A stretch of DNA of 64,000 nucleotides, from NCBI GenBank assembly GCA_021613335.1, contig JAJTWR010000003.1, forward strand, positions 605,001 through 669,000. The letters run 5' to 3'. A program made the translations under genes and the position numbers. Below are positions 1 to 64,000 of the stretch, in pieces (position 1 is the first letter of the stretch; each line of letters starts with the position of its first letter). This DNA is from Whitmania pigra (taxonomy: Eukaryota > Annelida > Clitellata > Hirudinida > Haemopidae). The notes under the pieces were generated by a model. That model did not search any database and was not told the DNA's origin. It saw only the letters and a list, made by a program, of their open reading frames with translations.

Positions 1-32
1 CATCATCATCATCATCATCATCATCATCATTA
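1..32. repeat. (CAT)n microsatellite at window edge
   Basis: Perfect CAT trinucleotide repeat running in from the left edge, followed by degenerate CAT/CGT units to about position 70. No coding evidence. Confidence 0.9.
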
Positions 33-1500
33 TCGTCATCGTCTGTGACCTCACCGACATCATTATCAGCATTTAAGCATGACCTGTTTCTGACTAGCAT
101 GGTCCATTTGTGATCTATATAATCCTATGTCGAATTCTCTAAAATAGTTTTCAATTAATTAATACGATTAATATGATTAATATGATTTAGTAAATAATTG
201 AGTTTTAATAATGTTTATAATATTGACATTTGAGACATTAACTAAGTTAACTATTATTAAATTAAAATGATATTCATAAAATACGGTTACGATTATGATT
301 GAGCTAATGAATCATCATTCAGGTATTCAGTCTCCTTCACCATGACAACCAAAAATAAACAAAATGGAAGACAAAACATTCAAACTATTAAATCCTCTTA
401 TTTCGTCAGTCTTCGAATTTCAAAAAAATTATTTTTATAAAATAATTTCAAAAACCCGAAATATTTTTCAAGACAAACTATTTTTTCAAAACATCGATTT
501 AGATTTATGCGCAAAGGAATTTCTAAATTTTTTAAGCAAATTCAGATATTTTAAAATAAAATAAAAAAAATATATTTTGACCATCCTTGACACGTGACGT
601 CATGAATTCGTAACATTAATCCTGGTAATAAACATTGTTATTGCTTGCAGCCCTAACATGACCTCACCAATGACCCCGATTCTAACCCCAAACTCAAACT
701 GTAAATGGAGGTTTTCATTTGACATTTGTAATCAGTTTTCATGTTAAACTTTGACCCACGGGCATAAGTCGAAAAAGAGAAATATTAATTTATTTGAAAA
801 AAAAAAATTTCATTTAGAAAACCTAAATTTATCACAAACAAGAATATCAGAGCCTTTATTCCTGAAACGCAAATGATACCAGTATACTAATGAGTCATGA
901 GGTCCAGTTATTTTACTTTTAAATCGAGTTTTCCGTCATTCTGTTTAAGATGAAACCGTCGGAATGTAAATAAAGTGAATAATTCAAACATTTTATTTCT
1001 AAAAATTCACTACTCTTAACAATGACTCGTACAATGGACAGAACCATCTGTAATGAATCAAACTGCAGGCAGACCAAATGCAGACGCCTGGACCTGTTTT
1101 TGTCAACCAAAGCTTCTTAGATAAGCCGATACTTATCGCTTTATTGCGAGAATATCGACGATAATATCGATGATAATATCGGATGTAGATGGTAGCATAG
1201 ATTCTTGAAGCGTTTGTAATTTACGACGCGTGGTTCGCTGTTTGTTCGACGAGGGAACAAAGCCAACAGTTTGAAGAGCTCATCAAATAATTACATCGAC
1301 CATCATTTCCTGAATATCAGTTTACAACTCCAATTGCTCACCGATAAAACTTGAACGCGATCCTGTTCGATGCCCAGCCAAAAATGACCTGTGAATGTCA
1401 GTGACTTGTTAGCCGACACCTTTTTTGAAGATGATACTAATACTTATAATAATATTAATCATAATTAAACGTGTTTAAATAAATCATATCAAATATAATT
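33..1500. other. Non-coding interval, AT-rich
   Basis: No convincing gene. A 66-codon ORF at 364-564 is Lys/Phe/Asn-rich, as expected of AT-rich DNA, and has no recognisable domain. Two things stand out: a CACGTGACGTCA string at 591-602 (overlapping E-box and CRE-like site) and a cluster of CGATA/TATCG words at 1127-1182. Either could be an intronic or upstream element of the receptor gene to the right, which is inference only. Confidence 0.5.
1127..1182. promoter_or_regulatory. Cluster of CGATA/TATCG words
   Basis: Six CGATA or TATCG words occur within about 55 bp, several arranged as short inverted pairs (ATATCGAYGATA). In flies, CGATA clusters are bound by BEAF/DREF-type proteins. Whether that applies to this organism is unknown, so this is a motif observation only. 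Confidence 0.3.
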
Positions 1501-1504
1501 AAAA

Positions 1505-1595
1505 ATGGTGGATCGATTAAAAATTGTCTTCACTTCATAATCGGATACAGGATAAGGCACTCAAAAAATCGGATAAATACAAACGTAATAAAAAA
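1505..1595 (+). repeat. Dispersed repeat tail (LINE/SINE 3' end-like)
   Basis: The string AAGGCACTCAAAAAAT-GG-TAAATA, with an upstream GGTNGATCGATTAA and CTTCAC, also occurs at 61826-61950. Two unrelated loci sharing a short conserved block that ends in an A-rich tail suggests the 3' end of a non-LTR retroelement or SINE. The family is not identified. Confidence 0.45.
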
Positions 1596-1644
1596 GTAAT
1601 TTAATTTATTTTCTCAATAAACAAATTAGTTAATTAATGACCAG

Positions 1645-1794
1645 GTGGCACTCGATCTCCACCGAAAGTCTGAGGCGAAGAAGAAGAAGCAGATGAACTC
1701 TTTAGCCTTCATGGCTGAGAGGACTGTTGGACATTTTGGAGCCATGATTGGCGGTTTGAGTCGAAACAGAGAGATGGACAGGACGCTTTATGAG
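1645..1794 (+). CDS. Possible upstream exon of the muscarinic-type GPCR (start of third intracellular loop)
   Basis: After a CAG acceptor at 1642-1644 there is a 50-codon open stretch in phase 0, rich in Lys/Arg (ALDLHRKSEAKKKKQ, then MNSLAFMAERT). A basic stretch of this kind is typical of the cytoplasmic end of TM5 and the beginning of the third loop in amine GPCRs. The best phase-0 boundary is GAG|GCGAGA at 1794, a non-consensus GC donor, which would join in frame to the phase-0 exon at 2753. The frame stays open to 1848, so the right boundary is uncertain. I did not recognise a specific homologue. It could also be a chance ORF. Confidence 0.35.
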
Positions 1795-1959
1795 GCGAGA
1801 AATTTTAATTTTAATTTTTATTTTCAATCTTTTGTGTTTTCTACTTAACGTAACAAGACATAACAATTATTTATGGTGGTTAAGAAGATCTGGATCTGTT
1901 TAATAACAATTCTTTTTAGTCCTAATAACCGAATTTACTTAAGTAAATCTAAAATTTAT

Positions 1960-2250
1960 CTACTGTGTCCGCATGTTTGGTTTCCTTATCTAGTTTATTC
2001 CATAAGGAAACCACCCTTGCGCTGAAATAATTATTTTTTTTTAGGTTTCCGATGCCTTCCTATATAATTTACAATCGCGCCCCCTAGTAGAAGCACTTTT
2101 TGTGGCTTCGAAAAACTGTTCAGACAAAAGGCCTTCCCTTCCCGATAACATTTTGAATGTCTCGATGAGGTCCCCTCTATTTCTTCTCTTTTCCAGAGTA
2201 GTTAATTTACATCCACTAAATCGTTCCCAGTAACTCAGCTTTCCAAATGT
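1960..2250 (-). mobile_element. LINE (CR1/L2-like) reverse-transcriptase C-terminal remnant, decayed
   Basis: On the minus strand, conceptual translation gives fragments typical of the C-terminus of non-LTR retrotransposon ORF2: a RGDLIETF-like segment, then a TRGRDCKLYRK-like segment, then RVVSLWNKL near the end. Stops and frame changes interrupt it. The RVVxxWNxLP-type ending is common in CR1/L2-clade elements. It lies between the putative exon at 1645 and the terminal receptor exon, so it is probably intronic. No 5' part or target-site duplication is visible. Confidence 0.6.
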
Positions 2251-2752
2251 ACTTTAAAGATTAATTAAAAATTGTAAATGAAAATAATTTATAATATTAA
2301 AATAAATGGTAGAATTTAAATGAAGCGCAAAAAGTACAAAATAAATTGTTGTTGTTGACCGTACACGTTTGGCACTCGTTTTTCAAAATTCAAATTTGAA
2401 TCGGACGCCTATGAATTGTACGACGGTTAATGCGTTCTTCTGACGTCATTGATTAATGCTCGATTAATCTCGTTGCAATTATTTAAATGCTAAAACTTCA
2501 CCCTGGGATTTAAAAATAAAACTAATTGATCTCCATAAAAAAAAACCAAAACATTAATTCTTTTAAAGTCAATAGTTTCCATTTTCGTGCCTCCGGGAGT
2601 ATAGAATTCGATAGCATTCACCGAATAAATAGTAAAAATGCAATAATACGATCTGTACTATTCGTTATTACGTAATTAACGACAAGATCATAAAGACTTT
2701 TGATGGACACGAAATATTTTCTCTCGATCGTCACAATGATTTCAATGTGCAG

Positions 2753-5700
2753 GTCACAGCGAACAATCCTTGGATGACAGCGGAGAGCGGCGTCAAAATC
2801 AACGCCGACGGAAGCTTCGACAAGAAGCGCTGTTCAGAAGACGAAGACATCGAGAAAGACTTCAAAACTTCAAAAAGTCTTTTCGGCATTTTGACCGGAG
2901 GAGTCGACCTGGATTCTTCTGACGATTCCAGCAGTTCCTTGTGCGCTAAAGAGAGAATATTGAAGAAGCAGGGATCGAACACGAGCAGAACCACCGATCA
3001 CACGGCCTCTATAAAATCAACGGGCAGCAAATTTCTCCAGGTGCCGAAGATAGATCTGGACAAGGAGGAGAAGAAAGTGCGCAAGATGGCTCTTCGAAAG
3101 CTGAATTCCTTCAGCATTCGTCGGCAATCTACCAGTCTCTCGGATGCCAACAAGAAGCTGTCATCAAACACGCCACTCCAGTTGTTGAGAACGACCGGAT
3201 TCATAGCTCGACACCACCAGAGGTTTCTGAAACGACAAGTTGAAGTAGGCTTCTCCGCATCTACAGATTTGACTTCAGCTCCGAATGTTACGAATTCAAA
3301 TTTGCCCGCGGAATTGCAGATTGTATCCTCATCCTCTTTCAACGAGCATAAAGACGTTGATCCACTATCGACTTATGTCGATTTCTCCACCGACAATAAT
3401 CCCACTGCTGCAGGTCTGGCACTGCCAACCGTGGTAATAACGGGTTCGAGCGATTCTCTGGGCTTGGCAAACATCAAGGATCTCTCGACAGAAGGCTTGG
3501 CAGTCAGCTCGTCAGATTTCAACTTGGTCAGGATCGATTCCGAAAACTCCAAGTTGGCATCGTCGGTGTCTGACAACGCCACCAACATCACAGGCCCGGT
3601 TACTGACCAAATCTGTCGAACGAACCGGTGCGTCAAGGTATTATTGCGACAACAGAAAATCGTAAATTCCGATCCAGCATTGATTTCATCCTCCGAGACA
3701 ACAGGCTTGCAAGGACTCTCTCTAGACAGCAACAGCGATGCGGACGGCAGTCGCTCCAAGAGCGATCACAATTACAATCACTCTCTGCCCGAAAAAGACT
3801 CCATTCGAAGAAGTCTTGAATCGAAACTGAAAGAAAATCTCGAGCAGTTAAGCAGTAATTTCAAGTCCATTAAGTCATCGCCAGCATCAGGCGGAAGTTC
3901 TCGTAACGACGAAACTGTGTTTGGAAGTGAAAGACGCGATAACGCTCCCCTCGAGCAAAGTGGTGGAAAGGATCCTGAAGAGCTCGGCGAGAGGAGGAGA
4001 TGTTCGGCGAACGAATCCCGTGAATCACCGGAAATAGCATCCTCCGGTCATCTTTTCACCTCCAGACGACATCATCTCCGGCGACAAGCGAACGTAACCG
4101 ACAATAGTTTTTTGCCTACTTTCGATAACGACGTTGACCCACTCAACCTCGTCGATAGATCTCCAGGTTCGCCCGACTATGACGACGTGGTCAACAAAAG
4201 TTCGTCGAAAAGCCGCGATAAGACGACAGACCGTGCGTTGAATGCTTTCAGGAGATCTGCCGAGGGTTGCGAAGCGGCCGCAAAAAGTTGTGGAAGAAGA
4301 TGGAGAAGTCACGCGAGGTCGATCGATTCCAACCGCACGAATACAGAAGTAGAAGCCGGTGTCACCAGAGCAACATATTCCTTGAGAAGCTCAGAAAAAT
4401 TGAATTTTCAAGATGTCGGCTCACCATTTGAAGACATCCATGCTAATGGGACCGAACCTTCGTCGAGCGGCAAAATGCAATTGAACGGATCGCTCGGAGC
4501 CCATTTTCTCGTTGACGTCTGCGGTGACGTTGAAAGCGAATGCCGCAAAATAGGGTGTGACCCTCATGACCAGGCGCCGGTGATTGAACGCGCGTCAAAT
4601 TTTCTATTAGGAAGCCACGAGGCGCATTGCCAAGCAAGCGATTCCAAGGAAATTGTTGAGAAAAACCAACACGAGGCCGATTTCTCCATCATCGGTGAGT
4701 TGAATGCGAAGTCCGTGAATGAAATATACAACTTTGGAGAACACTGTCTAACAGAGTTTTCGGATAATAGAATCGAAACTCTGATTGAAAGAGATACTGT
4801 CCAGTCACCACCTGAAACAGATAACACTGCTATTCCTGCCGAAAACCTGGTCATTATTGGAGTTAGGGAAGCATCTTCGACGAATACAACTGATCACCGC
4901 CCTTTAAAAGCCAGTCTGTCTCCTAAGGAGTTCTTGACTCTACCTTGCTCCAAAGTTACAAATTCAGATAAAGATGCGACCCTTGATTCGACTCCCGACT
5001 TTGACATATGCCACTGGAATCCCACATGCTCCATTCAAACCTCTTGTTCTTTAAAGGCATTAAATTCGAGTTATTCAAAAGTAGAAAATATTAAACAACA
5101 GACTCAAATTTATCCGCCAAGCACTCCGTCCATCGTGTTACCGCGCGATTCTCCCACAGAAAGGATCGACACGAAAACCCATTCAGTCGCTTTCAAGCAA
5201 TCGACACCCAGCCTTCTCATAGCACCGTATCTAAACTTAAACGTCATCAGACGTAAAAGTAGTTCCTTTACAGCTCGGCTTAGCCAGTCTATCCTGAAGA
5301 CGTTTCATCAGCGAGGCATCGAGCCACAAGCGACGAGTTCTGAAAAGATTCATAACGGTTTCAAGCGGCACAAACCCAACAAAACCCGAAGAAACAGCGA
5401 GGGAGCCACCCAGCTGCCGAATTCCAGCCCCAACGGAGGAACTTGCGACAAGACACCATTGGCATGGAACGATAAGTCGCTCAAACTCTTCAAGCAGGAA
5501 ACTAAGAGCCTCATTACACGACAGCAGGGCGATCATCGGCATCGACAGTCTAGTAGCAGCGGCGGCGGCAAGAACAGCCCCTCTATACAGAGCAACGTGT
5601 CCAACAAAAGCAATAGGAACTTCGGACCTCCACCTAGAATAACTCCTGCTGCTTTCTGGAATTTCATCACTGGTCGATACACCAGTAGCCGTCGCGATAC

Positions 5701-6019
5701 TTCGGAATCAATTGAGGCCGAAAGGAGGCGACAAAGGCAGCAGAAGAAGACCGAGAACAGGGCGAGGAAGGCACTGAGAACCATTACTATAATCCTCGGG
5801 GCTTTCATCGTCTGTTGGACCCCCTGGCACGTCTTATCGCTGATCATGGGCTTTTGTTCTGGTCAGCAGTTCGAGTGCGTGTCTCCAGTTTTGTACGACA
5901 TTTCTTACTGGCTCTGCTACCTCAATAGTCCTTTGAATCCTTTTTGTTACGCGTTCGTCAACCAACAGTTCAAACAGACTTTCATCAGGATAATCAGATT
6001 CGATTTTAGGCGAAACTAG
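2753..6019 (+). CDS. Muscarinic-type acetylcholine receptor, terminal coding exon (very long ICL3, TM6, TM7, C-tail)
   Basis: A single open exon of 1,088 codons follows a TGTGCAG acceptor at 2752 and enters in phase 0. The last 85 residues hold TM6 (TITIILGAFIVCWTPWHVL, about residues 1010-1028) and TM7 (YWLCYLNSPLNPFCY). The YWLCY block keeps Tyr7.39, Trp7.40, Cys7.42 and Tyr7.43 of the muscarinic site; CWTP and NPxxY-type motifs are intact. Position 6.51 is Trp and 6.52 His, where classical muscarinic receptors have Tyr-Asn. This resembles the insect B-type and nematode GAR-1/GAR-2 group as I remember them, rather than the A-type. The preceding ~1,000 residues are Ser/Thr/Asn-rich, low in hydrophobicity and probably disordered: an extreme third intracellular loop. 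A Lys/Arg-rich segment just before TM6 (about 985-1006) fits a G-protein contact. TM1-TM5 must lie upstream or outside the window. The short C-tail ends RIIRFDFRRN before TAG at 6017-6019. Confidence 0.8.
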   Translation, partial: VTANNPWMTAESGVKINADGSFDKKRCSEDEDIEKDFKTSKSLFGILTGGVDLDSSDDSSSSLCAKERILKKQGSNTSRTTDHTASIKSTGSKFLQVPKIDLDKEEKKVRKMALRKLNSFSIRRQSTSLSDANKKLSSNTPLQLLRTTGFIARHHQRFLKRQVEVGFSASTDLTSAPNVTNSNLPAELQIVSSSSFNEHKDVDPLSTYVDFSTDNNPTAAGLALPTVVITGSSDSLGLANIKDLSTEGLAVSSSDFNLVRIDSENSKLASSVSDNATNITGPVTDQICRTNRCVKVLLRQQKIVNSDPALISSSETTGLQGLSLDSNSDADGSRSKSDHNYNHSLPEKDSIRRSLESKLKENLEQLSSNFKSIKSSPASGGSSRNDETVFGSERRDNAPLEQSGGKDPEELGERRRCSANESRESPEIASSGHLFTSRRHHLRRQANVTDNSFLPTFDNDVDPLNLVDRSPGSPDYDDVVNKSSSKSRDKTTDRALNAFRRSAEGCEAAAKSCGRRWRSHARSIDSNRTNTEVEAGVTRATYSLRSSEKLNFQDVGSPFEDIHANGTEPSSSGKMQLNGSLGAHFLVDVCGDVESECRKIGCDPHDQAPVIERASNFLLGSHEAHCQASDSKEIVEKNQHEADFSIIGELNAKSVNEIYNFGEHCLTEFSDNRIETLIERDTVQSPPETDNTAIPAENLVIIGVREASSTNTTDHRPLKASLSPKEFLTLPCSKVTNSDKDATLDSTPDFDICHWNPTCSIQTSCSLKALNSSYSKVENIKQQTQIYPPSTPSIVLPRDSPTERIDTKTHSVAFKQSTPSLLIAPYLNLNVIRRKSSSFTARLSQSILKTFHQRGIEPQATSSEKIHNGFKRHKPNKTRRNSEGATQLPNSSPNGGTCDKTPLAWNDKSLKLFKQETKSLITRQQGDHRHRQSSSSGGGKNSPSIQSNVSNKSNRNFGPPPRITPAAFWNFITGRYTSSRRDTSESIEAERRRQRQQKKTENRARKALRTITIILGAFIVCWTPWHVLSLIMGFCSGQQFECVSPVLYDISYWLCYLNSPLNPFCYAFVNQQFKQTFIRIIRFDFRRN

Positions 6020-8169
<2,150 letters not shown>

Positions 8170-8856
8170 TATAAAATTCTGTTTGCACTTAATGTGTAAA
8201 TAATTTATTTAGAATTATTTTAAAATTCAAAATTCGTTAAATTCGCTTTTCAAACAAACATCAACTGATTTACTTTTAAAGCATCGATAATTGTAAATAA
8301 TTTCCTCATTGTGACGATTGTTGTCACTCAAGAAATTCAAAAACGACATCTGTCGAAGTTCTCGATGAACATCGCTTGGCGCGTAAAATCCATTTTCATA
8401 AAACAGTTCTCATCAGATATCGGAATAAATTTTTCAAATGCTTTTTGTTTGAAAAATATTGAATGTGTCGTTAAGGTTATTAAAAAAGTTTTAAATACGA
8501 TTTAATTAATTAGGGTGATGTGTAAGAATATAAAATTAAAAATGGAATAATACTGAATTATTATTGTTTCGAAATTATTTCGGAATAAAAAAAAATTAAA
8601 AATCAAATTTCACTTCACGTGGGAAATGAAACCTTTTCGAAGGACAACTTGGGATTTTCCACGAAAGCAATTCAATAACGGATGATTTTAAATTAAAATT
8701 AATATTATTTTCACGACCAGAGTTGTATTAATTATTTTGTTTTAATTTGTTTTATTCTACTTTTATTTATTTATTAATTTTTCATTATTTTCTGGAAAAA
8801 TGTACATTCTAATTTGGGGTTCCAAGATGGGCTTGAAATAATCGTACGACCTAGTT

Positions 8857-8972
8857 CATCATCGTTATCATCGGTTGCCAGTGTTATCCTCGATGTCAGT
8901 ATCATCATCATAGTCACTAACACCATTATCAACTTCATCATCATCATCATAGTCACTAACACCATTATCATT

Positions 8973-9012
<40 letters not shown>

Positions 9013-9112
9013 CCATGTTCCTCAACATCATCATCATCATAATCATCATCACCATCATCGCATCGTCATCGTATTCGTCGTCGTCATCTTCATCATTATC
9101 ATCATAGTCAGC
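8857..9112. repeat. Degenerate (CAT)n microsatellite block
   Basis: CATCAT runs are interrupted by a duplicated ATAGTCACTAACACCATTAT unit (near 8910 and 8950) and by ATTATC/GTC variants. It is non-coding; opposite-strand ORFs are poly-Met and poly-Ile artefacts. Confidence 0.9.
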
Positions 9113-9131
9113 AGCGAATGTGCATATTTAT

Positions 9132-9149
9132 CTGGCGCCACCTGTGGGT
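9132..9149. promoter_or_regulatory. CTCF-like motif
   Basis: TGGCGCCACCTGTGG (9133-9147) contains the AGGTGGCGC core on the minus strand, which matches the conserved bilaterian CTCF core as generally known. A second copy with a similar core lies at 12302-12317. Both sit immediately beside CAT microsatellites. Binding is not shown by sequence alone. Confidence 0.4.
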
Positions 9150-9214
9150 CGATTTCCATCCATGTTTGCGCGCTAACATTTTAATTGGGTTTCACTGATT
9201 CTCAGGCTGCTGCT

Positions 9215-9292
9215 GATGGTGACGATGATGATGATGAGGATGATGATGACGATAACGATGTTGTTGTCGATGATGATGATGATGATGATCAT
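9215..9292. repeat. Degenerate (GAT)n microsatellite
   Basis: GATGATGAT tracts interspersed with GAC, GAG and GTT triplets. Confidence 0.85.
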
Positions 9293-9395
9293 CGTGATCA
9301 TTAATCTTTTTGTTTTGCTATTTGCAGAAGAAGCTCATGATAATCCAATCACAGACCAGAACTGCCTGTGAGAATGGTCATGTCGATGACGCTGC

Positions 9396-9548
9396 TAGTG
9401 ATGATGATGATGATGTCGAGAAAGATGGTGATGATGATGATGTTTTGGAAGAGGGTGTTGATGATGATGATGGTGTTTTGGAAGAGGATGATGATGATGA
9501 TGATGGTGTTTTGGAAGAGGGTGATGATGATGATGATGATGGTGGTGA
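9396..9548. repeat. Minisatellite embedded in (GAT)n
   Basis: Three tandem units, each a GAT run followed by GGTGTTTTGGAAGAGG, with unit length about 33-39 bp. The plus frame reads as acidic Asp runs separated by VLEE. The repeat sits inside a 119-codon ORF (9310-9669), but the open frame is a consequence of the repeat and I do not call it a gene. Confidence 0.75.
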
Positions 9549-9714
9549 TGTTCTTTATCTGGTTGCACAGACGTTAGCGGACAGCAATGGTGAAATTTGG
9601 AACTCATTAGATGGTTCTTGTCAGTCTTGCGTGAAACTCAAGTCATTCATCAATTCAGATGTTCTGTGATCGAAACCAGTTGTGGGTAACCACTCGATGG
9701 ATCGATGAACTGAA

Positions 9715-9895
9715 TGATGGATGGATGGATGGATGGATGGATGGACGGACCGATGGATGGATGAATGGACGGACGGATGGATGGATGAATGGACGGACGG
9801 ATGGATGGATGAATAGATGGATAGATGGATGGATGGATGAATGGACGGACGGATGGATAGACGGATGGTTAGATGGATGGATGATGGATGGTCGG
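9715..9895. repeat. (GGAT)n/(GGAC)n tetranucleotide array with higher-order structure
   Basis: GGAT units form super-units of the kind ATGAATGGACGGACGGATGG, repeated four times between about 9760 and 9855. Opposite-strand ORFs (HPSIHPS runs, DGWMDGW runs) are artefacts. Confidence 0.9.
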
Positions 9896-10530
9896 ATGTT
9901 TAGATGGAACATCGAAAGTTAGCAAAAGACAGTTTACAATTCGTCAGGGTCTTAATGATATCGGTGCCTACAAAAGCTCAAACTCCCCTGCGATTCTGTT
10001 GATTACGAGCCTCGGAAATATACAAACAGGAGAACATTTTCTTTTTCTCGGGTTCTTCCCGTTTTAATCAGCTTTTATTTATTTTTGTTTTTATTATTTT
10101 TCTATTACTTATTTATTATTTTTAAAATTAAAAACATTTTTTTTTCATGAGTCAACAATTTTTGACTCTACAGTACTTTTGGTAATTCCAGAATAGACTT
10201 ATTGTTGAAGTTATTTGGTGATTTACAAATATTTAAAATAACACTAACACTCGCAATTAGAATGATTTTTGTGGTGGGAACGAAAGCGAAATTAGACCGA
10301 ATAGCAGAAAATGCTTGACACCGAAAAATAAAAATAAAGCGTACACTGAAACCGATTTACGGTCTAAAACGTAAAAAACGAAATAAATTAAAATTAAAGT
10401 AGTTTAGTTTAATAGAGCAGGTAATTTAATATTTAAAAAATAAATTTAAATAGTTTGAATTTATTTAATAAATTTAAATTTATAGACAAGCTTTAGACAT
10501 ACTTATTAAGAACTATTTATGAAATTATAC

Positions 10531-10850
10531 CACAAGACTAAAACGCCTTGACATATCTCAAAATAGTTCTCTTCGTATTCTCTTTAATATTCCTTCTTCG
10601 TCATCTCCCAAGCCAATCTTCCACGAAAATTCAATTTTAAAAGTTTACCAAATAAATGACTTTCTGATTGCTATCCTCATGTATAAATATTCAAACAATC
10701 TATTGCCTCATTCATTCAATAACTTTTTTAAACGTTCGTCCGATATTCAATCATATTGTTTGCAGTCCCTCGACAAATATAGACAGACCTGAAGTTTCTC
10801 GAACCGCGTTCAAAAAAACTTTCATTGTACAATAAAGTAATTATTTATTT
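10531..10850 (+). mobile_element. LINE (CR1/L2-like) reverse-transcriptase C-terminal remnant, plus strand
   Basis: Conceptual translation in one frame gives LKRLDISQNSSLRILFNIP, then a FLIAILMYKYSNNLLPHSF segment, then a degenerate end. The LQxxQNxxLRIIFxLP and xxLMYKYxNNLLPxxF patterns are typical of the C-terminal third of L2/CR1-clade ORF2 proteins. The frame is broken and no 5' part is present, so it is a dead, 5'-truncated copy. Confidence 0.65.
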
Positions 10851-11597
10851 TACAAATATTATTCTCTTTCCAGAACTGCCACAATTAGTCACGTAGTTCC
10901 TGGGTCGCCAAGCCAATCATATGCTATTTAACTGTCTTCCTTAATTTCGACCTTAGTTGGAAAAATTTAGTCTACAAAATCAGGAGAGACATCAGCCAAT
11001 TTATAGCATTTTAGTTTCGCGTTAGACTGTGATGCATCACTAAGTAAGAGAAGGATTAATATTTCGCTTGGTCATTTGCATAGGCACTTGGAAAGAATGG
11101 CTGTAGTTAGTCACACAAAGTTTTTTCGCACTCATGAAGCTGAACTATCTAGAGGATATCCTGAAGTTCTTCCAGCTTGGCTAAAGGTGCTTGTCATATT
11201 TAGTGAGCGTTAGGACTTGGCTGTTATACTAGGTCGGAATTTGTCGACCCCTGTCGTACATATAAACAATATACACTCAAAAACTGAATTGCAAAACAAA
11301 AATATTATTTTTTTTCGTTTCCAAAAGCATTTTGGACTGGTAACGAAAATTAACCGATAATAAATTTTCCTAGGTGTGACAGAAAACGAAAGGAGGCAGT
11401 AAATGATAAAAAGACAATATTCGGTATCAAAAACGAGACCGAAAACGAAATTAGATCTACTCACAATTTGTTCGATATTTCGTCGAATTTGTAAAATCTT
11501 TTGTTTCAATATTCTTTAAAAATAATTTTTCTTCTTGAGGGGTTTAATATCTTTGCTCACCTGCAGGTCGTTAAACAAGATTCACTTTTTAGGATTT

Positions 11598-11672
11598 GCA
11601 TCGTCATTACCATCGCCTCCATCAGCCCCATCATCATCGTTATCATCATCCTCTTTATCGTCATCGTCATGA
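11598..11672. repeat. Degenerate (CAT)n microsatellite
   Basis: CATCGTCAT/CATCATCAT units with substitutions. Confidence 0.8.
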
Positions 11673-11978
11673 TAATTTTTATTTTTCAAATTAAAACAAC
11701 ATTAACACATTAAAATATTTAAAAGCATTATTTAAACAAGCCAAAACCTTTTTTTTAAAAGTCAAAAATGCGATTCTTTCGTCCTCATCTGTGTGGAAGC
11801 TCTTCTTCCTTCGTCAAAAACAAGATGGCGATGTTTACGGTCCGTCGGATTTCGTCACGCTTGACTACCTTCTGTGAGCTCCGGATGGAATCGGGGAGGC
11901 GTGACTTTCGTCGTTACAGTTACGACTGTAATGACTGCTTTAAGAAAATAACAACAACAATAAAGAAGAAAAAGAAGA

Positions 11979-12002
11979 AGATGATGATGATGATGATGAT
12001 GT
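11979..12002. repeat. (GAT)n microsatellite
   Basis: Eight GAT units following an AAG/AAA purine tract. Confidence 0.85.
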
Positions 12003-12215
12003 TAGAATTAGGAATTTTCGATTTTATGATTATTAGAATTTATTGACTTTAAAACGCGAGAAATGTATTGACACGACATAATAGCTATCAGCACCACCAA
12101 GGTATATCGTGTATAGAGAGCTAATATGCCTTTTTAAATTAGGTCGTTCATGTTTTAGGCAGGATGCAATAGATTTTCACCAAGATTTCTATGCTCTCAT
12201 CGCAGCGTTAGTATC

Positions 12216-12297
12216 TTACATCATCATCCTCATCGTCATCGTCACCATCATCATCGTCATCGCCATAATCATCATTATCATCATCATCATCATCGTT
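12216..12297. repeat. Degenerate (CAT)n microsatellite
   Basis: CATCATCCTCATCGTCATCGTC and similar units, ending next to a CTCF-like motif. Confidence 0.85.
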
Positions 12298-12301
12298 AGC
12301 T

Positions 12302-12317
12302 CTAGCGCCACCTGGTG
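12302..12317. promoter_or_regulatory. CTCF-like motif
   Basis: CTAGCGCCACCTGGTG. It shares the GCGCCACCTG core with 9133-9147 and lies about 600 bp before the first gene of the receptor array. A boundary element between the GPCR domain and the array is a reasonable but untested idea. Confidence 0.4.
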
Positions 12318-12416
12318 TTCAATAGAATCTCATTATTTTTTTTAACTCCTTCTCCTACACGTTTTTAATCGCCAATAAAAAAGCGATTTGTTGGCCATTT
12401 TCTCTCCTCCCTCTCA

Positions 12417-12430
12417 CGGTCACGTGACCG
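12417..12430. promoter_or_regulatory. Perfect 14-bp palindrome centred on an E-box
   Basis: CGGTCACGTGACCG is perfectly self-complementary and contains GTCACGTGAC, the extended E-box preferred by USF/MITF/TFE-type bHLH-ZIP factors. It lies about 490 bp upstream of the first array promoter box. Confidence 0.4.
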
Positions 12431-12917
12431 ACATCGAGTGAAGCAGACGTGTTCATTAAGTTGGAATTCGCGGAGGGTTTGAACCCTGTTGACCTGACTT
12501 GGTTCTGTTTTGACCTTAACTGTTACTGGTCAACACTGAAGAGCTGTTGAACTGGTAATTGGGGATAATAATGGACATTTTTAAAATCTAATATAAGCTT
12601 GCCGTAGTAATGTTGATGATAACGATTAGTTTATACTAATGATTAGTAATAAGTGGATTTATTTTGTAAATAGTTTGAAATTTAATGCTTAATTTAATAG
12701 ATTCAGGCAAAACGTAGTTGGAGCTGTTTTTTATTTTAGGCCATCAATTATGTTCATGAGCAATTTTATGCCAAATTATGAAAGGTGAATTTAAGTCATC
12801 AATCATAAGCTCGAAAAGTTGCTAAAACTTTGAAATTACATTTAATCTTTTTTTTTTTTTTGCAGAAGTGCCTGAAAAAAGTAGCCGCAGAAATTGTGAC
12901 AAATTGCTTTCCATCAA

Positions 12918-12932
12918 TTTGAGACGACCCCT
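12918..12932 (+). promoter_or_regulatory. Array promoter box, copy 1
   Basis: TTTGAGACGACCCCT, about 90 bp before the ATG at 13023. The preceding CCATCAA is shared with the box of copy 23. No clear TATA box follows. Confidence 0.7.
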
Positions 12933-13022
12933 TTCCCTTACGTTTCTGTGTCGTTACGCCGTTGGCTTCCCTTTTAAGAAACAATTAAAAATTTCTTGAC
13001 TACGTTTTGAGAACTTAAAGAG

Positions 13023-15286
13023 ATGACTTTGATCAGAAGTTCTTTCATTTTTTTAACGATTCTTCGGCTAATTACGGTCGGATGTGGTGAGCTGACGATG
13101 TCACAGACAAATTCAGTAACATTTTAAAGGAAATTTAATCAAGCTCTGGATTAAAAGAGTTAATTAAAAAAAAGCATTTAGTAACCTCCTCATGTCTATT
13201 TCTAACAGTTTATTGCCTGTGATTATGATCGATTACGATTGGCACGAAATAAAATGAGATATTTTTTTCAAACTTGATTGTCATTCGCATGAACGAAGTT
13301 ATTACATTTAACAGAAGATGCAGACACCGAGGAATACTGCAACTCTGAAACTTTCCGACCGAGTTGTACTTCAGATGAGATCATTGTGATGGAAGAAGCC
13401 ACATTTGGCAGGAAAAAACTTGGCAGATGTCTCGAGAGCGAAGGCAGCGAGTTGAGTCAGTCCAACATGGCCGACCGGAAGTTTCTGGGTTGCTATGCCG
13501 ACGTAATGCCGACTCTGGAGCCACTGTGCTCTCTGAAGAAGCAATGTGAAGTCAGAGTGGCAGAGATCACAGCAGAAGTACCGTGTTACAAATATTTGAA
13601 GTGCTCGCTTGAAGTTCGATACTCTTGCGTCAGAGGTATGTAAAGGTTAATGCATTTGTAAATTAACAATGTCGGTGTTTATGTAATTAACCTGATCGAA
13701 ATAGTTAATTGATAAATGTATCCGAATGAGTTTAGAAAAAAAATATAATTTTACGAACTTTTTATAAAAGCATGCGACTTGGATTTTTTAACATTTCCAG
13801 TTATTCAAGAAAATCGCCTTTGCAACATCAGATTGGGAGTTAACGTTGAACATCTTCTTGTGTCAAAAGCAACCTCAGCCAACTGTGGCAAACCAGCACA
13901 ACCCTGGATCGTAGAAGCTTTGCCAGGACAAAAAATTACAATAAAGACTGAAGCGTTTCGACACATTAACAACAACAACAACAACAGCAAAACCTTCATT
14001 GGCTTTTCGAGAGCAACTACTGCAACTGCCCATGGTGTGATAATGGAGAAGTTTAGCAAGAAGAAAACATCGGTGATGTCGGAGACAAGGGGACAAAATG
14101 GAGGATCTCAGGAATATTTCATTTCAGATTCGAATTCAATTGAAATTTATTTTCAAGATAAATTGCCGAAGGATCAAATTAGCTTTCTGCTTTCTATTGA
14201 AGGTATGATTATTAAAAGAATGACTTTTCAGAAAAAAATATTATATAATATAATATAATACAAATCAACAATATAACAATCTACTAATATAGGTTTTGAT
14301 TTTTGTTTTCAGCAGAATTATTTGAGTATTAATTTAATTCATGACTTCAGCCACAGGATGTTCTGATCTGATTCCTCCAGCTGATGCCTGGTTGAAGAGA
14401 ACTGAGAACGAGGCCACCATCGGATGTTATTCCACTCGACTCAGATGGCAACTCAAATGTCTTGGACAACGTTGGATCGGCGTCATTGGAAACTGTAGCC
14501 AAGGTTCGTGCCATTTGATATATAAATGCCGGACATATGAAGAGGTCATTTTGACAAACCCGGCAAGCAATATTAATTCATTGCTTGTTTCGTGTGCTTC
14601 ACATCGCCCATTGTATAAACCTTTGACTTTTAAGGTCAGCATTTGATCCTGAGACCAGAAAGAGTTGCCCAAAGATCAGAAGCCATCAGCGACAACCAAA
14701 GTACAATTTATACTTCTTTTGACTTAACTATCTCAAAGTTTCTAATAAAGACTTCCTTCACCATTTCAGCGGTCACCATATTTCTGATCGTGGTGTCAGG
14801 ATTGGTTCTTTGCATGCTCATCACTTGCACTGGAGTGGTATTCCTTAAAAGGTAGATTGGGACAAATTATAAGACGCGGAGTCTAGATTTCTAAGTATTT
14901 TATTAACAAATAATTGCTTTGTTTCACTACAATTTATATTCCATATTTTAATTCTTAATATCATTATTTATTAATATTATCTGCAACGGTTCTACATAAA
15001 TGAGTTACATGAGTGAGTTAAATTTTTCAGATATTACACCGTGGGCAGATCAAAGGCATTGAAACAGATGTCCGTGAACGGCAGAATGGACCGTGGAATG
15101 TCTCTTGAAACAAATGGATCGGTTTTGGGGAACACCACAAGAAAAGAATTTTACGACACCAATGGGAAAGTTTTCTTCCAAGACTCCAGTGATAAGAATG
15201 ATTTGCAGTATAAGGACAACTGCCAGTATTTTGAACTGGATGGATCTCTTCTTGACAAGGATCCAAATTTAAATGTAGCTCAATAA
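13023..15286 (+). CDS. SUEL-CUB-CCP receptor, copy 1
   Basis: Predicted 447-residue type I membrane receptor. Exons: 13023-13086 (signal peptide, MTLIRSSFIFLTILRLITV), 13315-13635 (SUEL lectin-type, 8 Cys), 13801-14202 (CUB-like), 14351-14503 (CCP-like), 14635-14700 (linker), 14770-14851 (TM), 15031-15286 (tail). All junctions are GT-AG and all phases agree. The SUEL part keeps the FGR motif and ends SCVRG. The SUEL exon is longer than in most copies (extra residues before the LGCYAD block, as in copies 7 and 10), and its CLESEGSELSQ and VPCYKYL segments set it apart. The CUB exon carries an Asn-repeat insertion (about 13969-13988) from an AAC microsatellite and lacks the usual third and fourth Cys region, so its fold may be altered. 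The tail reads CQYFELDGSLL. Confidence 0.85.
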
Positions 15287-15575
15287 AGAGCAAGATTTAT
15301 TTTTCTCTAAATGTTGTTGATGCTATTTAGTTAGTTAGGATTTCAACATCGTTGTGAAATGCTTTGTTAATAAATCCCTGTTGTTTTTTTAGAGTTTAAA
15401 TATTAAAAGCAGATAAATCGATAAAAGCTTTTAATGTTCTGCAGGTTATTCATGTGTTAATTAAGTCATAAGATATTAACTCATTATGCTAATAATTATA
15501 TTTTAAATATTTTATTGCACTAAGCAATTTTAAATGTTTCTTTATTATTCCATTATACATTTGAGATGGACTTCA

Positions 15576-15590
15576 TTTTGAGACGACCCC
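15576..15590 (+). promoter_or_regulatory. Array promoter box, copy 2, with TATA box
   Basis: TTTTGAGACGACCCC, then TACGCTC and TATATAAA at 15635-15642. ATG at 15709. Confidence 0.8.
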
Positions 15591-15708
15591 CTAAAATATT
15601 ATCATGAATCTCGTTGTGATGTAGTCGTACGCTCTATATAAATGCAAAGTCCTGTTATTATTGAGATCACTTCGTGAATTTTCTACGTTCGTAGTTTATA
15701 ATTAAAAA

Positions 15709-17887
15709 ATGATTTATCTGTTCCTGAAAGTTTTCATTTTTCTTACAACCGTTTCCTTAACCACCGCTATCGGTATATTTGTTTGTAGATCTCTGAGGTA
15801 ATATTAAGCATGTAAATGTCAGTTTTATTTAAAACTCCAGACGAATTTTGCCATTCCGAAATATTTCAACCGAGATGTTCTTCAAACGAAATCATCGTAA
15901 TACAAGAGGCATTCTTCGGTAGAAGGACCATGGGAAAGTGTTTGATGGAGGAAGGAAAACCGAATGAAAGTTATCTCAGCGATCCACAGTTCATTGGGTG
16001 CTACGCAGATGTAAGGGATATTATGGAGCCAATTTGTTCAGGAAAAAACAGCTGCGATATGATCGTCTCAAAGATCAAAGCTGTCACAAACTGTCACAAC
16101 TGGTTTAAGCTTCATCTTGAAATTAGTTATGTATGCTTAAAAAGTGAGGCTGTTATTTTTCAATTTAATTTAAAATGTTTTTAAAATGTATAAAGTGTAG
16201 GTAATGCGAATTTCATAGCGTGATTTTTTGTTGCAGTCCATGCGGACAAGTAATTAACAGCAAATAAATTTTGTCAATAATCAACTTATTTAAAACAATT
16301 AATTAAATATTTTTACAACTTATTATCGAAAGGTAAATTCTTCATATGATGCTTCCTTTTAGTCGTACCAGACAACCGCCATTGCACAATCTCGATATCC
16401 AGTGACAAATTACACCTCTCAAACTCCCAAGATTCTTCATCATCTTGTGGCAGCAAAACCAATCCATGGAAGATTGAAGCTCTTGCAGGTCAAAAGATTA
16501 ACATTACTCTTGTCCAATTCCTCGGAGGAGCAGAAAATAAGGCTTATTTTGAGTTAGATTCATCAGATCGAAGGTACCAGTGCTCAGAAAAAGGTCAAAT
16601 CGTGGAGAAAGCAAGTCGAAGAATAGTAAAGATTTGTTTGGAGTCCAAATTTAAAAGGCTTGGAGCGGATTATTACATTTCTGATTCAAATGCAGTGGAA
16701 GTGGTGTTGGAGAAAATGAACATTAAGAATGGAAGCGGATTTGTCCTCAGCTTGGAGGGTAAGAAAATCAATTTATCAGTTAATTTCTTAATTACTTGAT
16801 ACTTATTAACTTATAATATCATATATCTATACCTTCGAATTATTATATTCGAATACTTATTAACTTATAATATCATATATCTATACCTTTGAATATCTAT
16901 TTTTTTATTATTGCTGATTATTGCTGAAGTACTATGGGAGATTTAGAATAACTAATAGAAACCTAATAAACAATTTAGCATTGTTATTTAATAAATTGAA
17001 CAACAATTTAATATTCAACTAATTGTGAAAATTTATATTAGCCACGGGATGTTCTGATCTGATTCCTCCAGCTGATGCCTGGTTGAAGAGAACTGAGAAC
17101 GAGGCCACCATCGGATGTTATTCCACTCGACTCAGATGGCAACTCAAATGTCTTGGACAACGTTGGATCGGCGTCATTGGAAACTGTAGCCAAGGTTCAG
17201 AAATAATATCCAAAGTTACTCAGAAACAATAATTAGGTTTTATGTTTTACTTAGGTCATCAAATGAATTTGCCTGGAGTTGCTACCGTTGGAAAAGTGTC
17301 TAGTTCTCAGGATCAAAGTTGGATAATAATTAATTTTCCATTTCTGCAACATATTGTTAATAGATGTAATAATAAATGTGTAGTTTGGTGATATATTGAC
17401 CTTATTTCAGCTATCACAATTGTAGCAATTGCTGTGGCTGGTTTTGTCGTCTGTTTCTTTATAGTTTGCATTGGAGTTGTCTTTCTGAACAGGTTAGCGA
17501 TTTTCCCGTCATTACGAGAAGCGTAAAATAATTAAAATATTAAAAGTTTAAATTTAAAAGGCACAAAAATATTATTCACAAAAATATTAAAAATTACTTT
17601 TGTTTAATTAAAAAATGAATGCTAAGATGTTATTTTATTTTAGATATTATGCAATCAGCAAGTCAAGAATGATGAAGCAAAGTATTGGAAACCAAAGAAT
17701 GACAATGCAAGCTTCAGTTTATAATGAAGGACCCAATGGAAAATTTCCCCAATTTTCAAACGACACATGGAAAAGCCAAAACGGGAATCTCATAAATTTT
17801 AAAGAAAGTGCTTCAGAAGATCCTGCACACTATTTTGAACTTGATCAAACCCTGGTCAATAAAGACCTAGGCTTAGATAAGGCATAA
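15709..17887 (+). CDS. SUEL-CUB-CCP receptor, copy 2
   Basis: Predicted 434 residues. Exons: 15709-15772 (signal peptide MIYLFLKVFIFLTTVSLTTA), 15841-16143 (SUEL), 16363-16758 (CUB-like), 17042-17194 (CCP), 17255-17317 (linker), 17411-17492 (TM), 17644-17887 (tail). The SUEL exon ends with a phase-1 A|GTGAGG donor. The CUB exon has the standard HC...CG...PWKIE...GQKI layout. The CCP exon matches the array consensus, with CCACGGG at its start. The TM segment has the VVCFFIVCIG pattern. The tail ends in HYFELDQTLVNKD and has a VYNEGPNGK segment shared with copy 3, so copies 2 and 3 are close relatives in their 3' halves. Confidence 0.88.
16800..16893. repeat. Two-copy direct repeat in intron 3 of copy 2
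   Basis: A 40-bp AT-rich unit at 16800-16839 recurs at 16854-16893 with one mismatch. Confidence 0.8.
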
Positions 17888-17960
17888 TTTCATTTAGTTG
17901 AATTTACTTATGTTTAGAGACAGATTTTAATTCCAATTGTGTCGTTGATTTCTTTTTAAC

Positions 17961-17976
17961 TTTTGAGACAAGCCCT
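17961..17976 (+). promoter_or_regulatory. Array promoter box, copy 3 (diverged)
   Basis: TTTTGAGACAAGCCCT, with CGA replaced by CAA and G replacing one C. A TATATAT lies near 18036. ATG at 18113. Confidence 0.65.
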
Positions 17977-18112
17977 TTACCCCAAAAGCGCACTAAAGAG
18001 CAGTAATACGTTGCTGGCGTGAAAACGATTGCACATATATATTCGGTTCTGAACGCGTTTTATCAAATGATGTTCACGAATGTAAAGTGAACACTTGTTT
18101 TAGTATTCAAAA

Positions 18113-19989
18113 ATGTTTGCTAGCATATTAATAATCAGTTCCGTTTTTGTGGGATTTATATCAGCAGGTAAATTAATATGTCCAATTATTACATTTTATT
18201 GACATGCCCTTTCATCAGGAATTAAAAACTATTATTTCTAAAATGTAGTTGAATTTTGCAATTGGGAAATATTCCAACCGAGGTGCTCCAACAACGAAAT
18301 CATTGTGATTGAGGAAGCAGTGTTTGGTAGGAGGACGATGGGAAGATGCTTAACAGCCGAAGGAATATCGAACAAAAATTTTCTTGATGATCCTCAGTTT
18401 TTGGGATGCTACGCTGACGTCAAAGGATATTTAGAGCAGCATTGTGCTGGTAAAAAATTGTGCGATGTTACAGTTGCGAAGATCGAAGTTGAGACAAATT
18501 GTCACAAATGGTTGAAATTTCACTTGGAGATTCAATATTCTTGTTTATCAGGTTCGTTTCGCTGTAAATTCGTTGTAAATAGTTTCCGTTCTTAATATCG
18601 CAGAAATATAATCATTTTGTCAGTTGTCCAAGAATCAAGGCATTGTGCAGTGAATCTGGCCGTTGGAAGGCAATACATATCAAGCAAGGAATTTAATAAC
18701 GGTGGTTGTGGATCTAAAACCCAACCATGGATGATAGAATCCACGGTTGGACAGCAAATTAGTATTAAAATGGTTTACATGATTGATTCGAAAAATTCCA
18801 AAGAAACGAAAATTCGATTTATGAAAGTCAATCGTGGATCAAAATATTTTTGTCCAACATTGGGAGAAATAAGTGAAAGGCCGAATAAACATCGAACTGT
18901 AATTTGTTTAGCTGAACAGAATCCTCAATCTAGAGTCAGTGCAGAAAATGAAGCATTCGTTACTGAATCAAATAGCATTGAACTATCTTTATACGATAAC
19001 AACAACAAATCTTTAGGATATGTTTTGGCGTTTGAAGGTAGATTTATATAATCTTTTTATTTTGAAAACTAGATGAACACTAATTTATGAAAATTGTCAA
19101 AATAGCCACAGGATGTTCGGATCTGATTCCTCCAGCTGATGCCTGGTTGAAGAGAACTGAGAACGAGGCCACCATCGGATGTTATTCCACTCGACTCAGA
19201 TGGCAACTCAAATGTCTTGGACAACGCTGGATCGGCGTCATTGGAAACTGTAGCCAAGGAAGATAAAAATTTTTTCCATCATGAATTCAAGCATGAAAAC
19301 AACTTTGTCTTATAATTTTTTAGGACATCAAATGAATTCTCTTAGCGATCAGGCCACCGCACCAGTGATTAGTTCTCAAGATCAAAGTTAGTTGGCAATT
19401 GCTGTATCTTTACTAATATTAATTATATATTATACTACTACAACAGCAATTAATTTTCTTTCTAACCAAGATTGTAACAGCAATAAACTTTTAAATGATA
19501 AAGTTTCCCAATGGTATGAATTTATGTTTCAGCTGTTACTGTGGTGGCGATTGCTGTGGCTGGCTTTGTCGTTTGTTTTTTTATAGTTTGCATTGGAGTC
19601 GTCTTCCTAAACAGGTTTTCTCTATTTTGGAGTTGAACTTATTTTGAAATCGATTAGCGTTATAATTCAAATACTCACAATTATAAAATAAGTATTTATT
19701 TACCGAACATTTTGATATACGATGGTTTCTTATTAAAAACAATTTAATTTTTGCCAGGTATTACGCATTTAGTAAGGCTAGAATGATGAAGCAAAGCATT
19801 GGAAACCAAAGAGCTACAGTTTACAATGAAGCACCTAATGGAAAATGTCCACAGTTTTCAAACGACACGTGGAAGAACCAAAACGGGAATCTCATAAATT
19901 TGAAAGAAAGTATTTCAGAGGATCCTGCGCACTATTTTGAATTGGATCAAACCATGGTCAATAAAGACATATGTTTAGACAAAGCCTAA
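18113..19989 (+). CDS. SUEL-CUB-CCP receptor, copy 3 (splice donor lost after CCP exon)
   Basis: Exons: 18113-18167 (signal peptide), 18249-18551 (SUEL), 18624-19037 (CUB-like), 19106-19258 (CCP), 19324-19386 (linker), 19533-19614 (TM), 19758-19989 (tail). The donor after the CCP exon reads AAG|GAAGATAA, where every other copy has G|GT. One missing T would explain it (GTAAGA becoming GAAGA). Read without splicing, translation ends at the TAA at 19264-19266, giving about 310 residues: signal, SUEL, CUB and CCP but no membrane anchor. The downstream linker, TM and tail exons are intact and in phase, so the change is recent, an assembly error, or a real switch to a secreted product. A GA-AG intron is possible but very rare. 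The tail keeps HYFELDQTMV. Confidence 0.78.
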
Positions 19990-20050
19990 CTGCATCATAA
20001 ATTAATTCATGAATTATTTGATTTGTACTGTGTTTTTTTAACTTCTGATG

Positions 20051-20067
20051 TTTTGAGACGACCCCTT
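20051..20067 (+). promoter_or_regulatory. Array promoter box, copy 4, with TATA box
   Basis: TTTTGAGACGACCCCTT, then TATAAA at 20112-20117. ATG at 20190. Confidence 0.8.
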
Positions 20068-20189
20068 AGTCCAAAAACACTCAGTAGAGTACTAATACAA
20101 GAGAAAGCATTTATAAATCCGAAAATGAATAACTTGATCAAACAAGTAACGTTTATGCTTGGTGTGCTTTTAACTTAATTTTCTCTGAA

Positions 20190-22269
20190 ATGTTAAATGT
20201 CGGTTTAATAATAATTTTGGCATTTACGTTTCATGCATCAGCAGGTAAATGGGATGCAGAAAATCTTACTCTAAATTATTACTATATAATCTTACTATAA
20301 ATTATTAAAACAAATTTTAAGTGATCTGTAAATATTCAACTTAATGTTAGTTGAGGTTTGCAATTGGGAAATCTTCCAACCAAGATGCTCCAACAACGAA
20401 ATCATTGTGATTGAAGAGGCAGTGTTCGGTAGGAAGACAATGGGTCGATGTTTGAGCGAAGAAGGCGTTTCAATGGAAAATAATCTCGAAGATCCTAAAT
20501 TTTTGGGGTGCTATGCTGACGTCAAAAGATATTTAGAGCAGCAATGTGCCGGTAAAACGATATGTGATATTGCAGTTGCAAAAATTGGAGTAAACACAAA
20601 ATGTCACAAGTGGTTAAAGTTTCATCTGGAGATTCAATATTCTTGTTTACCAGGTAAAACATAAGATTCTTCGCATAAATTATTGATAAACAATTGAATA
20701 GACCAAATCACTACTTTATAATCATTTTGAAACCTCCGCATTTCTATAATGTAGATATTTCACAGCAAATTGTGAAAAATTTTAAATCACTACTTTATAA
20801 TCATTTTGAAACCTCCGCATTTCTATAATGTAGATATTTCACAGCAAAATGTGAAAAATTTTAACAAGCAATTTTAATTTGTTTGCAGTTGTCAAAGAAT
20901 CGAGGCATTGTTCGGTAAATTTGGCCATAGGCAAACAGTACATTTCAAACAAGGAAATTCAAAGTTGTGGATCCGTAAACCGGCCATGGATAATAGAATC
21001 AACTATTGGACAGCAAATTATTATTAAAATGGTTTACATGGTTGATTCAAAAAATTCAAAAGAATCAAGAATTCGGTTCATGAAAGCCAATCGGGAACCA
21101 GAAAATGTGTGCCCTGTTTTAGGAGAAATAATCGAAAGACAAAATAAACACCGTACTTTGATATGCTTGGTTGAGCATAATTCACACTCTGTTGGAAATG
21201 ACACATTTGTTACTGAATCAAATAGCATCGAAATTTTATTGCGCGACGCTAGAAACACTTCATCCAATTATGTTTTGGCATTCGAAGGTAATTTTAAAAA
21301 GTAAGTCATTTGATAAATGTGATGTGCGATTATAATTAATCAATTATTAGCCACAGGATGTTCGGATTTAATCCCTCCGAGTGACGCCTGGATGAAAAGA
21401 AAGCATGACGAGGCCATCATCGGATGTTATTCCACTCGACTGAGATGGCAACTCAAATGTCTTGGACAACGTTGGGTCGGCGTCATTGGAAACTGTAGCC
21501 AAGGTTACTATCGTACTCTAAGAAAGGATACCACTAAACTAGCCATTACAAAATCTATTATGTCATACCAAGTTTTTGAATATAAACTCAAAATACTCTT
21601 CATTAATAACCTTAGCATGATATTTTCCAGCACACAGATAATTTAATTATATTTTCAGGGTATGTTATGGATGAATTCAAAAGCGCTGCTGTTGAACCTA
21701 CTAACACATCGCATGACCAAAGTACATTATTCTTATAATACGTATTTTCTTTTATTTCTTACATTATTGTATTTCATAACTTCATTCTCCAGGACATTGT
21801 AATCATTTATTTCTTTGTAATCAGTTGTTCCAATAGTCTCCATAGCTGTGGCCGGTTTTGTCGTCTGCTTCTTTATTGTGTGCATTGGGACAGTATTTCT
21901 CAACAGGTTCAGATTAAATTAAAATTAATTAAATAGGTTTTGGTCAATAGATTTATAATTCGACACTCATTTAAGGTTTTTTATTTCTAATGCTCATCAC
22001 CTCAGTCAGTAAAAACCTTTTTTTATTGAAGGTACTACGCCATGAGCAAATCACGAGTGATGAAACAAGCTGGAATACTGAAAATGGGAAGTACTGGCCC
22101 TACCTACAATGACGAATTATTCGGAAAATATGCTCAAGATTCGCTGAAGACCCAAAATGGAAACCTTATGCATTTTAGCGAAAAAGCAAACAACCTGCCA
22201 GATTCAGTTAAATATTATGAACTTGATCAAACACTAATTCGTAATGAATTGCCAGTTCAAGATTCCTAA
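20190..22269 (+). CDS. SUEL-CUB-CCP receptor, copy 4
   Basis: Predicted 430 residues. Exons: 20190-20244 (signal peptide MLNVGLIIILAFTFHASA), 20351-20653 (SUEL), 20889-21287 (CUB-like), 21351-21503 (CCP), 21659-21721 (linker), 21825-21906 (TM), 22032-22269 (tail). The central 132 bp of the SUEL exon is identical to copy 5. The CCP exon is a mosaic: its first half differs from the array consensus (SDAWMKRKHDEAI against ADAWLKRTENEAT), while its second half is essentially identical. Intron 2 contains a 79-bp tandem duplication. The tail ends KYYELDQTLI. Confidence 0.88.
20705..20862. repeat. 79-bp tandem duplication in intron 2 of copy 4
   Basis: The unit 20705-20783 is repeated at 20784-20862 with one visible difference (CAAATTGTG against CAAAATGTG). 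A young local duplication. Confidence 0.9.
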
Positions 22270-22308
22270 GATATTATTTAGGTATTTGGACATCGTTATT
22301 TTGAGATG

Positions 22309-22324
22309 ACCCCCGTAATTATGA
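22309..22324 (+). promoter_or_regulatory. Array promoter box, copy 5, with TATA box
   Basis: TTTTGAGATGACCCCC, then TATAAAA at 22342-22348. ATG at 22442. Confidence 0.78.
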
Positions 22325-22441
22325 GGCATGACTGGATACAATATAAAAGGATCGACTCTTGCACCTTTTTGCATGTTCACAAATTTCAAATCGTCGAGTT
22401 GTATCGGTTGATCTTAGAGTTAAATAAATTTCAATGTTAAA

Positions 22442-24335
22442 ATGCTTTTTTATATTTTCGTGTTTAATTTATTGATGTACTGCTTGGCAGAAAAGGGTAA
22501 AATATTTAATTAGCGTCTCAGTTGGAAGCAAACAACCACGAATTGTAATTTAACGCAGCTTCGCTTAATTGCAGTTGAATTTTGCACCTGGCAAATCTTT
22601 CAACCGAGATGCTCTAAAAACGAAATCATTGTGATTGAAGAGGCAGTGTTCGGTAGGAAGACAATGGGTCGATGTTTGAGCGAAGAAGGCGTTTCAATGG
22701 AAAATAATCTCGAAGATCCTAAATTTTTGGGGTGCTATGCTGACGTCAAAGGATACTTAGAGCGGCAATGTGCCGGTAAAAAGCAGTGCGACATTTCGGT
22801 CGTCAATATTCAAGTGGAAACGAATTGTCACAAGTGGCTGAAGTTTCACTTAGAGGTCGATTATTCCTGCCTACCAGGTTATTCATAAATTATTAGAATT
22901 TATATTAAAATTTAAGTAAAACACCATCTGTAATAAAGATACTTATTGCCTGCAACTAGTGGTTAATAAATCTGTAAAAAAATTATTAACATGGACAAAT
23001 ATTTGAAAACATTTTTATGTCGCTCCCTTAAAGTGGTTCAAGAATCCAGGCATTGTTCAGTTAGTCTCTCAGATGGGAAACAGTTTATAGCGAGTTACCA
23101 AGATCTAAAAAACGGATGCGGTTCTAGAAACCAGCCATGGATTTTAGAATCGTTGGTTGGACAAAGCATTAGTGCCAGTGTGGTTCATGTCAAGGATTCA
23201 TTACCAAAAAAGATTCAATTTCTAACGCCAGATCGTGAACAACAAAGCTCATGTAATGCACTGGGAAAATTTGTAGACAAACAAAATCGAAAAGAGCATC
23301 TTTTGTGTTTGCTTCCAGAAGGTTCGACCCACTTTGAAACCAAACGTTATCTCAGCTCTTCAAATAGTATCGAGGTTGTACTATTCGATCTTAAAAACTT
23401 GTCACTGGGTTATGTGTTGGCATTTGAAGGTTAGCTATTCACTACAGTAAATCTATCGAAACTTGTTTTGAATGTTAACTTCATTTTATATTTAATATGA
23501 AGCTGTAGGATGTTCTGATCTGATTCCTCCAGCTGATGCCTGGTTGAAGAGAACTGAGAACGAGGCCACCATCGGATGTTATTCCACTCGACTCAGATGG
23601 CAACTCAAATGTCTTGGACAACGTTGGATCGGCGTCATCGGAAACTGCAGTCAAGGTTTGTCGTGAAACTGAAGAAATTGTGCTGTAAAGTTTGAATCAG
23701 AAGGAAAATATGCGTTATATTTCGCGGCAGGTTTGTCAGCTATGAGCATTGTGTTAAACGAAAATTCTGAAAAAGTATCAGAAGCACATTCAACAGAGAA
23801 CAGTGAGATTTATTTTCGTTGTATTTTCTTTGAGTTTGTTTTTTTGAAAGAACTGATTTATTTTTTTCTGAAATTTTAGACCTTGTGCCGATTGTTGCAA
23901 TTGCAATGACTGGTTTTGTGATCTGCTTTCTCATTGTCTGCGTCGGTGTTGTGTTCATTAACAGGCAAGTCATACAAAATAGCGATTATTTTAAATATTA
24001 AAATTATTTTAATTAACAATTTTATTATTGGTGACAAATTTAGTATAAAATATCGAATAAAATGAAATCAGCATTACAATTTATATTCCAGATACTATGC
24101 TCTGAACAAATCCAAACTTAAGAAACAGACAACAAACTTAGAGATACCAAAGAGCGAATATAACAACGAAACTTTAGCTCTCTACGGCACTGACAAACCA
24201 TCTTTACCTATAAAAATCGAAGACTGTGAAGTTAATGGAACTCTTTTGAATGGCATGGACGTACAAGATACCGCTCATTATTTCGAGCTGGATCAGTCTT
24301 ATGTTGGGAAAGATTATCTTCCATCTAAAGTTTAA
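22442..24335 (+). CDS. SUEL-CUB-CCP receptor, copy 5
   Basis: Predicted 435 residues. Exons: 22442-22496 (signal peptide MLFYIFVFNLLMYCLA), 22575-22877 (SUEL), 23034-23429 (CUB-like), 23503-23655 (CCP), 23731-23802 (linker), 23880-23964 (TM, one codon longer than most), 24092-24335 (tail). An earlier ATG at 22435 hits a stop, which decides the start. Intron 6 begins GC (CAG|GCAAGT), a classic GC-AG intron; all other junctions are GT-AG. The CCP exon begins G|CTGTAGGATGT (AVGC rather than ATGC). The tail has EYNNETL and HYFELDQSYV. Confidence 0.87.
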
Positions 24336-24441
24336 CTTCAATAAAAAAATTGTGTGGTAAATGTGCACAACAATTTGAACTTGTTCAACATCTTGCTGTG
24401 GTGTGAGAGCAAAATAAGTTTGATCGTTTTGCTTCGACAAT

Positions 24442-24457
24442 TTTTGAGACCACCCCC
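24442..24457 (+). promoter_or_regulatory. Array promoter box, copy 6, with TATA-like box
   Basis: TTTTGAGACCACCCCC, then GCGCGCTCTC and TATTTAAA at 24513-24520. ATG at 24577. Confidence 0.78.
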
Positions 24458-24576
24458 TAAAGAGCAAATGCCCTTAACCTTTCATTCCAATTCTGTAACT
24501 TTGCGCGCTCTCTATTTAAATATAAGATTTAATTGACGTGAAACATTCTGGTCTTTAGACACGTTTTAGAATTGTT

Positions 24577-26500
24577 ATGAAAATGAGAATTTGTCAACAA
24601 ATATTTGTACTAGTTGTCTACTTTTTGAATGATGTTAGTCCGGGACTAACAGGTAATAATAATTTTAGTAATAATATAATAGTTTAACCAATACGTAATA
24701 CAGTAATGATTTAGATAATACTTGCAATTGCGATTACTCTCGCTGCGTCTGCATACAATATCTCAAAGTTAAGCGGAGATAATAATACTAAATCAGTTTG
24801 TATCAAATAGATGAATATTGCATCTGGGAGGCGTTTCAACCTCGCTGCTCACAAAATGAAATCATTGTGATCAATGAAGCTGTCTATGGTCGAAGGAAGT
24901 TGGGTAGATGTCTAATGGATGAAGGAACTCCTAGTGAAAACTTTCTTGAAGACCCAAAGTTTCTCGGATGTTTTGTTGACGTGAGGCATATCTTGGAACC
25001 ACTGTGTGCTGGCAAGAATCAATGCGATGTTAATGTTGCTAAAATTAAAGCAGAGACACCATGCCATAAGTTTTATAAACTTTACCTAGAAGTCGGTTAC
25101 CGATGTCTTCAAGGTTAGTCTTATTAAACATAAAAAAAAACTAAATACATTCTGAAGAACGGAGATAACAATTGACTCAAAATGTTGCTGCAGTTGTGCA
25201 AGAAAATCGGCACTGTTTGATTTCAGTTGCAACGGATAAGCAACATTTGTCCACTTCCTCCGCGTCAAAAGAAGGATGCGGCTCACAAAGACTGCCCTGG
25301 ACATTGGAAACCTTGCCTGGTCAACGTATTCGCATCAGTTTATTACCGTACATTTCCGACCAAAACACATCCTTCTCCAATAAAGATGTTATTCAATTCA
25401 AGAATCACCAACTAGATGAGGAATTGAAACTATTCGGTCGTGTTCTTGATAAAAGCAATAAAAAATCAGCTTGGATCAGTGTAGGGCCGGAAACCCTCTT
25501 GCCAGATAGGAGTACTTACATCTCTGACTTCAATACTGTTGAGCTCACGATTGACCCAAGAGCGTCTAACCTCGGATTAATAATTATGATAGAAGGTAAA
25601 AAATATTTCAATGCAATTTAAAAATTATTTGATTTAAAATAATTTAATATTATTATTAAAATATTCTGACTATCTCAGCCACAGGATGCTCGGATCTGAT
25701 TCCTCCAGCTGATGCCTGGTTGAAGAGAACTGAGAACGAGGCCACCATCGGATGTTATTCCACTCGACTCAGATGGCAACTCAAATGTCTTGGACAACGT
25801 TGGATCGGCGTCATTGGCAACTGTAGCCAAGGTGACAATGCGCAACAATATAATATCTAATAATGATCTTTAATTATTTAAGAGAAACATTGATTTTAGG
25901 GCATCCAGCTATTAGGGATGAAACTGGTATAACTTCTATAAAGGAGTATTCCAAAGAAGCAGGCAGTCAAGGTGGTAATATAGTTATGCAATTTACAACT
26001 TTTTATACATTTTAAATTAATTTTGTTTTAAAATGTAATAGTTGATTAAATTGCATCCATCGAAATGTCTCATTTTACAGCTGTTGTGCCAATAGTTGCA
26101 ATTGCAATGACTGGTTTCGTCATATGTTTCCTTATCATATGCATTGGAGTTGTATTCATAAATAGGTATATTCAAACTATTTTTTGTCAATTTTTAAAAT
26201 GTTTTCAATAATTTAGTGAAACTTGAATAAAGACACAATTATTTAATATTTAACAAATTTATGTTATCCAGATATTATGCCACCAACAAGACAAAAATGA
26301 TGAAACATATGACCAACGAAATACCAAAGCATGAATATAATAATGGTTCGCTTCACTATAGTTCTGCCAAGAACTTTCCAAATGGAATCATTCAAGATAA
26401 TTCTGGACTCCTATCCGTTCTAGAGTATCAAGATTCTGCTCATTATTTTGAACTCGATCAATCTCTTGTGAGCAAGGACGCTGATCCAATTAAAACTTAA
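24577..26500 (+). CDS. SUEL-CUB-CCP receptor, copy 6
   Basis: Predicted 439 residues. Exons: 24577-24652 (signal peptide), 24811-25113 (SUEL, YGRRKLGRC), 25194-25595 (CUB-like), 25679-25831 (CCP), 25900-25971 (linker), 26081-26165 (TM, 85 bp as in copy 5), 26272-26500 (tail). Its SUEL domain is closest to copy 8 (CLMDEGTPSENFLEDPKF against CLMDEGTPTETFLEDPKF), although copy 7 lies between them. The TM exon (VVPIVAIAMTGFVICFLI) is closest to copy 5, so different exons point to different nearest relatives. The tail has EYNNGSL and HYFELDQSLV. Confidence 0.88.
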
Positions 26501-26627
26501 ATTACAAACTCTTTTATAACTTTAAAAGAGTAATATTTTCTCAAATATGTCGATGAAGGGATTTGTTTAGTTTGAGAGTTAGATTATTTATAAATTGCAT
26601 TTATGCAGCCTATGGAATTTTACCAAT

Positions 26628-26643
26628 TTTTGAGACGGTCCCT
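26628..26643 (+). promoter_or_regulatory. Array promoter box, copy 7 (diverged)
   Basis: TTTTGAGACGGTCCCT. The following TATACGCTAAAA is a weak TATA region. ATG at 26726. Confidence 0.65.
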
Positions 26644-26725
26644 CGTAATGTCAACTTCTGAGTGTATCTATACGCTAAAATTCCTATTAAAGCGTAACTT
26701 CTAGACAAAACTTCAGCGTCTGAAA

Positions 26726-28588
26726 ATGTTATTCTTGCTATCTTACGTTTTGCTAAGTACGACTATTGGAATATACGGCTATGATGGAAGGGGTAAATTT
26801 TCACAATAATATTTTATTAAGAATAACCTTTTAAGAATAAATATTTGTGGACAGGCAGTTCGGAAGAACTTGAAGAATATTGCATATCTGAGACATTTCG
26901 ACCGCAATGTTCCCAAAACGAAGTAATAGTGATTGAACGCGCCAATTTTGGTCGAAGAATTTTGGGTCGATGTCTAGAAAATGAGAGAAAAGAGATGAAG
27001 GATTTGAATTTGTCAGATAAAAAAGCAGTTGGTTGTTTTGCTGATATTAAGAGTGTACTTGATCCGCTGTGCTCGTTGAAACGATCCTGTGAAGTAAGAA
27101 TAGCAGAAATGAAAGCTGAAGTTCCTTGTTACTCCTTCCTGAGATACTTTCTCGAAGTTCAGTTTTCATGTGTCAGAGGTAAAAGAAAGTATTATTGCAT
27201 AATTTTAGAACTTAACAGAACCACAAAACATAATTTCTCATTATTTAACAAGCACATATTTTTCACACAGTCGTTCAGGAAAATCGTGAATGTTCCGTGG
27301 ACTTGAAGGTCGATAGGCAGCATATATTTGGAAATGGATTTGCAAAGTCAAATTGCGGAAAGAATAATAATCCATGGAAAATTAGAGCTCTTCCCGGACA
27401 AAAAATCAACATCAGTCTAATTCAGTTACCAGGATTTGGTGATGGAAACAATTCTTTCAAGTTAAGTTTTCAAAACAGGAAAATAGGAAGAGAAAACGTG
27501 CGCTGTTCAAAAGGATATATTCGAGATACGTTAAATAAAAAAGATGCTTTTCTTTGCTTTGGAAGATATTTTGATGGTACGCAAAGAGAAGGCTCTGAAT
27601 TTATATCCGAGTCTAATAACCTGGAAATTGTTCTAAGCGATGAAAATCCAAATGAGGCTTTTTTATTAGCCATCGAAGGTTAGATTTCTTGATAAGATTA
27701 CAGATTTTAAAAATATGGTTCACACAGCATACTAGAGTATAATTGGTGCAATTTAGCCACAGGATGTTCGGATCTGATTCCTCCAGCTGATGCCTGGTTG
27801 AAGAGAACTGAGAACGAGGCCACCATCGGATGTTATTCCACTCGACTCAGGTGGCAACTCAAATGTCTTGGACAACGTTGGATCGGCGTCATTGGAAACT
27901 GTAGTCAAGGTTGAAATATCTTTAAGCAGTTATTAAAATTATAATTCATATTTCGATAGTTTACAAAAATAGCATTCATTTTAAGGAGTGGGTATAATCC
28001 TAAATACGAAAAATATCGTCGAGAAAAAGGAAGCTTCACTGGATAATCAAGGTGCATTAACATGAATATTAAATGAATAGTGTATAGAAAGTGTTCTTTA
28101 GTACAAACAATTTAATTTAATCTTATTTTATTTTAACAGGGGTTGTAATATTTGGAATCATTATTATGGGAGTGGTGATATGCATGTTTATAGGATGCTT
28201 GGGAATAGTCCTTATGAAAAGGTAAAACATTATATTAGGAACGTTTATGTCTTCGAATTATTGCAATCTGTTAGTTTATAATGCCATAACCTTTACTTGC
28301 TTAATGCAGATGAAACCTTCTTTTGGTAGGTATTATTCTAAGAGCAAGTTGAAAGCGGTGACACGATTGGCCTCGACTGACCAACGATCTGCAATGTTCC
28401 AAAATACTTTTAATGGAACTTCAATCAAGTACAATGGTGGTACACCAACTGGAAATGCTTCAAAGGAAGCCTCTCATGATGTATCTTACTATCAGGATGA
28501 TGGATCTAATTCTTTGTTGAAAAATTCTGCTCAGTATTTCGAGTTGGATCAGAATTTGGGAAATTGCACCAAAAATAATCTTGTTTAA
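26726..28588 (+). CDS. SUEL-CUB-CCP receptor, copy 7
   Basis: Predicted 452 residues, the longest of the array. Exons: 26726-26792 (signal peptide MLFLLSYVLLSTTIG), 26855-27178 (SUEL, 324 bp), 27271-27678 (CUB-like), 27757-27909 (CCP), 27986-28051 (linker), 28140-28221 (TM), 28330-28588 (tail). The SUEL exon shares the longer form and the C-SLKRSCEVRIAE/EVPCYSFL features with copies 1 and 10, so this subgroup is dispersed through the array. The TM segment differs from its neighbours (FGIIIMGVVICMFIGCLG). The tail ends QYFELDQNLG and has a long Gly/Thr/Ser-rich middle. Confidence 0.87.
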
Positions 28589-28691
28589 CTGTGTTACAAT
28601 TATTATTTCTATTTACTGTATTAACTAATATAAATTCACAATTTTTTATTTATCTATAACTTATACAATAATAAATTTTGTTTGTCTTCGT

Positions 28692-28707
28692 TTTTGAGAC
28701 CACCCCT
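28692..28707 (+). promoter_or_regulatory. Array promoter box, copy 8
   Basis: TTTTGAGACCACCCCT, then GCGCTCTCTC and CATAAAA near 28750. ATG at 28812. Confidence 0.78.
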
Positions 28708-28811
28708 TCAGGATTTGGTACAGTTAGGAACATGCGCTCTCTCTACATGCATAAAAGCAGACAATTGCGGATTATCGTTATTCAGAAAAATCGTTTGGAT
28801 TAATAAAAAGA

Positions 28812-30571
28812 ATGAAAGCAATTAAAATAATATTCCTGGTATTGTTTATATTATTTCCGGCAAAATTTGATGTTTTGACAGGTTGCACGGATATACTTTT
28901 CAACAAAACAAAATAATTTTAAACACATTTAAGTTGAAACATTTTTAATTCAGATGAATACTGCAATTGGGAAGTTTTTCAACCTCGATGTTCTTCGAAC
29001 GAAATGATTATAATTACTGAAGCTGTCTATGGTCGAAGAAAATTGGGTAGATGTCTAATGGATGAGGGCACTCCTACTGAAACCTTTCTTGAGGACCCAA
29101 AGTTTCTCGGATGTTTTGTTGACGTGAAGCATATTTTGGAACCATTTTGTGCTGGAAAAAGTGAATGTGATGTTACAGTTGCTAAATTAAAAACCGAAAC
29201 ACCATGCCATAAGTTTTACAAACTTTATCTTGAGGTTGGCTACAAATGCATTCAAGGTAAAGTCAAACAAATTATATTGGCTGATGTTTCACTACTTTCA
29301 GTACTTTCATCAGTTTTGTTTAAATTGCATTTCATAAATTTATTTTTAAAGTTGTCCGAGATAACAGACACTGCTCGATTTCGGTGGGAACGGACGTGCA
29401 GCATCTATCAGCACAATCAAATTCTAACGATGGAAAGTGTGGCACGAAAATCCATCCATGGACTGCTGAAGTTCTGACTGGACAACGCATCAAATTCAGT
29501 TTGATGTCCTTCCTCGCCAATTCGAATTACAGCAAACAATTAATTTACTTTCAACAAGGCTCCGCAGAAAAATCAAACGATTGTAATGCAGTTGGGAGCA
29601 TAGTGGACAAAAACAGTAAGAAGAAAATTACGGTGTGCATTAGAAAGGATACTTCTTTGAACAGATCTACTCAGATGATTACAGACTCCAATAGCGCAGA
29701 AATCACACTAAATAGCGGAGTATCAAACTCTGGTCTCATTTTAGCCGTTGAGGGTTAATGTTATTAAGATCATTAATTGTTATACAACTAATTAAAGCTC
29801 TAAACAAAATTTTAATTTAGCCACGGGATGTTCGGATCTGATTCCTCCAGCCGATGCCTGGTTGAAGAGAACTGAGAACGAGGCCACCATTGGATGTTAT
29901 TCCACTCGACTCAGATGGCAACTCAAATGTCTTGGACAACGTTGGATCGGCGTCATTGGAAACTGCAGCCATGGTTCTTACATCTGAATCCTTAAGAATC
30001 TTTAAAATTGTCGCTTAAATTAAAAAAAAATGCATTGAAGGATATTCACAAGTGGAAATTCGAGATCCTGTCATGAAAGAAACTTCAAGCAATACCAATG
30101 ACCAACGTATACTATTAACACTCATTACTTGGAATTGCCAGGAACAACATCCTTTTTTAGGCTAATACTGTGTCATTGTTTTTCTAGTGATTCAAATTGT
30201 CAGCATTGCTATGGCTGGTTTCGTCATCTGCTTCCTAATCATTTGCATTGGAGTAGTGTTTCTTAATAGGTACGTGCAATTTTGTTTTTAATGTATTAAC
30301 AATTAAGTAATAAAAATTCTTTAAATAAAGATATTATGCCATGAACAAACTGCGAAACGTAAAGAATATCGAAAAGCATGACGATGACATGATGACATAT
30401 GTGAGACAGCAGGGATGTCACTTTGATTCCAAACCTCAGATGGCGCTTAATCCATTTAATTCCAATCGGGCGGACAATTTAATCGTCAAGGACATGATAT
30501 CCAAAGAAAATGATGGACAATACTTTGAACTGGAACAAGCACTCGTTAATTCTGGAAGCGCAAACTCATGA
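28812..30571 (+). CDS. SUEL-CUB-CCP receptor, copy 8
   Basis: Predicted 438 residues. Exons: 28812-28881 (signal peptide MKAIKIIFLVLFILFPA), 28954-29256 (SUEL), 29352-29753 (CUB-like), 29821-29973 (CCP, ending NCSHG), 30041-30106 (linker), 30188-30269 (TM), 30331-30571 (tail). The SUEL domain is closest to copy 6. The CCP exon carries a few substitutions (CCACGGG, GCCGATG, ATTGGATG) but otherwise matches the consensus. The tail ends QYFELEQALV, with Glu in place of the usual Asp after Leu, followed by TGA. Confidence 0.87.
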
Positions 30572-30720
30572 CTTTGAATTTTAATAAGCTTCATTGCCAT
30601 TTGGCTTTGATTGCTTATCGATTAGTGATTAAATATGATATTATTTGATTCGGTTTCAAAATAAACATGATCAAACAACTTTTTTGAGTTTTATCTAATC
30701 CAATCCGAATTTTCTAAATC

Positions 30721-30733
30721 TTAGTCAACCCCT
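30721..30733 (+). promoter_or_regulatory. Array promoter box, copy 9 (degenerate)
   Basis: TTAGTCAACCCCT keeps only the right part of the box (GTCNACCCCT). TATAAAG follows at 30774-30780. ATG at 30823. Confidence 0.5.
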
Positions 30734-30822
30734 GCCCCTGAGAACCATACATATTCATGCAGTTTTTAAAGCATATAAAGACCATTCTAATTCAGAAAGC
30801 CACACTTACAAATACGTCGGGG

Positions 30823-32544
30823 ATGGAAACAAAACTATATACTGTTATTTGTTTTGGTATATTAGGAGCAGTAATTGGACAAGGTTTGTGTAAAACTTGG
30901 CTAGTTTTAATAAAGTTAATAAAATGTTGAATTTTGAAACTGTAGATGAATTCTGTTTCCGTGATGTTTTTCAACCAAGATGTGAGCCGGGAGAAATTAT
31001 TCTCATTATGGAGGCATACTTTGGTCGCAAGGCTATGGGCAGATGTTTATCGGACGAAGGTGTGCCTAATGAAGCATTTCTTGGAGATCCACAATTTCTA
31101 GGGTGTTACACAGATGTGAGGAGCATATTGGATCCTCAGTGTTCTGGTAAACGTCAATGTGATGTTCTAGTAGCTAAATTGGACGTGCAGACAACTTGCC
31201 ATAAATGGACAAAATTGTATTTGGAGGTAAAATACACATGCTTAAAAGGTGTTTAACATCTTACAGACCTTTCCTAAGTGCTAAATTTTTACTAAAGTGT
31301 TTTATTTACCCTTATCGCAGTTGTTGAGGAAAATCGACACTGCAGGGCAGTGCTGTCATCAGCAAAACTTCACTTGATGAAATCTCTGAATACAGAATCG
31401 GTATGCGGCTCAAAAGATCAACCGTGGACGATAGAATCATCACCGGGGCAGAAGATAAAATTGAATCTGGTTCAGCTCTACGCTCCGGAAAATTCTGAGA
31501 AATTTTATTTTGCAGATTCTAGACAATCCACGTCGTGCGAACAGCATGCTAAATTACTTGATAATTTTAATAAGAAGATTACAACTTTGTGTAGTGGAAC
31601 CCCCAACCTGGCTAGTGGTACTGAATCATTTCAATCGTCTTCTAACGTTATTGAAGTTACATTTCATACTCAAAGAAAATCATTCGGCTACATCATCTCG
31701 ATTGAAGGTATGCATAAAAACATCACAAATTGTGAAAATATTAACAATTCATTTGTACAAAAAATAAGTTCGCTTTAAGCCACAGGATGTTCTGATCTGA
31801 TTCCTCCAGCTGATGCCTGGTTGAAGAGAACGGAAAACGAGGCCACCATCGGATGTTATTCCACTCGACTCAGATGGCAACTCAAATGTCTTGGACAACG
31901 TTGGATTGGCGTCATTGGAAACTGCAGTCATGGTAAATTAATTTACTCACAGCGAAACACAAAAGTAATATCACAAGCATTTTTAGGTAATCAAATTTCA
32001 ATTGCTGATTCATCTCCTAGTACCATGGAGAAAACAAACAAAAATTCAGGTGATATTGCTTTTTAAATTTTTAACCGACATTTATGTATAATGAAAGAAT
32101 TTTGCACTTTATATAACTTTATGTTTTGAAAAGTTGTCACCATAGTCGCAATAGCAATGGCTGGATTCGTCATCTGCTTTTTAATCATCTGCAGTGGAGT
32201 AGTCTTCCTAAACAGGTGCAAATATTCAAAACTAAGCCCGAATGAACTTACATTAAGAACATGTAATTGTTTAGTTAAATAATTGGTTTGTTTTCAATAT
32301 TTTGTAAAGGTATTATGCTATGAGCAAGTCTAAATCTATCAAGCAAATGGCTCTTTACAACGGCGACCTTAATCAAACTTTGAAAAACCCCAATGGACAA
32401 TTAATGGATTTTGAAAACAATTTCGACGGTTTGGAGAAACAAATTGATACTCGCACAACAGTTAAAGATGATCAAGATCAGAATCAGCAGTATTACGAAC
32501 TGGATCGTTCTCTTGTGAAAAACGATGTTTTTATGAAGATGTGA
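30823..32544 (+). CDS. SUEL-CUB-CCP receptor, copy 9
   Basis: Predicted 427 residues. Exons: 30823-30883 (signal peptide METKLYTVICFGILGAVIG), 30946-31248 (SUEL), 31321-31707 (CUB-like), 31780-31932 (CCP), 31987-32049 (linker), 32134-32215 (TM), 32310-32544 (tail). The SUEL part (YFGRKAMGRCLSDEG) is related to copies 2-5. The CUB domain keeps all four Cys. The TM has CSGV where most copies have CIGV. The tail ends QQYYELDRSLV and is Gln/Asp-rich. Confidence 0.87.
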
Positions 32545-32803
32545 GAATTTATAATGACTGATTTAAGTTGATTTTGAATGCATTTTAATTGGACCTTTAT
32601 TCGCTACTATTGGAATCTGTAGTGGCCACCTAAATTAATGTGCTTTGAAATTACTTTTATTATGAGGATTGCATTAATAAGTTATGTTTAAGTTTTCTGG
32701 TCACATTTAAAGAAGTAAAGTGATTATATTAGTTAACTAATAAAACATGTAAAATTTAAAAATAATTCAAAAAAATAAATTTGCTTTTAGAGTGCATACT
32801 GCG

Positions 32804-32820
32804 TTTTGAGTCGACCCCTT
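32804..32820 (+). promoter_or_regulatory. Array promoter box, copy 10, with TATA box
   Basis: TTTTGAGTCGACCCCTT, then TATATAAAA at 32872-32880. ATG at 32907. Confidence 0.8.
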
Positions 32821-32906
32821 AAGTAAAATTATTATGCCATAATGTTCATACGCAAAGTATCTATATAAAAAGTCTTTGAATATTTTGAGTTTTATCATCG
32901 TGAAAG

Positions 32907-34714
32907 ATGTTTCGTACTTTTGTCAATTGTTTGCTGTTGCTGAGGATTAGTGGGAGCATCTCAGGTTACATAACAATTTAGTCTTAACAATTTAAGACTA
33001 GGTTTAACTGCATTGCAGACATGACTTGTGTTTAAATATAGATCCTGCAAGTAACGATAAGAACTCCGAAGATTACTGCATATCCGAAACATTTCAACCC
33101 TCGTGTTTTGAAAATGAAGTCATAGTTATTGGAGAAGCCATTTTTGGAAGGAGAAAGTTGGGCAGATGTTTGAAAAATGAAAAAGATGGTCTTAATTTTG
33201 ACGACCCCAAGGTTTTGGGATGCTATTCTGATGTGAAAGCGGTGATTGATCAGTTGTGTTCACTGAGGCAATTCTGCGAAGTCAGAGTTATAGAGCTCAT
33301 TGCTGAAGTTCCTTGCTACAGTTATTTGAAATATTACTTAGAAGTTACTTGGTCTTGTATCCGAGGTATGGAAAAGCGGATATCAAATTTAATTTGAACA
33401 ATTTTTAGTAGTCAAAATTAATTATAACTTCGCTAAAAGAAACAAATTTGTTTCTCAAATTTGATCAAAATAAAAATTGATATAAGGAATATATTTGAAA
33501 TATTAACATGTACCGGTAATTATTGATTTTGTAGTTGTGCAAGAAAATCGTCAGTATAAAGTAGCAGCTAATAACGACAGAAAACACATCTTAAGTCCTA
33601 CGGCTGTCATTCCAATCTGTGGAAGCAGAAACCAACCCTGGATAGTGGAAACTGATCCTGGTCAAAAAATACTCATCAAACCAATTCCTTATGACAACAT
33701 TAGCGGCAAACAATTTTCAGTTTTCTTCAAGAGCAGCTTGCAGCATGAATCCTGCCAGCACATTGGCCGCATAAGCGAAAAATATGGCAAAAGAGAGACG
33801 ACTATTTGCTTGTATGAAAATGGTCTGAAGATTCCTATTGATCAACAGGTCTTTGTTTCGAATGCGAGCTCATTGGAAATTATATTGTCTTCGAGTGCAA
33901 AAAACGAACATGAAAGAGTTCGATACATCTTGTCAGTGGAAGGTTCGAAGAGGATTGATTGACTACTAAAAGATTCTTTAAAAAAACCCATTTCTTTTGA
34001 CAGCCACAGGATGCTCGGATCTGATTCCTCCAGCTGATGCCTGGTTGAAGAGAACTGAAAACGAGGCCACCATCGGATGTTATTCCACTCGACTCAGATG
34101 GCAACTCAAATGTCTTGGACAACGTTGGATCGGCGTCATTGGAAACTGTAGCAGAGGTTGACTTGTATGGTTCTATGTTTACAACTAAGCCACTAATAAG
34201 GAATTATAAATCCGCAGACGGTTTATTAGTGCTTCAAGCTGGTGCCATTTCTCCAGCGGATGGGATGAAAAAATCTGAAAATCAAGGTGAACCAATTCAT
34301 TCAAATCATGATAATGGTTTTATATTCTTAATATTTATTACCTCAGTGGTAGCGATAGCCATCATTATAACTGTTGGAATGGTACTCTGTTTCACTATTG
34401 CTTGTGTTGGAATTGTCCTGCTGAAGAGGTATGTTACTTAATTTAATTTTATTGTTTGTTAAAACATTGCATGAGATTGCAAATTACAATTGTAATGCAT
34501 TTCCTTGCTATCCAGATACTATGCTCTAAAGAAATCTAAAGCCTTTCGTCAGGGCGGCAATATATACGATCCCAGACTCCTTGCTACTTTTAACGGGACA
34601 AAAGGGGTCTGTAATTTAGAGGATGACAAAAACGGGATGACCAATTTTAATCCAGAATCGAAATGTAACAACGGAGGACAATATTATGAATTAGATAAAC
34701 CAGTGGCAGAATAA
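32907..34714 (+). CDS. SUEL-CUB-CCP receptor, copy 10 (CUB domain missing its first Cys)
   Basis: Predicted 430 residues. Exons: 32907-32964 (signal peptide), 33042-33365 (SUEL, 324 bp form as in copy 7), 33535-33942 (CUB-like), 34004-34156 (CCP, ending NCSRG), 34218-34286 (linker), 34347-34428 (TM), 34516-34714 (tail). An earlier acceptor at 33018 would lead to a stop, so 33042 is used. In the CUB exon the invariant first Cys (normally RHC or RQC) is Tyr: ENRQYKVAAN. Its expected partner Cys in ICGSRNQPW is retained and therefore unpaired. The introns around the linker are unusually short. The tail is the second shortest (QYYELDKPVAE). Confidence 0.86.
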
Positions 34715-34874
34715 ATTTAACTTAATTACTGAACTACTTTTATATTTTTTCCGTAAATTTTATATAATTTTCCGTAAAATGTTTGCTACAAACAGTTATT
34801 TAAAGCAACTATACAATTTTAAATTACTTATTTTGATTACGCTTGTAAATGTTCTTGAAAGAAATGTTCTTGAT

Positions 34875-34891
34875 TTTTGAGTCGACCCCTT
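34875..34891 (+). promoter_or_regulatory. Array promoter box, copy 11, with TATA box
   Basis: TTTTGAGTCGACCCCTT, then GCGCCCTTTCT and TATATAAAA at 34921-34929. ATG at 34983. Confidence 0.8.
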
Positions 34892-34982
34892 CTTATTGCA
34901 TGTTAATGCGCCCTTTCTGTTATATAAAATACAAGTTACTCACTGTTTTATTTTAATTTGAGTGGTAAGAATAGGTCACAAT

Positions 34983-36989
34983 ATGCTTATTTTATCGGCA
35001 ATATTAATTACTAGTTTTGATTTTTCGTTCGGATCGGGTAAGCATGGATGAAATAATTTTGCACTTAGACGAATTTTAATTTATTTGCTTATTTCTAATT
35101 TGTAATCAGATGTAGTATGCTACAATAGTCGATTTCAACCGAGGTGTTTTTCAAATGAAATGATTGCCATAAAAGAGGCATATTATGGGAGAAAGACATT
35201 GGAGGATTGTATGATCGACGAAGGAAATCCAAGTGAAACCAATCTTCGGGATCCTAGTTTTATTGGTTGCTTTACGGACGTGAAGAATGTGGTTGGTGAA
35301 TACTGTGCTGGAAAACAGGAATGTGATGTTATTATTCCTGATATAAAAACAGAAACGTCCTGTTACAAGTATTTAAAACATTACCTTTTCGCAAGCTTCG
35401 AATGCATTAAGGGTAGGTTTTGAATTATTAAAATATTCAATTACATAATTCAAAGTAGCCTGTTAGTTCTCTAAAAAAATAATTTCAAAATGTCCAAACT
35501 ACGTTGCAGTTGTAGCCGGGAGTGGTACCTGCTCCTTTAAAGCCTCGTCTGACAAACAGCACGTTTCCAACATAAAACGTTCCGCAAGTGATTGTGGAAG
35601 TGTCGAAAAACCCTGGCGAACAGAGAGTTTAGTTGGCCAAAACATAAACATTTCACTAATGCATATAAATGGCAACTATGCTGCCTTTGCCAAAGATATC
35701 AATGGACAATGCGACAAGCTTGGTTCAGTTGTGGATGTATCAAATAAGAAGAGAATGGATATTTGTTCGACTAAAAAAGCTTCTGGAAAAAGTTCTTTTT
35801 ATGTTTCCGAATCCAACGACGTTCATATAACTTTTGAAGAGAATCGTAAAGTGTCAGGATTTGTGGTAACAGTACAAGGTGGGTGCCATTATTCCAAATT
35901 GAATTTTCGATCATGTTGAGTAATACAAAAATCAGAAAACGTATTAAAATTTTATCTCAGCCACAGGATGTTCGGATCTGATTCCTCCAGCTGATGCCTG
36001 GTTGAAGAGAACTGAGAACGAGGCCACCATCGGATGTTATTCCACTCGACTCAGATGGCAACTCAAATGTCTTGGACAACGTTGGATCGGCGTCATTGGA
36101 AACTGCAGCTATGGTTTGATTCTTTGGACTATATTTGACTATTGTAATTATATTTTGATATTTCAATATATGTTGTGTTGCTTAGGTCATGTTATTATCC
36201 ATAATGTGGAAACGGAAACAGAGAACGAAAAGCCAACAAATCAAAGTGAACCTCATTTCATTAATCATTTGCTTTCGTGTTTGTATACATTTAAAACGTA
36301 ATTTTGTTATATTGCAAAAGATTTATTTTTATCTATTTTAATGATTGATTAAAACGTGACATCTTCATGCAGTTGTCATCGTCTTCATGATTGTGGTGGC
36401 AGGATTAGTGATGTGTCTATTAATTGGATGCCTTGGTTTGATCTGTTTAAAAAGGTGCAGTATTACTATAGTTTAAGTTATATTAAGTTTTACATTGTAA
36501 AATATCACCGTCATTTGTAATTATTGTTAGAAGGAATAATTTTTAAAACCTAATAATTTAAAACTTAATAATTATAATTATTTTGTATGATACAATGTTA
36601 GTTTTTTTTAATTTTGTACTATATTGCTAAATATTTTGTATGTATAAAATAACACATTGAATTAAATATTTTATAAATTAATCCAAATATCTTAAAAAAT
36701 AAATATGAAGATGTTTCTATGTTATTAAATTTAATTTCAAATTCTTCCATTTCCAAGGTATTATGCAATTAGTAAGTTGAAAGGCCTGAAGCAGATGAAC
36801 GCTCTCGTTGACAATTTCCAGCCGGTTTACGATAAAGATCGATTGAACAAAGATCAAAGTTCATTTGGTGCAAACTTTGGAGGAACTTTGTCCAATGGAA
36901 AAGCTTTGAACGGTTCAATCGGTAACCCTGACAATGCTCAATACTTTGAACTCGATCAAAGTATCGTCAACAAAGAATTTCTGAATTAA
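34983..36989 (+). CDS. SUEL-CUB-CCP receptor, copy 11
   Basis: Predicted 417 residues. Exons: 34983-35037 (signal peptide MLILSAILITSFDFSFG), 35110-35412 (SUEL), 35510-35878 (CUB-like, short), 35961-36113 (CCP, ending NCSYG), 36186-36245 (linker, 60 bp), 36373-36454 (TM), 36758-36989 (tail). The SUEL and CUB exons are unlike those of copies 12-14, yet everything from the CCP exon onward, introns included, is near-identical to copies 12 and 13. It therefore looks like a chimera made by recombination at or near the CCP exon. In the SUEL motif, GRC is EDC (KTLEDCMIDEG), altering the sugar-site neighbourhood. The tail ends QYFELDQSIVNKE. Confidence 0.87.
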
Positions 36990-37109
36990 GAAAATAAAAT
37001 TTTGATTTGTCGATTACAAAACCAGATGTTGTTCTATTCATATCCTTTCATTACTTACAATAAATATGTTTTTAAATTTGTTAACATATGGTCTGAAGGA
37101 ATCTAATTG

Positions 37110-37125
37110 TTTTGAGACGACCCTT
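37110..37125 (+). promoter_or_regulatory. Array promoter box, copy 12, with TATA box
   Basis: TTTTGAGACGACCCTT, then TATAAAA at 37158-37164. ATG at 37218. Confidence 0.78.
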
Positions 37126-37217
37126 TATACATTCAAACATTTAATTGGTCGCACCGGTATAAAAAGATAGTGTAGGGAAGAAATTTGCTTGTATACGATA
37201 TTAAGTCAGTAGCTATC

Positions 37218-39348
37218 ATGTTTTCTGCATTAGTTATATTGGCACAAATTTATCATTCGTTGTCTTTGGAGTCATCGAACTTTCCATGTAAGTTGTTATT
37301 TAAGTATTTAACATTTCAATTCGATAGGAGTTATTCTAAGTATTTATTTCTGTAAAATTTTTCAGCTACCTGTTTATAATTATAGTTACATATTTTTATA
37401 GTGTATTTTAATCTTATGTTAGAATAATAAAAATATTTAAAAATTTAAAGTGAAAACTGAGGAATATTGTCACTCTGAAATATTTGCTCCGAGATGCGAC
37501 CGAAACCAAATATTGGTAATTGAAAATGCAATTTATGGTCGAAAGAAATTTGGAAGATGTCTTTTAGATGAAGAAGACCCAGCAGAGGGAAACCACGATG
37601 ATCCGAGATTTATTGGGTGCTATAGCGATGTGAAAAGTTTGATAACGCCTAAGTGCTTCGGAAAGCAAGAATGCGATTTAAGAGTTGCTGAGATAAAAAC
37701 CAGCACATCTTGTTACAAATACTTAAAACTTTATTTAGAAGTCAGCTACACCTGCGTTTTTGGTTAGTATAATATTTTGATTTCCATGTAGTATCGTCCA
37801 TTTTCAGAATTAATATTTTTATCATTGAATTAAAAAGTATCTCCATTTGTTTCAAGTTGCACAACAAAACAGTCATTGCACACTTAGTGTTTCTCAAGAA
37901 AGACAATATCTCTTTGGTCCGCAGACATCGTCCTGTGGTTCCAAAAATCATCCTTGGATGATGGAAACGTTAGCTGGGCAACGATTGACTTTCAATGGAA
38001 TAACTTTTTTAAATAACCTGACTTCAGCAACAACAAAATCTTCTTGCAAGACGATTGCGCACATCTTAGATAAATTCTTGGAAAACTCTAAAATACAGAT
38101 TTGTTTGAAGCTCAACCAGCAGGAAACGCAGATTTATAAATCTAAATCTAATCAAGTAGAGCTTTTCTTTGATGAAGACAATTCCAGGGATAAAGGGAAC
38201 TTCTTAATTTCTGTGGAAGGTTCAGTGGCAACATTTACACCAGATTGTATATAAATTGAACTTAAGAAATAAGTTGAATTGTTTTCGAATATCTTTTGTA
38301 TTTCGATGTAATAAAGATGATGTTTAATCTATTTTAATTTTTACGAATGGACTCATATTTAACAGCCATAGGATGTTCGGATCTGATTCCTCCAGCTGAT
38401 GCCTGGTTGAAGAGAACTGAGAACGAGGCCACAATCGGATGTTATTCCACTCGACTCAGATGGCAACTCAAATGTCATGGACAACGTTGGATCGGCGTCA
38501 TTGGAAACTGCAGCTATGGTTTGATAATATGGACTATATCTGACTATTTTAATTATGTTTTGATATTTATTTTGATATGTTGTGCTGCTTAGGTCATGTT
38601 ATTACCCATAATGTTGAGACGGAAAAAGAGAACGAAAAGCCAACAAATCAAAGTGAACTCCATTTCTTTTATTCATTACACATTTGATTCCGTGTTTGAA
38701 TGCATTTAAAACATATATTTTTATTATTTAATAATTACATTTATTATTTTAATGCAGTAGTTCAACTGATTGTAGCATTATAAATTATTATTTTCATGCA
38801 GTTGTCATCGTCTTCATGATTGTGGTGGCAGGATTAGTGATGTGTCTATTAATTGGCTGTCTTGGATTGGTCTGTTTAAAAAGGTGCTATATTACTATAA
38901 TTAGTATCATTTTAAATGCTACATTGTAAAATATGATTATAATTATTTTGTACGTTATAATATAAATTTTTAATTATGTAATGCATAGCTAAATAATCGT
39001 TATATCAAAAATAGTACTTTAAATTTAATATTTTATAAATTAATCTGAATATTTGAAAAATTATTGTGAATTTGTTTCCATATTATTACATTTAATTTAT
39101 AATTTATATTTGACATTCTTCCATTTCCAAGGTATTACGCAATCGGTAAGTTGAAAGGCCTAAAGCAGATGAACGCCGTCGTTGAAAATTTCCAGCCGGT
39201 TTACGATAAAGATCCAAGTTCATTTGGTGCAAACTTTGGAGGAACTTTGTCCAATGGAAAAGCCTTGAACGGCTCAATTGGGAACACTGACACTGCTCAA
39301 TACTTTGAACTCGATCAGAGTCTAGTCAACAAAGAACTTCTGAATTAA
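37218..39348 (+). CDS. SUEL-CUB-CCP receptor, copy 12
   Basis: Predicted 418 residues. Exons: 37218-37287 (signal peptide MFSALVILAQIYHSLSLES), 37451-37762 (SUEL), 37857-38219 (CUB-like), 38366-38518 (CCP), 38593-38652 (linker), 38802-38883 (TM), 39132-39348 (tail). Exon 1 ends CCA T|GTAAGT, giving Leu at the junction. The SUEL domain (YGRKKFGRCLLDEEDPAEG) is nearly the same as in copies 13 and 14. The CCP exon has AIGC for ATGC and a Leu-to-His change (KCHGQRW), the only coding change in that half among copies 1-20 apart from Ile/Val. The tail ends QYFELDQSLVNKE. Confidence 0.88.
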
Positions 39349-39456
39349 GAGAACCAAATTTTCATTCGGCGATTGCTAAGCCATACGTTGTTCTATTCAT
39401 TTCGTGCCCTCAAGTTATATGTTTATATACATTTGTAATTAGCAGAAATCCGATTG

Positions 39457-39472
39457 TTTTGAGACGACCCCT
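39457..39472 (+). promoter_or_regulatory. Array promoter box, copy 13, with TATA box
   Basis: TTTTGAGACGACCCCT, then TATAAAA at 39505-39511. ATG at 39565. Confidence 0.82.
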
Positions 39473-39564
39473 TGCGTATTCATATATTCACTTAGTCGCA
39501 CTGTTATAAAAGGACAGTGTAAATAAGAAAATTGTTTGTATACGATAATAAGTAAATAGCTATC

Positions 39565-41759
39565 ATGTTTTCTGCATTAGTTATATTAGCACAAATTTGG
39601 TACTTTTCGTTGTCGTTGGAGTCATCGAATCTCCTATGTAAGTTAGAGCATTGAACTAACCAATTCAAGAAGATAATTTATTCAAAGCATTTATTTTTTT
39701 TAAATTCATCATCTACTTGTTTTTAGTTATTGTTATATATTTTTGTGCTTTATTCCTACGTAAATTTGACAAATATTTTCCGATTTGAAGTGAAAACTGA
39801 GGAATACTGCCACTCTGAGATATTTGCACTAAGATGCGACCGAAACCAAATATTGGTAATTGAAAATGCAATTTACGGTCGAAAGAAATTTGGAAGGTGT
39901 CTTTTAGATGAGGAAGATCCAGCAGAGGGCAACCACGATGATCCGAGATTTATTGGGTGCTACAGTGATGTGAAAAGTTTGATAATGCCTAAGTGCTTTG
40001 GAAAGCAAGAGTGTGAATTAAGAATTGCTGATATAAAAACTAGTACTTCTTGTTACAAATACTTAAAACTTTACCTGGAGGTCAGTTATTCATGCTTGAC
40101 AGGTTAGTTTTTTTGTGTGTTTAAAAAAGGTTTAATCATTTAAATTTGAATATGTAATTTAAACGTCAATAAAAAGTTTTGTAGAAAATTAAATTTTTTA
40201 AAACATTTCGTCAGATGCTTTTACTGAAATCATTGAGATTTTAATTAATTTTACATTACTTTTAATTTCTGTGCTGATAATAAGTTTGAATAAGTATAAA
40301 TTACTTCATTACGAATTTAATCAAATAAACTCGATAGTTGCTCAACCAAATGGTCAGTGCACCATGAGTGTAACTCAGGAAAGACACCACTTATTTGGCC
40401 CCCGGAAATCGTCTTGTGGTTCTCACAATCATCCATGGATCATTGAAACACTGCCTGGGCAAAGAATTGCTCTAAGTGGAATAACTTTCATAAGCAACAG
40501 ATCCGCAATGTCAGAGCCGTCATCTTCTTGCAAAACTTACGGGTACATCTTGGACAAATCATCTGGAAATTCAAAATTACCAATTTGTTTGAAGCTTGAT
40601 CAGCAGGAAACACAGATTTATAAATCTAAGTCTAATCAAGTAGAACTGTATTTTATAGAAGACAACTCCGGAGAAAAAGGAAACTTCTTAGTTTCTATGG
40701 AAGGTTCAATAGAAAATTTGTAATTGAAGTTAAGAAATAAATTTGACTATTGAATTTTTCAATATTTATGTTTGAAAATATCTATAAAATAGGCATTTTA
40801 AATCTGATATAGTTTAATGAATAAAGTCTTGCTTAATAGCAACAGGATGTTCGGATCTGATTCCTCCAGCTGATGCCTGGTTGAAGAGAACTGAGAACGA
40901 GGCCACCATCGGATGTTATTCCACTCGACTCAGATGGCAACTCAAATGTCTTGGACAACGTTGGATCGGCGTCATTGGAAACTGCAGCTATGGTTTGGTT
41001 CTTTGGACTATATCTGACTATTGTAATTATATTTTGATATTTCAATATATGTTGTGTTGCTTAGGTCATGTTATTATCCATAATGTGGAAACGGACACAG
41101 AGAACGAAAAGCCAACAAATCAAAGTGAACCCGATTTCTTTTATTTATTAAACATTTGCTTTCGTGTTTGAATGCATTTAAAACATATATTTTTATTATT
41201 TAACAATTACATTTATTATTTTAATGCAGTTGTCATCGTCTTCATGATCGTGGTGGCAGGATTAGTGATGTGTCTATTAATTGGCTGCCTGGGCTTGGTC
41301 TGTTTAAAAAGGTGCTATTACTATAAGTTATGTCATTTAAAGTATGATATTGTATAGTGATATTTTGTATGTTGCAATATTAATTTTGTAATTTCTTTTA
41401 AATATTTATAAAATAAAAAATCATTTATTAAATACGATGTTTTATAATCGAATATCAGAAAAACTAACGTACAGAATTTTCCATGTCAATATTTTGTTTA
41501 ATTTACATAATTTCTTCCATTTGCAAGGTATTACGCAATCAGTAAGTTGAAAGGCCTGAAGCAGATGAACGCTCTCGTTGACAATTTCCAGCCGGTTTAC
41601 GATAAAGACCGATTGAACAAAGATCCAAGTTCATTTGGTGCAAACCTTGGAGGAACTTTGTCCCATGGAAAAACTTTGAACGATTCAATTGGCAACCTTG
41701 ACAATGCTCAATACTTTGAACTCGATCAAAGTATAGTCAACAAAGAACTTTTGAATTAA
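39565..41759 (+). CDS. SUEL-CUB-CCP receptor, copy 13
   Basis: Predicted 425 residues. Exons: 39565-39637 (signal peptide MFSALVILAQIWYFSLSLES), 39791-40102 (SUEL), 40338-40703 (CUB-like), 40840-40992 (CCP), 41065-41124 (linker), 41230-41311 (TM), 41528-41759 (tail). It is a recent duplicate of copies 12 and 14: the signal peptide and promoter match copy 12, the CUB exon is almost identical to copy 14, and the 3' half matches copy 11. The tail ends QYFELDQSIVNKE. Confidence 0.88.
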
Positions 41760-41882
41760 CTAAACAAAGTTGTGATTTGTCGATTACTAAGCCAAATGTT
41801 GTTCTATTCATTTCTGTTCATTACTTATAATAAATATGTGGTTGTAAATTTGATATTAAATCAATTTGAAGAAATATAATTG

Positions 41883-41899
41883 TTTTGAGACGACCCCTT
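41883..41899 (+). promoter_or_regulatory. Array promoter box, copy 14, with TATA box
   Basis: TTTTGAGACGACCCCTT, then TATAAAA at 41931-41937. ATG at 41990. Confidence 0.82.
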
Positions 41900-41989
41900 A
41901 TGTATTCATACATTCAATTGTTCGAACGGGTATAAAAGATGGTATAGGGAAGAAAATAGTATGTATACTCTTTAAAACTAGTAGTTAAC

Positions 41990-43999
41990 ATGTATTATGC
42001 ACTCGTTTTATTGGCAAAAATCTGCTACTTTTTGACATCATCAGAATCATCACAGTTTCCGCGTAAGTTAATTTAAAATAACATAATGACATTCCATGTA
42101 AAGTTGCTAAAATAGTGATAATTTTTATTAATAAAAATAAATACATTTTTACCAGTAAAAATTGAGGAATATTGTATTTCTGAGACATTTGCTCCAAGAT
42201 GCGACCAAAACCAAATATTGGTAATTGAAAGCGCCATTTATGGTCGAAAGAAATTTGGAAGGTGTCTTTTAGATGAGGAAGATCCAGCCGAGGGAAACCA
42301 CGATGATCCGAGATTTATTGGATGCTATAGAGACGTGAAAAGTTTGATAATGCCCAAGTGCTTTGGAAAGCAAGAGTGCGAATTAAGAATTGCTGAGATA
42401 AAAACTAGTACTTCTTGTTACAAATACTTAAAACTTTACCTGGAGGTCAGTTATTCATGTTTGACAGGTTAGTTTACTTGTTTTTTTTTTAAAGAAAGTG
42501 TTATTTATTTAAATGTTGCTAAAAGGTTTTTGCAAAGAAATGAATACTTTAGAATCATTATTGTTAGACTTATTTAATCAGATCATTAAACTAATGACTT
42601 TTAATTTTTGTGGCAAGAGTAATTTTGAATTAATAAAAATGAATAAAATAAAATAAAATTGATAGTTGCTCAACCAAATGGTCAGTGCACCATGAGTGTA
42701 ACTCAAGAAAGACAGCACTTATTTGACCCCCAGAAATCGTCTTGTGGTTCTCACAATCATCCATGGATGATTGAAACATTGCCTGGGCAAAGAATTGCTC
42801 TAAGTGCAATAACTTTCATAAGTAACAGATCCTCAATGTCAGAGCCATCATCTTCTTGCAAAACTTACGGATACATCTTGGACAAATCATCTGGAAATTC
42901 TAAAATACCAATTTGTTTGAGGCTTGATCAGCAAGAAACACAGATTTATAAATCTAAGTCTAATCAAGTAGAAGTTTATTTTATCGATAACTCCGGAGAC
43001 AAAGGAAATTTCTTGGTTTCTATGGAAGGTTCAATAAAAAAGTTCTAATATATTGAATATAGAATGTAAAAATTGAAATTAATAAATAGGTTTTTACAAT
43101 TTTTGTGCAGTATTTGTGTTTGTTAATATCTCATAATAGGCAGTTTTAAATCTGATGTAGTTTAACGAATAAAGTCTTGCTTAATAGCAACAGGATGTTC
43201 GGATCTGATTCCTCCAGCTGATGCCTGGTTGAAGAGAACTGAGAACGAGGCCACTATCGGATGTTATTCCACTCGACTCAGATGGCAACTCAAATGTCTT
43301 GGACAACGTTGGATCGGCGTCATTGGAAACTGCAGCTATGGTGATTAACTTTTGAAATCCTTTGTGATGGTTATGTAATAAAATAAAAAAAACACAATTA
43401 TTCTGAATTTTCATTAAAGGACATTCAGTCGATACTGATGTTACTGGTGTGAAAACGAATGAAGGGAAACCTACAGATCAAAAACGTAACTTAATTTGTT
43501 CGTTTTATTTTTAATATAGCATAATTGCTGTTGCCATGATATTACGAAGTTTGATTAATCTAAGCTATTTACAACATTTGTTTTTAGTGGCAGCCATTTT
43601 CATGATTGTAGTTGTGGGATTTGTCCTATGCCTCCTCATTGGATGTGTAGGTGTGGTCTGCTTAAAAAGGTTAAAAGGAGGGAAATATTACTTATATATA
43701 CATTTTATTTTTCTTTCGTTCCGTTCTAGAATAATTTTATAACGAAACATTTAAAATTACTCAGATATTATGCTCTGAATAAACTTAAAAGTCTGAAGCA
43801 AATGAATGGATTGATGAACACCACTCAACAGCTTTATAATGCCGATTCCATGCCTCCTGCAAAATATTCGTTGGAATCGCACGAGCATGGAAACTCCAAA
43901 CACGACATGCCAATGAACGGAACTTTGACAAATATTAATTCAGCACAGTACTTTGAACTTGACCAAGATATGGTTGCAAAGGAAGACGTTTTTAAATAA
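41990..43999 (+). CDS. SUEL-CUB-CCP receptor, copy 14
   Basis: Predicted 427 residues. Exons: 41990-42062 (signal peptide MYYALVLLAKICYFLTSSES), 42156-42467 (SUEL), 42666-43028 (CUB-like), 43188-43340 (CCP), 43420-43485 (linker), 43588-43669 (TM), 43765-43999 (tail). The 5' half (SUEL, CUB, and the intron running into the CCP exon) is near-identical to copy 13. The linker, TM and tail are clearly different, so the similarity breaks at the CCP exon. The tail ends QYFELDQDMVAKED. Confidence 0.88.
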
Positions 44000-44089
44000 G
44001 CGGGGCGTTTGTAAATCACCTTTTGCAATTTAACTCGAAATAATTCAAAGACAATTTTTAACACTCATTAATCATCTATTATTTTAACA

Positions 44090-44105
44090 TTTTGAAACGA
44101 CCCCT
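44090..44105 (+). promoter_or_regulatory. Array promoter box, copy 15, with TATA box
   Basis: TTTTGAAACGACCCCT, then GTGCGCTTTTG and TATATAAAG at 44134-44142. ATG at 44171. Confidence 0.8.
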
Positions 44106-44170
44106 CTCTGCTCTTGTGGTGTGTGCGCTTTTGTATATAAAGAGAAATTTTTAGATTCGAATACACAGCA

Positions 44171-46165
44171 ATGATTTCATTAGTATTTCTAAGTTTTCTA
44201 TGTTTTTTGACATCGGAATCTTTAGATATTTCTTGTAAGTGTTTCAAAATCTTTGAAAATAAAATCTAGTTTCCACTACTTATTATGTAAATTTTGGCTT
44301 TCTCAAATATAAAAAAATTAAAGTGATAACAATGCGATTTCTGGATATTGCATTTTAGCTATTGCAAAAAGAGAGGAATATTGCTTTTCCGAAATATTCA
44401 TACCGAAATGCAACGATCAACAGATAATTGTTATTCACGAAGCAATCTACGGTCGAAAAACATTTGGACGATGTCTGCAAGACGAAGACGAACCATCAGA
44501 TACCAATCTCAATGATCCAAAGTTTATCGGGTGCTATGGCGATGTCAAAAATCTCGTAATGCCGAAGTGCTTTGGCAGGCAACAATGCGACTTGAGAGTT
44601 GCGGAAATATCTTCCGGCACATCTTGTCACAAGTATTTGAAACTATATTTGGAAGTCAGCTATTCCTGTCTGACCGGTTTGTTGGTTATTGGATAACAAT
44701 ATAATTTATTATGAAACCTATAAAATCATGTTATGGTGCATATCTGTTAATTTTAAAACAGTAGCTGCTGTTAACAACAAGCACTGTACTGTGATCTTGT
44801 CCAATGAGAAGCAGTATCTATACATCCAACGCAGTAGGAGTTCCGACTGTGGTTTTGACGGAAGGCCTTTCATTGTCGAAACACTTCCAGGGCAAACCAT
44901 TTTGATCAATGCCATAGCATTTATTTATAATAGTTTTACGAGTTCAGAAAACAATTACGGAAATTGTGAAAATTTTGGAAATGTTGTGGATAAGGAATCA
45001 AGTTCAAAACATGCAATATGTCTAAAGATGAACCAAAAACTGCATAAAATATGCGAATCTAAATCTAATCGAATAGAAATACAGTTAAATCAGGATATGA
45101 TTGGAACAAATCAAAACATTCTGATATCTTTAGAAGGTATGTTGAAACGGTTTACACATCTATATATTAAGAGATTAAGGATATTTTAAAATTTAAATTA
45201 AACACATAATTAAATTGTGTATTTAAACAAGCCACAGGATGTTCTGATCTGATTCCTCCAGCTGATGCCTGGTTGAAGAGAACTGAGAACGAGGCCACCA
45301 TCGGATGTTATTCCACTCGACTCAGATGGCAACTCAAATGTCTTGGACAACGTTGGATCGGCGTCATTGGAAACTGTAGCTATGGTGATACGGCTTTTTT
45401 AAAAATTGTACTTCATTTATGCACATCGTCAGAGGTGCTTCTTGTAGCCATTTATACAGTGCTCCTTCCCAAGGGCGCTTGTGGCAGGCTAGGTTTGGAA
45501 CACGACACACTTTTGCCATTACCGCCGTATGAAGGAACTTAACCCCTTTGGTTAATCTGCACGCTTTTTGTTCATTTAGAAACATTTATTAATTTTTATT
45601 TGAGTGACTTTTATTAGAATTGGCTTTTGAATACTGGCAGCTCATCCTCATCAGTACGAGATGCAAAGTAACCCTGCTCGAGAGATTAAAGACAATGACC
45701 AAAGTATCAAATGTTTAAATTGGAATTAATTTTTGTAAAACTATTTGTTCATCACTCCTTATTTCAGACGTGATCGTGTTGGCCGTAGTCATGTTTGGTA
45801 TAGTAGTCAGCATGTTCATTTCATGCTTTGGAATCGTGTGCCTCAGAAGGTATACGCAAGAAATATTTATATTCTATATTATATTTTAATTGTTCATAAA
45901 ATAACTTCCGTAGACCTAAATTTTAATCTTTGTATTATTGTTTAACAGGCACCGCTCTCTAAGCAAGAGAAACTCTCTGAAAAAGCTTTCATTTGGTGCA
46001 AAAGGAAATGGAGAAATGAACATCTTGAAACATGGAATATGTCCTCAAATCCAAAATCAACAATCGAGAGATGACGATTTATCAAATGCTAACATCTTAC
46101 TGGAAGTCCGTGACGCTACTCAATATTATGAACTTGATCAGTGCTTGACTAAAAGTGACAATTAA
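44171..46165 (+). CDS. SUEL-CUB-CCP receptor, copy 15
   Basis: Predicted 423 residues. Exons: 44171-44234 (signal peptide MISLVFLSFLCFLTSES), 44359-44676 (SUEL; it has no Met near its start so it is easily missed by ORF searches), 44762-45136 (CUB-like), 45232-45384 (CCP), 45641-45703 (linker), 45768-45849 (TM), 45949-46165 (tail). The SUEL part (YGRKTFGRCLQDEDEPSD) is an outlying relative of copies 12-14. In the CUB domain the otherwise strongly conserved PW is PF (GRPFIVE). Intron 4 contains a GC-rich insert. The tail ends QYYELDQCLTKSDN. Confidence 0.86.
45420..45570. repeat. GC-rich insert in intron 4 of copy 15, origin unknown
   Basis: About 150 bp with balanced base composition lies inside an otherwise AT-rich intron, and the intron is longer (256 bp) than intron 4 of most copies. 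On the minus strand it is open for 73 codons without a recognisable domain. It may be a fragment of a transposable element or an inserted piece of another gene. Confidence 0.4.
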
Positions 46166-46430
46166 ATTGATTTGGACATTTTATGTGAGAAGCTATCAAA
46201 GAATTAATTTAATTATGTAATTTTTTCTAAATTCAATATTTTTTTTAGAATTAATCATTAATAGTGTTTTAAGCCACAAAATCTTTTGGTCAGAGCCCCA
46301 ACAATAAAGTCATCTTTTTATAATTAATGTTTGTAAATTAAAATTTAGATATAGGTACTCTACTCTGGTCAAAAATTATGACAAAATTTTGATTAAGACG
46401 TCGGATTTATTGAGCAACGCAATTGTCATG

Positions 46431-46446
46431 TTTTGAGTCGACCCCT
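46431..46446 (+). promoter_or_regulatory. Array promoter box, copy 16
   Basis: TTTTGAGTCGACCCCT, with ATTTAAAGTATA near 46482 as a weak TATA region. ATG at 46532. Confidence 0.78.
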
Positions 46447-46531
46447 AAATAACCGTACAGCCAGTATTCATGTATTCCTACATTTAAAGTATAAGTGCTT
46501 GAGCTATGATTTTCCTTCCAGTTCTGCAAAA

Positions 46532-48474
46532 ATGATTAAAGCTGTCTTCTTGTTCTTAATAACAAATTTTTATGTAAACGCAATCCAAGGTGATAATATG
46601 ATTTGTTAATAAAGTTGGGAATGTATATGGAAAAGCTAAACGAAAAATTGAGTAATTCCTACAACTCCGTTAATCAATACATTTTATGAATTCATCTTAA
46701 AATCTAGGCAATGAGGAAGAATTCTGTATATCAGAGGTTTTTAAACCGAAATGCTCAGGCCCAGATGAAATAATTGTGATCCAAGAGGCTCATTTTGGTC
46801 GCAAGTACATTGGAAGATGCTTGAAAGACGAAGAAACCATGGACGGAATTAATGTTGAAGATAAGCGATTTTTAGGATGTTACAGTGACGTGAAACACCT
46901 CGTAAGTCCAAAATGTTCTGGAAAAACATCTTGTGAAGTGAGAGTAGCAGAGCTACCAGCTCCTAAGCAATGTTTCAATTTCCTTCGTTCCTATCTCGGA
47001 GTTTCATTCAAATGCATCAAAAGTAAGAAATTAAGTACAGATTTATTGTTTTCTCTATTTTATCTAAGCGATTTATTGTTTTCACCATTTTCACTTCACT
47101 ATTATCAAATTAATTTTCAAATTAAGTTCAAAGTTATCAAGGCTAAACATTATTTTTATTATTAATTTAGTGGTTCAAAGCAATCGCCAGTGTTTAATCA
47201 ACCTGGTCGACTCAGAACCCCAGCACTTGCTTCTTAAGTACAACGCAAATAATTGTGGGTCTCCTGGCCACCTCTGGACAATCGAAGCATTAACAGGACA
47301 AAGAATTCAGGCCATACTGATTGACTTTTCAAAATCAACTGAAAATGATCCGGGACAATACTTCCTGCAGTCACAGCACAGATCATGTTTTATTAAGCTG
47401 GGCCATTTTTACGACAGAACCTCTAATGACAACATCTCACTATGTGCTCCACGCCATAATAATTTTAGCCTGTTGTTCAGCCATCAATCAAAGTCTAACA
47501 CTCTTGAAATTGGCTTCGAAGCTCCCAAGAAAGAAGAATCCCATGAATTTTATGTTATCAAGCTTCAGGGTTATACATCTCAATTATTAATTTAACTTAC
47601 CGGCCACTGAGACTGGTATTTTAAATAATTCATTCAAAAGTATGAGACCAAATTATATTCTTAGCCACAGGATGTACGGATCTGATTCCTCCAGCTGATG
47701 CCTGGTTGAAGAGAACTGAGAACGAGGCCACCATCGGATGTTATTCCACTCGACTCAGATGGCAACTCAAATGTCTTGGACAACGTTGGGTCGGCGTCAT
47801 TGGAAACTGTAGCTATGGTATAGCAGTCATTTAGACAAATAATAAATTTTAGGTGTTAAGTTTCAGTCTAATTTTTTACTTTATTTGTATGGCTCAATTT
47901 TAGGACATGAGTTAATTGAATACCAGGGAACTGAAGAGAAGGTAGCACCTAAAAGCAAGGCTGACCAAAGTAATATTCTGACTGTATTTGTGATGCATTA
48001 TTATGTAGAATAAAGTTTAGTGTTTCACAATTTATCATAATATTTAATTTAATTAAATCATTTGTTAAATTACATTTACAGCTGTGGCTATAATAACTAT
48101 TGGAATGTGCGGTGTAGTGGCTTCATTTTTAATTGCATGCATCGGCATCATTTGCATAAAAAAGTAAGTTAAGTTTTCAGAGCCAAAAAATTGCAATTTT
48201 TATTGTTAACTTTAAACAAATTTTTTCATTTAGGTATCATACCATTTCTAAGACGAAATCAGTGCATTTGAAGATGGGAAACTCTGCTTACAATAATGGC
48301 ACTCTGCCCATTCTAGCAAATAAAGTTTCGAATAACGATGTTAAAGATAATTTTCAGGACGGCAGCCAGATGAATGGAACAATTTTGCCAAATGATTACC
48401 ATCAACAGTATTACGAGTTGGACAAAGCATTTATTAGTAAAGACTCGGTTGGGCAAAATGATATGGAACTTTAA
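46532..48474 (+). CDS. SUEL-CUB-CCP receptor, copy 16
   Basis: Predicted 437 residues. Exons: 46532-46589 (signal peptide MIKAVFLFLITNFYVNA), 46708-47022 (SUEL, HFGRKYIGRC), 47171-47569 (CUB-like), 47665-47817 (CCP), 47904-47969 (linker), 48082-48163 (TM), 48234-48474 (tail). An upstream ATG at 46507 terminates quickly, so 46532 is the start. It founds the 16-18 subgroup. Intron 5 carries the unoccupied version of the hAT insertion site found in copy 17 (near 48000-48012). The TM exon ends AAAAAA|GTAAGT, giving Lys-Lys rather than Lys-Arg. The tail has AYNNGTLPIL and QQYYELDKAFI. Confidence 0.88.
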
Positions 48475-48602
48475 AAACTTTAATTTAATTAACATAGAAA
48501 AAAATTGTTAATAAAGGGTGAAACAATAGTATTTAAGTATTAAATAGTCCAAGATTCTGACTTTATTTTGTTTGAAGCTTATTGGAAATCTTTATTACCT
48601 CA

Positions 48603-48618
48603 TTTTGAGTGAACCCCT
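48603..48618 (+). promoter_or_regulatory. Array promoter box, copy 17, with TATA box
   Basis: TTTTGAGTGAACCCCT, then TATAAATA at 48653-48660. ATG at 48696. Confidence 0.75.
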
Positions 48619-48695
48619 CAAAATAATTATTCGTACATTACCGCGTTTCTCGTATAAATACTTTTATTTTTCCATGCACAGTTTGGTTAGTCAAG

Positions 48696-51289
48696 ATGAT
48701 TCAAGCTTTTTCTCTTATCATACTAATAAAAGTTCTCATTTATGTAGCAACGGGTAACGAATTGTGATTTATTCATACGCATTTATTTTACAAATTTAGC
48801 AAAATACAATTTAGGAAATGTCATCACATACTCTTCTGTTGAATTTCATGAACCATCGTGAATTTAGGAACAGAAGAGGAATTTTGTAATTCGGAGGTAT
48901 TTCAACCAAGATGCTCAGGTCAAGATGAAGTTATTGTGATTCTAGAAGCCCATTTCGGTCGCAAACAGATAGGAAGATGCCTGAAAGGTGAACAAACTAT
49001 GGAAGTAATTAATGAAGATGAGCGATTTTTAGGCTGCTACAGTGACGTTAAACATCTCGTAAGTCCCAAATGCTCTGGGAAAACATCTTGCGAAATAAGA
49101 GTGGCAGAATTGCCTCCTCCGTCAACGTGTTTTAACTTTCTACGATCTTATCTCGGAGTTTCGTTCAGATGCATCAGAAGTGAGAAAACTTTCGTTCATA
49201 TCTACTTAAAGCACATTTTTTATTGAAGGAAATAATTATCATAATAAAAAATATTAAAGTAATATTCAAGCAACTGAATATCATGATTATATTTTATCAT
49301 AACAATATTAATTACGCTGTAGTAATTCAGAACAACCGCCAGTGTTGGATCAACCTGGTTGATTCAGAAGCTCAATATCTACTTATAAAAGAAGGAGCAA
49401 ATAACTGCGGATCAACTGGCCATCCGTGGACGGTCGAAGCATTAACGGGGCAAACAATTCAGGGGACTTTGATGGACTTTTCAAGGTCTACCGAAAATGA
49501 CCAAGAACAACATTTAAATCAGAGACAATGTCTTATTAAGATTGGTCACATTTATGATAGAATTTCAAACACCAACTTTACCCTATGCACTCCACGTGGC
49601 CACAATTCCAGTTTACTGTTCAGTTATCAATCTAAATCGAACTCTCTTGAAATTGGTTTTGAGTCTTCTGTGAAAAGAGATTCTCATGGATTTTATGTTA
49701 TTAAGCTGCAAGGTTAGGCGATTCTACCCTTAAAAATATAATTTCACAGCGGCTGTATCCATTCATCTTATGTTTTGTGAATTGTCAGACTGGATTTATA
49801 ACATTAAATAATGCAAACATATTAACGTAGCCACAGGATGTTCGGATCTGATTCCTCCAGCTGATGCCTGGTTGAAAAGAACTGAGAACGAGGCCACCAT
49901 CGGATGTTATTCCACTCGACTGAGATGGCAACTCAAATGTCTTGGACAACGTTGGATCGGCGTCATTGGAAACTGCAGCTACGGTATAACAGTAAATAAT
50001 TTAAAAAAATAAATAATAACTTTTGTGCGTTGAGAATTTAAGTTTTAATCAGTTTTCTAATTTAGAAAGTATGGCTCGATTTTAGAACAAGAGCTAATTG
50101 AATACCGTGGGAGTGAAGAAAAAGTGGCACCTAAAAGCAAGGCTGACCAAAGTAATTTTTGATGATATTTGTGATGCATTATTATGTAGAACAGGGGTAC
50201 TCAAACTGCGGACCGCGGTCCGGATTGTGGACCACCGATAGCTTTTAAGTGGACCTCCAATTATTTCCAAAAAAATAAATTTTAAAACTTAAAAAATTTA
50301 AATTGGACAATGGAAGCTGAAAATTCATTAGGCATTAACAGATCATCACTTCAGCGGGAAACTATTGATATGCAGAGCGATGATGCCCTAAAAATGAAAT
50401 TTGAAGAAGTTACTATTGCTGAATTCTGGTCTAAGTTTGTAATTGAGGGTCAATACCCTTGCTCCAAGAAATTGGCATTATCAGTTCTGACAATATTTGG
50501 ATCAACTTACACCTGCGAATCATCATTTTCAACTATAAACATTATCAAGTCTAAAAATCGAAGTCAATTAACTGATGTACATCTCGTTTGAGAATTGCAA
50601 TTACTAGCTATTTTCCAAATATCATAGAAGTCATGAAGGACAAGCAGTTCCATGCATCACACTAATTAAAATGTCTGACAGCATTTTAATATTTTAATAT
50701 TAATTCATTACTTTTTACTTCACCCCCCTCCCCCCGGTCCGCATGACTTTGACCCTTGTGGACCGCCACCTATCTGAAAATTACGTAATGTGGACCACGG
50801 CCAAAAAAGTTTGAGTACCCATGATGTAGAACAAAGTTTAATGTTTCACAATTTATCATAATATTTAATATAATTAAATCATTTGTTAAATTAAATTTAC
50901 AGCTGTGGCTATAATAACTATTGGAATGTGCGGTGTAGTGGCTTCATTTTTAATTGCATGCATCGGTATCATTTGCATAAAAAAGTAAGTTAAGTTTTCA
51001 AAGCCAAAAAATTGCAATTTTTATTGTTAACTTTAAACAATTTTTGTCATTCAGATATCATACCATTTCCAAGACGAAGTCAGTGCATTTGAAAATGGGA
51101 AACTCTGCTTATAATAATGGCACTCTGCCCATTCTAGCAAATAAAGCATCGAATAACGCCGTCAAAGATAATTTTCAGGAAGGCTGCCAGATAAATGGAA
51201 CAATTTTTCCAAATGATTACCATCAACAATATTATGAATTGGATCAGGCATTTATTAGTAAAGTCTCAGATGGACAAAATGATCTTTAA
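48696..51289 (+). CDS. SUEL-CUB-CCP receptor, copy 17 (hAT element in intron 5)
   Basis: Predicted 431 residues. Exons: 48696-48753 (signal peptide MIQAFSLIILIKVLIYVAT), 48868-49179 (SUEL), 49323-49712 (CUB-like), 49831-49983 (CCP), 50086-50151 (linker), 50903-50984 (TM), 51055-51289 (tail). SUEL and CUB exons, and the introns between them, are nearly identical to copy 18, whereas the linker, TM, tail and intron 5 match copy 16. Intron 5 is enlarged by a 632-bp transposon that leaves splice sites untouched. The linker begins with Glu-Gln where copy 16 has Gly-His. The tail has AYNNGTLPIL and QQYYELDQAFI. Confidence 0.88.
50192..50823 (+). mobile_element. hAT-family DNA transposon, internally deleted, with 8-bp TSD
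   Basis: The ends are 16-bp terminal inverted repeats: CAGGGGTACTCAAACT at 50192-50207 and its complement, with one mismatch, at 50808-50823. They are flanked by the perfect 8-bp duplication ATGTAGAA (50184-50191 and 50824-50831). An 8-bp TSD and CAGNGG-type ends are diagnostic of hAT elements. Subterminal parts also pair (GCGGACCGCGGTCC on the left, GGACCGCCAC on the right). At 632 bp it is too short to be autonomous. Copy 16 carries the empty site in the same intron, so insertion followed duplication. Confidence 0.93.
50310..50591 (+). pseudogene. hAT transposase C-terminal dimerisation-domain fragment
   Basis: A 93-codon open fragment inside the hAT element. The segment EFWSKFVIEGQYPCSKKLAL followed by TIFGSTYTCESSFSTINIIK and RSQLTDVHL matches the hAT C-terminal dimerisation region (YP-LxxLAxxxLxIxxSTxxCExxFSxM). 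The BED zinc finger and the RNase-H-like catalytic part are absent, so it cannot encode an active transposase. Confidence 0.85.
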
Positions 51290-51439
51290 ACATACTTTGA
51301 GACTTTTAAAATAACTCTAACTGACATTCATATTGGATGAAAAACAATAATGTACAAATTTTATACTGTCGCGGATTTTAGTTTAATTCGTTTATACTAG
51401 TTTAATCTATGTTATTGTATACGGATTTTAATTACTTCA

Positions 51440-51455
51440 TTTTGAGTCAACCCCC
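51440..51455 (+). promoter_or_regulatory. Array promoter box, copy 18
   Basis: TTTTGAGTCAACCCCC, then GCATAAATAG near 51488. ATG at 51532. Confidence 0.75.
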
Positions 51456-51531
51456 AAATAAATCACTTGTGTATTACTGCTTTTATCGCATAAATAGTTC
51501 TCTGTTACAATGCAGGTTTTAGCTCTTCAAA

Positions 51532-53443
51532 ATGTTTACAGCTGTTCAATTTTTGATAGGAATTTACTTTAACATAGCAGCAGGTTACCATAATTTCATA
51601 TTTTTTAAAGAAATTTACAGCAACCTTAAAGTATAATATATTTAAGAAATATTGTTGCGTTTCATGTGTTACATGCAATCAAAATTCATCGTAAATATAG
51701 GAACTGAAGAGGAATTTTGTATATCGGAAATTTTTCAACCAAGATGCTCAGGTCCAGATGAAGTAATTTTGATTCTAGAAGCCCATTTCGGTCGCAAGCA
51801 GATAGGAAGATGCCTTAAAGATGAACAAGCTATGGAAGCAATTAATGAAGATAAGCGATTTTTAGGCTGCCACAGTGACGTCAAACACCTCGTAAGTCCT
51901 AAATGCTCTGGGAAAATATCTTGCGAAATAAGAGTGGCAGAATTACCTCCTCCGTCAACGTGTTTTAACTTCCTACGATCTTATCTCGGAGTTTCGTTCA
52001 GATGCATTAGAAGTGAGAAAACTTTTATTCATATCTACTTAAAGCAGATTTTTTTATTGAAGGACATAATTATCATAATAAAAAGTATTAAAGTAATATT
52101 CAAACAACTGAATATCATGATTATATTTTATCACAACAATATTAATTACACTGTAGTAATTCAGAACAACCGTCAGTGTTTGATCAACCTGGTTGATTCA
52201 GAAGCTCAATATCTACTTGTCAAAGAAGGAGCAAATAACTGCGGATCAACTGGCCATCCGTGGACGGTCGAAGCGTTAACAGGGCAAACAATTCAGGGGA
52301 CTTTAATAGACTTTTCAAGGTCTACCGAAAATGACCAAGAACAACGTTTAAATCAGAGACAATGTTTGATTAAGATTGGTCACATTTATGATAGAATTTC
52401 AAACACCAACTTTACCCTATGCACTCCACGTGGCCACAATTCCAGTTTACTGTTCAGTTATCAATCTAAATCGAACTCTCTTGAAATTGGTTTTGAGTCT
52501 TCTGTGAAAAGAGATTCTCATGGATTTTATATCATTAAACTGCAAGGTTAGGCGATTCCACCCTTAAAAACATTCTTTTACAGCGATTGTATCCATTTAT
52601 CTTATGTTTTGTGAATTGTCAGACTGGATTTATAACATTAAATAATGCAAACATATTAACATAGCCACAGGATGTTCGGATCTGATTCCTCCTGCTGATG
52701 CCTGGTTGAAGAGAACTGAGAACGAGGCCACCATCGGATGTTATTCCACTCGACTGAGATGGCAACTCAAATGTCTTGGACAACGTTGGATCGGCGTCAT
52801 TGGAAACTGCAGCTACGGTAAATTATTACCCCATGTAGTCAAGATAGTTTAAGTTTTTGAAAGTAATTTAATACTTTTTAGGACACAAGCCAATTGATTA
52901 TCAAGAAACTGAAGACAAGATAGTAGCGAAGGGCAAGGATGATCAAAGTATTACTAATTATTAATTATAACTACTAACTTAACACCTAAGCATTTAAAAT
53001 TTAGCATATCACTAGGCTGTTGATTAACGTTAGTATTTCTAAATTTATTTTACAGCCGTGGCGATAATAACCATCGGAATGTGCGGCATTGTGGCTTCCT
53101 TTTTAATTGCTTGCATTGGTTTGATTTGTATTAAAAAGTAAGCTCCATTTTTTACCTGTGCATCTGTAAGAATTTTCAATAAGTTTAAATATTTATTTCC
53201 AGATACCACGCAATTTCTAGGGCAAAGTCAGTGCATTTGAAGATTGGGCGTTCTGTTTACAATAATGGGACTCTGCCTATTCTCGCAAATAAAGTTACGA
53301 ATCATGAAACTAAGGACAATGTTCTGGAAAACTGCCAAGATTGCCGTGTGAACGGATCAATTTTGCCAAACGAATATCAACAGTATTATGAGTTGGACCA
53401 AGCATTCATTACAAAAGGCTCTGATGGCCAAAGCGATGAATAA
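51532..53443 (+). CDS. SUEL-CUB-CCP receptor, copy 18
   Basis: Predicted 431 residues. Exons: 51532-51583 (signal peptide MFTAVQFLIGIYFNIAA), 51701-52012 (SUEL), 52157-52546 (CUB-like), 52665-52817 (CCP), 52882-52947 (linker), 53056-53137 (TM), 53203-53443 (tail). An earlier ATG at 51510 hits a stop. Intron 2 is 144 bp, divisible by three, and free of stops, so the frame runs open from 51652 to 52551; retention would insert 48 hydrophobic residues between SUEL and CUB. Splicing is preferred because copy 17 keeps the same sites with a 143-bp intron. The LGCY block has changed to LGCH. The tail has VYNNGTLPIL and QQYYELDQAFI. Confidence 0.88.
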
Positions 53444-53669
53444 CTTTTGCCATATTTGATAATTGTAACTTTTTTAACAAGACGGTAATTAATCTTGACA
53501 TTTGAATAACTGATAACTATTGCAACCCCATTGCCCTATAAATTCAAACCAATTTCGATCCTAATCTTCACGTCACAACAAGATTTTTTTATTAATTTTT
53601 GTTAATAGAAATTTTTGTTAACATGAATCCATTATTTTGGCGTTTCATTAAATGTGCTGTTTTACTTAG

Positions 53670-53685
53670 TTTTGAGACGATCCCT
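53670..53685 (+). promoter_or_regulatory. Array promoter box, copy 19, with TATA box
   Basis: TTTTGAGACGATCCCT, then TATATAAA at 53726-53733. The copy itself is a pseudogene, but the promoter looks intact. Confidence 0.75.
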
Positions 53686-53761
53686 CGAGGGCCAATGTAT
53701 CACTGCGACTACATATACGTAAATATATATAAACACCCAACTACAGAAGTTGCAATGGAAA

Positions 53762-55936
53762 ATGATAAACTCTATACTTTTGTCTTGCATTTTGTGTGTT
53801 AATCTGAGTTGGATTGTAATATCTAGAGGTAGTATTCACATTAAAGATTTTTTTTGATGTTGCGATCATAACGAGCTGCCCCTCTTTCTAAATAGAACTT
53901 CAAAATGAGGAATACTGTAACTCAGAAGTCTTCACACCGTCTTGCAACAACGGTGAAATAATTGTAATTCTTGAGGCTCATTTTGGTAGGAAACAAATTG
54001 GAAGGTGTCTTCAAGATGATGAAGGTTTGACTGAAGCAAATCTTAAAGATGAAAGATATATAGGATGTTATAATGACATGAAAGCTAATCTTGCTTCAAA
54101 GTGCTCTGGTAAAATTAGCTGCGAAGTTAGAGTTGCTGAGCTTTCTTCTCCAAAGTCTTGTTACAACTACTTAAAGTCGTTTACAGATGCATTAAAAGTG
54201 AGCATTTTGACTAGTTTTTGTAAGATTTGTTGAGTTTGTCATAACTAATGTCTGATGATGGAATAAATACAAAGTTGTATCAGAAGGTTAATGTAGTTTA
54301 TTTAAACTAAATAAACATCTAAGAAACGACTAAGAAACTACGTAATAACTCGACTCGACGAACTACACGACAACGGCAATCAAAACAGTTTAGAACTAGC
54401 TAAGCGTCCCCAGACAACAAAACATAGATACATATATCATATTAAATCACACATAGTTTAAACTCAACAAGATTCGTTGTTTTTATTCTTGCAATATTAA
54501 AAAAATTTGCTAAAACAGAATATCATGTCAAACATTATTTAACCGTTTAAAATAATCAATAATCGTTAATTAATAATAGTACCAAAAATTATAGTTATAA
54601 AAGCAAATCTGACAATATGACATTAAAAAGAAGTAAGGGAATATTAATTTAAACATTTAACTTAGTGGCCCAAAGCGACAAAAACTGTTTCATCAGTCTG
54701 AATGGCGATCATCCTCAATATCTACCTCTTGGATTGCTGGCTTTAAAATCTGATTGTGGATCTCATTTTAAACCGTGGATCGCGGAAACTTTAAAAGGGC
54801 AAAAGATTTTGGCAGTCCTTGAAGATTTTTCAATTCCAGAAAGAAATAGAACAATTCAGAAAACAAATTGGTACCAACTAAGCAATTGCAATGACAAATT
54901 TGGGTTTATTGCAGAGAGAACCGAAAACAGAAACATTACCATTTGTATGAATAAAGGAAATAGCCATTCTCAATTATTTAAATTTCTTTCAACTTCAAAT
55001 ATCATTGATGTCGTTACTAGCAGAGATGCTAAGGATAGAATACTGGCTCTCAAGTTAGAAGGTGCAATTTATACACACAATATATATAGAACAATTGGAG
55101 ATCTGGGAAATTATTAAATTAAATTATGTTAATTTATATTAGTCATGGGATGTTCGGATCTGATTCCTCCAGCTGATGCCTGGTTGAAGAGAACTGAGAA
55201 CGAGGCCACCATCGGATGTTATTCCACTCGACTCAGATGGCAACTGAAATGTCTTGGACAACGTTGGATCGGCGTCATTGGAAACTGCAGCTACGGTAAA
55301 ACAAGTTGCTCTGACCAGTAATTAAGAATTGATAACCATTTATAAACCTATTACTTCGAGCAGGTACCAAGCAGGTTCATTCCTTTGAATCAGAAAGCAA
55401 AGTCCCGCAAGAAAAAAACAGCCACAGTTTGTCTACAAAATTATTTGTTTCTCAACATAATTTTCTAGAATAGCCTTTAATATTGGTCAGTCAAATAATC
55501 ATAAATACCCTTTCTTTAAAAATATAACAATTGAAATTGTTCAATATTATCAAAGCTGTTGCTCTCATCACTATTGGAATGAGTGGAGTTGTACTTTCAC
55601 TTTTAATTGCTTGTGTTGGACTGATCTGCATAAAAAAGTGAGTTGGATACTGTTTTTTTTTATAACCGTAGATCATATTTTTATTTAAATATAGTAAAAA
55701 ATGATACGTTTTTATTTAAAACCAGGTGGCACGTGGTCGGTAAGTCTAAAGAGTTGACTTTAAAAATGGAAAATTCGACAGGTTACAACAATGGTACCGT
55801 AGCACAACATCTGGAAAGAAATACGCTCCTGAAAACAGGTGCTCAGCCATTTCCAAAAAGTGAAATCAGTGTTTCAAAGAATTTTCAGCAATATTATGAA
55901 TTGGAACAAACTTACGACATTAAAAACTCTGTTTGA
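53762..55936 (+). pseudogene. SUEL-CUB-CCP receptor, copy 19, frameshifted
   Basis: Exons: 53762-53828 (signal peptide MINSILLSCILCVNLSW), 53896-54197 (SUEL), 54666-55061 (CUB-like), 55143-55295 (CCP), 55364-55426 (linker), 55556-55637 (TM), 55726-55936 (tail). The SUEL exon is 302 bp where the closest copy (20) has 315: 13 bases are missing near 54180, deleting the last beta strand and shifting the frame. If exon 2 is spliced normally, the next exon is read out of frame and stops within a dozen codons; if read through, translation stops at 54231-54233. Intron 2 is also enlarged to 468 bp. All later exons are intact and phase-consistent, so the inactivation is recent. The tail ends QQYYELEQTYD, and the residue before the TM-proximal basic stretch is Trp where others have Tyr. 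Confidence 0.85.
54235..54480. other. Extra sequence in intron 2 of copy 19, possible insertion
   Basis: Intron 2 is 468 bp here but 78 bp in copy 20 and 143-148 bp in copies 16-18. The block includes a stretch with several CGAC/CGAA words (about 54345-54415), richer in G+C than the introns around it. I could not find terminal repeats or a target-site duplication. It may be a decayed transposon or LTR fragment. Confidence 0.35.
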
Positions 55937-56095
55937 ACTTTTATTAAATTTGGGCAAGAATTAGTAAAAGTTTGTCTTCAAAATCTTAACGGGTAATTAT
56001 CATTTTATAAAGAAAATACAAATTACAAAAAATGACAATTAAAGCTAGTATCCCACGTATCACGTGCTTATTTAATAAATGTAAGATTATTCACT

Positions 56096-56111
56096 TTTTG
56101 AGTCAGTCCCT
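56096..56111 (+). promoter_or_regulatory. Array promoter box, copy 20 (diverged)
   Basis: TTTTGAGTCAGTCCCT, then GTGCGATCTTCG and TATTTAAG near 56144. ATG at 56189. Confidence 0.68.
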
Positions 56112-56188
56112 ACAAGGATCATTACGTATTCGTGCGATCTTCGTATTTAAGTAGAATAAAGTTTTGAAAATAAAGTCTATCCGCCCTT

Positions 56189-57943
56189 ATGGAAAACGTT
56201 ATAGTATTTATTGCAATTACTTTGCTTAGTAAAGCTATCACAGGTATGGCAATACTGTTGTAAATCTACAAAAATATAATCAGCTTAAAAGTTATCAATA
56301 TTTAGGATATCGAGAAGAAGAATTTTGCATTTCTGAAATTTTCAAACCACTTTGTCATCAAGAGGAGATAATAGTAATTTCTGAGGCTCATTTCGGCAGA
56401 CCAAAAATAGGGAGATGTTTGAAGGACGAAGAAGGACTAAATGATGCCAACCTTAAAGATGGAAGACACATAGGTTGCTATGATGATGTCAAATCTTTCT
56501 TGGCATCAAAGTGTTCAGGAAAGTCCAATTGTGAAGTACGGATTGCCGAACTGACAGCCCCGAAATCATGTTACAACTATTTAAAATCTTATCTTACAGT
56601 TACTTACAGATGCATTAAAGGTTTGGTTTTTCAATTTTTTAATTCTGCTTAAATAATGTAAATAAAAAACTAAAATTGATTCGTGTTACTCGTCCTAGTG
56701 GCACTGAATTATCAAGGCTGCAAGATCAAACTCATAGGGTCAACTTCTCAATATTTACCCCTTGGAAAATTGTCACAAACATCCAATTGTGGTCGAGACG
56801 GTAATCCTTGGATAGTTGAAACACTGAAGGGTCAACAAATTCTGGCCAGCCTCGATGACTTTTTAGTCGTAAAAGAAAGCATTGGAAATAAATCGTCTAA
56901 ATTAACGAACAATTGCAAAGTTAAGTTGGGCCACTTAGCAGAAACTGCAAACATCAATATATCCATTTGCTTTTTTGGGGAAAATAACCCCGCAGAAAGA
57001 TTCACGTACTTATCCCAGGCAAATTCAGTGGAAATCACTCGAACTGACAAAGAATTTCATTTTATTGTCGCTCTCACGTTGGAAGGTAATAACATTTATT
57101 ATAAAGGATGATTAAATCAATAGATCATTGTTAATAAAACGCAAGCCACAGGATGTTCTGATCTGATTCCTCCAGCTGATGCCTGGTTGAAGAGAACTGA
57201 GAACGAGGCCACCATCGGATGTTATTCCACTCGACTCAGATGGCAACTCAAATGTCTTGGACAACGTTGGATCGGCGTCATTGGCAACTGTAGCTATGGT
57301 ATAATCTAACTGAGTAATTGTAATATTGATGCATTATTATTGCATTAGACATGCACTGGAATATACATTGTTTATTTAATATTTAAAAGGTCAAAAAGCT
57401 GAAGGTGTCCAAATAGAAAACGTTTCTGCTTCTAAATCGTCGGAGGATGACAATCAAAGTAATATTTAGTAGATAAAATAATATATTCATTAAAGGTTAT
57501 TGATAAATAATACATCGTAATCGTAATAATTGTAGTGATTGCAATTGCTATCATTGCTATGTGTGGTCTGGTCGTTTCAGCACTAATAGCTTGCGTCGGC
57601 ATGGTTTTAGTGAAAAGGTCAGTATTCTTTACTATAAATCTGGTCGTATTGCATTTTTTCTTAACATTTAAAAGTCATTTGTGTCAATTAGTTTAACTCT
57701 ATAGTCTTAGAGAATAGCACAAAACTAAAGTTGTTTTATTTGCTCCGAAGGTATCACTCTCTGAAGAAAGCTGGATTGATGAAAAGAAGACTGGAAAGCA
57801 AAGATGTTAATGAAATCTGCTCCAATTATAACAATGGAACATTGCCTAATTTATTGAATTACGAGACAAAAATGGATAACGCCAAGTATTACGAATTGGA
57901 CAAAACTATTACTGATGCAAAAATATGGGCTGATGGTGTTTGA
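56189..57943 (+). CDS. SUEL-CUB-CCP receptor, copy 20
   Basis: Predicted 417 residues. Exons: 56189-56243 (signal peptide MENVIVFIAITLLSKAIT), 56306-56620 (SUEL, HFGRPKIGRC), 56699-57085 (CUB-like), 57146-57298 (CCP), 57390-57458 (linker), 57536-57617 (TM), 57751-57943 (tail). It is the closest intact relative of pseudogene copy 19 and the last copy to carry the homogenised CCP exon. The CUB first Cys lies in YQGCKI rather than RHC. The tail is the shortest of the array, with NYNNGTLPNL and KYYELDKTIT. Confidence 0.88.
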
Positions 57944-58091
57944 ATAATTCAGAAAATTTTATAATCTAGTTTCATTTCTAACCGTAATATAGCCAATAAT
58001 GTTTTATTTTATGCCACAATATATTATCTAGCATGATGTTCGATTTGAAATAAAATTATGAAAACCTCTTGAAAGCGTGATTTATCTCAAG

Positions 58092-58105
58092 TTGAGACAA
58101 CCCCT
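58092..58105 (+). promoter_or_regulatory. Array promoter box, copy 21, with TATA box
   Basis: TTGAGACAACCCCT, then ATGCGCTTCCAT and TATAAAT at 58157-58163. ATG at 58213. Confidence 0.75.
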
Positions 58106-58212
58106 GTATGGGCTGGTAATCATATCAGCATATGCGAATTAATGCGCTTCCATCGGTATAAATTGCTAACACCAATTGATTCTGAAAATTCATTAAAGAA
58201 TTTTAAGTAGTA

Positions 58213-60217
58213 ATGATGCTTAAATCTCGCATAATATTAGTTTATATACTATGTGCTTATTTAAATCTCATTATGAGGGCTGAAGGAGAGGAATTGGCAG
58301 ATACAGGTTAGTGATTGAGTTTATTGAAGTCATATTATTTACTTCAACGCTAAGTTCAAAGGTTTTATTCAAACAAAGCAGGTAACGAATATTGTCAGTT
58401 CGAAAACTTCAATCCGAAATGTTCCTCAAACGAAGTTGTTGTGATTGAAAAAGCCATGTTTGGTCGTATGAAAAAGGGCAAATGCATAACCGAGGAAGAA
58501 ATAAAGACATCAGGATCGTTTATTCACGACCCGAAATATTTTGGTTGTTCTGCTGATGTTACGAATGTTTTGCATGAACGATGTTCATTCAAGTCGGAGT
58601 GCATTGTCAAGGTTTCAGATTCAGAATTAAAAAAGACGAATCCTTGCTTGATGGGACTTATACTTCATATGGAAGTTGATTTTAAATGTCTTGAAGGTAT
58701 TCATAAATTTTATAATAACTATTAATTGTAAACGATCAAATCAACCTTAACTAATAACAAATTAACTTTTCTGCATTTTTTATATTAAAATTTAGATTTT
58801 TTTTTTAAATCTGGGTGCTCTCATTCGATTTCACAATATTTTAAATTTAATTTTTGTCATCTCTTTAAACGGATCCACCAATTTCAGTGTTTCAAACAGA
58901 CAATTCACACTGTCACCATCAGGTATCTTCAAAACCAAAGTATTTTATGTCAGAAGCTCTTAAAAATAGAAATTGCGGCATCACTAACAGCCCTTGGTTA
59001 TTGGAAGTTCCAAAAGGTCAAAGACTAACAGCGAAAATTGTGCAAAGTCAGAAAGCGGTTTGCAACCAAGTGGATATCATTCTTCAAGATGGATCAGCAA
59101 GAAAGAATTTTTCTCTCTGTGAAAGTAGCTACCAGATGTCAGAAGGACAAAATAGCAATTTGTTCAAATCTTCCAGCAACATCGTGAAAATGATTGTAAC
59201 ACATCTGGATTCTAATTTGGAAAAGTTTTTGATAAAATTTCAAGGTAGTTCGAATTTTGAATGCAACATTACATTAATTGCATATTACATAATACTTGGT
59301 TCAGCTGATGGCTGTCTAGATATTATACCTCCTGAGGATACATGGTTAAAGAGGACCAATGATGACATTGTGATTGGATGTTATTCATCCAAACAAACCT
59401 GGTATCTTCGATGCGAGAATGGACAATGGACAGGCAGCATTGGAAACTGTTCACAATCCCAAAGTATCAAATTTTTAAATTAATTTAAATTTTTATTAAT
59501 GTATAAACATTAAACGATAATATATTAATAATATTTGTTAAATACATCAATATTAGTTCTCTCAAACGGCAAAGAGACAGAATCAGATGTGAAAATGGAG
59601 AGAAATGACGTTATGCCAAGACATCAACAGAGTAAGTTTTAAATACTTTAATTTTCAAGTATTTAACAGGCTTTTTGTATTTTTAGTTTTGGCAATTGTC
59701 AGCATATTCGGCATGGGTGTCGTGGTATGTTCCCTTATCATTTGTGTTGGAGCGGTTTGTGCTCGAAGGTTTGCAGTTTACTTAAATAATTCAAAAACAT
59801 TAGATATATTTGTATCTTTCTTTCGCTTTGCATTTACTAGAAATATGTGAAGTACCAAATTTAATGATGGAAACAACTGAACGTGGCAATGTTAATCATA
59901 GTCAGTAATGATTGGCTTAAATAGTTTCCTTGCATCGAAAATAGACACATTGCTATCAATCAATAATTAATAACATCTCCGTAACGACTTAAATTCTTGA
60001 CAGATATTCGCTGAAAAAGAAAGGTCAATTGAAACTCTCCATCAATGCTTACGAACAGTCGTATAACCACAGGACCTATCAACCAGATTTTCTTGAAAAA
60101 TTCTCGACCAATCAGATTGATCAAACTCTTTCCAGAAATTCCAATCCCGGTCTTCAGACCGAAAACGACAAAACATATTTTGTATTGGAAGAAGATAAAA
60201 ATGCCGCCAATGAATGA
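58213..60217 (+). CDS. SUEL-CUB-CCP receptor, copy 21 (divergent subgroup)
   Basis: Predicted 431 residues. Exons: 58213-58306 (longer signal/leader), 58382-58696 (SUEL, MFGRMKKGKC), 58888-59244 (CUB-like, 357 bp), 59305-59463 (CCP, 159 bp), 59557-59631 (linker, 75 bp), 59687-59768 (TM), 60004-60217 (tail). GRC of the other copies is GKC. The CCP exon is homologous but not homogenised: DGCLDIIPPEDTWLKR against TGCSDLIPPADAWLKR, ending NCSQSQ. The TM ends CVGAVCARR. The tail has SYNHRTYQP and a changed motif, TYFVLEED, in place of QYFELDQ. This branch therefore shares the plan but not the sequence exchange of copies 1-20. Confidence 0.87.
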
Positions 60218-60607
60218 TGGATCAAAGAATTATCATAACTGATTATTATATTAAAAGTTATATATTAGTAGTTACAGTAACTACAGTTCTTGACGTGCAT
60301 ATTTTGCTTAATTTAATTTAACGTTTTGTAATTGTACAATAAATTTAATTATAATTAATTGTGTGATGCTTGTTTATTGAGACAATGATAACAATATTTG
60401 CAAAAAATGCGAATTGGACAAAACTATTATTGATTCAAAAATAATGGCTGATGAAGTGTTTGAATAATTTGGACAAATTTATAAGGTAGTTGCTTTTTTA
60501 AGCGTAATATAATGTTTAAATGCTACAATATATTATCTAACATTTTTAATGTGACATTGGTTTAAAGCAAAGTGATGAAAATTATTCAAAGCGTGATTTA
60601 TCTCACA

Positions 60608-60621
60608 TTGAGACAACCCCT
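60608..60621 (+). promoter_or_regulatory. Array promoter box, copy 22, with TATA box
   Basis: TTGAGACAACCCCT, then ATGCGCTTCCAT and TATAAAT at 60673-60679, nearly identical to copy 21. ATG at 60733. Confidence 0.75.
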
Positions 60622-60732
60622 CTTTGGGTTGGTAATCTTATTACCATATCCGAATTAATGCGCTTCCATTGGTATAAATTGCGAACATCAATTGATTCTA
60701 AAAAAACCTTCTCAGCATTACAATAAGTAAAG

Positions 60733-62920
60733 ATGCTTAAATATCATACAACATTAGCTTACATATTATTTGCTTATTCAAATCTTATTATGACGATACA
60801 AGGGGACGATATGGAAGATATAAGTGGAAGAAGTTAGTGATTATCTTTGTTTAAGAAATGTTATCTAAATTATCAGTTTTAATTTAAACAAAGCAGGAAA
60901 CGAATACTGTCAGTTTGAGACTTTTAATCCGAAATGTTCGTCAAGTGAAGTTATAATGATTCAAAAGGCTTTGTTTGGTCGAATGAAGAAAGGCAAATGT
61001 ATAACCGAAGATGAGATAAAAGCCTCAGGGTCGTTCATTCACGATCCCAAATATTTTGGATGTTCGACCGACACCACAGATTTTTTATACAAAAAATGTT
61101 CTTTTAAACAAGAGTGCAGTGTAAAAGTGTCAGATTCTGATCTGAAAAAGGCCAATCCCTGCCTCCCAGGTCTCAATCTTCATTTAGAAGCTGACTTCCA
61201 ATGTCTTGAAGGTATTGAACAATTAAATATGTAATTAAATAAAAAAAAAAATAATTTTATAATAGAGTTCTTGGGCTGAATTGGTGCATGGCCATCGTTT
61301 AGTGAGTAATCATTTTAAAACATAAAGAATGAAATGTTTTTCACTTTCAGTTTTCCATATGGACAATTCAAACTGTCATCTTTCGGTTTCTTCAAAACCG
61401 AAGTATTTTTTAACTAAGACTCTTACTAATAAAAAATGGGGTTCTGTAAATAACCCTTGCATATTCGAAGCACAGAAAGGTCAAAGGTTAAAAACGGAAA
61501 TTATGGAGAGCCAGAAAGCCAGTTGCAATTACGTAGACATTATTCTTCACGATGATTCAACTAGAAAGAATTTTTCTCTATGTGAAAATAGTTATCAGAT
61601 GCCAGAAGGATCAAAAAGCAATTCATTTATATCCTCCAGCAATGTCGTGAAAATGTTTATAAAACATTTGGATTCTGATTTGGAAATGATTTTGATAAAA
61701 TTTCAAGGTTATTCGAATTTGATAATTTATTTACTTTTAACGTCCGTTTAAATTTAGTAAGTTAATACATTCGTTTTTATACAATATATTATATTATATA
61801 TATATCTTATACATAATCTTATATAATCTGCCTACCTGGGGTAGGGGCGCTATAGAAATGGTAGGTCGATTAAGTGCCTTCACATCCTGTTGGGATACGT
61901 AAGGCACTCAAAAAATTGGCTAAATAAATAAAAAAATAAAAAAATATATATAATATATAATTTATATTATTATATTTTTATAATACATTATAAGTTAATT
62001 ATTAGTCGAATATACAAACGTAAAATAGGATTATGTGCGTTTAGCTGATGGATGCCTGGACATAATACCTCCTGAGGACACATGGTTAAAAAGAACCAAT
62101 GATGACATTGTGATCGGATGTTATTCATCCAAACAAACCTGGTATCTTCGATGCGAGAATAGTCAATGGACGGGCAGCATTGGAAACTGTTCTCAGTCAC
62201 AAAGTTTAAAATTTATACAGACATTTTATATAATATTTATATTATTGCATAAAATCAAGTAATATATTCTGTTATTACCAATTTAAGATCAATTAAATGG
62301 CAAAGAAAGGGAATCGGATGTGAAAATTGACAAAAAGGACGTTATGCCAAGACATCAACAAAGTAAGTTTTTTATTTTAAATTGTAAGATTTTGATAAAC
62401 TTTGAATACATTTGCAGTTTTAGCAATCGTCAGCATATTTGGCATGGGTGTCGTGATATGTTCCCTTATCATTTGCGTTGGAGCGGTTTGTGCTCGAAGG
62501 TTTGCATTTATTTTAATGGCCAAGTTCATTAGAGTTAGTGCCATTTTTAATGAATTTAATGAATGAAGCAATTGAGGCTGTCAATGTTAATTTGACTTTA
62601 GTGGTTCAACCATATACTTTATTAAAAGTGCAGGAAATTAATCGCATTGCTATTAATCAAGCAATTGTCTTTATGACATCTTCATGCCGATATATTTTTG
62701 TGACAGATATTCGCTGAAAAAGAAAAGTCAGTTGAAACTCTCCATCAATGCTTACGAACAGTCGTACAACCACAGGACCTATCAACCAGATTTTCTTGAA
62801 AAGTTCTCGACCAATCAGATTGATCAAACTCTTTCCAGAAATTCCAATCCCGGTCTTCAGACCGAAAATGACAAAACATATTTTGTATTGGAAGAAGATA
62901 AAAATGCCGCCAATGAATGA
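60733..62920 (+). CDS. SUEL-CUB-CCP receptor, copy 22 (divergent subgroup, Cys/Trp exchange in CUB)
   Basis: Predicted 433 residues. Exons: 60733-60832 (leader), 60897-61211 (SUEL), 61351-61707 (CUB-like), 62045-62203 (CCP, 159 bp), 62288-62362 (linker), 62418-62499 (TM), 62707-62920 (tail). In the CUB exon the conserved Cys and Trp have exchanged places: copy 21 reads RNCGITNSPWLLE, copy 22 reads KKWGSVNNPCIFE, so a disulfide could still form in a shifted position. Intron 3 holds AT-rich DNA and a dispersed repeat tail. The tail exon and the 3' flank are almost identical to copy 21 (only scattered differences), while the lectin and CUB parts differ substantially. Confidence 0.86.
61826..61950 (+). 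repeat. Dispersed repeat tail (LINE/SINE 3' end-like), second copy
   Basis: Contains GGTAGGTCGATTAAGTGCC, CTTCACATCCTG and AAGGCACTCAAAAAAT, matching the block at 1505-1595, and ends in TAAATAAATA-type sequence. It lies in intron 3 of copy 22. A non-LTR element 3' end is likely; the family is unknown. Confidence 0.5.
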
Positions 62921-63118
62921 TGGATCAAAGAATTATCATAACTGATTGTCCTACATTACTCGTTGCAGTAATTACAGTTCTTGACGTACATGTTTTTATT
63001 GATTTAAATTAACGTTTTGTAATTGTACAATAAATTTAATTATAATTAATTGTGTGATGCTTGTTTATTGAAACAATTATAACAACATTTGCAAGAGATG
63101 CGAATGCGTTTCCATCAA

Positions 63119-63133
63119 TTTGAGATGACCCCC
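63119..63133 (+). promoter_or_regulatory. Array promoter box, copy 23, with TATA boxes
   Basis: TTTGAGATGACCCCC preceded by CCATCAA as in copy 1. Two TATA candidates follow: TATAAAT at 63170-63176 and TATAAAAA near 63185. ATG at 63261. Confidence 0.75.
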
Positions 63134-63260
63134 GAAGTTTTTAATAGTCATGATTCAAAATATTCACGGTATAAATGCTGGTGATATAAAAAGGGTTGAT
63201 ATACTGATCTTCTCTCATGAAACACTTTCCTGAGGTTCCATAACTTTTTCGTTTATAGAA

Positions 63261-64000
63261 ATGGTTCACGTATTGCTTCGAATTCATTTTGTCTTTCTGG
63301 TTATTGTTAAGTTTTTGCTTTGCGATGTGAACATTATTGAAGGAAATGAGAAAAACGAAATTGGATTAAGAGGTTGGTTTACTTGAATATGTCAAGGTGC
63401 ATAATTCAAGAATGTTTGATCATTGAATAACATTTCTATCTAATTTAAAATATTTGAAACCGTGTTTCATTTTTACAATTCAAGAAGACGAGTACTGCCA
63501 GTTCGACACGTTCAGTCCTAAATGTTCTTCAAGTGAAGTCATACTCATAGAGACAGCGTTGTATGGTCGCATGAAAAAAGGAAAGTGTATATCCGAAGAA
63601 GAGATCAAAGCATCTGGTTCCCTGGTTCACGATCCAAAATTCTTTGGTTGCTCCGTCGACGTAACTGACAAGTTGCACAATAAATGTTCTTTTAAGAAAG
63701 AATGCAGTGTTAAAATATATGATCCTGAACTGAAAGGAATGAATCCTTGTTTACCCACACTAAATCTTCATCTGGAGGCGAAATACGATTGTCTGGCGGG
63801 TAAAACCATTTGATGTTATTAATAAAGTTATTTTGAACAGCACAACATTATTTGATAATTTTTGAATAATTAATAGTTTGTAATGGCAAGAATTTTTAGA
63901 ATAGCTGATTTCTTATCAGAAAACCTATAAAAAAATTGTTTTAACTTTTAAGCCGATGTTTACTTGAATAAGGCTAGCAGGGCGTAAAGTCCCATTGTTA
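63261..64000 (+). CDS. SUEL-CUB-CCP receptor, copy 23, 5' part only (cut by window edge)
   Basis: Exons seen: 63261-63372 (long leader, MVHVLLRIHFVFLVIVKFLL, then a charged segment) and 63485-63799 (SUEL, LYGRMKKGKCISEEEIKASG). The phase-1 donor G|GTAAAA at 63799 and the remaining 200 bp of intron agree with the family plan. It belongs with copies 21 and 22. The CUB, CCP, linker, TM and tail exons should lie to the right of the window. Confidence 0.85.

What the first reader, a model, noticed from the sequence alone, without database searches (positions are those of the whole stretch)
12918..64000. Tandem array of 23 SUEL-CUB-CCP-TM receptor genes, all on one strand
Fifty kilobases hold 23 head-to-tail copies of one seven-exon gene and nothing else except small repeats. 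Seen directly: exon order, phases (1-1-1-1-1-2) and in-frame exon sums for every complete copy except copy 19. SUEL (rhamnose-binding lectin) and CUB domains are known recognition modules, but I do not know a described receptor family with this SUEL-CUB-CCP-TM-tyrosine tail layout in a large tandem cluster. Variable ectodomains on a constant stalk and tail is the design expected of a recognition or self/non-self system; that role is inference.
Basis: partly seen in the sequence, partly recalled or inferred. Interest (0 to 1): 0.92.

Follow-up and report, generated by a model that had tools for sequence, protein, structure and literature searches.

The report
Leech-like receptor array sharing one exon
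A worm chromosome carries a long row of cell-surface receptor genes whose outer and inner parts have drifted far apart while one short middle exon is kept almost identical in most of them and marks the place where receptor halves appear to have been swapped.

Summary
The window has 23 SUEL exons, all on the + strand. Copies 1-22 model as complete seven-exon genes (GT at 131 of 132 donors, AG at 132 of 132 acceptors); copy 23 runs off the end. The array goes on to within 8 kb of the end of contig C6 and onto C94. SUEL is clear by profile; CUB and CCP miss Pfam's cut-offs but predicted folds support them. Markers suggest a leech-like annelid.

"Constant stalk and tail" is wrong in an interesting way: only exon 4 (153 bp, CCP) is constant. 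Its median synonymous difference is 0.118, against 0.68-0.81 in the other exons, and likeness stops at its splice sites. Trees of 5' and 3' exons conflict far more across exon 4 than within halves. Best reading: gene conversion confined to one exon, which is also the hinge where ectodomains and tails were exchanged. Recognition is inference: no expression data, no positive selection seen, no homologue or matching paper found.

The parts
13023..15286 (+). copy 1, 7 exons, 447 aa
   Evidence: gene model
15709..17887 (+). copy 2, 7 exons, 450 aa (linker exon 5 uncertain)
18113..19989 (+). copy 3, 7 exons; bases after exon 4 are GA, not GT
20190..22269 (+). copy 4, 430 aa; exon 4 looks like a mosaic (5' part diverged, 3' part like the rest)
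22442..24335 (+). copy 5, 431 aa (TM exon modelled 73 nt, boundary uncertain)
24577..26500 (+). copy 6, 439-440 aa depending on the exon 5 donor, the hand-built model
26726..28588 (+). copy 7, 452 aa
28812..30571 (+). copy 8, 438 aa
30823..32544 (+). copy 9, 427 aa
32907..34714 (+). copy 10, 425 aa (exon 1 uncertain)
34983..36989 (+). copy 11, 428 aa; 3' half nearly that of copies 12 and 13, 5' half unlike (linker exon 5 uncertain)
37218..39348 (+). copy 12, 418 aa
39565..41759 (+). copy 13, 425 aa; 5' half most like copy 14, 3' half most like copy 11
41990..43999 (+). copy 14, 427 aa
44171..46165 (+). copy 15, 422 aa (linker exon 5 uncertain)
46532..48474 (+). copy 16, 442 aa
48696..51289 (+). 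copy 17, 429 aa; 5' half most like copy 18, 3' half most like copy 16
51532..53443 (+). copy 18, 431 aa
53762..55936 (+). copy 19; SUEL exon C-terminus disrupted
56189..57943 (+). copy 20, 417 aa, last copy with type-A exon 4 on C6
58216..60217 (+). copy 21, 430 aa, first copy with type-B exon 4
60733..62920 (+). copy 22, 433 aa, type-B exon 4
63261..64000 (+). copy 23, exons 1-2 only inside the window (gene continues to about 65747 in the same numbering)
14351..14503 (+). exon 4 (CCP), copy 1, type A
17042..17194 (+). exon 4, copy 2, type A
19106..19258 (+). exon 4, copy 3, type A (no GT after it)
21351..21503 (+). exon 4, copy 4, mosaic
23503..23655 (+). exon 4, copy 5, type A
25679..25831 (+). 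exon 4, copy 6, type A; AlphaFold model m721f9455ee67
27757..27909 (+). exon 4, copy 7, type A
29821..29973 (+). exon 4, copy 8, type A
31780..31932 (+). exon 4, copy 9, type A
34004..34156 (+). exon 4, copy 10, type A
35961..36113 (+). exon 4, copy 11, identical to the type-A majority sequence
38366..38518 (+). exon 4, copy 12, type A
40840..40992 (+). exon 4, copy 13, type A
43188..43340 (+). exon 4, copy 14, type A
45232..45384 (+). exon 4, copy 15, type A
47665..47817 (+). exon 4, copy 16, type A
49831..49983 (+). exon 4, copy 17, type A
52665..52817 (+). exon 4, copy 18, type A
55143..55295 (+). exon 4, copy 19, type A
57146..57298 (+). exon 4, copy 20, type A
59305..59463 (+). exon 4, copy 21, type B
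62045..62203 (+). exon 4, copy 22, type B
29352..29753 (+). exon 3 (CUB) of copy 8; AlphaFold model mb09b23a64118

Best explanation
This is a large tandem array of single-pass type I receptor genes in a leech-like annelid: signal peptide, SUEL lectin domain, CUB, CCP, short linker, one TM helix, and a tail of about 63-85 aa with one conserved C-terminal tyrosine motif. Each copy is modelled as its own gene with its own signal-peptide exon. SHOWN: the copies are old (synonymously saturated) everywhere except exon 4, the CCP exon, which is nearly identical in copies 1-20 (copy 4 only in its last part) and in 7 copies on contig C94. The similarity stops at the exon's splice sites, and 5' and 3' halves of some neighbouring genes have different closest relatives, with the switch at exon 4. 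INFERRED: exon 4 is homogenised by gene conversion among paralogues. Because it is the only stretch still alike between most copies, it is also where conversion and crossover can exchange SUEL-CUB ectodomains against TM-tail halves. So new ectodomain-tail pairings arise in the germ line, while a shared CCP next to the membrane is kept constant, presumably because it docks to a common partner or to itself. INFERRED, weaker: the SUEL-CUB tip reads glycans or glycoproteins on other cells or microbes, and the tail's YFEL/YFVL motif signals through SH2 proteins or drives endocytosis.
For: Architecture: SUEL; CUB fold; CCP fold; 22 full models; 23 of 23 tails with Y[FY]xL[DE]. Homogenised exon: median pS 0.118 in exon 4 against 0.682, 0.809, 0.775, 0.748, 0.751 and 0.787 in exons 1, 2, 3, 5, 6, 7 (18 of 20 copies for exons 2 and 4, 20 of 20 for the others). 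Column identity 0.88-1.00 inside the exon, 0.30-0.34 outside, 0.44 and 0.49 in the two 15-base bins that hold the splice signals. Gapped 56-57-base flanks: of 190 pairs, only 17/18 and 13/14 in intron 3 and only 11/13, 12/13 and 11/12 in intron 4 exceed the best shuffled pair, and no pair is in both lists. Mosaic within the exon: copy 4 has 20 differences from the majority sequence, 15 of them in the first 67 of 153 nt; binomial p 0.033 for the first 80 nt, chosen after seeing the data. Same type-A exon across contigs: pS 0.118 between 7 C94 and 17 C6 copies while their CUB exons are at 0.78; no dependence on array distance (0.108, 0.107, 0.119, 0.103). Half swaps: 13 is closest to 14 upstream of exon 4 and to 11 downstream; 17 to 18 upstream and 16 downstream. 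Trees: lnL cost of swapping 5' and 3' trees is 280 and 384 (19 type-A copies), against 49/21 inside the 5' half and 44/41 inside the 3' half; with 22 copies 306 and 395. GC3 is higher in exon 4 (0.450) than in exons 2, 3 and 7 (0.357, 0.355, 0.374), as biased conversion would give.
Against: Type-B copies are not homogenised: exon-4 pS is 0.65 among 8 of them, and for copies 21/22 exon 4 dS (0.63) exceeds that of exons 6+7 (0.14), so this is not a rule for the whole family. Trees of exons inside each half also conflict (pAU 0.0002-0.019), and pairwise distance correlations do not part the halves cleanly (exons 2-3 0.40, 6-7 0.51, but 2-6 0.36 and 3-6 0.30), so not every exchange is at exon 4. 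Copies 12 and 13 are alike on both sides overall. The GC3 argument is weak: exon 6 (0.425) and type-B exon 4 (0.429) are also high. Short-read polishing could have made similar exons look more alike than they are; I could not check reads. dN/dS is below 1 in the 11 of 14 SUEL and CUB comparisons that could be computed. There is no expression or ligand evidence.
Confidence: 0.75

Rival explanations
1. Exon 4 is kept identical by selection on its nucleotides (an RNA element, splicing enhancer or protein plus codon constraint), with no gene conversion; halves differ only through ordinary duplication and loss.
For: Exon 4 has the lowest pN and highest protein identity; CCP cysteines and two tryptophan-rich stretches are invariant in 35 of 35 sequences, type B included, copy 3 left out.
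Against: Type-B exon 4, the same domain at the same place, is free at synonymous sites (pS 0.65), so the nucleotide constraint would have to be specific to type A. Copy 4 looks like a mosaic, and intron 3 and intron 4 similarity between neighbours switches at exon 4. Tree conflict is largest there.
Confidence: 0.1
2. A single recent wave: one CCP exon spread through the already diverged array (by conversion) in a short time and is now drifting apart again, so there is no continuing homogenisation and no functional need for it.
For: Differences from the majority sequence are few, 0-8 per copy apart from copy 4 with 20; no distance dependence.
Against: Does not predict the half swaps around exon 4, but these could be independent of it.
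Confidence: 0.2
3. The array serves neural or developmental cell identity (as clustered protocadherins do), not defence.
For: SUEL is part of the ectodomain of latrophilins; the evolutionary pattern, diverse distal ectodomains with a homogenised membrane-proximal part in a tandem cluster, is that reported for fugu protocadherins (passages); low dN/dS fits an identity code as well as or better than an arms race.
Against: No expression data either way; protocadherins of a cluster share constant exons (recalled), these genes do not.
Confidence: 0.3
4. Assembly or polishing artefact: exon 4 copies were made alike by short-read polishing, or the array is inflated.
For: Stretches of C6, C191 and C94 overlap with 93.6-99.85% identity and differ in copy number; short repeats are a known risk in polishing (recalled).
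Against: Other exons and most introns are far apart, so reads should anchor uniquely; type A and type B stay distinct where interspersed on C94.
Confidence: 0.05

Closest known systems
Clustered protocadherins of teleosts (regional gene conversion; PMC1852091, passages read)
   Same: Tandem cluster of single-pass surface proteins, diverged distal ectodomains, membrane-proximal part near-identical among tandem paralogues by regional gene conversion, inferred there from nucleotide identity and raised GC3.
   Different: Unrelated domains (cadherin against SUEL-CUB-CCP); the homogenised piece there is the 3' region of the variable exons, here a single internal 153-bp exon flanked by unrelated introns; here every gene is modelled with its own TM and tail, and tails are exchanged.
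TLR1/TLR6 gene conversion (PMC2077338, abstract read)
   Same: Tandem recognition receptors whose N-terminal part diverges while another part is held alike by conversion.
   Different: Two genes, a 300-aa region including TM and most of TIR; here more than 20 genes and one extracellular exon.
SUEL/rhamnose-binding lectins and latrophilins (PDB hits 5h4s, 2zx0, 8suf, 2jx9)
   Same: SUEL domain with the [YF]GR motif (23 of 23) and eight cysteines (21 of 23; copy 1 has nine, copy 19 seven).
   Different: No DPC motif (0 of 23); one SUEL joined to CUB, CCP and one TM helix; no 7TM part in the models.
CUB-CCP membrane proteins (CSMD, SEZ6; abstracts in the search listing only)
   Same: CUB next to CCP on a membrane protein.
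   Different: Those carry several CUB and CCP domains; the abstracts name no SUEL.
SUEL-bearing membrane proteins of bdelloid rotifers (PMC8878817, passages read)
   Same: SUEL in membrane-associated proteins of a spiralian animal.
   Different: Described there only as large multidomain proteins; no CUB-CCP layout or array in the passages shown (12 of 18 places).

Membership tests
SUEL / rhamnose-binding lectin | Pfam PF02140 over the curated cut-off | tested here: met
   21 of 23 window exons over the cut-off (3 of them only with neighbours), the other 2 at 29.9 and 29.7 bits against 31.4
SUEL / rhamnose-binding lectin | YGR and DPC motifs linked to sugar contact (motif names and role recalled) | tested here: inconclusive
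   [YF]GR 23 of 23, DPC 0 of 23; rhamnose binding cannot be assumed
CUB domain | Pfam PF00431 match | tested here: not met
   3 of 35 members at E <= 1, best E 0.02; one member instead matched Arylsulfotrans (PF05935) at E 1.7e-6, unexplained; the profile found no PDB chain. 35 of 36 models scanned, copy 24 left out
CUB domain | CUB fold and four cysteines | tested here: met
CCP / Sushi domain | Pfam PF00084 match | tested here: not met
   0 of 35 members (copy 3 left out); the 42 genomic Sushi hits do not include these exons; no PDB chain by profile
CCP / Sushi domain | CCP fold and four-Cys/Trp pattern | tested here: met
ITIM-bearing inhibitory receptors | [ILVS]xYxx[ILV] in the tail | tested here: not met
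   1 of 23 tails; all 23 have Y[FY]xL[DE]
Clustered protocadherins | cadherin repeats and shared constant exons (recalled) | tested here: not met
   Domains are SUEL, CUB, CCP, and each of 22 copies is modelled with its own seven exons
Families evolving by region-restricted gene conversion | low synonymous divergence confined to one region among otherwise diverged paralogues | tested here: met
   type-A copies; not so in type B
Rearranging immune receptors | somatic recombination in individual cells | not testable with these tools
   one assembly, no reads

The most novel reading that the evidence does not exclude
Exon 4 is a dedicated recombination hinge: selection keeps this one exon alike across the array because it lets the germ line (or, more boldly, somatic cells) re-pair SUEL-CUB recognition heads with different signalling tails at high rate, a switch-region-like device built from a 153-bp coding exon.
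Probability: 0.15. Interest if true: 0.88.

Novelty: new variant of a known kind. Interest (0 to 1): 0.66.

Why it matters
I saw no described receptor repertoire of this kind in leeches or other annelids among the papers that my searches listed. If the reading holds, the array is a clean natural experiment: one 153-bp exon held alike in more than 20 genes while everything around it has saturated, with head-tail swaps at that exon. That makes it possible to measure the minimum length and the rate of conversion in an animal germ line, and to ask directly whether a homogenised exon is a by-product of a shared binding function or is kept because it allows recombination. It would also point to candidate self/non-self or neuronal identity receptors in a group used for neurobiology and known for bacterial symbionts (abstracts in the listing).

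Tried and rejected
Homologues: a full-length search with copy 6 (3029 candidates, none at E <= 10) and an alignment of six copies (7476 candidates, none at E <= 0.01) found nothing; the database may hold few annelids, so this is not evidence of a lineage-specific origin.

Pfam and PDB sequence profiles for the CUB-like and CCP-like exons gave no support, and one CUB-like exon of 35 matched an unrelated family at E 1.7e-6, which I did not follow. Foldseek alone showed no CCP entry in its top 50 for exon 4; only the second look did.

Organism: COX1 was tried as a marker, but the four hits lie in open frames of 542-715 aa, which I take as bacterial without having examined the contigs. Annelid linker domains (5 hits, 4 over the cut-off) and 58 antistasin matches were used instead. 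Both ring in 0 of 14 control genomes, but the eight of these named are prokaryotes, so the controls say nothing about other animals.

Positive selection: looked for by pairwise dN/dS in seven pairs, not seen. A site test was not run.

The idea that the tail is a classical ITIM was rejected (1 of 23). Conversion templated by spliced cDNA was considered because identity stops at the splice sites; it is not favoured because homogeneity already falls off inside the exon edges (0.88-0.89). A polypyrimidine pattern scan gave only chance matches.

Gene models: early versions misplaced some exons and were corrected. One search used exon 1 of copies 7 and 10 and exon 6 of copies 12 and 13 before correction; the exon-4 contrast does not rest on them. 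Dropped rows: copies 3 and 19 from exons 2 and 4, and copies 21 and 22 from exon 7 there; copy 19 from the trees; copies 3, 4 and 19 from the C6 set; copy 24 from the CUB alignment A1 (35 of 36), copy 3 from the exon-4 alignment A2 (35 of 36), copies 19 and 32-36 from the SUEL alignment A3 (29 of 35). In one search I entered 67 of the 82 SUEL hits that one search lists outside C6, C94 and C191; the 15 left out are on C26, C376, C344 and C202, where one search lists no CCP-like hit. One search scored 150 of 172 candidates, so its counts are lower bounds.
Full report
What is there. The window is bases 605,001-669,000 of contig C6 in a 178-Mb genome of 381 contigs. From 13,023 on it is filled with one gene repeated head to tail on the + strand. 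I built a model by hand for copy 6 and extended it to the other copies with a script that demands frame, phase and splice sites. Copies 1-22 come out complete: seven exons, phases 1-1-1-1-1-2, no internal stop, GT at 131 of 132 donors, AG at 132 of 132 acceptors, introns of median 93.5 bp and 171-515 bp between stop and next ATG. Copy 3 lacks a GT after exon 4, and copy 19 has a disrupted SUEL exon. These are models from sequence alone; some boundaries of exons 1, 5 and 6 (copies 2, 5, 10, 11, 15) are uncertain, and no transcript was available.

How far it goes. On C6 a similarity scan finds 37 SUEL, 37 CUB-like and 37 CCP-like exons, the last at 711.9 kb of 719.5 kb. C94 carries 18 more SUEL hits, three of them in a part that overlaps C6 at 93.6-99.6%; C191 overlaps C6 at up to 99.85% but lacks about 22 kb that C6 has, which looks like copy-number difference between haplotypes or an assembly matter. 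Outside C6, C94 and C191, 53 CCP-like exons were listed, and 32 have a SUEL exon within 12 kb upstream on the same strand, against 0.12 expected by chance; these 32 include small groups on C68, C93 and C192 that may be partly duplicates. Of three such places read, L034 and L036 show SUEL, CUB and CCP in order, and L036, by weak similarity and by eye, a TM stretch and a tyrosine tail; L035 shows SUEL and CCP but no clear CUB. Of four further 3.2-kb loci scanned, L002, L004 and L008 showed SUEL but no CCP within their length and L007 showed neither on the strand read. So the family is spread over the genome and this array is its densest part among those seen.

The organism is probably a leech or a near relative: annelid linker domains (5 hits, 4 over the cut-off) and 58 antistasin matches, with a genome of the size reported for Hirudo medicinalis (assembly 78.67% of 230 Mb; passages of PMC7303139). 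The control genomes that are named are prokaryotes, so this is an inference.

The main result. In copies 1-20, exon 4 has median pS 0.118 and pN 0.017, while the six other exons have pS 0.68-0.81. The similarity begins and ends at the splice sites: mean column identity is 0.88-1.00 inside the exon and 0.30-0.34 beyond the splice signals on either side. With gaps allowed, the 56-57 bases of flanking intron are hardly more alike than shuffled ones (medians 0.45 against 0.41, and 0.32 against 0.27). Of 190 pairs, two in intron 3 (17/18, 13/14) and three in intron 4 (11/13, 12/13, 11/12) exceed the best shuffled pair, and no pair is in both lists. Seven copies on C94 carry the same exon (pS 0.118 to 17 C6 copies) although their CUB exons are at 0.78, and they lie among type-B copies that keep their own exon 4; within C6 there is no dependence on distance. 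Copy 4's exon 4 is diverged in its first part and like the rest in its last part (20 differences, 15 in the first 67 nt; p 0.033 in a test on the first 80 nt chosen after seeing the data).

Exchange at exon 4. Copy 13 is 0.92-0.93 identical to copy 14 in exons 2 and 3 and 0.48-0.67 in exons 5-7; to copy 11 it is 0.59 and 0.35 before and 0.94-0.98 after; to copy 12 it is fairly alike on both sides. Copy 17 is 0.93-0.96 identical to 18 in exons 2 and 3 and 0.67-0.83 in exons 5-7; to 16 it is 0.71-0.79 before and 0.85-0.99 after. Swapping trees between halves costs 280 and 384 lnL units, against 49/21 for exon 2 against 3 and 44/41 for exons 5+6 against 7 (19 type-A copies). Those inner conflicts are also nominally significant, and distance correlations between exons of different halves reach 0.36 against 0.40 and 0.51 within halves, so exchange is concentrated at exon 4 and not exclusive to it.

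Limits of the result. Type-B copies are not homogenised in this way (pS 0.65 among 8). Ectodomain dN/dS is 0.06-0.27 in the 11 of 14 comparisons that could be computed, so the variety is age plus constraint, with no sign of positive selection at this resolution. GC3 is raised in exon 4 (0.450), but also in exon 6 (0.425) and in type-B exon 4 (0.429).

What it works like. The evolutionary mode is that of fugu protocadherin clusters, where divergent ectodomains sit on a region homogenised by conversion (passages of PMC1852091), and of TLR1/TLR6 (abstract of PMC2077338). It is not a member of either family. What is different is the scale and sharpness: one small internal exon, unrelated introns on both sides, and head-tail swaps at that exon. 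I saw no paper describing this architecture in the listings (only the top rows of each were shown); the library lacks most subscription journals and preprints. Olavius algarvensis transcripts include 7 SUEL lectins (passages of PMC5117596). [quoted passage not shown] SUEL does not occur in the main text of the Osedax paper (PMC10192322).

Function. The likeliest reading is a recognition receptor family whose heads and tails can be re-paired in the germ line through a shared CCP hinge. Defence and neural identity are both open; I hold defence or symbiont recognition slightly more likely, on the lectin domain and the array size alone.

Noticed in passing
2636-6019 +: Large ORF ending in a rhodopsin-family GPCR segment (7tm_1, E 1.7e-17) upstream of the array; by eye muscarinic-like (recalled).
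   Followed up: partly
20705-20864: A 79-bp unit duplicated in tandem at 98% between the SUEL and CUB exons of copy 4.
   Followed up: no
50152-50902: Intron 5 of copy 17 is 751 bp against a median of 93.5 bp, perhaps an insertion.
   Followed up: no
G000 C6:676790-685436 and C6:699851-708479; C191:1-34282: 98% identical block inside C6, and C191 matches C6 at up to 99.85% but skips about 22 kb: copy-number difference between haplotypes or assembly error.
   Followed up: partly
G000 C115, C49, C360, C47 (L030-L033): COX1 matches in open frames of 542-715 aa, taken as bacterial contigs in the assembly (symbionts or contaminants); contigs not examined; no mitochondrial COX1 among the four matches.
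   Followed up: no
G000 C26:187958-210348 and C376:14184-36574: Two contigs with the same series of SUEL hits, many covering only half the domain, some with stops: another SUEL cluster, perhaps a haplotype pair.
   Followed up: no
G000 C6:711882 (L013): SUEL fragment without CUB or CCP, with a similar fragment on C191 (17105) and on C94 (6308 in reverse): perhaps a shared pseudogene.
   Followed up: partly
exon 4, last 8 bases, copies 1-20: The 3' edge of exon 4 splits the array: copies 1-10 end in SQ, SH or SR, copies 11-20 in SY, as if conversion tracts seldom reach the edge.
   Followed up: partly
one of the 35 CUB-like exons of alignment A1: Pfam Arylsulfotrans (PF05935) at E 1.7e-6 in one member; unexplained.
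   Followed up: no
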